A program made the translations under genes and the position numbers. From positions 1-35,371 of the forward strand of contig JACPRN010000179.1 in the NCBI GenBank assembly GCA_016189945.1: a DNA stretch of 35,371 bases, given 5' to 3'. The number at the start of each line of letters is the position of its first letter. Positions within the stretch are counted from its first letter, which is position 1. Positions 1-35,371 of the stretch are shown here, in pieces. The DNA comes from Betaproteobacteria bacterium (GTDB lineage Bacteria; Pseudomonadota; Gammaproteobacteria; Burkholderiales; SG8-39). The notes beneath the pieces were generated by a model. The model did no database searches, was not told the DNA's origin, and worked only from the letters and a program-made list of their open reading frames with translations.

Positions 1-203
1 CCGGTCTTGGGATTGCGGCCCGGCCGTTGCGGCTTGTCGCGCAACTGGAAATTGCCGAATCCGGAGAGTTTCACGGAATCGCCGTTTTCGAGCGCCAATC
101 TGACTTCCTCGAAAAACGTCTCCACCATGTCCTTGGCTTCACGTTTGTTGAGCCCGACTTTCTCGAAAAGCATGTCCGCGAGCTCTGCTTTCGTGAGTGT
201 CAT
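1..203 (-). CDS. ihfA: Integration host factor subunit alpha, 3'-truncated by window edge
   Basis: The first 67 residues are readable from the ATG at 203 and begin [18 protein letters not shown]; the remainder lies beyond base 1. IHF-alpha pairs with IHF-beta to bind and sharply bend DNA in the nucleoid, in site-specific recombination and at sigma54 promoters. The visible part covers the two N-terminal helices, the core strand motif [13 protein letters not shown], and the start of the DNA-inserting arm, RPGRNPKTG, which in the family carries the intercalating proline. It begins 9 bases after the pheT stop, the same pheS-pheT-ihfA order as in Escherichia coli, so it is probably cotranscribed. 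The alternative, an HU protein, is less likely given this position and sequence. Confidence 0.95.
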
Positions 204-212
204 TTTCGTTCC

Positions 213-2627
213 CTAGGCGCGCAATTTCGCGCCGAACTTCGTTACCAGCACTTCGGTCAGCCGGGCTACTGCGGCGTCGGCTTCCCCATCCGTCAAAGTT
301 CTCGCAGTATCTTGCATAACTACCCGAAACGCAAGGCTTTTTTGGCCATCTCCGACAGCCGCTCCGCGGTAAATATCGAACAGTCCGATCTCCCGCACCG
401 CAGCAGTGCGCGCGCGCTCGAACGCCTCCAGCAGCGCCTGCACGGGGACGCTCTCGGGGAGCACGACGGCCAAATCGCGGATGAGCGGCGGGAACTTCGA
501 CACTTCGGCGAACTGGGGCAGCCGCAGGCGCATGAGCGGCGCCGCTTCCAGTTCGAACAGCACCGGGGCGCTCGGCAGCTCGTATTTTCGCTGCCAGCGC
601 GGGTGCAATTCCCCTATCCAACCTATGGTTTCGCCCTCCAGCACGACCCGCGCCGTGCGTCCCGGGTGGAATGCGGGGTGGTGCCCGGGCGCGAATCGCG
701 CCCGAGCCGGTTCGAGCAGGGTCTCCAGGTCTCCCTTGGCGTCGAAGAAGTCGGCGCGACGGGCCTTCACGCCCCATTGCTCTTCCAGCGCCGGTCCGTA
801 GGCGATGGCGCCGATGCGGATCGACTGGCGAATCCCGGCGACCTCGCGATCACCCTCGGCCACGCTCGTGTCGCGGAGATAGGTGCGCCCGATTTCGAAC
901 ACGCGCACGCGCGAGAGCTTGCGCTTGACGTTGTAGGCGACGTTCGCGACCAGGCTCCCGACCAGGGTGCTGCGCATCACCGCAAGCTGGCTCGCGATGG
1001 GGTTGAGCAGCCGGATGGGGTTCGCGTTGGCGGCAAAATCGGCCTCCCAGGCGGCATCGGTAAAGCTGTAGTTGATGACTTCGCAGTAGTCCGACGCCGC
1101 GAGTTGTCCGCGGATGGCGTGCAGCGAGCGCTCGCGCTCGGCCTGCGAGCGCATGAGCGCGGGGGCAAGCGGCGGGTGGGCGGGAATGCGCTCGAACCCG
1201 TGCACGCGCGCGACCTCTTCGATCAGGTCCTCTTCGATCTCGATATCGAAGCGAAAGGAGGGCGGGGTGACGACGAACACTTCGTTTGCGCCCTGCCCTT
1301 CGCGTGCGAAGGGGAATCCGAGGCGATGGAATATGTCCGCCATTTCGTCGGCGGGGACCGCCACCCCGAGCACCTTGTGTGCGCGCGCGACGCGCATCAT
1401 TACCGGCTGGCGCTCGGGCAGCCGCGCAACCGCATCGACCGCCGGGCCCGGCTCACCGCCGCAGATATCGAGGATCAGGCGCGTGGCGCGCTCGATTCCG
1501 GCGACGTTGTTGTCGAAATCGACGCCGCGCTCGAAGCGGAACGCAGCGTCGCTGGCGAAATTGTAGCGGCGCGCGCGGCCCGCGATCGCATCGGGGAAGA
1601 AAAACGCCGATTCGAGAAACACGTGGCGCGTTGCGAAATCGGCCTTGGTGCTCTCGCCCCCCATCGCGCCCGCCAACCCGATGGGTCCGCTGTCGTCCGT
1701 GATGCACAGCACGGTGTGATCGACTTCGACGCTCTGCTCGTTCAGAAGCGTGAGCCGCTCGCCCTTGCGCCCGAAGCGCACGTCGATTCCGCCGCGCAGC
1801 TTGTCCAGGTCGTAGACGTGCAGCGGCCGGCCCAGTTCGAGCATGACGTAGTTGGTCACGTCGACCAGGGCCGAGATCGAGCGCTGACCGGCGCGCTCCA
1901 GACGCTGCTTCATCCACGCCGGAGTGGGCGCGCGCGCGTCGACGTTGCGGATGACGCGGCCGGTGAAGCGGCCGCATCCGGCAGGGTCCGAAATGGATAC
2001 TGCCAAGGTTGCATCGATCGCCGCCGCGACCGGCGGCGCCGGCGGCGGATCGAGCCGCGCGCGTGTGAGCGCTGCGACCTCGCGCGCCACGCCGAGCAGC
2101 GACAGGCAATCGGCGCGGTTGGGGGTGAGCTTGATCGTGATCAGCTTGTCGTCGAGCGCGTAATAATCGCGGAAGTCGCGCCCCACCTCCGCATCATCGG
2201 GGAGCGCGAGCAGCCCGCTGTGATCGTCCGACAGGCCCAGTTCGCGCGCCGAGCACAGCATGCCGCGGCTCTCGACGCCGCGAACTTTCGCGATCTTGAT
2301 TTCGAACGGCTTGTCGGGGGCCTCGCCGGGCAGCTTCGCGCCGACCAGGGCGCAGGGCACCTTCATCCCGGCGGCGACATTGGGTGCCCCGCACACGATC
2401 GACAACGGCGCGGCCGCGCCGGTGTCGACTCGGCACACGCTCAGGCGGTCGGCTCCGGGGTGTTTCTCGACGTCGATCACCTTGCCGACCAACACGCCGG
2501 AAAACGGCGGCGCGACATCGACGCAGGTCTCGACCTCAAGGCCCGACATGGTCAATAAGTGGACCAGCTCGCCCGTGGCAAGCGGCGGATTGACCAGCGA
2601 TCTCAGCCAGCGTTCGGAAAATTGCAT
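213..2627 (-). CDS. pheT: Phenylalanine-tRNA ligase beta subunit
   Basis: This 804-residue protein has the usual length for bacterial PheT. With PheS it forms the alpha2-beta2 enzyme that charges tRNA-Phe in the cytoplasm. It starts MQFSERWLRSLVNPPL. An EMAP-II-like tRNA-binding OB domain follows at about residues 39-150 (VGKVIDVEKHPGADRLSVC), then the B3/B4 editing region, the B5 domain, a catalytic-like core, and a C-terminal ferredoxin-fold anticodon-binding domain beginning near FPPLIRDLAVVLPE. It lies 76 bases downstream of pheS and 9 bases upstream of ihfA. The ATG has only a weak Shine-Dalgarno sequence, so translation may depend on coupling. No broken motif was seen. Confidence 0.97.
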   Translation of the reverse strand: MQFSERWLRSLVNPPLATGELVHLLTMSGLEVETCVDVAPPFSGVLVGKVIDVEKHPGADRLSVCRVDTGAAAPLSIVCGAPNVAAGMKVPCALVGAKLPGEAPDKPFEIKIAKVRGVESRGMLCSARELGLSDDHSGLLALPDDAEVGRDFRDYYALDDKLITIKLTPNRADCLSLLGVAREVAALTRARLDPPPAPPVAAAIDATLAVSISDPAGCGRFTGRVIRNVDARAPTPAWMKQRLERAGQRSISALVDVTNYVMLELGRPLHVYDLDKLRGGIDVRFGRKGERLTLLNEQSVEVDHTVLCITDDSGPIGLAGAMGGESTKADFATRHVFLESAFFFPDAIAGRARRYNFASDAAFRFERGVDFDNNVAGIERATRLILDICGGEPGPAVDAVARLPERQPVMMRVARAHKVLGVAVPADEMADIFHRLGFPFAREGQGANEVFVVTPPSFRFDIEIEEDLIEEVARVHGFERIPAHPPLAPALMRSQAERERSLHAIRGQLAASDYCEVINYSFTDAAWEADFAANANPIRLLNPIASQLAVMRSTLVGSLVANVAYNVKRKLSRVRVFEIGRTYLRDTSVAEGDREVAGIRQSIRIGAIAYGPALEEQWGVKARRADFFDAKGDLETLLEPARARFAPGHHPAFHPGRTARVVLEGETIGWIGELHPRWQRKYELPSAPVLFELEAAPLMRLRLPQFAEVSKFPPLIRDLAVVLPESVPVQALLEAFERARTAAVREIGLFDIYRGAAVGDGQKSLAFRVVMQDTARTLTDGEADAAVARLTEVLVTKFGAKLRA

Positions 2628-2703
2628 GGTTGCGCCCGGCGCGCCGCCATTGACGCGGCGTAAAGAACCCCGTCGATGACCGCGGCGCCGAAATAATGCG
2701 GGT

Positions 2704-3720
2704 TCAAGCGAATTGCCTCAGGAATCTCAGATCGCCGTCGAAAAACAGGCGCAGGTCGCCGATGCCGTAACGCAGCATCGTCAGCCGCTCAAGCCCGCAG
2801 CCGAAGGCGAAACCGATGTAGCGCTCCGGATCAAGTCCGAAGTTGCGCACCACTTTCGGATGCACCTGCCCGCTCCCGGAGATCTCCAGCCATTTGCCCT
2901 TGTTCGGACCCGAGGGGAACATCATGTCGATCTCCGCCGAGGGCTCGGTGAAAGGAAAGAACGACGGCCGGAACCTCACTTGCAGGTCGTCGCTTTCGAA
3001 AAAGCGGCGCAGGAAATCGGTGTGCACGCCTTTCAGGTCGGCGAAGCTGATGTGCTCGTCGATCCACAAGCCCTCGACCTGGTGAAACATGGGCGAGTGG
3101 GTGGCATCGCTGTCGACGCGGTAGGTGCGGCCGGGGGCGATCACCTTGATCGGCGGGGTGTGCTGGCACGCATAGCGCACCTGCATCGGGCTCGTATGCG
3201 TGCGCAGCAGCAGATTGAGGCCCGTGGAATCCTTGTCCTCGATGTAGAAGGTGTCCTGCATCGAGCGCGCCGGATGGTTCTCCGGATTGTTCAGCGCGGT
3301 GAAGTTGTACCAGTCGGTCTCGATCTCCGGGCCGTCGGCGACATCGAAACCGATCGAACGGAAAATGGCCTCGACCCTTTGCCAGGTGCGTACCACGGGA
3401 TGGATCGCGCCGCGGCCGCGGCGGCGTCCGGGCAGCGTGACATCGAGCGACTCCTCGGCAAGTTTCGCCTCCAGGCGCGCAAGGGCGATCGCCTCGCGGC
3501 GCTCGGCGAGCGCCGCCTCGATCGCCTCCTTCGCCGCGTTGATGCGCGCGCCCGCATCGCGGCGCGCCTCCGGCGTCAGTTTGCCCAGCCCTTTCAGCGA
3601 TTCGGTGAGCCGGCCTGACTTGCCCAGATAGCGCGCCTTGACGCGCTCCAGTTCGTCGGCGTCCTCGATGCCGGCAAACGCCGCGAGCGCTTCGGCTACG
3701 ATGTCGTGGAGATCGGTCAT
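2704..3720 (-). CDS. pheS: Phenylalanine-tRNA ligase alpha subunit
   Basis: This 338-residue protein is the catalytic class II aminoacyl-tRNA synthetase subunit that activates phenylalanine and transfers it to tRNA-Phe. An N-terminal coiled-coil region (about 1-90) is followed by the catalytic core, with motif 2 visible as [17 protein letters not shown] and motif 3 as [18 protein letters not shown] near the C-terminus. The ATG at 3720 gives the standard N-terminus; its Shine-Dalgarno sequence is weak. It sits between rplT (111 bases upstream) and pheT. In E. coli the pheM leader peptide, rich in Phe codons, precedes pheS. No such leader is apparent here, but the spacer can fold into a strong stem (see 3738-3816). 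Confidence 0.97.
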
Positions 3721-3737
3721 TGCTGCTGGTCACCGCG

Positions 3738-3816
3738 CCCCTCGCGAGGAGTGCCGCCAGAGCCGGCAGGGCGTGGCAACTGTTCCAATCGGCCGGCGCT
3801 TCGCCACTCCTCGGGG
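3738..3816 (-). promoter_or_regulatory. Long inverted repeat in the rplT-pheS spacer, possible attenuator
   Basis: The 111-base spacer contains CGAGGAGTG at 3745-3753, exactly complementary to CACTCCTCG at 3805-3813. Outer CCCC (3738-3741) and GGGG (3813-3816) can extend the stem, and inner GCCGGC copies (3762-3767, 3792-3797) can also pair. The transcript would form a hairpin of about 75 nt just before pheS. There is no U-run, so it is not a standard intrinsic terminator. Attenuation, mRNA processing or a degenerate repeat are all possible; the function is inferred. Confidence 0.45.
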
Positions 3817-3831
3817 ACGATGCGACGCAAA

Positions 3832-4191
3832 CTATGCGGCGAGCTTCGCCTTCACCTGATCGGCGATGCGCGCGAACGCGGGCTTGTCGGCGACCGCCAG
3901 ATCGGCGAGCACCTTGCGATCGACCTCGATCGCCGCTTTCCTGAGCCCGTTCATGAACGCGCTGTAGGACAGTCCCAGCTCGCGCGCGGCGGCGTTGATG
4001 CGCGCGATCCAGAGCACGCGGAACTCGCGCTTCTTCTGGCGGCGGTCGCGGTACGCGTATTGCCCGGCCTTCATCACCGCTTCGTTGGCGATGCGGTAGA
4101 CGTTGCCGCGCCGGCCGCGGAAGCCCTTTGCCTGATCGATGACTTTCTTGTGGCGCGCGTGCGCGGTGACGCCTCGCTTGACTCGTGGCAT
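3832..4191 (-). CDS. rplT: 50S ribosomal protein L20
   Basis: This 119-residue basic protein matches L20 over its whole length, starting [18 protein letters not shown] and containing [17 protein letters not shown] and [20 protein letters not shown]20 binds 23S rRNA early in large-subunit assembly and in enterobacteria also represses its own operon by binding the rpmI leader. A good ribosome binding site (GGAG, 8 bases before the ATG) overlaps the TAA stop of rpmI, so the two genes are probably translated together. The stop is at 3832-3834. Confidence 0.98.
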
Positions 4192-4203
4192 GCCGAATTC
4201 TCC

Positions 4204-4401
4204 TTACGCGTAGGGCAGCATGGCGCGCACCGACTTGGCGTTGGTGGCGTGCACGGCGGCGATGCCGCGCAAATGGCGCTTGTTCTTGGTGGTCTTCTTG
4301 GTGAGGATGTGTCGCTTGTACGCCTGCGAGCGCTTGATGCTGCCGCCCGCGCGCACCCGAAAGCGCTTGGAAGCGCTGCGCTTGCTCTTCATTTTTGGCA
4401 C
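4204..4401 (-). CDS. rpmI: 50S ribosomal protein L35, GTG start
   Basis: The protein is 65 residues (first residues [19 protein letters not shown] after the initiator), the usual L35 length, and very basic. I place the start at the GTG at 4401-4399. It is preceded at suitable distance by AAGGAG, and MPKMKSKR is the expected L35 N-terminus. An upstream in-frame extension exists but resembles no L35. The gene lies 12 bases before rplT and 190 bases after infC. That spacer holds three hairpins (see 4434-4539) where an L20-responsive control site would be expected by analogy with E. coli. Confidence 0.95.
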
Positions 4402-4433
4402 AGGGTTGACTCCTTCTCTTGTCGCGCCGGGTG

Positions 4434-4539
4434 GCTCCCACAGGGAGCGCTTTCTGACCGCGGAACGACTTCTTCTAACACCCGCCTTCCGGCGGGGCAC
4501 TACCGGGCCTCGTGCAAATGGCTGACAAGCCATTTGCAC
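4434..4539 (-). promoter_or_regulatory. Three consecutive hairpins in the infC-rpmI spacer
   Basis: In transcript order: a 12-bp perfect stem GTGCAAATGGCT/AGCCATTTGCAC with a 4-nt loop (4512-4539), a 6-bp stem CCCGCC/GGCGGG closed by a GGAA tetraloop (4481-4496), and a 6-bp stem GCTCCC/GGGAGC (4434-4448). They lie 33-138 bases before the rpmI GTG. In enterobacteria and Bacillus this leader binds L20 and controls rpmI-rplT. Whether these stems mimic the 23S rRNA site cannot be judged by eye. None is followed by a U-run. Confidence 0.45.
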
Positions 4540-4591
4540 CTCGAACCTTCCTTCTTCCTCTGGGAGAAGGAGCCGAGGATGAGGGCTTAGG

Positions 4592-5152
4592 CTACGCCGG
4601 CTTGGGGACGGCCGGCGCCTGTTTCTTCTTGCCGGTCGCCTTCTTCGGCGCGAGCACCATGATCAACTGACGCCCTTCCATTTTCGGATACTGTTCCACC
4701 ACCGCGTAGGGTTCCAGGTCCGCTTTCACCCGCTCGATCAGGCGCACGCCGAATTCCTGATGCGCCATCTCGCGGCCGCGATAGCGCAGCGTCACCTTGG
4801 TCTTGTCGCCCTCTTCGAGAAACTTGACCAGATTGCGCAGCTTGATCTTGTAGTCGCCCTCATCGGTGCCGGGCCGGAACTTCACTTCCTTGACCTGGAT
4901 CTGCTTTTGCTTCTGCTTGGCCTCGTGCGCCTTCTTGGCCTCCCGGTACTTGAACTTACCGAAGTCCATCAGCTTGCACACGGGCGGCTGAGCGAGCGGC
5001 GCTATCTCCACCAGATCCACCTCGGCCTCCTCGGCCATCCGTATGGCCTCGCCGATTGGCACGATGCCGAGCTGTTCGCCGTTCTGACCGACCAAACGCA
5101 CCATCGGTGCGTTGATCTCGCCGTTTAAGCGCTGCGCTTTCTCTGTGGCGAT
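4592..5152 (-). CDS. infC: Translation initiation factor IF-3, probable AUC start
   Basis: IF-3 keeps 30S subunits free and checks start-codon choice. The sequence [22 protein letters not shown] is the IF-3 N-domain, followed by the linker-region motif [25 protein letters not shown] and the C-domain [26 protein letters not shown]. No ATG or GTG exists at the expected start. The ATC at 5152-5150 is preceded by GAGG with 9 bases between and gives 186 residues, aligning with IF-3 proteins that begin MATEK. An ATT at 5161 directly abuts GAGG and would be too close. A TTG at 5185, overlapping the thrS stop, would give 197 residues. Non-AUG starts of infC are known to mediate self-repression by IF-3. 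The start is inferred; the gene identity is firm. Confidence 0.93.
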
Positions 5153-5181
5153 GTTCTTAATCCTCGTAACAGTGGGAAAAC

Positions 5182-7095
5182 TCAAGGCCTCGCGCTGGAG
5201 CGGGCCTCGTCGTTGAGCCGAGCGACAAACTCCGCCAGCCCCATCTGCCCGAGATCTTCACCACCACGCACGCGCACGGCCACCTTTTCGGCCGCCTTCT
5301 CCTTGTCGCCCACGACCAACAGGTAAGGCAGCTTCCGAATGCTATGTTCGCGAATTTTATAGGTTATTTTCTCATTCCTCAAGTCGGATTCAGCGCGGAA
5401 CCCGGCTTGCCGGAGCAGTCCGGCGACGCGCGCCGCGTATTCGGCCTGGGAGACGGAGATGTTCATCACCACGATCTGCACCGGCGCGAGCCAAAGCGGC
5501 ATCGCCCCGGCGTAATGCTCGACGAGGATGCCGATGAAGCGCTCCATCGAACCGAGAATCGCACGGTGCAGCATCACCGGCACGCGTCGTTCGTTGTTCT
5601 CGGCGGTGTACTCGGCCCCCAGCCTCCCCGGCATGGAGAAATCCACCTGGATCGTCCCGCATTGCCAGAGGCGGCCGATCGAGTCTTTGAGTGAAAACTC
5701 GACCTTGGGTCCGTAGAACGCCCCTTCGCCGGCCATCTCCTCCCAGGCGACACCCTTCGCGTTGAGCGCCTCGGCCAGGGCGCGCTCGGCGACATCCCAG
5801 GTGGCGTCAGAACCGACGCGCTTGGGCGGCCGGGTGGAGAGCTTGTAGATGATGTCGTTGAAACCGAAATCTCGGTACACGCGCTGCAAGAGGTCGATGA
5901 AAGCCGACACTTCGGGCTGGATCTGCGCCTCGGTGCAGAAGATGTGGCCGTCGTCCTGGGTGAATGCCCGGATGCGCATGATGCCGTGCAGGGCGCCCGA
6001 GGGCTCGTTGCGGTGGCAGGCGCCGAACTCCCCGTAGCGCAGCGGCAGATCGCGGTAGCTGCGCAGGCCCTTGTTGAAGATCTGCACGTGCCCCGGGCAG
6101 TTCATCGGCCGGATGGCGTAATCGCGGTTCTCCGAGCGGGTGGTGAACATGTTCTCGCGATAGTTTTCCCAATGGCCGGATTTCTCCCACAGGCTCCGGT
6201 CGAGGATCTGCGGGCAGCGTACCTCGAGATAGCCGTTGTCGCGATAAACCTGGCGCATGTACTGCTCGATCGCCTGCCAGAGCGTCCAGCCATGGGGGTG
6301 CCAGAACACCATCCCCGGCGCCTCTTCCTGCACGTGGAAGAGGTCGAGCTGCGTCGCCAGGCGCCGGTGATCGCGCCGCTCGGCCTCCTCGAGCATGCGC
6401 ACGTAGGCGTCCTGCTCCTCCTTTTTCGCCCATGCGGTGCCGTAGATCCGCTGCAGCATTTCGTTTTTCGAGTCGCCGCGCCAATAGGCGCCGGCGACCT
6501 TCATCAGCTTGAATACCTTCAACTTGCCGGTCGAGGGCACGTGAGGACCGCGGCACAGGTCGGTGAACCCGTCCTGCTCGTAGAGCGACACTTCCTCGCC
6601 CGCCGCGATGGAAGCGATGATCTCGGCCTTGTAGCGCTCGCCCAGGCGATCGAACAGCGCGATCGCCTCTTCGCGGGGAACGACTTTGCGCGCCACAGGG
6701 TAGTCGCGGCCGGCGATCTCCCTCATCCGCTGTTCGATGGCGGCGAGGTCCTCCGGCGTAAACGGCCGCTTGAAGGAAAAATCGTAGTAGAAGCCGTTTT
6801 CGACCACCGGACCGATCGTCACCTGCGCCTCGGGAAACAGCTCCTTCACCGCGTGCGCGAGCAGATGGGCGCTGGAGTGGCGCAGGATTTCGAGTCCTTC
6901 CTTGTCGCGTTCGGTGATGATCGACACTTCGGCGTCCCCATCGATGCGATGCGAGGTGTCGACCAGCCGGCCGTCCACTTTCCCGGCAAGCGCCGCGCGC
7001 GCCAGCCCCGGTCCGATGGCCGTGGCGACTTCCGCGACCGTCACCGGCGCGTCGAAGCTCTTCTGCGATCCGTCAGGGAGTCGGATAAGCGGCAT
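5182..7095 (-). CDS. thrS: Threonine-tRNA ligase
   Basis: From the ATG at 7095 this is 637 residues, starting [15 protein letters not shown], as usual for ThrS. Domains in order: TGS (about 1-60), the editing domain with [16 protein letters not shown], the class II catalytic core with [12 protein letters not shown], and a C-terminal anticodon-binding domain ([24 protein letters not shown]). It charges tRNA-Thr and hydrolyses Ser-tRNA-Thr. An in-frame GTG at 7116 would add seven residues, but the ATG fits the family better. It lies downstream of tRNA-Val on the same strand and 29 bases before the proposed infC start, heading the thrS-infC-rpmI-rplT-pheST-ihfA cluster. Confidence 0.97.
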
Positions 7096-7123
7096 ATTCG
7101 CGAGTTTCAGGGCCACAAACGTC

Positions 7124-7167
7124 TAAAAGCCAGAAAACGAAGGGCGTCCCTCCTCCGTTTCCTGGCT
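7124..7167 (-). terminator. Hairpin with short U-run between tRNA-Val and thrS
   Basis: Read on the minus strand, AGCCAGGAAACG pairs with CGTTTTCTGGCT (7156-7167 with 7128-7139; one G-U pair) and is followed directly by TTTT. It starts 6 bases after the encoded CCA end of the tRNA. It fits a weak intrinsic terminator or attenuator ahead of thrS, or a stem trimmed during tRNA 3' processing. Confidence 0.5.
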
Positions 7168-7172
7168 TCCTG

Positions 7173-7249
7173 TGGTAGGCGCGATTGGACTCGAACCAAC
7201 GACCCCCACCATGTCAAGGTGATGCTCTAACCATCTGAGCTACGCGCCT
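7173..7249 (-). tRNA. tRNA-Val (anticodon GAC)
   Basis: This is a 77-nt tRNA with encoded CCA (7173-7175). The acceptor stem AGGCGCG/CGCGCCT is perfect. The D arm is GCTCAGATGGTTAGAGC, the anticodon arm TCACC-TTGACAT-GGTGG places GAC at the centre of a 7-base loop, and the T arm contains GGTTCGAGTCC. GAC reads the valine codons GUC and GUU. It is transcribed towards thrS from a plausible promoter at 7264-7290. Confidence 0.96.
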
Positions 7250-7263
7250 GCGAAGCGGGTGAG

Positions 7264-7290
7264 TTTATCGCATCGGGCCGGCGGGCACAA
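7264..7290 (-). promoter_or_regulatory. Candidate promoter of tRNA-Val
   Basis: On the minus strand TTGTGC (7290-7285) and an extended -10, TGCGATAAA (hexamer 7269-7264), are separated by 15 bases, or 16 if the -35 is shifted by one. The -10 lies 14 bases before the mature tRNA 5' end, which is reasonable for a tRNA gene. Assigned by eye. Confidence 0.45.
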
Positions 7291-7325
7291 ACGCGGGGCA
7301 GGCGCAGCGGCTATTGGCGCCCGCC

Positions 7326-7697
7326 TCAGCCTTGCCAGCCACGCGTCTTGGACGAGTAGCCGTAGGGCTTCATCTTGAAGACCACGTTCGGGCACACCAG
7401 CGTGTACTCGCCGCCCGCCTGGCTGTACGCAAAGGGCTCGCCCCCGGGGCATTTCGGTTGCACGGAGAGGAATTTCGGCACCACCTTGTCGAGCGCCTCC
7501 GGATAGCTTCCGGACTCGAGCTTGTACTTGGACAACGCCTGGATGAGCTGGGTGCCGCGCGACTCGGTGATGGCGATGTTCTTCTCGCCGGCAGTGTAGA
7601 AATCCAGCGCAACATAGGCGACGGCGAGAATCACTGCGATGACCACAAGGACCGCGACCTGCCCGACGCCGGATTGCCCCCCTCTTTTTGCCCTCAT
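7326..7697 (-). CDS. Small membrane-anchored pseudopilin-like protein
   Basis: This 123-residue protein starts at the ATG at 7697, which has a very strong ribosome binding site (AGGAGGG). A short basic N-terminus (MRAKRGGQSGVGQ) is followed by one hydrophobic helix (about 12-32) and a soluble domain. The segment LIQALSKYKLESGSYPEALDKVVPKFL resembles the helix and 'xYP' loop of GspG-type pseudopilins. Two cysteines (in KCPGG and LVCPN) could form a disulfide. The canonical prepilin cleavage motif (G followed by F and E at +5) is absent, so processing by prepilin peptidase is doubtful. It lies 52 bases after recN on the same strand, with no pilus or secretion genes nearby. The function is unknown; the family assignment rests on overall shape. 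Confidence 0.75.
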   Translation of the reverse strand: MRAKRGGQSGVGQVAVLVVIAVILAVAYVALDFYTAGEKNIAITESRGTQLIQALSKYKLESGSYPEALDKVVPKFLSVQPKCPGGEPFAYSQAGGEYTLVCPNVVFKMKPYGYSSKTRGWQG

Positions 7698-7749
7698 TAT
7701 TTCCCTCCTTTTTGGTTGCCACGGCCGTAACTCTAGCAAAAAACCCGCT

Positions 7750-9408
7750 TTAGCCCATTCCGATCATTTCGGCCGCATGCCGGCGCGTGGTGGCGGTGAT
7801 CGCCACGCCGCCGAGCATGCGCGCGATTTCCTCGATGCGGCCTTTCTCGTCGAGGACCCTGACGTGGCTCCTCACCTCCCCATCGACGCTCGACTTCGCC
7901 ACCGACCACTGCTCGCGCGCGCGCGCCGCCACCTGAGGCAGATGGGTGACGCACAGGACCTGCCGATCCTCCCCCAGCCGGCGCAGCCGGGTGCCGACAA
8001 CCTCGGCGACCGCGCCGCCGATGCCGGCGTCGACCTCGTCGAAAATCAGGGTCGGAACGGCCGCAGCCTTGCTCGTGATCACCTGAATGGCGAGGCTGAT
8101 GCGGGACAGCTCGCCGCCGGAGGCCACCTTGGCGAGCGGCCGCGGCGCAAAACCGGCATTGGTCGCCACCAGGAACTCGATCTCCTCGTTGCCCGCACTG
8201 GAGCCTTCGGGCAGCGAGCGGAGCGCGATCTCGAATGCGCCGTCCGCCATCGCCAGCTCCTTCATCACCGCCGTAACTTCGCGCGCGAGCCTGGCGGCCG
8301 CCTTCTTTCTACCGGTGGAGAGCGCGCGCGCCAGTTCCCGGTAGCGCGAGGCGGCAAGGCGCTCCTGCTCCTCGAGCGCCTTCAGATCGGAGGCGATCGC
8401 AAGCTCCGCCAGCCGCGCCTTGCCCTGCGCGAGCAGTTCCGGCAGCGCCTCAGGGGGAACGCGAAACCTGCGCGAGGCGCCATGGATGGCCTGCAGGCGC
8501 TCCTCGGCCGAGCGCAGGCGCTCCGGGTCGAGATCGATGCGTTCGGCGTAATGGCGCAGCGCGTGGACCGCCTCGATCAGTTGCGCCTGGGCCGAATCGA
8601 GCAGCGAAAGCATGTCGCCCAGCGCAGGGTCGTGCGCGAGCAGCGGCCGCAGCCGCGCGAGCGCCGCGGATACGGCGTCAAGCGCCGCACCGTCGGATTC
8701 CGAGAGCGCGTCGATCGCGCCTTGGGCGCCCTCGATCAGGCTCGCCGCATGCGCCAGGCGCCGCTGCTCGCCCTGCACCGCTTCCCACTCGCCCGGCGCG
8801 AGCGCGAGCTTCGAGAGTTCTTCGACCTGCCAGGCGAGTTGATCGCGCTCTGCCGCGCGCGCCGCGGCGTGCGATTCGTACTCGCGGCGCGAGCGCGCCA
8901 CGCGCTGCCATTCGCGGTAGGCGGCAGCCACCTCCTGCGCGCGCGCGGCAAGCCCGCCATGCGAATCGAGTATCTGGCGCTGCGCGTCGCCCTTGAGCAG
9001 CGACTGGTGCGCGTGCTGGCCGTGGATGTCGACCAGGCGATCGCCGGCCTCGCGCAGTTGCGCGAGCGTGGCCGCATGTCCATTGACGAAGGCGCGCGAG
9101 CGCCCGTTGCGATCGACCACCCGGCGAAGCAGCAACTGGCCCGGATCTCCCTCCAGCGCCTGCTCCCGGAGCCAGCGCTGCAGTTCGGGGAAATCCTCGA
9201 GCGAAAACTCCGCCGCGACCTCGGCGCGCTCGCCGCCGGCGCGCACCTGGTCGGCGTCGGAGCGTTCACCGAGCGCGAGGGCAAGCGCATCGATCAGAAT
9301 CGACTTGCCGGCTCCGGTCTCGCCCGTGAGCGCGGTGAACCCCGGCCGAAACTCAAGTCCGAGCGAATCGACGACGGCGAAATCGCGGATCCAAAGACGC
9401 TGTAGCAT
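7750..9408 (-). CDS. recN: DNA repair protein RecN
   Basis: The protein is 552 residues from the ATG at 9408, close to the E. coli length. RecN is an SMC-like ATPase acting in double-strand break repair. Walker A is GETGAGKS at residues 29-36. The central part is helical and probably coiled coil, with the conserved DIHGQHAHQSLL. The ABC signature is ASGGELSRISLA, followed by Walker B TLIFDEVDAGIGG and the His-loop region VLCVTHLPQVAA. It starts 16 bases after the nadK stop, so the two genes are probably cotranscribed. An in-frame extension upstream into nadK exists but is not RecN-like. Confidence 0.97.
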   Translation of the reverse strand: MLQRLWIRDFAVVDSLGLEFRPGFTALTGETGAGKSILIDALALALGERSDADQVRAGGERAEVAAEFSLEDFPELQRWLREQALEGDPGQLLLRRVVDRNGRSRAFVNGHAATLAQLREAGDRLVDIHGQHAHQSLLKGDAQRQILDSHGGLAARAQEVAAAYREWQRVARSRREYESHAAARAAERDQLAWQVEELSKLALAPGEWEAVQGEQRRLAHAASLIEGAQGAIDALSESDGAALDAVSAALARLRPLLAHDPALGDMLSLLDSAQAQLIEAVHALRHYAERIDLDPERLRSAEERLQAIHGASRRFRVPPEALPELLAQGKARLAELAIASDLKALEEQERLAASRYRELARALSTGRKKAAARLAREVTAVMKELAMADGAFEIALRSLPEGSSAGNEEIEFLVATNAGFAPRPLAKVASGGELSRISLAIQVITSKAAAVPTLIFDEVDAGIGGAVAEVVGTRLRRLGEDRQVLCVTHLPQVAARAREQWSVAKSSVDGEVRSHVRVLDEKGRIEEIARMLGGVAITATTRRHAAEMIGMG

Positions 9409-9424
9409 CGATATGACGGCGAAA

Positions 9425-10294
9425 TCAGTACATCTCGCTCCAGTGCAGTTTCTCGCGCAGCATGGCGTAGTAGCTGTATCCCGGGGGATGAACGAACTTG
9501 ATCGCCCACGGGGCGCGCTCGATGACCACCCGGTCACCCTCCTGCAGGTCGCACTCGGGCTGTCCGTCGAAATGCAGCCGCGCGTCCAGCCCGTGCTTCA
9601 GGGTGATCTCGATTTTCGCGCGATCGCTCACCGCAATCGGCCGGTTGGAGAGCGTGTGCGGGGAAATCGGCACCAGCACGAACCCCGGCACGGTGGGCTG
9701 CAGGATCGGCCCGTTGGAGGAAAGCGAATAGGCGGTCGAGCCGGTGGGTGTCGCCACGATCAGGCCGTCGGAGCGCAGGTCGTAGACGAATTCGCCGTCG
9801 ACGTGCACCAGGAACTCGATCAGGCGCCCGATTGCGCCCTTGTTCACCACGGTATCGTTCAGCGCCATCGCGGCATGGCTGCTCGCCCCTGCGCGCACCA
9901 CCTCCGCGCGCAGCATGGTGCGCGCTTCCAGCGAATAGCCCCCGTCCAGGATCTGCGCCATGGCCTCCAGCATGCGGCCGAGCGCAATGTCGGTCATGAA
10001 CCCGAGGCGCCCCTGGTTGACGCCGACCAGGGGGACCTCGTGCTCGGCCAGGTGGCGCGCAGCCGCGAGCATGCTGCCGTCGCCGCCGAGCACGACCGCG
10101 AGATCGGCCTTGGCGCCGATCTCGTCGTAGCTCGCCGGGGGGAACTGCGACACCGCAGCGTTTTCGGCGGCTCGGGTTTCGATCAGGACGGCGCACCCCC
10201 GCTCGACCAGAAAGTCGCCGAGCTGCACCAGGGATTCGGCGTTGTGCGGCGTGTTGTAGCGCCCGAGCAGGGCGACAGTCTTGAAAGCGGGCAT
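9425..10294 (-). CDS. nadK: NAD kinase
   Basis: NadK phosphorylates NAD to NADP. From the ATG at 10294 (MPAFKTVALLGRYN) it is 289 residues. The phosphate-binding GGDGSML motif is at 70-76, and NDTVVNKG and PTGSTAYSLSSNGP mark the NAD site. A second ATG nine bases upstream (10303) would add MAA, but it overlaps the -10 element of a good promoter (TTGTCA, 17 bases, TCTAAT) whose predicted start falls at 10295/10294. I therefore prefer the inner ATG, read from a leaderless or nearly leaderless mRNA. The gene is divergent from hrcA and is followed by recN. Confidence 0.96.
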   Translation of the reverse strand: MPAFKTVALLGRYNTPHNAESLVQLGDFLVERGCAVLIETRAAENAAVSQFPPASYDEIGAKADLAVVLGGDGSMLAAARHLAEHEVPLVGVNQGRLGFMTDIALGRMLEAMAQILDGGYSLEARTMLRAEVVRAGASSHAAMALNDTVVNKGAIGRLIEFLVHVDGEFVYDLRSDGLIVATPTGSTAYSLSSNGPILQPTVPGFVLVPISPHTLSNRPIAVSDRAKIEITLKHGLDARLHFDGQPECDLQEGDRVVIERAPWAIKFVHPPGYSYYAMLREKLHWSEMY

Positions 10295-10301
10295 AGCCGC
10301 C

Positions 10302-10330
10302 ATTAGATCAGAATCATGCCGGTGTGACAA
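10302..10330 (-). promoter_or_regulatory. nadK promoter, predicted leaderless transcript
   Basis: On the minus strand, -35 TTGTCA (10330-10325) and -10 TCTAAT (10307-10302) are separated by exactly 17 bases, each one mismatch from the sigma70 consensus. The +1 position is then 10295, one base before the ATG at 10294, leaving no room for a Shine-Dalgarno site. An in-frame ATG at 10303 overlaps the -10 element and would be outside the transcript. Confidence 0.6.
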
Positions 10331-10348
10331 AACTCGACCGGCAAACGC

Positions 10349-10376
10349 TTAACTTGAAATGTAAAAGCGGTAAAAT
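10349..10376 (+). promoter_or_regulatory. hrcA promoter, predicted leaderless transcript
   Basis: The -35 TTAACT (10349-10354) and -10 TAAAAT (10371-10376) are 16 bases apart. Counting from the -10, +1 is 10383, the A of the hrcA ATG. No Shine-Dalgarno site is present. CTTGAAA (10353-10359) and CCCCAT (10379-10384) resemble sigma32 elements, but their 19-base spacing is too long. Confidence 0.5.
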
Positions 10377-10382
10377 CGCCCC

Positions 10383-11402
10383 ATGCTCGACCGACGTTCG
10401 CAGATCCTGCTCAAGACGCTCGTAGAACGCTACATCGCGGAGGGCGAGCCCGTGGGCTCGCGCTCGCTGTCCAGGTATTCGGGCCTCGATCTGTCGCCTG
10501 CCACGATACGCAACATCATGGCCGACCTGGAGGAACTGGGCTTCATCGCCAGCCCGCACACCTCCGCCGGGCGCATCCCGACCGCCCGCGGGTATCGCCT
10601 GTTCGTCGATGCGCTGCTCACGACCAAGCCCCTCGGCCAGATCGAGATCACGCGGCTGGAGAGCAACCTGAATCCGGAGGAGCCGCAGAAGCTGATCAGC
10701 TCGGCCTCGCAGCTTCTGTCGCACCTCACCCATTTCGCCGGCGTGGTGGTGGCCGCGCGCAGGAAGAACCCCGCGTTCCGGCACCTCGAGTTCCTGTCGC
10801 TGTCGGAAAAGCGCGTCCTGCTGATTCTGGTCACGCCCGAGGGCGACGTGCAGAACCGGATCCTGTTCACCGACAAGGCCTACACGCCAGCGGAGCTCGC
10901 TACCGCGGCCAGTTTCCTCAATCAGCACTATGCCGGACTCACCCTGGATGAGATCCGCCGCCGCCTGAGGAGCGAACTGACGCAGTTGCGCGAGAACATG
11001 TCTTCGCTCATGACCGCCGCGCTCGAAGCGAGCGACAGGGCGCTGACCGAATCGGCCGAGAGCTACGTGGTGTCGGGCGAGATGAACCTTCTCGACTCGC
11101 AGGATCTCGCTTCCAACATGTCGCGGCTGCGCGAGCTGCTCGAGCTGTTCGAGCGCAAAACGCTGCTGATCAAGATCATGGACCTCTCCACCCACGCGCA
11201 AGGGGTGCAGATATTCATCGGCGAGGAAACCGGCATCGCCACGCTCGACGAATGCAGCGTGGTGACCGCCCCCTACGAGATCGACGGACAGGTGGTGGGC
11301 ACGGTGGGCGTCATCGGTCCCACGCGCATGGCCTACGATCGCGTCATTCCGATCGTCGACATCACGGCAAAGCTGCTCTCCAGCGCGCTTTCGCAGCATT
11401 GA
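10383..11402 (+). CDS. hrcA: Heat-inducible transcription repressor HrcA
   Basis: This 339-residue HrcA-family repressor normally binds the CIRCE inverted repeat upstream of chaperone genes and is kept active by GroEL. The N-terminal winged helix is clear (VGSRSLSRYSGLDLSPATIR, then DLEELGFIASPHTSAGRIPT). A GAF-like and dimerisation region follows, with VVVAARRKNPAFRHLEF and QIFIGEETGI near the C-terminus. It heads hrcA-hemH-grpE-dnaK-dnaJ. I saw no CIRCE element in the window, so its targets are probably elsewhere (for example groESL). The promoter predicts a leaderless mRNA. The stop codon overlaps the proposed hemH TTG start. Confidence 0.97.
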   Translation: MLDRRSQILLKTLVERYIAEGEPVGSRSLSRYSGLDLSPATIRNIMADLEELGFIASPHTSAGRIPTARGYRLFVDALLTTKPLGQIEITRLESNLNPEEPQKLISSASQLLSHLTHFAGVVVAARRKNPAFRHLEFLSLSEKRVLLILVTPEGDVQNRILFTDKAYTPAELATAASFLNQHYAGLTLDEIRRRLRSELTQLRENMSSLMTAALEASDRALTESAESYVVSGEMNLLDSQDLASNMSRLRELLELFERKTLLIKIMDLSTHAQGVQIFIGEETGIATLDECSVVTAPYEIDGQVVGTVGVIGPTRMAYDRVIPIVDITAKLLSSALSQH

Positions 11403-12475
11403 GCGAGCCCGAACAAGAGCACGGTAGCACGGCACGGATCGCCATCCTGCTGGTCAACATGGGCTCGCCCGAGGCGCCGGTCGCGGCGGCGGTGCGCCGC
11501 TACCTGAAGGAGTTCCTGTCCGATCCGCGCGTGGTCGAGCTGCCGCGCGCGCTCTGGCTGCCGCTGCTGCACGGCATCGTCCTCAACGTGAGGCCGAAGG
11601 CTTCGGCGCGAAAATACGCGCGCATCTGGGGCAACGACGGCTCGCCGCTGCTCGTGCACACGCGCGCTCAGGCGGCGCGCCTCGGCGAGGCGCTCGCGGG
11701 GCGCACCGGGTCGCCCGTGCAGGTCGAAGCGGCGATGCGCTACGGCGAGCCCGCAATCGCCGGTGCGCTGGCGCGCCTGAAGGCGCTCGGGTGCGAGCGC
11801 ATCCTGGTGCTGCCGCTTTACCCGCAATACGCCGCGAGCACTACCGCGAGCGCGGTCGACGAGGTGGCGCGCTACCTGCGCGCCACGCGCGACATCCCCG
11901 AGGTGCGCCTGGTCAAGCATTTTCACGACCATCCGGCGTACCTTGCCGCCCTCGCCGCATCCGTGCGCGAGCACTGGAAGGCGAACGGCCGCGGCGAGCG
12001 GTTGCTGATGAGCTTTCACGGGCTGCCGCGCTCGATGATCGAGCGCGGCGATCCCTATTACGGCGAATGCCAGCAGACCGCGCGCCTGCTGGCCGATAGC
12101 CTCGATCTCGACGAGGACCAATGGACGATCTCGTTTCAGTCCCGCTTCGGCCGCCGGAAGTGGCTCGAGCCCGCAACCGCGGCCACGCTCGCGGCGTGGG
12201 GCGGCCAGGGCCTCAAGCGGGTGGACGTGCTCTGCCCGGGATTCGTCTCGGACTGCCTGGAGACGCTGGAGGAGATCGGCATCGGGGCAAAGGAGACATT
12301 TCTCGGCGCCGGAGGCGGACAATTTCGCCTCATCGCCTGCCTGAACGAGCGCGAGGACTGGATTGCCGCGCTCGCCATGATCGCCCTCGGGCACCTTTCG
12401 GGATGGGTGTCCGCGAGTGCTGACGGGGAACACGGCGGTGCGGACCCGGGCAGGGTCCAGGCCGCGGCGCCTTAG
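11399..12475 (+). CDS. hemH: Ferrochelatase, TTG start overlapping the hrcA stop
   Basis: HemH inserts ferrous iron into protoporphyrin IX, the last step of heme synthesis. The conserved N-terminal motif is IAILLVNMGSPEAP, the active-site histidine lies in LLMSFHGLPRSMIERGDPYY, and the conserved glutamate region is CPGFVSDCLETLEEIG. The motif begins near residue 14, so the start must be upstream of the first ATG (11459). The only suitable start codon in frame is the TTG at 11399-11401, which overlaps the hrcA TGA as TTGA and gives 358 residues. No clear ribosome binding site is visible, suggesting coupling to hrcA. Placement between hrcA and grpE is seen in other betaproteobacteria. Confidence 0.93.
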   Translation: MSEPEQEHGSTARIAILLVNMGSPEAPVAAAVRRYLKEFLSDPRVVELPRALWLPLLHGIVLNVRPKASARKYARIWGNDGSPLLVHTRAQAARLGEALAGRTGSPVQVEAAMRYGEPAIAGALARLKALGCERILVLPLYPQYAASTTASAVDEVARYLRATRDIPEVRLVKHFHDHPAYLAALAASVREHWKANGRGERLLMSFHGLPRSMIERGDPYYGECQQTARLLADSLDLDEDQWTISFQSRFGRRKWLEPATAATLAAWGGQGLKRVDVLCPGFVSDCLETLEEIGIGAKETFLGAGGGQFRLIACLNEREDWIAALAMIALGHLSGWVSASADGEHGGADPGRVQAAAP

Positions 12476-12481
12476 CCGGGC

Positions 12482-12498
12482 GGGCGCCTCCGGCGCCC
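12482..12498 (+). other. Hairpin after hemH
   Basis: GGGCGCC (12482-12488) and GGCGCCC (12492-12498) form a perfect 7-bp stem with a TCC loop six bases after the hemH stop. No U-run follows, so it is at best a partial terminator. It directly abuts the sigma32-like -35 element of grpE. Confidence 0.4.
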
Positions 12499-12524
12499 CT
12501 TGAAATGCGGCCCAGCCGCCCAAA
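12499..12524 (+). promoter_or_regulatory. Sigma32-like promoter before grpE
   Basis: CTTGAA (12499-12504, preceded by CCC) and CCCAAA (12519-12524) are separated by 14 bases, close to the heat-shock pattern CCCTTGAA/CCCCAT. The grpE ATG is 28 bases downstream of the -10. The -35 is strong, the -10 only partial. Confidence 0.5.
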
Positions 12525-12551
12525 CAAAGGCAACTATTCGCAGGAGTCGAC

Positions 12552-13124
12552 ATGGCGGATCACGAACAGTCAATTACCCCCATAGGGCCTGCCCAGCCCG
12601 ACATCGGGCAAGGCGCGCAAGAACCGGCCGAGGGCGAGGCGGCCCAACCGCAGGAGGCGATGCCGAGTTTGCAGGAACTGCTGCGCAAGGCCGAACTCGC
12701 CGCCCAGGAGCACCACGACGCGTGGCTCAGAGCCAAGGCCGAGGCGGACAACGTGCGCAAACGCGCGCAAATCGACATCGCCAACGCGCACAAATACGCG
12801 CTTGAGGACTTTGCCGCTCAATTGCTTCCCGTCAAGGACGGTCTGGAAGCGACGCTCGCGGCCGAAAATGCCTCGCTCGAAGCGCTCAAGAACGGCGTCG
12901 AGCTGACGCTAAAGCAGCTCGCGGCGGTTTTCGAGCGGGCGAATCTCAGGGAGATCGACCCGGCGGGGGAGAAATTCGATCCGCACCGGCATCAGGCAAT
13001 CAGCATGCTTCCCTCGGAAAAGGAGCCGAACACGGTGATCAACGTGCTGCAAAAGGGTTATTTGCTCCACGACCGGGTCGTCCGCCCGGCGCTGGTCACG
13101 GTCGCAAAAGCAAAAGACGCTTGA
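12552..13124 (+). CDS. grpE: Nucleotide exchange factor GrpE
   Basis: This 190-residue protein releases ADP from DnaK. An acidic, disordered N-terminus (about 1-40) is followed by a long coiled-coil helix ([22 protein letters not shown]) and the C-terminal beta domain with [21 protein letters not shown] and [22 protein letters not shown], the GrpE signature. A Shine-Dalgarno sequence (CAGGAG) precedes the ATG. A sigma32-like promoter lies just upstream, and the dnaK promoter overlaps the last codons and stop. Confidence 0.97.
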
Positions 13125-13148
13125 GAATCGCCGGCGCGGACCCCATAT
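13120..13148 (+). promoter_or_regulatory. Sigma32 promoter of dnaK
   Basis: CTTGAG (13120-13125) and a full-consensus CCCCATAT (13141-13148) are separated by 15 bases, a very good match to the sigma32 pattern. The -35 includes the grpE TGA stop. Transcription would begin near 13155, giving a leader of about 37 nt before the dnaK ATG with its AAAAGGAAA ribosome binding site. Confidence 0.75.
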
Positions 13149-13191
13149 CGGCATAACGGATTATTTTGCAGACGAATCAAAAGGAAACACC

Positions 13192-15114
13192 ATGGGCAAG
13201 ATCATCGGAATCGACCTCGGCACGACCAACTCCTGCGTCGCGATCATGGAGGGCGGCAAGCCCAAAGTGATCGAGAACTCCGAGGGGTCGCGCACTACGC
13301 CCTCGATCGTCGCCTACATGGAGGACGGCGAAATCCTGGTCGGCGCCCCGGCAAAGCGCCAGGCGGTCACCAATGCGAAGAATACGCTCTACGCCGTCAA
13401 GCGCCTGATCGGGCGCCGTTTCGAGGAAAAGGAGGTGCAGAAGGACATCGACCTGATGCCCTTCAAAATCGTCAAGGCCGACAACGGCGACGCCTGGGTC
13501 GAAGTGCGCGGCAAGAAAATCGCGTCCCAGGAAGTCTCGGCGCAGGTCCTGCGCAAGATGAAGAAGACGGCCGAAGACTACCTCGGCGAGGAAGTGACCG
13601 AAGCCGTGATCACGGTACCGGCCTATTTCAACGATTCCCAGCGCCAAGCGACCAAGGACGCCGGCCGCATCGCGGGGCTCGAGGTCAAGCGCATCATCAA
13701 CGAGCCCACCGCGGCGGCGCTCGCCTTCGGCATGGACAAGAAGGAAGGCGACCGCAAGATCGCGGTCTATGACCTGGGCGGCGGCACCTTCGACATCTCG
13801 ATCATCGAGATCGCCGAAGTCGAGGGCGAGCACCAGTTCGAGGTGCTCTCGACCAACGGCGACACGTTCCTGGGCGGCGAGGATTTCGACCAGCGCCTGA
13901 TCGATTACCTGTGCGAGGAGTTCAAGAAGGAGCAGGGCCTGGATCTCAGGAACGACGTGCTCGCGCTGCAGCGGCTGAAGGAAGCCGCCGAGAAGGCAAA
14001 GATCGAGCTGTCCTCCTCGCAGCAGACCGAAATCAACCTCCCGTACATCACCGCGGACCAGTCCGGGCCGAAGCACCTGACCATGAAGGTCACTCGCGCC
14101 AAGTTCGAGAGCCTGGTCGAGGCGCTGATCGCGCGCACCGTCGAGCCGTGCAGGATCGCGCTCAAGGACGCCGGGGTGAAGATCTCCGACATCGACGACG
14201 TGATCCTGGTAGGCGGCATGACGCGCATGCCCAAGGTGCAGGACACGGTCAAGGAGATCTTCGGAAGCGAGCCGAGAAAGGACGTCAATCCCGACGAAGC
14301 GGTCGCCGTCGGCGCGGCGATCCAGGGCGGCGTTTTGAAGGGCGAAGTGAAGGACGTGCTGCTCCTCGACGTGACGCCGCTGTCGCTAGGCATCGAGACG
14401 CTGGGCGGGGTGATGACCAAGCTCATCCAGAAGAACACCACCATTCCGACCAAGGCGACGCAAGTTTTCTCCACCGCGGACGACAACCAGACCGCGGTCA
14501 CCATCCATGTGCTGCAGGGCGAGCGCGAAATGGCCTCGGGCAACAAGAGCCTGGGCCAGTTCAACCTGACCGACATACCGCCGGCGCCGCGCGGCATGCC
14601 GCAGATCGAGGTGATGTTCGACATCGACGCCAACGGCATCCTGCACGTCACCGCCAAGGACAAGGCAACCGGCAAGGAGAACAAGATCAAGATCCAGGCC
14701 TCGAGCGGTCTCAATGAAGCCGAAATCCAGCGCATGGTGAAGGATGCCGAAGCGCACGCCGAGGAAGACAAGAAGCTCCACGAATTGGTGAACTCGCGCA
14801 ATCAATGCGACGCGCTCGTGCACTCGGTGCGAAAATCGCTGAAGGAATACGGCGAGAAGCTCGGCGCCGACGAAAAAGCGAAGATCGAGGCCGCGATCAA
14901 GGAAGCCGAGGCCGCGCTCAAGTCAGACGACAAGGACACGATCGACGCCAAGTCGCAGGCGCTCGCGCAGGCCGCGCAAAAACTCGGCGAAAAGATGTAC
15001 GCCGAGGCGCAGGCCCAGGCCGCAGGCGCCGAGGGCGAAGCGAAGAAGGCGAAGAAGGAAGACGACGCCAACGTAGTCGACGCCGAATTCACCGAGGTAA
15101 AAGACAAGAAGTAA
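13192..15114 (+). CDS. dnaK: Chaperone protein DnaK (Hsp70)
   Basis: This 640-residue protein is full length. The ATPase domain begins [18 protein letters not shown] and contains [16 protein letters not shown] and [13 protein letters not shown]. The interdomain linker is [19 protein letters not shown], followed by the substrate-binding domain and helical lid. The C-terminus [17 protein letters not shown] matches the conserved EEVKDKK-like tail. It acts with DnaJ and GrpE in cytoplasmic folding and in heat-shock control. It has its own sigma32 promoter and is followed by a terminator-like hairpin and a dispersed repeat before dnaJ, which could set the DnaK/DnaJ ratio. Confidence 0.99.
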
Positions 15115-15138
15115 GGAAGTAGGCAGTGCAGGACTCGG

Positions 15139-15169
15139 GGCGTGAGGAACAGCCGTTCCTCGCGCCTTT
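15139..15169 (+). terminator. Hairpin after dnaK, partial terminator
   Basis: GGCGTGAGGAAC (15139-15150) pairs with GTTCCTCGCGCC (15155-15166): 12 pairs, one G-U, AGCC loop, followed by TTTG. It begins 25 bases after the dnaK stop. The short U-run suggests partial termination or 3'-end stabilisation rather than full termination. Confidence 0.5.
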
Positions 15170-15183
15170 GCGCTTTGGTGATG

Positions 15184-15314
15184 GATGAGGTGGCTATTAG
15201 CGATTGCGGCGAGAATTCTGGGGTTGTATAGGTCTCGTGTTTTCGTGCAGTTGCTTCGCAACTGCACGAAAACACGAGATTGATAAAAGCAAACCCGGCC
15301 TTGCCGGTTCCGGC
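15184..15314 (+). repeat. Dispersed hairpin repeat, copy 1 (dnaK-dnaJ spacer)
   Basis: This is one of three copies of a roughly 130-nt element. It starts GATGAGGTGG, contains a perfect 22-bp inverted repeat (arms 15233-15254 and 15258-15279, beginning TCTCGTGTTTTCGTGCAG, 3-nt TTC loop), and continues GAGATTGATAAAAGCAAAC to GGTTCCGGC. The arms are identical to copy 2; the flanks are similar but diverged. It lies 69 bases after dnaK in the sense direction and ends 47 bases before dnaJ. No U-run follows the stem. Confidence 0.8.
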
Positions 15315-15361
15315 TAGGCGGGGTTCGGTACTTGATTTGCACCGCTTGCGGCTAGGACTAA

Positions 15362-16483
15362 ATGGCGAAACGCGATTACTACGAAGTGCTCGGCGTCAAC
15401 CGCGACGCCGACGAGGAAGCGATCAAGAAGGCCTATCGCAAGCTCGCCATGAAGCACCATCCGGACCGCAATCCGGACGACAAGTCGGCAGAGGAGAAAT
15501 TCAAGGAGGCGAAGGAAGCCTACGAAGTCCTCTCTGACCAGGGCAAGCGCGGCGCCTACGACCGCTACGGCCACGCCGGAGTCGATCCGTCGGCCGGCGC
15601 CGGCTTCGGCGCGGGCGGCTTTTCCAATTTCGCCGACGCGTTCGGCGACATCTTCGGGGACATTTTCGGCCAGGCGCGCGGATCCCGATCGAGCGTCTAC
15701 CGCGGCGCCGACCTGCGCTACAACCTCGAGATCACGCTGGAGCAGGCCGCGCACGGCACCGAGACCAAGATCCGCATCCCGACGCACGAAGCGTGCGACA
15801 ACTGCGGCGGCAGCGGCGCGAAGCCCGGAACCAAGCCCACGACCTGCGCCACCTGCGGGGGCCACGGCCAGGTGCGGCTGCAGCAGGGATTCTTCTCCAT
15901 TCAGCAGACCTGCCCCAAATGCCACGGCACCGGGAAGGTCATCGCCGACCCGTGCGGCGCCTGCGGCGGCGCCGGCCGGGTGAAGAAACAGAAGACCCTT
16001 TCGGTGAAAATTCCGGCCGGCGTCGACGACGGCGACCGGATCCGCCTGAGCAGCGAGGGTGAACCCGGCGTCAACGGTGGGCCCTCGGGCGATCTGTACG
16101 TGCAGTTGCAGATCAAGCCGCATCCGGTGTTCGAGCGCGACCATGACGATCTGCATTGCGAAATGCCGATCAGCTTCGCCGCCTCCGCCCTCGGCGGCGA
16201 GATCGAAATCCCGACCCTCGACGGGGCGGCCAAAATCAGGATTCCGCCCGAGACGCAGTCGGGCAAGGTATTCCGCCTGCGCGGCAAGGGCATCCGCGGC
16301 GTGCGCAGCCACACGACCGGGGACCTGCACTGCCACGTCGTGGTGGAGACGCCGGTCAACCTCACCGAGCGCCAGAAGGAACTGCTGCGCGAGTTCGAAG
16401 CGATCAGCCTGAAGGACCGCGAGCGTCACAACCCGCGCGCCAAGTCCTGGATGGACAAGGTGAAGGAATTCTTCGCGGCGTAG
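15362..16483 (+). CDS. dnaJ: Chaperone protein DnaJ (Hsp40)
   Basis: This 373-residue type I DnaJ has a J domain with HPD at 33-35 ([10 protein letters not shown]), a Gly/Phe-rich linker (about 75-110), and a zinc-binding region with four CxxCxGxG repeats ([32 protein letters not shown]). The C-terminal substrate-binding domains end in [12 protein letters not shown]. It stimulates the DnaK ATPase and delivers substrates. The 247-base spacer from dnaK contains a hairpin and a repeat copy. Its stop lies only 2 bases from the stop of convergent cysS. The ribosome binding site (TAGGA) is moderate. Confidence 0.98.
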
Positions 16484-16485
16484 GT

Positions 16486-17883
16486 TCAGGCCCGACGCCA
16501 GGTCGTTCCCTGGGGTGAATCCTCGAGCACAACGCCCTTCGCCAGCAATTCGACCCGAACTTGATCGGCCCTCTTGAAGTCGCGGATCTTGCGCGCCGCC
16601 TGGCGTTCGGCGATCAAGGCATCGATCTCGGCTTCTGAAATCGCGCTCGCTGCGCCCTCTTCGGCTGCGCCAACCGGCGGCCGGCCTTGCAGAAACGCCG
16701 CGGTGTCGCGCTGCAGCAATCCGAGCACCCCGCCCAGTGCGCGCAGTTGGCGTCCCAGCGCCTTGGGACCGCTGCGGTTCACTTCGTTGGCGAGGTCGAA
16801 CAGCACGGCAACGGCTTCCGGCGTGTTGAAATCGTCGTTCATCGCCTCGCGCAGGCGCCGCGCGTGCGGCTCGTTCCAGTCGGGGGCAGCGGGGTCTTCC
16901 TGGAGCACGCCTTTGAGCGCGGTGTACAGACGCGTCAGCCCGTGGCGCGCATCATCCAGGTGCTGGTCGGAATAGTTGAGGGGGCTGCGGTAGTGCGCGC
17001 GCGCGACGAAAAAGCGCACCACCTCCGCATCGTAGCGCGAGAGCAATTCGCGAATGGTGAAGAAGTTGCCCAGCGACTTCGACATCTTCTCCTCATCGAC
17101 GCGCACGAATCCGTTGTGCATCCAGGTGTTGACGAAATGCCGGCCGGTTGCACCCTCGGATTGCGCGATCTCGTTCTCGTGGTGGGGGAACTGCAGATCC
17201 TGCCCGCCGCCGTGGATGTCGAAATGTTCGCCCAGGAGCGCGCTGGACATCGCCGAGCATTCGATGTGCCAGCCCGGGCGCCCCGGGCCCCAGGGCGAAT
17301 CCCACGCCGGTTCATCGGCCTTGGAATGCTTCCAGAGGACGAAATCGAGCGGATCGCGCTTGGTCGAATTGATCTCGATGCGCTCGCCTGCGCGCAGGTC
17401 CTCGAGCGATTTGCCCGAGAGCTTTCCGTAGCCGCCGAAATCGCGAACGGAGAAATTCACATCGCCGTCGGCCGCCTGGTACGCCAGGCCGCGTTTCATG
17501 AGCCGCTCGATGAGCGAGAGCATCTGCTGCAGGTACTGCGTGGCGCGCGGCTCGAAATCGGGTTTCTGCACGCCGAGCGCGGCGGCGTCCTCGTCCATGA
17601 AGCGGATGAAGCGCGCCGAGAGCTCCCCGATCGATTCGCCGTTTTCCCGCGCGCGCTTGATGATCTTGTCGTCGATGTCGGTGATGTTGCGCACGTAGGT
17701 GACTTCGTGGCCGAGCGCGCGCAGCCAGCGCTGCACGAGGTCGAACACGATCATCACCCGCGCGTGGCCGAGATGGCAGTAGTCATAGACCGTCATGCCG
17801 CAGACGTAGAGCCTGACGCGCGGCGGATCGATCGGAACGAACTCTTCCTTGGTTCGGGTTAGACTGTTGTAGATTCTGAGCAC
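16486..17883 (-). CDS. cysS: Cysteine-tRNA ligase, GTG start
   Basis: This 465-residue class I synthetase charges tRNA-Cys. The zinc and nucleotide site [17 protein letters not shown] includes the HIGH-like HLGH, and the second signature is KMSKSLGN. The zinc-binding [10 protein letters not shown] and [11 protein letters not shown] are also present, followed by a helical anticodon-binding domain. The start is the GTG at 17883, giving (M)[14 protein letters not shown], the expected N-terminus; no ATG precedes the conserved region. The ribosome binding site is weak. It is convergent with dnaJ and divergent from the TPR protein gene. Confidence 0.97.
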
Positions 17884-17941
17884 GGGACGCTCGGAAGATG
17901 AGCCGAATCGACGCGGGCTGCGTCCCGCAAAATGCTGATTA

Positions 17942-17975
17942 TTGTGGAACTTGCGGGCATTCTTGATAGAATGCG
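17942..17975 (+). promoter_or_regulatory. Candidate promoter and inverted repeat in the cysS/TPR divergent spacer
   Basis: TAGAAT (17967-17972) is a good -10, with TTGTGG (17942-17947) 19 bases upstream as a weak -35. The -10 lies within a perfect 7-bp inverted repeat, GCATTCT (17958-17964) and AGAATGC (17969-17975), which could be an operator. The next gene starts at 18008. Assigned by eye. Confidence 0.35.
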
Positions 17976-18007
17976 GGCCAATTGCATGACCAGGAAATTA
18001 TAGCACG

Positions 18008-19078
18008 ATGAACAGGCTCTTCCGCCTTGCAGCGCTCGTCCTTGGCCTCGCGCTGGCGTTCGCCGCGCCGGCCCAGACCGACGAGCTGCAGGAGATCAGC
18101 CGGATGATGAAGCAGGGCCAGCACCCCCAGGCCCTCGATCGGGTCAACGCTTTTCTCGCCACCAGGCCGCGCGATGCGCAAGGGCGGTTCCTCAAGGGGC
18201 TGATCCTCGCCGAGCAGAACAAGATGCCCGAGGCGATCGATATATTCGCGCGCCTGTCGCAGGACTATCCGGAGCTGCCCGAACCCTACAACAACCTCGC
18301 CGTGCTGTACGCAGCTCAAGGGCAATACGAGAAGGCGCGCCAGTCGCTGGAGACTTCGATCCGCACCCATCCGAGCTATGCCACCGCGTACGAGAACCTC
18401 GGCGACGTCTACACCAAGCTTGCCAGCCAGGCCTACGACAAGGCGCTCCAGCTCGACACAGGCAACACCGCCGCTCAGACCAAGCTCTCGCTGATCCGCG
18501 ACTTGATCACCGCGACCGGGCGCGGGCAGCGACCGGGCGCGCGCGCCGAGCCGCCGAAAGTCGCGTTTGCCGGCGGCGATGCCGCGAGGCGCGGCGCGGC
18601 GGCGCCGAAACCGGGAGCGCCGCCCGCCGCTGAATCGAAAGCAGCGGCACCGCCGGCGCCGAAGACGGCGCCTGCGGTGCAAGCCAAGCCCGCCGAGCCT
18701 AAGCCCCCGGCGGCCAAAGCGGCGGAGCCGAGGTCCAGTTCCGATGAGATCGCCGGCGCGGTGCGCGCCTGGGCCGCGGCATGGGCGAAAAAAGACGCCG
18801 ACGCGTACCTCGCCCATTACGCCAGGGACTTCAAGACGCCCAAGGGCGAGCCGCGCGCCGAATGGGAAGCGACGCGGCGCCAGCGCATCGCGGCGCCGAA
18901 AAAAATCGAGGTATCGGTCGAGTCGCTCAAGGTGAGCGTCGTCGACGACAAGACCGCCAACGTCACTTTCCGCCAGAGCTACCGTTCGGACACGCTCAAG
19001 GCGGTAAGCACCAAGACGCTGGTGATGGTCCGCGCCAACGGAAGATGGCTGATCAGGCAGGAGCGGGTGGGAAGCTGA
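18008..19078 (+). CDS. Periplasmic TPR protein with C-terminal NTF2-like domain
   Basis: This 356-residue exported protein has an N-terminal signal peptide (MNRLFRLAALVLGLALAFAAPAQ, cleavage near residue 20-22). About three tetratricopeptide repeats follow (roughly 24-155; EPYNNLAVLYAAQGQYEKAR, TAYENLGDVYTKLASQAYDK), then an Ala/Pro/Lys-rich linker (about 170-245). The C-terminal domain (about 247-356) is NTF2/SnoaL-like: AWAAAWAKKDADAYLAHYARDF and VTFRQSYRSDTLK. This domain is clearly homologous to the C-terminus of the next gene, an L,D-transpeptidase. The stop overlaps the next start (TGATG). A role in peptidoglycan or envelope maintenance alongside that enzyme is likely, but inferred from context. 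Confidence 0.85.
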   Translation: MNRLFRLAALVLGLALAFAAPAQTDELQEISRMMKQGQHPQALDRVNAFLATRPRDAQGRFLKGLILAEQNKMPEAIDIFARLSQDYPELPEPYNNLAVLYAAQGQYEKARQSLETSIRTHPSYATAYENLGDVYTKLASQAYDKALQLDTGNTAAQTKLSLIRDLITATGRGQRPGARAEPPKVAFAGGDAARRGAAAPKPGAPPAAESKAAAPPAPKTAPAVQAKPAEPKPPAAKAAEPRSSSDEIAGAVRAWAAAWAKKDADAYLAHYARDFKTPKGEPRAEWEATRRQRIAAPKKIEVSVESLKVSVVDDKTANVTFRQSYRSDTLKAVSTKTLVMVRANGRWLIRQERVGS

Positions 19079-20274
19079 TGCAGCGGCACTTGGCGATCCT
19101 GCTCCTGCTTCTGGCAATTGCCCTCCCCGGGACTTCCGCCACCGCTCTCGCCAAGACGGGCAAGCCGGCCTCCGGTTCCCCGCCCGAAGCGCTGCTCAAC
19201 CAGGCGTTCGACGAAATCGCCCGGCAGCGGCTCGACACCGCGCTCGGATACATCGACGAGCTGCTGCGCATACGGCCGAATTTTCGCCTGGCGCACATGA
19301 TCAAGGGCGATCTGCTGCTCGCGCGCGCGCGTCCGCTCGCCGCCGTGGGCGACGCGCCGAACGCGCCGGCGGACCGCATCGGCGATCTGCGCGAGGAGGC
19401 GCTTGCGCGCGTGCGCGCCTACCGCGAGCGTCCGGGCGCGGACCAGATTCCGCGCTACCTGCTGCAGTTGCGGCCGGACCAGAAGCACGCGTTTGTGGTC
19501 GACACGGGACGCTCGCGGCTCTATGTATTCGAAAACGTGGGCGGCAGGCCGCGCTTCGTGAGCGATTATTACATCAGCCAGGGCAAGCGCGGCTCGCAGA
19601 AGCTGCGCGAGGGCGACCAGAAGACCCCGATCGGCGTCTACCATGTCACCGCCAGCCTGCCGAAGAAGAAGCTCTCGGACTTCTACGGCGCCGGGGCGTT
19701 CCCGATCAACTACCCCAACGAGTGGGACAAGCGCCAGGGGCGCAACGGGCACGGCATCTGGCTGCACGGAACGCCAAGCGACACCTTCAGCCGCCCGCCA
19801 AGATCGAGCGACGGCTGCGTGGTGCTGTCGAATCAGGACCTGGACGCACTGGCGAAACGCCTGCAGATAGGGCTCACGCCGGTGATCATCAGCGAGCAGA
19901 TCGAATGGCTGCGCGCAGCCGACTGGGACACCGAGCGAAAGCGCCTGCTCGGGGTGCTCGAGCGCTGGCGCGCCGACTGGGAAAGCAGGGACACGGAGCG
20001 ATACCTTGCTCACTATTCGAAGCGTTTCAGCGCCAACGGCCAGGACCTCGCCGCCTGGAGCCGCCACAAGCGGCAGGTCAATGCGGGAAAGAGCTGGATC
20101 AAGGTCACCGTGGACAACGTCGGCTTGTTCCGCAGTCCGGGAAAGGACGAAGTGGTTGTCGTCAATTTCGACCAGAACTACCGCTCGAGCAACCTGTCGA
20201 ATGTCATGCGCAAGCGCCAGTACTGGCTGCGCGAAGGCGCGAACTGGCGCATCATCCACGAAGGCAGCGCCTAG
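19078..20274 (+). CDS. L,D-transpeptidase (YkuD domain) with C-terminal NTF2-like domain
   Basis: This 398-residue protein starts at the ATG overlapping the previous stop. A signal peptide (about 1-25) is followed by a helical, TPR-like segment (about 35-85) and the YkuD catalytic domain (about 135-275): FVVDTGRSRLYVFE, a substrate-site TPIGVYHV, His230 in GIWLHGTP and the nucleophile Cys247 in SSDGCVVLSN. The common S-H/N-G-C motif has Asp here. The C-terminal domain (about 293-398, WRADWESRDTERYLAHYSKRF) matches that of the preceding protein and resembles the Cds6-type C-terminal domain. Enzymes of this family make or edit non-canonical peptidoglycan crosslinks or attach proteins in the periplasm. 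The exact reaction cannot be told from sequence. Confidence 0.9.
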   Translation: MQRHLAILLLLLAIALPGTSATALAKTGKPASGSPPEALLNQAFDEIARQRLDTALGYIDELLRIRPNFRLAHMIKGDLLLARARPLAAVGDAPNAPADRIGDLREEALARVRAYRERPGADQIPRYLLQLRPDQKHAFVVDTGRSRLYVFENVGGRPRFVSDYYISQGKRGSQKLREGDQKTPIGVYHVTASLPKKKLSDFYGAGAFPINYPNEWDKRQGRNGHGIWLHGTPSDTFSRPPRSSDGCVVLSNQDLDALAKRLQIGLTPVIISEQIEWLRAADWDTERKRLLGVLERWRADWESRDTERYLAHYSKRFSANGQDLAAWSRHKRQVNAGKSWIKVTVDNVGLFRSPGKDEVVVVNFDQNYRSSNLSNVMRKRQYWLREGANWRIIHEGSA

Positions 20275-20334
20275 GCGGGGGTGCCTCAATCCCAAGCGCG
20301 CGACGCGAACAATTCTTTTTTTCCGAGGAGAACC

Positions 20335-20901
20335 ATGAGATTGCTGATGCTGCTGATCGCGGCTTTCATCGCCGCTCCCGCCGCTGCCGCCGACAACCCG
20401 CGCGTCGAGCTGAAAACCAGCCAGGGAACGATAGTCGTCGAGATCTACGCCGACCGCGCGCCGAAAACCGCCGCCAACTTTCTGCAGTACGTAAAGGACG
20501 GTTTCTACAACGGGACCATCTTTCACAGGGTCATCGACGGCTTCATGATCCAGGGCGGGGGATTCGATCGCGACATGCGCCAGAAGCCGACCCGCGCCCC
20601 GGTTCAGAACGAGGCCGCGAACGGCATCAAGAATGAAACCGGAACGCTGGCGATGGCGCGCACGCCGGACCCGAATTCGGCTTCGGCGCAGTTCTTCATC
20701 AACGTGAAGGACAACGACTTCCTCAACTACCGCGAAGCGACGCGCCAGGGTTACGGCTACGCGGTGTTCGGCAAGGTCGCGCAGGGAATGGACGTGGTGA
20801 TGAAGATCGCCAAGGTCCCCACCACCACCGCGGGAGGGCATCAGAACGTCCCGCACGAGCCAGTCGTCATCCAGGCCGCGAGCCTCGTCGCGGCAAAATA
20901 G
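20335..20901 (+). CDS. ppiA: Periplasmic peptidyl-prolyl cis-trans isomerase, cyclophilin type
   Basis: The protein is 188 residues. Signal peptide [19 protein letters not shown] is followed by the cyclophilin fold: [42 protein letters not shown] (catalytic Arg in FHRVI), and [18 protein letters not shown]. It catalyses prolyl isomerisation of exported proteins. A strong ribosome binding site (GAGGAG) precedes the ATG at 20335. It is 12 bases upstream of a second, cytoplasmic cyclophilin, from which it clearly shares ancestry. Confidence 0.95.
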
Positions 20902-20913
20902 AGGAGCCACCGC

Positions 20914-21405
20914 ATGGTCAAGCTGCACACCAACTTCGGCGTCATCGCCCTCGATCTCGACCCCGCGCGCGCACCGGAGACGGTGGCGAATTTTCTCGCC
21001 TACGTCGAGAACGGCCATTACGCCAACACGATCTTTCATCGCGTCATCGACGGCTTTATGATCCAGGGCGGCGGATTCGCTCCGGGCATGGCGCAAAAGT
21101 CCAGCGGCGAACCGATCCAGAACGAAGCGTCGAACGGACTGAAGAACGAGCGCTATACGATCGCCATGGCGCGCACATCCGATCCGCATTCGGCCACGGC
21201 GCAGTTCTTCATCAACGTCGCCGACAACGACTTTCTGAACCACCGCGCGCCCTCGGGCGACGGCTGGGGCTACTGCGTCTTCGGCCGGGTCGTCGAAGGC
21301 CAAGACGTGGTCGAGCGCATCAGGGCGGTCAAGACCGGAAGCCGAGGCTATCACCGCGATGTGCCGGTGGACGATGTCCTGATCGAGCGCGCGGAAGTCC
21401 TGTAG
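20914..21405 (+). CDS. ppiB: Cytoplasmic peptidyl-prolyl cis-trans isomerase, cyclophilin type
   Basis: This 163-residue cyclophilin has no signal peptide ([16 protein letters not shown]). It retains the active-site [16 protein letters not shown] and the hydrophobic pocket [17 protein letters not shown], plus a tryptophan in [15 protein letters not shown] good ribosome binding site (GAGGAG) precedes the ATG. It is the cytoplasmic partner of the exported upstream paralogue. Its stop codon lies within the lpxH ribosome binding site (TAGGAG), so the two genes are probably coupled. Confidence 0.96.
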
Positions 21406-21410
21406 GAGCC

Positions 21411-22133
21411 ATGTCCGTCCTTTTCATCTCCGACCTGCATCTGTGCAAATCGAGGCCGGGGATCAACGGGATCTTCCTTGATTTCCTCGCCGGCCGGGCG
21501 CGCCGCGCCCAGGCCCTGTACATCCTCGGCGATCTGTTCGACTACTGGGCCGGGGACGACGATCTGGCCGATGCGCTGAACGCCGCGGTGGCAGAAGCGC
21601 TCGCGCAGTGCGCGGCAGCGATGCCGGTATTCCTGTTGCGCGGCAATCGGGATTTTCTCATTGGCTCGCGCTTTGCCGCGGCCGCCGGGGTCCGCTTGCT
21701 CGACGAACCGGCATTGATAGAAGTCGATCGCTCACCGGCGCTGCTCGCGCACGGCGATGCGCTGTGTACCGACGATGTCGAATATCAGCGCTTTCGCGCG
21801 CAGGTCCGATCGCCCGACTGGATCAACTCTTTCCTGGCAAAGCCGCTTTCGGAGCGCAGACACGAGATCGAAGCTCTGCGCTCGCAGAGCGAGCGCGAAA
21901 AACAGCGCAAGAGCGCCGCGATCATGGACGCGAACGCCGAGGCCGTCGCATCTCTGCTGCGCGCGCACGGCTACCCGCGCTTGATTCACGGCCACACGCA
22001 TCGGCCTGCGCGCCACGAGCACATTGTCGACGGCCGGCACTGCGAGCGCTGGGTGCTCGGCGCCTGGTACAGCGGCGGGAGCGTGCTGGTGTGCGAACCG
22101 AACGGCTGGCGCGTGGACCAACTGGGGATCTAG
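21411..22133 (+). CDS. lpxH: UDP-2,3-diacylglucosamine diphosphatase
   Basis: This 240-residue calcineurin-like metallophosphoesterase hydrolyses UDP-2,3-diacylglucosamine to lipid X and UMP, the fourth step of lipid A synthesis at the inner membrane. All metal-binding blocks are present: FISDLHL (residues 5-11), LGDLFDYW, LRGNRDFL, LAHGDALC and IHGHTHRPARH. The length matches the family. It ends the TPR-LDT-ppiA-ppiB-lpxH operon and is followed within 3 bases by a repeat copy in the same orientation. Confidence 0.96.
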   Translation: MSVLFISDLHLCKSRPGINGIFLDFLAGRARRAQALYILGDLFDYWAGDDDLADALNAAVAEALAQCAAAMPVFLLRGNRDFLIGSRFAAAAGVRLLDEPALIEVDRSPALLAHGDALCTDDVEYQRFRAQVRSPDWINSFLAKPLSERRHEIEALRSQSEREKQRKSAAIMDANAEAVASLLRAHGYPRLIHGHTHRPARHEHIVDGRHCERWVLGAWYSGGSVLVCEPNGWRVDQLGI

Positions 22134-22136
22134 GCT

Positions 22137-22271
22137 CACGAGGTTGGTGTTGACGATTCCGGCGAAGGTCTTGCCGTTGTATTGGTCTCGTGTTTTCGTG
22201 CAGTTGCAACTTCGCAACTGCACGAAAACACGAGATTGAATAACGGCAAAAACAGCCCCTTTGGTTCCGGC
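22137..22271 (+). repeat. Dispersed hairpin repeat, copy 2 (after lpxH)
   Basis: The element starts CACGAGGTTGGTG. The 22-bp perfect inverted repeat (arms 22186-22207 and 22214-22235) has exactly the arm sequence of copy 1, but the loop is 6 nt (AACTTC) rather than 3. The right flank GAGATTGAATAACGGCAAAA leads to GGTTCCGGC. It begins 3 bases after the lpxH stop, in the sense direction, and faces the convergent purF 3' end. No U-run follows, though it may serve as a barrier or 3'-end structure between the convergent genes. Confidence 0.82.
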
Positions 22272-22308
22272 CGCGCCGGTTTAGGATCTCGGGAAACCTA
22301 GATCCCGG

Positions 22309-23823
22309 TCACGCGGCATTCAGGTCGAGCTGGTTGGCCGAAGCGGCGTCATCTGCGTCCTGGCGCGCCGGATTGCGCTGCTGCTCCACCGAAGCGAGAT
22401 ACTCCTTGGTGACGTCGCCGGTGACGTAGAAGCCGTCGAAACAGGAGGTCTCGAACTGGGTGAGGCGCGGGTTGGCGGCCCGCACCGCCGCCTTCAGCGC
22501 ATCGAGGTCCTGGTAGATCACGGCGTCGGCGCCGATTTCGCGCGCGATCTCCTCCTCGGTGCGTCCGGTCGCGATCAGCTCCTGGCGATTCGGCATGTCG
22601 ATCCCGTACACATTGGGGTAGCGCACCGGCGGCGCGGCGGAGGCGAAATAGATCCTGCTTGCGCCGGCATCGCGCGCCATCTGCACGATCTCGCGGCTGG
22701 TGGTGCCGCGCACGATCGAGTCGTCGACGATAAGCACGTCCTTGCCCTTGAATTCCATCGCCACGACGCTCAGCTTCTGCCGCACCGATTTCTTGCGGAT
22801 GGTCTGGCCGGGCATGATGAACGTGCGGCCGATGTATCGATTGCGGATGAAGCCTTCGCGGTAGGGCACGCCCAGCCCGTTGGCGATTTCCATCGCCCCG
22901 GGACGGCTCGTGTCCGGCACCGGGATGACCACATCCACTTTCAGATCGGGCATCGTGCGCCTGATCTTCTGCGCCAGTTGCCGGCCCATGTTGAGCCGCG
23001 CTTCGTAGACCGAAACCCCGTCCATCACCGAGTCGGGCCGGGCAAGGTACACGTACTCGAATATGCACGGCGACAGGAGCGCTTTCTGCGCGCATTGCCT
23101 GCTGTGCACGGCGCCGTCCTCGTCGATGAAGATCGCCTCGCCCGGCGCACAATCGCGCACCAGCTCGAACCCGAGCGCGGTCAGCGCCACGGTTTCCGAA
23201 CACACCACGTGCTCCGGACCCTGCGCGGTCTCGTTGCGTCCGATGACCAGAGGCCGGATGCCGAAAGGATCGCGAAAGGCGAGCACGCCGTAGCCCGCGA
23301 TCATCGCCACCACGGCATAGGCGCCGCGGCAGCGCCGGTGCACGCTCGCCACGGCGGAAAAAATCATTTCCGGATCGAGGCGGTGCCCCTTGGCCGCGAG
23401 CTCGAGCTCATGCGCCAGAACGTTGAGCAGAACTTCGGAGTCGGAGTTGGTGTTGATATGGCGCAGGTCCTGGCGGAACATCTCCTGCTTGAGCGCCTCC
23501 GAATTGGTCAGGTTGCCGTTGTGCGCGAGCACGATTCCGAACGGAGAGTTGACGTAGAACGGCTGCGCTTCGGCCGAGGAAAACGCCGAGCCCGCAGTGG
23601 GGTAGCGGCAGTGCGCGATGCCCATCTCGCCGGGGAGCGAGCGCATGTCGCGCGTGTGGAAGACGTCGCGCACCATGCCCGGGCCCTTGCACATGTGAAA
23701 CGTCTTGCCCTCTGCGGTGACGATGCCCGCGGCGTCCTGCCCGCGATGCTGCAGGAGCAGCAGCCCATCGTAGAGCAACTGATTGACTCCGGACTTCGCA
23801 ACCGCGCCGATTATTCCGCACAT
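22309..23823 (-). CDS. purF: Amidophosphoribosyltransferase
   Basis: PurF makes 5-phosphoribosylamine from PRPP and glutamine, the first step of de novo purine synthesis. The 504-residue protein starts MCGIIGAVAK, where Cys2 becomes the N-terminal nucleophile of the glutaminase domain after Met removal; LLLQHRGQDAAGIVT and VLAHNGNLTN are also conserved. The C-terminal phosphoribosyltransferase domain has VLIVDDSIVRGTTSREIV, the PRPP loop. It lies 13 bases after cvpA, the usual cvpA-purF pairing, at the end of the trp-acc-fol operon. Confidence 0.98.
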   Translation of the reverse strand: MCGIIGAVAKSGVNQLLYDGLLLLQHRGQDAAGIVTAEGKTFHMCKGPGMVRDVFHTRDMRSLPGEMGIAHCRYPTAGSAFSSAEAQPFYVNSPFGIVLAHNGNLTNSEALKQEMFRQDLRHINTNSDSEVLLNVLAHELELAAKGHRLDPEMIFSAVASVHRRCRGAYAVVAMIAGYGVLAFRDPFGIRPLVIGRNETAQGPEHVVCSETVALTALGFELVRDCAPGEAIFIDEDGAVHSRQCAQKALLSPCIFEYVYLARPDSVMDGVSVYEARLNMGRQLAQKIRRTMPDLKVDVVIPVPDTSRPGAMEIANGLGVPYREGFIRNRYIGRTFIMPGQTIRKKSVRQKLSVVAMEFKGKDVLIVDDSIVRGTTSREIVQMARDAGASRIYFASAAPPVRYPNVYGIDMPNRQELIATGRTEEEIAREIGADAVIYQDLDALKAAVRAANPRLTQFETSCFDGFYVTGDVTKEYLASVEQQRNPARQDADDAASANQLDLNAA

Positions 23824-23836
23824 GATGTTTTCACCG

Positions 23837-24325
23837 TCACCGATATCTTAACCGCTGCGCCACGCCTTCAGGCAGGAAAGGCTTGAACGAGAGCACTGCG
23901 GTCTCGATCGGTCCCGCGAGCACCGCCTGGCGCCAAAACGCTTCCCGCGGCAGCGGCGTCAACCCCGCGAGCATCACCGCCACGAGCACGATCACGACGC
24001 CGCGCGCGAGACCGAATACCGCCCCGAGCATGCGGTCGGCAAAGCCCAGGCCAGCGGCGCGCAGCAGCAGCGACAGGATGAGCCCGAGGAAGAAAGAGAC
24101 CAGCAGCACGCCGATGAAGACCGCAAGAAACCCGAGCAGGCCCGCCAGCAGCGGCCCCAGGCTCTCGGGCATCCAGCGCGCGGCATCGCCCGCAAACAGG
24201 GTGGCCAGAACGAACGCCGCGATCCAGCCGGCGATCGACAAAAGCTCGCGCATGAGGCCGCGCAGTATCCCGACCAAAGCGGAAAACCCCAGCACGGCCA
24301 ACACCGCGTAATCGAACCAGGTCAT
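23837..24325 (-). CDS. cvpA: Colicin V production protein homologue CvpA
   Basis: This 162-residue inner-membrane protein has four predicted hydrophobic segments (about 5-25, 28-47, 60-85, 103-123), starting MTWFDYAVLAVLGFSALVGILRGLMRELLS, which includes the conserved RGxxRE pattern of the CvpA family. Its biochemical function is unclear in general; in E. coli it is needed for colicin V export and for envelope stress resistance. Its start overlaps the SPOR protein stop by 4 bases (ATGA), and it is followed by purF. Confidence 0.93.
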   Translation of the reverse strand: MTWFDYAVLAVLGFSALVGILRGLMRELLSIAGWIAAFVLATLFAGDAARWMPESLGPLLAGLLGFLAVFIGVLLVSFFLGLILSLLLRAAGLGFADRMLGAVFGLARGVVIVLVAVMLAGLTPLPREAFWRQAVLAGPIETAVLSFKPFLPEGVAQRLRYR

Positions 24326-24981
24326 CTTCCCGACCCCGCCGCCACCGGAACCAGATCAGCGCGAAGCCCCATGGCTTTCAGTTTTTCCCCTGCCTTTTGG
24401 GCCTCGGCCTTGGCCTCGAAAGGGCCCACCCGCACGCGGGTTTGTTCGCCGCTCTTGACCTTTATGGTCTCGATGTAGCTCTTGAGTCCGGCCGCCGAGA
24501 GCCTCGCCTGCAACAGCTTCGCGTTCCTCGCCTCGGTAAAAGCCCCCACCTGCACCGCCCACGCGTCGCTTCGCTCGGGCGCTGCCGGGGCGCGCTTGCC
24601 CTCGCTTTGGGGCGCAGCGGGCGCCGAGCGCGAGCTTGCGGGCGGGGCTGCAGCGGCAGACTCCCGGGGAGGGGCAGGCTGGGCACTTGGCGGTGGATCG
24701 GGTCTTGCTGCCGCGCCCGGCGCCCCAGGCACATCGCCTTTTGCCGCGCCCGGCTGCAAACCGGCCGCGGGCTCGAAGGCCTTGCCCGGCGGCACCCGCG
24801 GGGTGAACTTTCCCGCGTCCTGACTCGGGATCTGGATGACCAGGTCCTGACCCACCGGTTTGCGCTCGTTCTCGAGGACGATCGGGAATACGATAACGAC
24901 GAAAACGACCAGTGCGATAGCCCCTACCAGACGCCGGCGCGCGCGACGTTGCAAATGGGTAGCGTCTTCGCGTTCTGCCAT
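24322..24981 (-). CDS. SPOR-domain cell-division protein (DedD-like)
   Basis: The 219-residue protein has a short basic cytoplasmic N-terminus (MAEREDATHLQRRARRRL), one transmembrane helix (about 18-36, VGAIALVVFVVIVFPIVL), a Pro/Ala-rich periplasmic linker (about 60-140), and a C-terminal SPOR domain (about 142-215): AWAVQVGAFTEARNAKLLQARL and TRVRVGPFEAKAEAQKAGEKL. SPOR domains bind denuded septal peptidoglycan, so it probably localises to the division site like DedD. It lies 12 bases after folC and overlaps cvpA by 4 bases. The symbol is left empty because several SPOR paralogues look alike. Confidence 0.9.
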   Translation of the reverse strand: MAEREDATHLQRRARRRLVGAIALVVFVVIVFPIVLENERKPVGQDLVIQIPSQDAGKFTPRVPPGKAFEPAAGLQPGAAKGDVPGAPGAAARPDPPPSAQPAPPRESAAAAPPASSRSAPAAPQSEGKRAPAAPERSDAWAVQVGAFTEARNAKLLQARLSAAGLKSYIETIKVKSGEQTRVRVGPFEAKAEAQKAGEKLKAMGLRADLVPVAAGSGR

Positions 24982-24993
24982 ATCGGGATCGGG

Positions 24994-26262
24994 TCAGGAT
25001 CTGGCGGACCCAGCAGCCAGCACATCCGCCACGGTATAGAAGGAGCCAAACACCACAATTCTAGCATCATCGCCTGCGCGATTGCGGGCAATGGCATAGG
25101 CCGCACGCGGCGAATCGCAGGCGATCACCTCCCCCCCCGCGCCCGCCGAGCGGATCGCCTGGGCGACTGCCGCCGCGCTTGCGCCGCGCGGTCCGTCGAG
25201 GCTCACCGCGTACCAGGCGCTCACGCGCCCCGCGAGCGCCCGGCTGACCGCAGCGATGTCCTTGTCGCGCAGCATTCCCAGCACCGCATAGGTGTCGCGA
25301 AAGAACCCCATCTCCGACAGGTTGTGCGCCAGCACCGCCGCGGCCTGCGGATTGTGCGCGACATCGAGCACGACGGCCGGTCTGCCCGGGAGCACCTGGA
25401 AACGCGCCGGGAGCGCAACCGACGCCAATCCCCCGCTGACCGCCTGCGGCCCGACCGGAAGCAGAGCGCGCAGCGCATCGAGCGCAGCGACGCTCGCGGC
25501 TGCATTCTGGAGCTGCGCCGCTCCCCGGAGCGCCGGGAAGGCGAGCCCGTCGACACGGGAGTCGCGATTCCAGCACGACCAGTGTTCGCCCAGGGCCGAC
25601 CAGCCGAAATCGCGGCCAGCCAGGCGCAAATCGGCGCCGATCGCCGCGGCGCGCTCGAGCACGCTCGAGGGCGCCGCCAAGTCGGAGACGATCGCGGGCT
25701 TTCCGCGGCGGAAGATCCCGGCCTTCTCCGCGCCGATCGCCTCGCGCGTACTTCCCAGGTATTCGGTGTGATCGATGTCCACGCCGGTGACAATGGCGCA
25801 GTCGGTGTCGAACGCGTTGACTGCGTCGAGCCGCCCGCCCATGCCGACCTCGAGCACCAGCGCATCAAGAGGCTCGGAGGCGAAAATAAGCCACGCCGCG
25901 AGCGTGCCGAACTCGAAATAGGTGAGCGCCACCTCGCCGCGGGCCGCTTCCACCTGCTCGAATGCCCGGCACAGGCGCTCGTCGCCGACCGCCGTCCCGT
26001 TCAGGCGCACGCGTTCGTTGTATGCGAGCAGGTGCGGCGAGCTGTACAGGCCCACCCGGTAGCCGCCTGAGCGCAGTATCGATTCCAGCATGGCGCAGGT
26101 CGACCCTTTCCCGTTGGTCCCGGCGACGGTGATGATGGGGCCGGCGAACGAGACGCCAAGGCGCTCCTTCACCCGCATCACCCGGTCCAGGCCGAGCGCG
26201 ATCATTTTCGGGTGAATGCGTTCGATGTACTCGAGCCACTCGGGAAGATTCCTGGAAACCAT
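24994..26262 (-). CDS. folC: Dihydrofolate synthase / folylpolyglutamate synthase
   Basis: FolC adds glutamate to dihydropteroate and extends folate polyglutamates. From the ATG at 26262 (MVSRNLPEWLEYIERIHPK) it is 422 residues. The Mur-ligase-type P-loop is TVAGTNGKGSTCAML, followed by LEVGMGGRLDAVN, IDHTEYLGSTREAIGAEKAGIF and the C-terminal VVLDVAHNPQAA. An upstream in-frame ATG (26286) would add eight residues; I prefer 26262 because of the AGGG just before it and better fit to the family. It is preceded by accD (94-base gap). Confidence 0.95.
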   Translation of the reverse strand: MVSRNLPEWLEYIERIHPKMIALGLDRVMRVKERLGVSFAGPIITVAGTNGKGSTCAMLESILRSGGYRVGLYSSPHLLAYNERVRLNGTAVGDERLCRAFEQVEAARGEVALTYFEFGTLAAWLIFASEPLDALVLEVGMGGRLDAVNAFDTDCAIVTGVDIDHTEYLGSTREAIGAEKAGIFRRGKPAIVSDLAAPSSVLERAAAIGADLRLAGRDFGWSALGEHWSCWNRDSRVDGLAFPALRGAAQLQNAAASVAALDALRALLPVGPQAVSGGLASVALPARFQVLPGRPAVVLDVAHNPQAAAVLAHNLSEMGFFRDTYAVLGMLRDKDIAAVSRALAGRVSAWYAVSLDGPRGASAAAVAQAIRSAGAGGEVIACDSPRAAYAIARNRAGDDARIVVFGSFYTVADVLAAGSARS

Positions 26263-26356
26263 GAAGCCCTGGGTCGTTGTGCGCATTGTCGGCGGCGAAG
26301 GCTTCGCGTACCCGGAGCATTCCCCGGAAATCAGCCTCTCATCCGGGCGATCGGCC

Positions 26357-27220
26357 TCAAGCGCTTGGCTGGCGCAGCAGCAGCGCGAGCAGCGCGGCGA
26401 GCTTGTCGCGCAGGTGGCGGCGGTCGACGATCATGTCGATCGCCCCTTTTTCGAGCAGAAACTCTGCGCGCTGAAACCCTTCGGGCAGCGTCTCCCGCAC
26501 CGTCTGCTCGATGACGCGCGGTCCGGCGAATCCGATCAGCGCCTTCGGCTCGGCGATGACGACGTCGCCGATCATGGCAAAGCTCGCCGACACTCCACCC
26601 ATGGTTGGATCGGTAAGAACCGAAATGAAGGGCAGCCGCCGCGCCGAGAGCTGGGCAAGCGCCGCGGTGGTCTTCGCCATCTGCAGGAGCGAGAGCACGC
26701 CTTCCTGCATGCGCGCGCCGCCGGTGGCCGAAACGCACACCAGCGGCAGGTTCTGGTCCAGGCATGCGCGCACCCCGCGCACGAAACGCTCGCCCACCAC
26801 CGATCCCATGGATCCGCCCATGAATTCGAACTCGAACGCCGCAGCGACCAGCGAAATGTTCTTGATCGCGCCCTGGACGATCACGAGCGCATCGCTCTCG
26901 CCGGTGGCCCGGGCGGCTTCTTCCAGGCGGTCGGGATAGCGCTTGCTGTCCTTGAACTTGAGCGCGTCGATCGGAACCACTTCGGCGCCGATTTCGAAGC
27001 GTCCCTCGGTGTCGAGCAGCATGTCGATCCGCTGGCGCGCGCTGATGCGGTTGTGATAGACGCATTTGGGGCAAACGCTGGCATTTTTTTCCAGGTCGGC
27101 GCCATACAGCGTCGCCCCGCAAGCGGGGCACTTGCTCCACAGCCCCTCGGGCACATTCTTCTTCGGTCCCGAGCCGGTGCGCTGAATCTTGGGCGGCAGC
27201 AGTTTTTGCAGCCAGCTCAT
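26357..27220 (-). CDS. accD: Acetyl-CoA carboxylase carboxyltransferase subunit beta
   Basis: AccD pairs with AccA to transfer the carboxyl group from biotin to acetyl-CoA, the first step of fatty-acid synthesis. The 287-residue protein has the N-terminal zinc ribbon CPAC-x15-CPKC (about residues 31-53) and the crotonase-like core with [28 protein letters not shown] and [22 protein letters not shown]. It overlaps trpA by 4 bases (ATGA). The trpA-accD-folC order is common in proteobacteria. Confidence 0.97.
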
Positions 27221-28011
27221 CGGTCCATGGCCTCGCGTACGCTGCGTACGAAAGCCGCCGCCCTGACGGCCGGATCGCTCGGGTCACCCTCGAGTTCGGC
27301 GATCAGGCGGCTGCCGATGATCGCGGCGTCGGCCACCTCGCACACCGCGCGTGCCGTAGCCCCGTCGCGGATGCCGAACCCGACCCCTACCGGCAGGCTC
27401 GTCTGCGTCCGGATGGCGGCGATTCTCGACCCCAGTGCCGATACATCCAGGTGCGACGCGCCGGTGACGCCGGTGAGCGAGACGTAGTAGAGATAGCCGC
27501 TGGCAAGCTTGGCGATCATCGCGATGCGCTCCGGCGTCGTGGTCGGCGCGAGCAGAAAGATCAGATCCATTCCGGCCTCGCGAACCGCTTGGGCAAAATC
27601 GGCACACTCCTCCGGCGGGTAATCCACCACGATCACGCCGTCCACGCCGGCCGCGCGCGCGCCGTCGACAAACTTCGCCTCGCCTGCAGCCTCGATCGGG
27701 TTCGCATAGCCCATCAGCACCACCGGTGTTGCGTCGTCCCTCGCCCTGAATTCGCTCACCATGGCGAGCACGTCTTCGAGCCCGACGTTGTGCCTGAGAG
27801 CGCACTCGCCGGCGCGCTGGATCACCGGGCCGTCTGCCATCGGATCGGAAAACGGCACGCCAAGCTCGATCACATCGGCGCCCGCGGCAACGATCGCTTG
27901 CATCAACGGGACCGTCGCCCGAGGATTCGGGAATCCCGCGGTCAGAAAGGGAATGAGCGCCTTTTTCCCCTGGCGGCGCAGCGCTTCGAATCGGGATGCG
28001 ATGCGGGACAT
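27217..28011 (-). CDS. trpA: Tryptophan synthase alpha chain
   Basis: This 264-residue TIM barrel cleaves indole-glycerol phosphate to indole and glyceraldehyde 3-phosphate and passes indole to TrpB. The conserved [21 protein letters not shown] contains both catalytic residues, Glu and Asp; VVDYPPEE and the phosphate-binding PVGVGFGI are also seen. It lies 8 bases after the methyltransferase gene, which separates it from trpB, and overlaps accD by 4 bases. Confidence 0.97.
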
Positions 28012-28019
28012 GAGGAACT

Positions 28020-28829
28020 CTAGAACAGCCTGAGGTTTGCGCCCGCGCGCAGGGTTTCCTGCGGCTCAAGGGTTCCCGTCGCCTTCGCCAGGCGCGAGCG
28101 CGCCGCAGCAAAATAGTCCTGGTTCAGCTCGAAGCCCGCGTAGGCGCGCGCGTGCCTCGCCGCGGCCACCGCCGCAGTGCCGCTGCCCATGAACGGATCG
28201 AGGATGAGCCCACACGGGGGGCAGCTCGCGAGCACCATGCGCTCGATGATTTCCAGGGGCTTCTGCGTCGGATGGTCCTCGCGTTCCGGGTCCTGGCGGT
28301 GCAGGCGTGTGACGCTCCAGACGTCCTTGGGGTTGTAGCCGATCTCGAGCCACTTTTTGCCCACAAAGATCGAGCGCGAGCGCGCCTTCTTCGTCGCCGC
28401 ATCGTAGGGGATTCGCACGCTGTCCAGGTTGAAATAATACTCGCGCGACTTGGCGAACAAGCCGATCGTATCGTGCACCGACGAGTACTTTCGCGTCGAG
28501 CCGCCCATGCTGGGCACGCGCCGGTCCCAGATGATCTCATTCACCATCAGCATGCGCGTCTTCAGGTAGCAGAACACCTCGGGCGAATGCTGCCAGGTGA
28601 GAAACACGTACAGGCTTGCATTGGCTTTCAGCTTGGGCAGGACCGCATCGATCCAGCGCCGGCTGAAGGCAAAATACTCCTCCCCCGAGAGGCAGTCCGA
28701 ATCATTGCCGTAGTCCTTGCCCAGCCCGTAGGGCGGATCGGCGATCACCAGGTCGACGCTTGCGTCGGCGAGCCGTCCAAGGCCCGCAAACAGGTCCTCG
28801 TTGTAGAGCGAAGCGCTCGGCCCGTTCAA
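28020..28829 (-). CDS. Orphan DNA methyltransferase within the trp operon
   Basis: This is a 269-residue amino-methyltransferase (N6-adenine or N4-cytosine). Catalytic motif [13 protein letters not shown], is at 31-41 and the AdoMet-binding motif [27 protein letters not shown], at about 210-235. The order IV then I is that of the beta class. HPTQKP (186-191) is the usual motif just before it. The overall layout resembles E. coli YhdJ. I place the start at the TTG (28829-28827) overlapping the trpB TGA as TTGA, with GGGAG as ribosome binding site; upstream extension would run into trpB. No restriction enzyme gene is nearby, so it is solitary. A methyltransferase between trpB and trpA is known from other betaproteobacteria. 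The target sequence cannot be read from the protein. Confidence 0.92.
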
Positions 28830-30037
28830 CTTCGCTCCCTCGCGTGTTCCATTACGGTGTGCATGTCCTTGTCGCCGCGCCCGGACAGATTGACGAGCAG
28901 GAGCGCCTCGCGCGGCATCGACGGGGCGATGCGGGCGGCGTAGGCAAGCGCGTGCGCCGATTCGAGCGCCGGGATGATGCCCTCGTAGCGGCACAGATCG
29001 TGAAACGACGCGAGCGCTCCGCGGTCATCGACGGTGACGTACTCGGCCCGCCCCGAATCCTTCAGCCAGGCGTGCTCCGGACCGACGCCGGGGTAATCGA
29101 GCCCCGCTGAAATGGAATGGGTCTCCAGGATCTGCCCATGCCCGTCCTGCAGCACGTAGGTGCGGTTGCCGTGCAACACGCCTGGCTTGCCGGCGGCGAG
29201 CGAGGCCGCGTGTTTGCCGCTCGCAAGCCCGAAGCCCGCCGCCTCGACCCCGATCAGCTTGACTCCGGCGTTCCGGATGTAAGGGTAGAAGATCCCCATG
29301 GCGTTGGAACCCCCGCCCACGCAGGCGATGACCGCGTCGGGCTGGCGGCCGAACATCTCCGCCATCTGCGCCAGGCATTCGCGCCCGATCACCGACTGGA
29401 AATCGCGCACCATCATCGGATAGGGATGCGGACCGGCGACGGTGCCGATGATGTAGAAGGTGTTGGCGACGTTCGTGACCCAGTCGCGCATCGCCTCGTT
29501 GAGCGCGTCCTTGAGCGTTTTCGATCCTGACTCGACCGGCACCACCGAAGCCCCCAGCAGGGCCATCCGCTCGACGTTCGCCGCCTGGCGCTTCACGTCC
29601 TCGGAGCCCATGTAGACCACGCATTGCATGCCGTAGCGAGCGGCCACGGTGGCCGCGGCCACGCCGTGCTGGCCGGCACCGGTCTCGGCGATCACGCGCG
29701 GCTTGGCCATGCGCCGCGCGAGCAGCGCCTGTCCGACCGTGTTGTTGATCTTGTGCGCGCCGGTGTGGTTGAGATCCTCGCGCTTGAGCAGAATCTGCGC
29801 GCCGCCGAGCACCTCCGACCAGCGCTTGGCGTGGTAGATCGGACTGGGGCGCCCGACGTAGTGCTTCAGCTCGTATTCGAACTCGGCGACGAACGCCGGG
29901 TCGTTGCGCGCCCTTTCGTAGGCGCGCTTGAGCGCCTCGAGCGCCTCGATCAGCGTCTCGGAGACGAACACCCCCCCATACGGGCCGAAATGCCCCCGCC
30001 GGTCGGGAAGATCGTATGGAAGGTCATTGATCTGCAC
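28826..30037 (-). CDS. trpB: Tryptophan synthase beta chain, GTG start
   Basis: TrpB condenses indole and serine using pyridoxal phosphate. From the GTG at 30037 it is 403 residues, starting (M)[21 protein letters not shown]. The PLP lysine is in HTGAHKINN, the catalytic glutamate in [10 protein letters not shown], and the phosphate loop is [13 protein letters not shown] seven bases before the GTG is a good ribosome binding site, and no in-frame ATG fits. The start lies inside trpF (14-base overlap), implying coupling. The stop overlaps the methyltransferase TTG. Confidence 0.96.
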
Positions 30038-30647
30038 ACCTGACTCCCGCGATGAACGCCGCAATCTTCGTTGCTTCCTTGATGCCCTTGCCCGACTCGA
30101 CTCCGCTCGAAACGTCGACCGCGAACGGGCGCACCCGCCGCACCGCCTCACTCACGTTGTCGACGGTGAGGCCGCCCGAAAGGACCAGCGGCCGCTCGAG
30201 GCGCCGCGGCACCAGGTCCCAGTCAAAAGCGGTTCCCGTGCCGCCGTACGCGCTGTCGTGAAAGGCGTCGACCAGCCATGCGGACGCGGCAGCGAAGGGA
30301 GCGAAGTATTCTAGCAAATCCAGCCCGGGTCTCATGCGCGCCGCGCGCAGGTACGGCCGCGCGAACCGCGAGCAAAACTCGGGGCTTTCCTCGCCGTGAA
30401 ACTGCAGCAGCGCGTGCGGAACATGCGCGAGCACGGCTTCGACCTCCTCGATGCCCGGATTCACGAATACGCCGACCGGCGAGACGAACGCGGGCAGCGC
30501 GCGCGCAATGGCGCCGGCGCGCTCGGGCTCGATGAACCGCTCGCTCGGCCGCCAGAAAATGAATCCGATCGCATCGGCTCCCGCGCTCGCAGCCGCTCGG
30601 GCATCGGCCTCGCGCGTGATGCCGCAGATCTTGATGCGAGTTCTCAT
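30024..30647 (-). CDS. trpF: Phosphoribosylanthranilate isomerase
   Basis: This 207-residue TIM barrel isomerises phosphoribosylanthranilate in tryptophan synthesis. The catalytic cysteine is in [12 protein letters not shown] and the catalytic aspartate in [28 protein letters not shown] is also conserved. The ATG at 30647 has GAGG as ribosome binding site. It is the first gene of the trpF-trpB-MTase-trpA-accD-folC-SPOR-cvpA-purF run. Repeat copy 3 ends about 20 bases before its start, so any promoter must lie in or next to the repeat, or transcription comes from truA. Confidence 0.96.
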
Positions 30648-30667
30648 GCATTGCCTCGTGTATCAAT

Positions 30668-30797
30668 CCGAATCAGCGGTGCTGGTTTTGCCTTTACTCA
30701 ATCTCATCGTTGTGCAGTGCATTGCACGCAATGCACTGCACAACGATGAGACGTATTTAAGAACCCAAATTGCCACCAAATTTCGTCAACCCTCGTC
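30668..30797 (-). repeat. Dispersed hairpin repeat, copy 3 (truA-trpF spacer), different arms
   Basis: Read on the minus strand it starts GACGAGGGTTGACGA and contains a 24-bp perfect inverted repeat (arms 30751-30728 and 30725-30702, 2-nt spacer). The right flank GAGATTGAGTAAAGGCAAAA then CAGCACC matches copy 2 closely. The arms share TCTC, GTGCAGT and TTGC with copies 1 and 2 but otherwise differ, including an inserted TGCA-like segment, yet remain perfectly complementary. It begins 8 bases after the truA stop, in the sense direction. Confidence 0.8.
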
Positions 30798-30805
30798 TGA
30801 CAATG

Positions 30806-31609
30806 CTAACAATCATCCCCGCCATCGGGCATCTCGAACGGCATCATCCGCGCGAACCCCGGCAGCCCCCACTCGCTTCCGTAGCTTACGCCCGTGAGAT
30901 AGAGCCCGGATGCGGCCATCGTGGGCGCAGCGAGCGTGCGGTCGCGCGATGCGAGCAGCTCCGCAGCCCATTCGGGCGCGCGCTTTCCGTTGCCCACGTA
31001 CAGGAGGCATCCGATTATGTTGCGCACCATGTGGTGCAGGAAAGCATTCGCGCTGATGTCGAACATGAGATAGGGTCCGCGTTGCGCGATTTCGAAGCGC
31101 CGCACGACGCGCACCGGCGTCTTCGCCTGGCACTGCGACGAACGGAATGCGGAAAAATCGTGCTCGCCCACGAGCAGCGCCGCCGCGCGGCGCATCGGAT
31201 CGAGGTCGAGCCGCGCATGGTACCAGCCGCAGCGTCCGGCGGCGAGGGCGGGCCTTACCGGATGGTTGTAGAGGACGTAACGATAGGTTCGCGCGATTGC
31301 GGAATAGCGGGCGTGAAACGCCTGCGGCACTTCGAGCGCCCACTGCAGGGCGATGGCGTCGGGCAGCGCGCTGTTGGCGCCCCGCACCCATGCGGAAGCG
31401 GGACGCTTGGCTTCGGTCTCGAAGTGGGCGACTTGCGCGCAGGCATGCACGCCCGCGTCTGTTCGTCCGGCCCCCACGATCCGCGTCGGCGAGCCGGCAA
31501 TGCGCCCCAGCGCGTGCTCCAGATGATCCTGAATCGTGTTGCCCGCGGGTTGCGACTGCCAGCCATTGAAGCCGGCACCGTCATAGCCCACGCCAATCGC
31601 GATTTTCAT
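30806..31609 (-). CDS. truA: tRNA pseudouridine(38-40) synthase
   Basis: The protein is 267 residues. TruA converts uridines 38-40 of the tRNA anticodon arm to pseudouridine. The catalytic aspartate lies in IVGAGRTDAGVHACAQVAHF; the N-terminus MKIAIGVGYDGAGFNGWQSQP and the later DFSAFRSSQCQ and NAFLHHMVRNIIG are typical. No clear ribosome binding site precedes the ATG, and a strong terminator lies 10-44 bases upstream, so its expression depends on readthrough or on a promoter I could not identify. Confidence 0.97.
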   Translation of the reverse strand: MKIAIGVGYDGAGFNGWQSQPAGNTIQDHLEHALGRIAGSPTRIVGAGRTDAGVHACAQVAHFETEAKRPASAWVRGANSALPDAIALQWALEVPQAFHARYSAIARTYRYVLYNHPVRPALAAGRCGWYHARLDLDPMRRAAALLVGEHDFSAFRSSQCQAKTPVRVVRRFEIAQRGPYLMFDISANAFLHHMVRNIIGCLLYVGNGKRAPEWAAELLASRDRTLAAPTMAASGLYLTGVSYGSEWGLPGFARMMPFEMPDGGDDC

Positions 31610-31618
31610 GCAAAGCCG

Positions 31619-31653
31619 TTGAAAAAGACGATCGGCGCCCGAGGCGCCGATCG
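31619..31653 (-). terminator. Rho-independent terminator after fimV
   Basis: On the minus strand an 11-bp perfect stem CGATCGGCGCC/GGCGCCGATCG (31653-31643 with 31639-31629) has a TCG loop and is followed by TCTTTTTC. It begins 19 bases after the fimV stop and ends 9 bases before the truA ATG. It is the clearest intrinsic terminator in the window. Confidence 0.85.
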
Positions 31654-31672
31654 ATTGATCAGAAACGAGCGT

Positions 31673-34372
31673 TCAACCGAGCGCTTCGAGCATCGTCTTG
31701 GCCTGCTGCTTCTGGGCCGCGTCACCCTCGGCGATCACTTCGTTCAACAGCTCGCGCGAGCCGTCGCGGTCGCCCATTTCCTCATAGGCCTTGGCCAGAT
31801 CGAGCTTGGTCGCCACTTCCTGCCAATGCGCATCGACAGGCGCCGCGCCGGCTGCGGCGCTCTCGCCGAGGTCGAGACTGATCGCCTCCAGCGACGGTTC
31901 TTTTTTCGCGCTCTCCGGCGCCTCCGCCGGCAGCCCGATATCGAAATCCAGGCCCCCGGCGGACTCCGCCGCTGCAGCGACCGGCGCTTGCGGCTTCTCG
32001 GCAGGCGCACCGCCGGCGTCGAGGTCGAAATCGAGCGCTAATCCGGGTTCTGCCTGTGCTTTGCCGGAATCGGCGGCCTTTGGCTCCGGCGAGGGCGCGC
32101 TCTCCGCTCCGGCGCCGGCCGGCGCACTCGCCTCGGGTTTGACCTCGCCGCCCAGATCGAGGTCGAAATCAAGCCCCGCTTCCGCCGGGGCAGCGACTGC
32201 GACCTCCGTGGGCGCCGCTTCCGGGGCGGCTGAAGCCGCGCCCAGGTCAAGGTCGAAATCGAGCCCGCCCGCCGCTTGTTCCGGCGCGGTCACCGCAGCT
32301 TCGGCGGGCGCAGCCGGCGCAGTCGCGGCGCTCAAATCCAGGTCGAAATCGAGCGCAGGCCCGGCACCAGCCTCCGGTGCTGCGCCGGCGACTTCTTCAG
32401 CGGCTGGCGCCTGCGCCACAGCGGCCGCAACGGCGCCCAGCGTTACCGTGGCGGACCTGCCCGGGGCGGCGGCCGCTGCGCGCGCGCCTCCGTAAAGCGG
32501 ATTTTCCGGGTCGATGGCGATACCCAGGCTCGCGGTCTTTTCCCATTCTGCGCCCTGGCCATTGGTCGCTGCATACAGTTCAGTGGCCGTGGCTTCGAAG
32601 GCCTTTCGGTCCTTGCGGTTGGCGTAGACTTCGAGCAGCTTGACGCGCGCTGCCTGCCGCGCCGGATCCTTCGCAAGCGCCTCCTTCAGGATTTCTTCAG
32701 CCTGCGCGTCGCGGCCGTAGGCCATGTACACATCGGCCTCCGCCACCGGGTCGATCTCTTCGGTATCGATCTTGCCCATTCCCTCATGGCTGATATCGCT
32801 CTGGAACGAAGCCGATGCGGCCGTATCGACCTGGCGGCCGCCGCTCGCGCCGAAGGCCGTCGAGTCTGCGGCAGCGGCGCTCGCAGCGCTTCTCTCAGCC
32901 TGTTCTTTTCGCTTTCTTTGCCACTTGTAGGCCGCGTATCCGACAAGCAGCACGATCAGGCCGCCGGCGAGGCCGAGCGCAAGTTCGTTTTCCAGCAATT
33001 CATCGACCAGTGTCGGCGGCGGCGGTGGGGGAGGCGCGACCGCTTTTGGCGCAGCCTTGGGCGCAGCCTTGGCTGCGTCGGGCGCAGCCTTTGCGGCATC
33101 AGCCGCCTTGGCTGCATCGGGGGACGGCTTCGCCGCATCTGCCTTGGCCGCATCGGGCGATTTCGCCGCTTCGGCCTTCGGCGCCGGCGCAGCCTCGGCC
33201 TTCGGCGCTGCTTTCGGGGCTTCCGCCTTGGCGGCAGGCGCCGCCTTGGCCGCCTGCTGCAACTGCGCTCCGGCCTCGCTTTTCAGTTGCACGAGCTTCT
33301 GCAGATCCGTGACGTTCTTCTCCAGCAACGCAATGCGCTCGTTCGCCTCCTTGAGCGCCTTTTCTTTCGCTGCCAAATCGTCGCCGCGCGCGGCCGCTCC
33401 GGCGCGCCCGCCGGCCGATGCGTCCCCGGCCTTGCTCAGGCGCAACTGATCTTTTGCCGGTTCGGGCGCGCGCGCGGGTTTCTCTTGCTCCGGCGCGCCG
33501 ATCCTGCCGCCCGCCTGCCGCCCGGTGTCAGCACGCGCCGGTGCTGCCGCAACCTCGGCGCCCAGCCGGCGCCGGTATTCGTTGAAGTCCGTGATCTGAG
33601 CGGCGATCAGGCGCTGCGCCTCTTCGGCCGGCACGGCGCGGGCGGCATCCGCACCGGAGATATTCAGGATCCGGCCGGCGCGCAGTCGATTCATGTTGTC
33701 GCCGTCAAAGGCTTCTCGATTGCCTCGATACAACGCTACCAGCATTTGCGACAAGGTCACGCTCTCGGCCATATTCTTCCGCGCAATGCCTGTCAGGGTG
33801 TCGCCGCGCTTGACTTCGTAGGTCCCGGCGCTCGCCACCGGCGGCGGGACTTGCTCGGCACGCACCGGCACGCGCGCTTCAGGCGCTTTCGGCGCCGGCA
33901 CCGGTATCGGTTCTGCCGCCGGCGCCACTGCAGCCGGCGCGGCGGGCGCGGCGGCGAGGGCCGGCCCCTTGTATTCCGGGGGATCGAGCAGGAAGGTGTA
34001 CTCGCGCACCAGCTTGCCCGCGGCCCAGTTCAGCTCGACCAGCATATCGACGAACGGCTCGTTCATCGCCTCAGCCGAAGTGATGCTCACGACTTGCCGG
34101 CCGTCGGGAAGACGCTCGATCGCGAACTTCAGCGAAAAGAGCGCGCCCTGCACCTCGATGTTCGCCTGCCGGAACGCTTCCTGCGACGCAAGACGCGCCG
34201 AAAGCCCCTCAGCTTCCCCGGACTGCAACCCGACAATCTCGATTTCCGCTTTCAGCGGCTGGCCCAGCGCGGAAAGCACGGAAAGTTTTCCGAGCCCCAC
34301 AGCCCACGCGGTCATCGGCAGGAGCAGGGCGGCGAACACCAACGCGGCAGTCTTATAGGTGAACTTTCCCAC
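31673..34372 (-). CDS. fimV: FimV-family pilus assembly / polar landmark protein, GTG start
   Basis: The protein is 899 residues from the GTG at 34372, which has AGGGGTGGTGG upstream; longer in-frame starts exist but lack a site. A signal peptide (about 1-25, ending MTAWA) is followed by the FimV N-terminal domain (VGLGKLSVLSALGQPLKAEIEI, to about 135), a Pro/Ala linker and a LysM domain (184-238, YEVKRGDTLTGIARKNM). Next come a coiled coil (about 333-365), an Ala/Lys-rich region (374-447), one transmembrane helix (464-482), and a cytoplasmic acidic part with five LDFDLDL-type repeats. The C-terminal FimV domain (about 850-899) is TPR-like. FimV proteins bind peptidoglycan, organise the pole and promote type IV pilus assembly and cAMP signalling in Pseudomonas. 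It has its own promoter and terminator. Confidence 0.93.
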   Translation of the reverse strand: MGKFTYKTAALVFAALLLPMTAWAVGLGKLSVLSALGQPLKAEIEIVGLQSGEAEGLSARLASQEAFRQANIEVQGALFSLKFAIERLPDGRQVVSITSAEAMNEPFVDMLVELNWAAGKLVREYTFLLDPPEYKGPALAAAPAAPAAVAPAAEPIPVPAPKAPEARVPVRAEQVPPPVASAGTYEVKRGDTLTGIARKNMAESVTLSQMLVALYRGNREAFDGDNMNRLRAGRILNISGADAARAVPAEEAQRLIAAQITDFNEYRRRLGAEVAAAPARADTGRQAGGRIGAPEQEKPARAPEPAKDQLRLSKAGDASAGGRAGAAARGDDLAAKEKALKEANERIALLEKNVTDLQKLVQLKSEAGAQLQQAAKAAPAAKAEAPKAAPKAEAAPAPKAEAAKSPDAAKADAAKPSPDAAKAADAAKAAPDAAKAAPKAAPKAVAPPPPPPPTLVDELLENELALGLAGGLIVLLVGYAAYKWQRKRKEQAERSAASAAAADSTAFGASGGRQVDTAASASFQSDISHEGMGKIDTEEIDPVAEADVYMAYGRDAQAEEILKEALAKDPARQAARVKLLEVYANRKDRKAFEATATELYAATNGQGAEWEKTASLGIAIDPENPLYGGARAAAAAPGRSATVTLGAVAAAVAQAPAAEEVAGAAPEAGAGPALDFDLDLSAATAPAAPAEAAVTAPEQAAGGLDFDLDLGAASAAPEAAPTEVAVAAPAEAGLDFDLDLGGEVKPEASAPAGAGAESAPSPEPKAADSGKAQAEPGLALDFDLDAGGAPAEKPQAPVAAAAESAGGLDFDIGLPAEAPESAKKEPSLEAISLDLGESAAAGAAPVDAHWQEVATKLDLAKAYEEMGDRDGSRELLNEVIAEGDAAQKQQAKTMLEALG
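31931..32353 (-). repeat. Acidic LDFDLDL repeats within fimV
   Basis: LDFDLDL or close variants begin at residues 674, 704, 734, 780 and 808 of FimV, the first three exactly 30 residues apart, separated by Ala/Pro/Glu-rich linkers. The underlying DNA repeats a GGTCGAAATC-type core. Such regions can change copy number by recombination or slippage. Confidence 0.8.
33032..33253 (-). repeat. Ala/Lys/Pro low-complexity segment within fimV
   Basis: Residues 374-447 consist of near-repeated KAEAPKA, PDAAKA and APKA units and end in a polyproline run just before the membrane helix. It is probably a flexible spacer crossing the periplasm. The repetitive DNA could vary in length between strains. Confidence 0.65.
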
Positions 34373-34404
34373 TCCACCACCCCTGATATTGAAGTAAGGA
34401 AAAT

Positions 34405-34433
34405 AACATACCATCAGGCTGTTAGCCTTGCAA
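34405..34433 (-). promoter_or_regulatory. fimV promoter
   Basis: On the minus strand TTGCAA (34433-34428) and TATGTT (34410-34405) are separated by 17 bases, a reasonable sigma70 promoter. The predicted start near 34398 gives a leader of about 26 nt with a purine-rich site before the GTG at 34372. It lies in the 163-base asd-fimV spacer, which otherwise shows nothing I recognise. Confidence 0.55.
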
Positions 34434-34535
34434 GCTAAACCGCCGTCTCGCAAACTGCACTAAGTCGGTATTTCTTGGCACAAATTCCTTGAAAAATCCT
34501 GCCCCCTGGCCCTCTTGTATCCGGCTGCTCTCCCC

Positions 34536-35371
34536 CTACGCCGCCGCAGGCGCTGTCGCGGGGCGAACCCGCCCCCGCTCCTCGAGCAGAATGCGCAGCA
34601 TGCGGCGCAGCGGCTCGGCAGCGCCCCAAAGCAGTTGATCGCCGACGGTAAAAGCAGTCAGGTACGAGCCGCCGCGCCTGCCGCCCAACTCCGGTTTGCG
34701 CAGCCGGCCGATCGGCACCGACAGCGTTCCGGTGACTTTTGCCGGCGTAAGTTCCGCAAGCGTCGCCTCGCGCTGATTGGGGATCACCTTGACCCAATCA
34801 TTGGCCGCGGCGAGCATTCCGGCGATCTCATCGAGCGGTAGGTCCTTGGCCAGTTTCACCGTCAGGGCCTGGCTGTGACAGCGCATGGCGCCCACCCGCA
34901 CGCAGATGCCGTCGATCGGGATCGGATCACTCTCGCGCCCGAGAATCTTGTTGCCTTCGGCCTGCCCCTTCCACTCCTCCCGGCTCTGGCCGTTGCCGAG
35001 ATCCTTGTCGATCCAGGGAATGAGGCTTCCGGCGAGCGGCACGCCGAAATTCTTGGTCGGGAATTCGTCGGAGCGGATCGCCTCGGCGACCGCGCGGTCG
35101 ATATCGAGAATCGCCGAGGCGGGGTTCTCCAGCAGCGCTCGTGCGGCCTGATGCGCAAAACCCATCTGCTTCACCAGTTCGCGCATGTTCTCGGCGCCGG
35201 CGCCGGATGCAGCCTGATAGGTCATCGCCGTCATCCACTCCACCAGCCCGGCCTTGAACAGCCCGTGCATGCCCATCAGCATCAGGCTGACCGTGCTGTT
35301 GCCGCCGATGTATTCCTTGATCCCTTTGCCGAGCGCGTCGGTGATCACGTCCATGTTGACCGGGTCGAGGA
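34536..35371 (-). CDS. asd: Aspartate-semialdehyde dehydrogenase, 5'-truncated, catalytic Cys replaced by Ser
   Basis: The C-terminal 277 or so residues are present; the NADP-binding N-terminus lies beyond 35371. Asd reduces aspartyl phosphate to aspartate semialdehyde, feeding lysine, diaminopimelate, methionine and threonine synthesis. The visible part begins [16 protein letters not shown] and contains [14 protein letters not shown] (substrate-site Gln) and [17 protein letters not shown] (Arg and His of the active site), as in E. coli Asd. The motif normally reading GGNCTVSLM, whose Cys is the covalent nucleophile (Cys135 in E. coli), reads GGNSTVSLM; the Ser codon AGC is at 35297-35295. 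A single-base difference from TGC would explain this, so error, inactivation or a genuine variant are all open. The frame is otherwise intact. Confidence 0.93.

Follow-up and report, generated by a model that had tools for sequence, protein, structure and literature searches.

Three copies of a repeat built around a perfect hairpin lie in the window (the whole stretch of DNA analysed, 35,371 nt), naturally raising the question of whether the family is a mobile element or a structured RNA, and of how its hairpins stay perfect.

The repeat unit in the window and in related genomes

The initial annotation had claimed three copies with a perfect hairpin, and all of them are present, with arms of 22, 22 and 24 bp and zero arm mismatches. 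Their positions had been given correctly, but their extents were slightly short of the unit of about 150 nt that emerges from comparison of copies. The features are listed below, with gene names that we presume from the translations.

15179–15317, + strand: copy 1, whole unit, in the dnaK–dnaJ gap; ends set by comparison of copies
15233–15279, + strand: copy 1, perfect hairpin, 22 bp arms, 3 nt loop
22134–22284, + strand: copy 2, whole unit, in the lpxH/purF convergent gap
22186–22235, + strand: copy 2, perfect hairpin, 22 bp arms, 6 nt loop
~30652–30805, - strand: copy 3, whole unit, in the truA–trpF gap
30702–30751, - strand: copy 3, perfect hairpin, 24 bp arms, 2 nt loop

Copy 1 has TTGG, a variant of the TTAG target described below, as its left neighbour (15175–15178) and CTAG as its right end (15314–15317). 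The TAG to the left of copies 2 and 3 is the TAG stop codon of the upstream gene (22131–22133 and 30806–30808, respectively); copy 2 ends on the right in TTAG (22281–22284), and the right end of copy 3 is eroded. A hairpin scan of the window (14 net pairs, at most 2 mismatches, loop 2–14) returned no hairpins besides these three at its threshold, and a laxer scan added three of 12 net pairs that are unrelated in sequence.

We compared the window's own genome (G000, 3.55 Mb) with three relatives (G344, G345 and G346). The hairpin of copy 1 is absent from the orthologous gap in G346 (L119) and G344 (L122), while the site of copy 3 holds an element in the same orientation with a different stem in G346 and no element in G344 or G345. 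We considered whether recombination of the two elements seen in G346 had removed metZ from between lpxH and purF of G000, and rejected this because the two are mutually inverted.

The unit consists of a left flank of ~54 nt, a near-perfect hairpin mostly of 46–52 nt (mostly 22–25 bp) and a right flank of ~49 nt that terminates in CTTAG. By inspection, the left end (TCRCTTAC..) and the right end (..CCGGCTTAG) are not complementary, so terminal inverted repeats are lacking. The hairpin foot reads ...CG/TCTC or ...GG/TCTC in most of the copies inspected; the TC of the foot CGTC is base-paired within the stem, and one large subgroup has GGTC rather than CGTC. A left-flank sigma-54 promoter (GGC...TTTGC) was rejected with GG and GC one base too close for the consensus, as was a -35/-10 promoter on spacing by the same kind of comparison, and the TTGATAAACGGCAAAA-like sequence after the hairpin has no T run and was rejected as an intrinsic terminator. 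Copies are mostly single and dispersed, and none of the 79 placeable ones lies within an ORF, at 87% coding.

Over 400 kb of G346, 24 of 26 left-flank HMM hits and 35 of 38 right-flank HMM hits adjoin at least 15 net pairs. Hairpin-less copies with recognisable flanks exist, and their junctions differ. In 18 of 127 left-flank hits (~1.07 Mb, duplicates included), the foot does not begin with a run of 8 base pairs. The next 140 nt of these hits mostly show tandems, contig ends, a nested repeat, or stems that are shifted or interrupted, and no longer internal sequence of a gene-carrying version was recognised there.

Abundance and taxonomic range

The initial annotation had proposed an undescribed dispersed repeat with many copies genome-wide, and the counts bear this out. 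The loose pattern GTCTC-N(17–47)-GAGATTGA matched G000 89 times (41 + 48), while the same pattern read backwards gave 0 + 0 matches. In 30 G000 loci, at least 13 of the outer 15 positions are paired in 28 of 29 distinct matches, the exception being L009; the remaining matches were judged hairpins by eye. A stricter pattern gave 170 matches in G346, 42 in G000, 2 in G345 and 0 in G344. Among the matches listed for a covariance model at E ≤ 0.01, in which a single hairpin may count on both strands, were 150 of 150 scored candidates in both G000 and G346, 148 of 150 in G345 and 24 of 150 in G344. The hosts of these hundreds of copies belong to a group of uncultured groundwater bacteria.

With 33 candidates scored per genome, the model matched at E ≤ 1e-8 in 17 of 98 genomes and 7 of 26 genera. 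These matches led us to drop a restriction to one genus, which the stricter pattern (3 of 98 genomes, one genus) had suggested. Among 20 matching places read outside the genus, nine share the flanks by eye (L274–L277, L282, L283, L290, L292 and L293), and the other 11 are long hairpins whose flanks resemble those of the family weakly, on one side or not at all; flank-sharing relatives occur in two other genera. Copy 2, as the sole query, found no match in plasmid and phage collections, and the one pattern match in viral contigs is not a hairpin. In Rfam, only a tRNA (7176–7249) exceeded gathering in the window, and the 20 matches at E ≤ 1 in five loci with copies were microRNA models below their cut-offs. 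A literature search found no description of this repeat. The family is thus neither confined to the three copies nor, by Rfam above gathering, a known named one.

Stems that change in pairs, and insertion at TTAG

Covariation of paired bases is normally taken as proof that an RNA structure is functional, and the stems covary strongly. In 12 copies the covariation was 0.212 compared with 0.055 for shuffled alignments, with none of 500 shuffles as high and slid versions at 0.027 or below; a measure of further pair types in the same 12 copies did not exceed the shuffles, 142 of 500 of which reached it. Of 198 copies, 149 are perfect across the scored pairs, and arm mismatch within a copy is 0.3–3.1%, against an arm divergence between copies of 20–43%. 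The 63 mismatches in 3157 pairs (AC 27, GT 17, other 19) show no G-T excess, and a smaller set of 32 contains GT 8 and AC 12.

One reading is a cis-acting structured RNA, serving mRNA stability, RNase III processing or attenuation, whose hairpin was selected, copied around the genome and retained for its function between genes. Besides the covariation, the intergenic position and some sites common to different species agree with it, and 33 of 79 copies would be transcribed because both neighbouring genes run in the element's own direction. However, G-U pairs on one strand would be tolerated under selection on an RNA, and no wobble excess was seen; 9 of the 79 copies lie between divergent genes and 22 are oriented against both neighbours, hairpin-less copies persist with recognisable flanks, and RNAalifold places only one further short predicted helix (5 pairs) in the flanks. 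The structured RNA put forward by the initial annotation is therefore disfavoured, and we regard it as unlikely.

Another possibility is that the paired changes reflect wholesale replacement, in which old copies are lost and others, bringing stems of their own, take their place at shared insertion hot spots. The stems are species-typed, 5 of 16 shared sites hold elements in opposite orientation, and only 3 of 11 same-orientation rows exceed 95% of random cross-species pairs in flank likeness, the other 8 falling inside that range. Because of these opposite orientations and the few rows with unusually similar flanks, part of the site sharing between species is independent insertion. Across the same-orientation orthologous rows, 41 changes affected both sides of the stem and 1 was of another kind. 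The three rows with flank identity above the 95th percentile (L067/L006, L244/L152 and L159/L079) nevertheless have 10 two-sided changes and no one-sided one, and replacement alone does not explain an arm match of 97–99.7% within a genome in which copies differ by the divergence given above. As the full account of the paired changes, replacement seems to us rather improbable, though somewhat less so than RNA selection.

A comparison of orthologous loci for empty sites, suggested in the initial annotation, yielded one clean base-level case, in which the filled G346 site (L244, 2452) reads AATTAG/TCGC...CGCTTAAG/GAGG and the empty G000 site (L152) reads AATTAG/GAGG. Its right end is CTTAAG, one base off the consensus CTTAG. 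At this single site, insertion 3' of a fixed tetranucleotide that is restored on the empty site was found, as expected for a passenger of an HUH transposase. At several further sites, presence or absence is clear and the boundaries are blurred by divergence. Tandem copies with one common TTAG were found at L127 (8862/9014) and L180. Together, the single clean site and the tandems point to an insertion point immediately 3' of TTAG, often a gene's TAG stop. Many copies lie directly behind stop codons because the TTAG often comprises that stop: 31 copies have a co-oriented gene whose end is at most 90 nt away, the stop is 50–54 nt before the hairpin in 16 of them, and 13 of these 16 stops are TAG, compared with 190 of 644 genes (binomial P 2.8e-5). 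TTAG at both ends would suit a 4 bp duplication as well as HUH ends. The left and right tetramers show no visible co-variation, and the left-end motif is found in a minority of G346 copies (96 lack it).

The shared core of the tandems also recalls an integron attC-like or other site-specific recombination site with TTAG as the crossover core, a folded site with a variable stem and fixed boundary letters. The stems here are mostly perfect, without extrahelical bases or bulges, the units are mostly single and dispersed, and the R' and R'' boxes of the attC consensus are absent, which makes such a site highly improbable.

Proposed mobility and comparison with known systems

The filled and empty pair and the tandems agree with the mobility implied by the earlier label of a MITE-like or RAYT-mobilised unit, but inverted repeats are missing from the ends, and no transposase was found beside the element: none of the nine Y1_Tnp loci of the genus has a copy within ~1.5 kb. 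A hairpin scan of these loci (arms of at least 12) returned a single hairpin, in L071, of the GGGGACAG type and not the element. A short RAYT is conserved in the genus (L073/L074/L075, 64–70% identical), and no element was found at six loci of this candidate, one of which is truncated where its contig stops. At E ≤ 1e-50, it occurs in 12 of 17 element-positive and 20 of 81 element-negative genomes (Fisher P 5e-4). This RAYT is only a lead as a candidate mover, because the E threshold was picked after seeing the data, the genomes are not independent and the positives are mixed, including different-looking hairpins with long extended stems (L281 in G303 and L288 in G307) and one without a clear flank in common (L289 in G306). 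It was not found in G000, whose sole match is a different protein (37% identical). Orientation relative to contig GC skew in these draft MAGs was 38 leading and 28 lagging (P 0.27).

We consider it probable, with moderate confidence, that the family consists of small non-autonomous REP/MITE-like mobile elements, perhaps moved as single-stranded DNA by an HUH enzyme, whose arms are kept identical by hairpin-templated repair. A single-strand HUH transposase (Y1, RAYT-type) acting in trans would recognise the folded hairpin and would cut after TTAG at both element ends, being the simplest enzyme for such ends. Replication may then stall at the inserted hairpin, and one arm would be copied from the other by quasipalindrome template switching, leaving the arms identical; changes would appear as paired substitutions without wobble intermediates because one arm is templated by the other. 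Occasional deletion of the hairpin at its base probably leaves the flanks behind, a pattern seen in the hairpin-less copies.

Several observations count against this proposal: no Y1/RAYT adjacency, strand bias or gene-carrying version was detected, only one empty site is clean and its right end departs from the consensus, part of the site sharing is independent insertion, one covariation measure does not exceed shuffles, and the candidate RAYT occurs in genomes without a model match and was not found in G000. The distance from TTAG to hairpin (~54 nt) also differs from that at the IS200/IS605 and REP ends in the available text of PMC6006769. A bolder version, which we hold only tentatively and think doubtful as a whole, is a new class of single-hairpin TTAG-to-TTAG passengers, moved as ssDNA in trans by a vertically inherited RAYT and spread through a bacterial family, with hundreds of stems evolving by DNA-hairpin-templated double substitution without RNA selection.

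Across hundreds of copies of a repeat that behaves as mobile DNA, the stems show textbook covariation and no excess of wobble pairs, providing a natural test of how DNA hairpins stay perfect. If confirmed, the family would be a large natural data set on the rate at which template switching, not selection, produces stem covariation, and a warning for searches that use covariance to discover bacterial RNAs. The family also adds a small mobile element whose insertion signature is unusual, a TTAG that often coincides with a stop codon, and may help explain the fragmented assemblies of its host genomes.

The element lacks the features that define GTAG-REPs, CGTC-REPs and terminal-inverted-repeat MITEs. 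Like bacterial MITEs such as Correia, Nezha and ERIC, it is short, non-autonomous, dispersed and intergenic; unlike them, it has no terminal inverted repeats, and its palindrome is internal. With REP/REPIN sequences and their RAYT (TnpA-REP), it shares a high-copy, intergenic, palindromic, taxon-restricted and apparently non-autonomous character and the presence of RAYT genes in the same genomes. In contrast to them, it has one hairpin, mostly of 22–25 bp, in a 150 nt unit, its TTAG is ~54 nt from that hairpin, and the RAYT genes are not flanked by it. GTAG-REPs carry a GTAG/GTGG tetranucleotide 0–2 nt 5' of the hairpin foot (PMC6006769, available text), and no GTAG stands there in our element. 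CGTC-REPs have 8–9 bp stems and an unpaired CGTC tag in the portion of Di Nocera et al. 2013 (PMC3733652) available to us. Many present copies do have CGTC at the foot, and neither kind has a known dedicated transposase, but here the stems are longer and change in pairs, the tag is partly in the stem and the conserved flanks are long. Membership in either tagged superfamily, with RAYT-type transposition, is accordingly very unlikely.

IS200/IS605 elements, as far as the text of PMC6006769 at hand describes them, move by single-strand peel-and-paste using a hairpin and a target tetranucleotide. The present element likewise has a fixed tetranucleotide to its left and at its right end, an insertion consistent with no longer target duplication, and a folded hairpin available for recognition. 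Unlike them, it has a single central hairpin ~50 nt from each end instead of a subterminal hairpin with a guide tetranucleotide near each end, no transposase gene and no detected replication-strand bias. Finally, template-switch correction at quasipalindromes, described for RNA genes in the available part of PMC8794818, accounts for perfect stems, simultaneous two-sided changes and the lack of wobble intermediates; in our case its substrates would be dispersed mobile copies, hundreds of them, in bacteria.

Abundance and anatomy of the element

The element family is real, abundant and absent from the libraries searched. All three copies that the initial annotation had proposed carry a perfect hairpin, and their flanks can be aligned.

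Perfect hairpins of the element in the window
15233-15279, plus strand, copy 1, 22 bp arms
22186-22235, plus strand, copy 2, 22 bp arms
30702-30751, minus strand, copy 3, 24 bp arms

The suspicion of many genome-wide copies was borne out: a loose pattern (GTCTC, 17-47 bases, GAGATTGA) matched 89 times in the genome of origin (G000, a 3.55 Mb MAG of 328 contigs), and the reversed pattern did not match at all. The first 30 loci fetched from G000 contained 29 distinct matches, of which 28 are hairpins; locus L009 holds the single exception. Across a 300-genome sample of the order, the loose pattern gave at most 10 matches per other genome, and a stricter pattern matched 170 times in G346, 42 in G000, twice in G345 and never in G344 (G344–G346 are congeneric relatives). 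Seven contigs of G000 (C2, C36, C50, C62, C73, C77 and C81) end ~175-350 bases from a copy, and the repeats may break assembly of this MAG; at the end of C50 (L013, 180-330), the right flank is tandemly repeated behind one hairpin.

Aligned copies read (TTAG)TCRCTTACAAG..GTTGACnnAnTTGGCGAAGATTTGGTTTCTAAATTCG-TCTC(stem)GAGA-TTGATAAACGGCAAAACCAGC..TTGGTTCCGGCTCGTCCGGC(TTAG), and information content among G346 copies reaches background ~60 nt 5' and ~50 nt 3' of the hairpin. A covariance model built from 12 copies gave 150, 150, 148 and 24 matches (E<=0.01) in G000, G346, G345 and G344; these are not copy numbers, as 150 candidates were scored per genome and one hairpin may match both strands. 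Among 98 family genomes, the strict pattern occurred in three, all of this genus, and the model (E<=1e-8, stricter filters) matched 17, in 7 of 26 genera. By eye, 9 of the 20 model-match places read outside the genus, from two genera, had the flanks in common; in six of these nine, TCCC...GGGA stands at the stem base in place of TCTC...GAGA. A strict-pattern scan of genome_contigs returned at least 96 stretches; among those listed, 86 came from JACQTO01 (Betaproteobacteria bacterium NC_groundwater_1413) and MEQZ01 (RIFCSPLOWO2_02_FULL_65_20), and at least 13 of the outer 15 positions were paired in 85 of the 93 matches listed from these two MAGs. The 10 listed stretches of other groups, and the single stretch matched among viral contigs, had only 6-10 of 20 positions paired. 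In line with the claim that the family is undescribed, the sole above-gathering Rfam match in the window was a tRNA, copy 2 had no match in plasmid and phage collections, and searches of open-licence PMC papers showed no description of it.

Insertion sites and gene context

We placed 79 copies between neighbouring genes, and one further copy at an edge, with our own simple gene caller, which found 668 genes in ~824 kb (coding fraction 87%); at least one of its calls, at window 18979-21354, is doubtful. None of the 79 lay inside an ORF, and three overlapped by 24-28 nt with the end of a called gene. Both neighbours were co-directional with the element in 33 cases and opposed in 22, while 15 pairs were convergent and 9 divergent. 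Where a co-oriented gene ended within 90 nt upstream, its stop codon lay 50-54 nt 5' of the hairpin in 16 of 31 copies; 13 of these stops were TAG and 3 TGA, against TAG in 190 of 644 genes (binomial P 2.8e-5). For copies 2 and 3 of the window, the upstream stop is exactly the TAG bordering the element's left end.

Comparison of orthologous loci, as the initial annotation had advised, yielded one clean pair, which together with tandem copies establishes the TTAG junction. The filled site in G346 (L244) reads AATTAG/TCGCTTGCGGG...GCCGCTTAAG/GAGG and the empty site in G000 (L152) AATTAG/GAGG. Since the right end departs from the consensus CTTAG by one base, the right junction is placed only to within about a base. 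Tandem neighbours have one TTAG in common (L127, 8862/9014; also L180). Presence and absence with blurred ends were seen between truA and trpF (empty in G344 and G345), between dnaK and dnaJ (empty in G346 and G344) and at sites in L141 and L138. A TTAG at the left flank and at the right end fits either single-strand peel-and-paste ends or a 4 bp duplication.

Between lpxH and purF, G346 carries a gene resembling metZ (O-succinylhomoserine sulfhydrylase), bracketed by two inverted elements; the metZ-like gene is also seen in G344 and G345, and G000 lacks it at this place (window 22134-22308; L120, L122, L123).

Some copies with recognisable flanks have no hairpin, and their junctions differ slightly: L156 7231, L161 3200, L144 15010, L149 2853, L147 15111 and L151 799, with more in L198, L180, L184, L219 (2981) and L235. 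They fit loss of the palindrome by deletion close to its base better than descent from an ancestor that had no hairpin. Chimeras or broken tandems occur in L191, L207, L258 and L259, and in L141 (G346, 1330-1375) the first element's right end is directly followed by a second hairpin with no left flank, the remainder of a unit cut short at its hairpin.

Paired change in the stem arms

Stems were perfect over scored pairs in 102 of 128 oriented copies from four species and in 149 of 198 copies of a second, partly overlapping set from two species; copies entered either set only with TCTC..GAGA ends and no more than four mismatches, which biases both towards good stems. As a control, flank-only HMMs, trained on flanks of stem-bearing copies, were run on 400 kb of G346 (E<=1e-5). 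At least 15 net pairs stood alongside 24 of 26 left-flank matches (one had 12 pairs, one met a contig end) and 35 of 38 right-flank matches (one had 12 pairs, one was broken by another hairpin, one had no hairpin). The same arm diverged by 20-43% between copies, against 0.3-3.1% between the arms within a copy. In 12 aligned copies the covariation score was 0.212, versus 0.055 shuffled, in shuffles that ignore relatedness, and at most 0.027 slid; further pair types did not exceed shuffles in these copies (142 of 500 as high), and the G-T pair just outside the scored stem (GTCTC..GAGAT) is invariant in them.

Elements at sites shared between species gave 16 pair rows, 11 in the same orientation and 5 opposite. 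The 11 rows held 203 unchanged stem pairs, 41 in which both sides had changed to give a different Watson-Crick pair, 1 changed otherwise and 28 gap columns. In only three rows did flank similarity exceed that of 95% of random cross-species pairs (10 two-sided stem changes, none one-sided), so sites are shared partly by descent and partly, perhaps, through repeated insertion into the same gap. Three of the 11 rows come from one site (L159 in G000, L252 in G346, L079 in G345), where three species have three stems and no one-sided difference.

A structured RNA was among the readings first offered, and selection on one RNA strand should leave more G-T than A-C mismatches. Mismatched stem pairs numbered 32 of 2083 in the 128-copy set (GT 8, AC 12, other 12) and 63 of 3157 in the 198-copy set (AC 27, GT 17, other 19), with no G-T excess in either, which points to the absence of an RNA function. 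With moderate confidence, we favour a REP/MITE-like passenger of unusual anatomy, its arms evolving in pairs, which inserts at TTAG, may transpose as a single strand and may have its arms corrected by template switching. Paired evolution of the two arms is unusually clear in this family.

Candidate transposases and other hairpin families

The original proposal of a MITE-like or RAYT-mobilised unit is half supported, the TTAG junctions pointing to insertion. Y1 transposases (PF01797) occur in all four species, at nine places, but none has an element within ~1.5 kb. A close RAYT (the Y1/HUH-type transposase of REP repeats) was present in 12 of 17 genomes with a model match and 20 of 81 without (P 5e-4), a comparison whose threshold was chosen post hoc, whose genomes are not independent and whose positives include some with different-looking hairpins. 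No strand bias relative to GC skew was detected (38 to 28, P 0.27). That the mover is an HUH enzyme, of which we name none in particular, seems to us an evenly balanced proposition.

One short RAYT (L268-L270) is 64-70% identical among G344, G345 and G346, and its relatives in other genera reach 59% identity. In G344 and G345, at least, it adjoins a presumably glutathione-transferase-like gene, without neighbouring hairpins; it is possibly a domesticated transposase. Another RAYT gene, in G345 (L071, near 2150-2197), is directly followed by a GGGGACAGACCACG hairpin. This is likely the repeat belonging to that gene, which speaks for the enzyme acting on a different family.

A second hairpin family in G346 has stems of ~21-22 bp that vary (AACCG..CGGTT and GATCGGCGATT..AATCGCCGATC) and 7 nt loops.

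Members of the second hairpin family in G346
L131, 12410-12546
L132, 7776-7913
L143, 11939-12077
L127, 2727-2775
L136, 9280-9329

A GGGGTCAGAGTAAC hairpin is nested in the element's own hairpin at two loci of G346 (L219 ~6057-6166, L129 ~18870-18960). Outside the genus, hairpins in G303 (L281) and G307 (L288) have stems that extend further (72-74 nt) with some mismatches, their flanks differ, and they are perhaps a sister family. Several members of the second G346 family are closely paired in the manner of BIMEs. Hairpins of the GGGGTCAG/GGGGACAG type occur repeatedly in G000, G345 and G346; they agree with the GGGGWSAS motif that PMC3733652 gives for terminal repeats of RAYTs (TIRYT).
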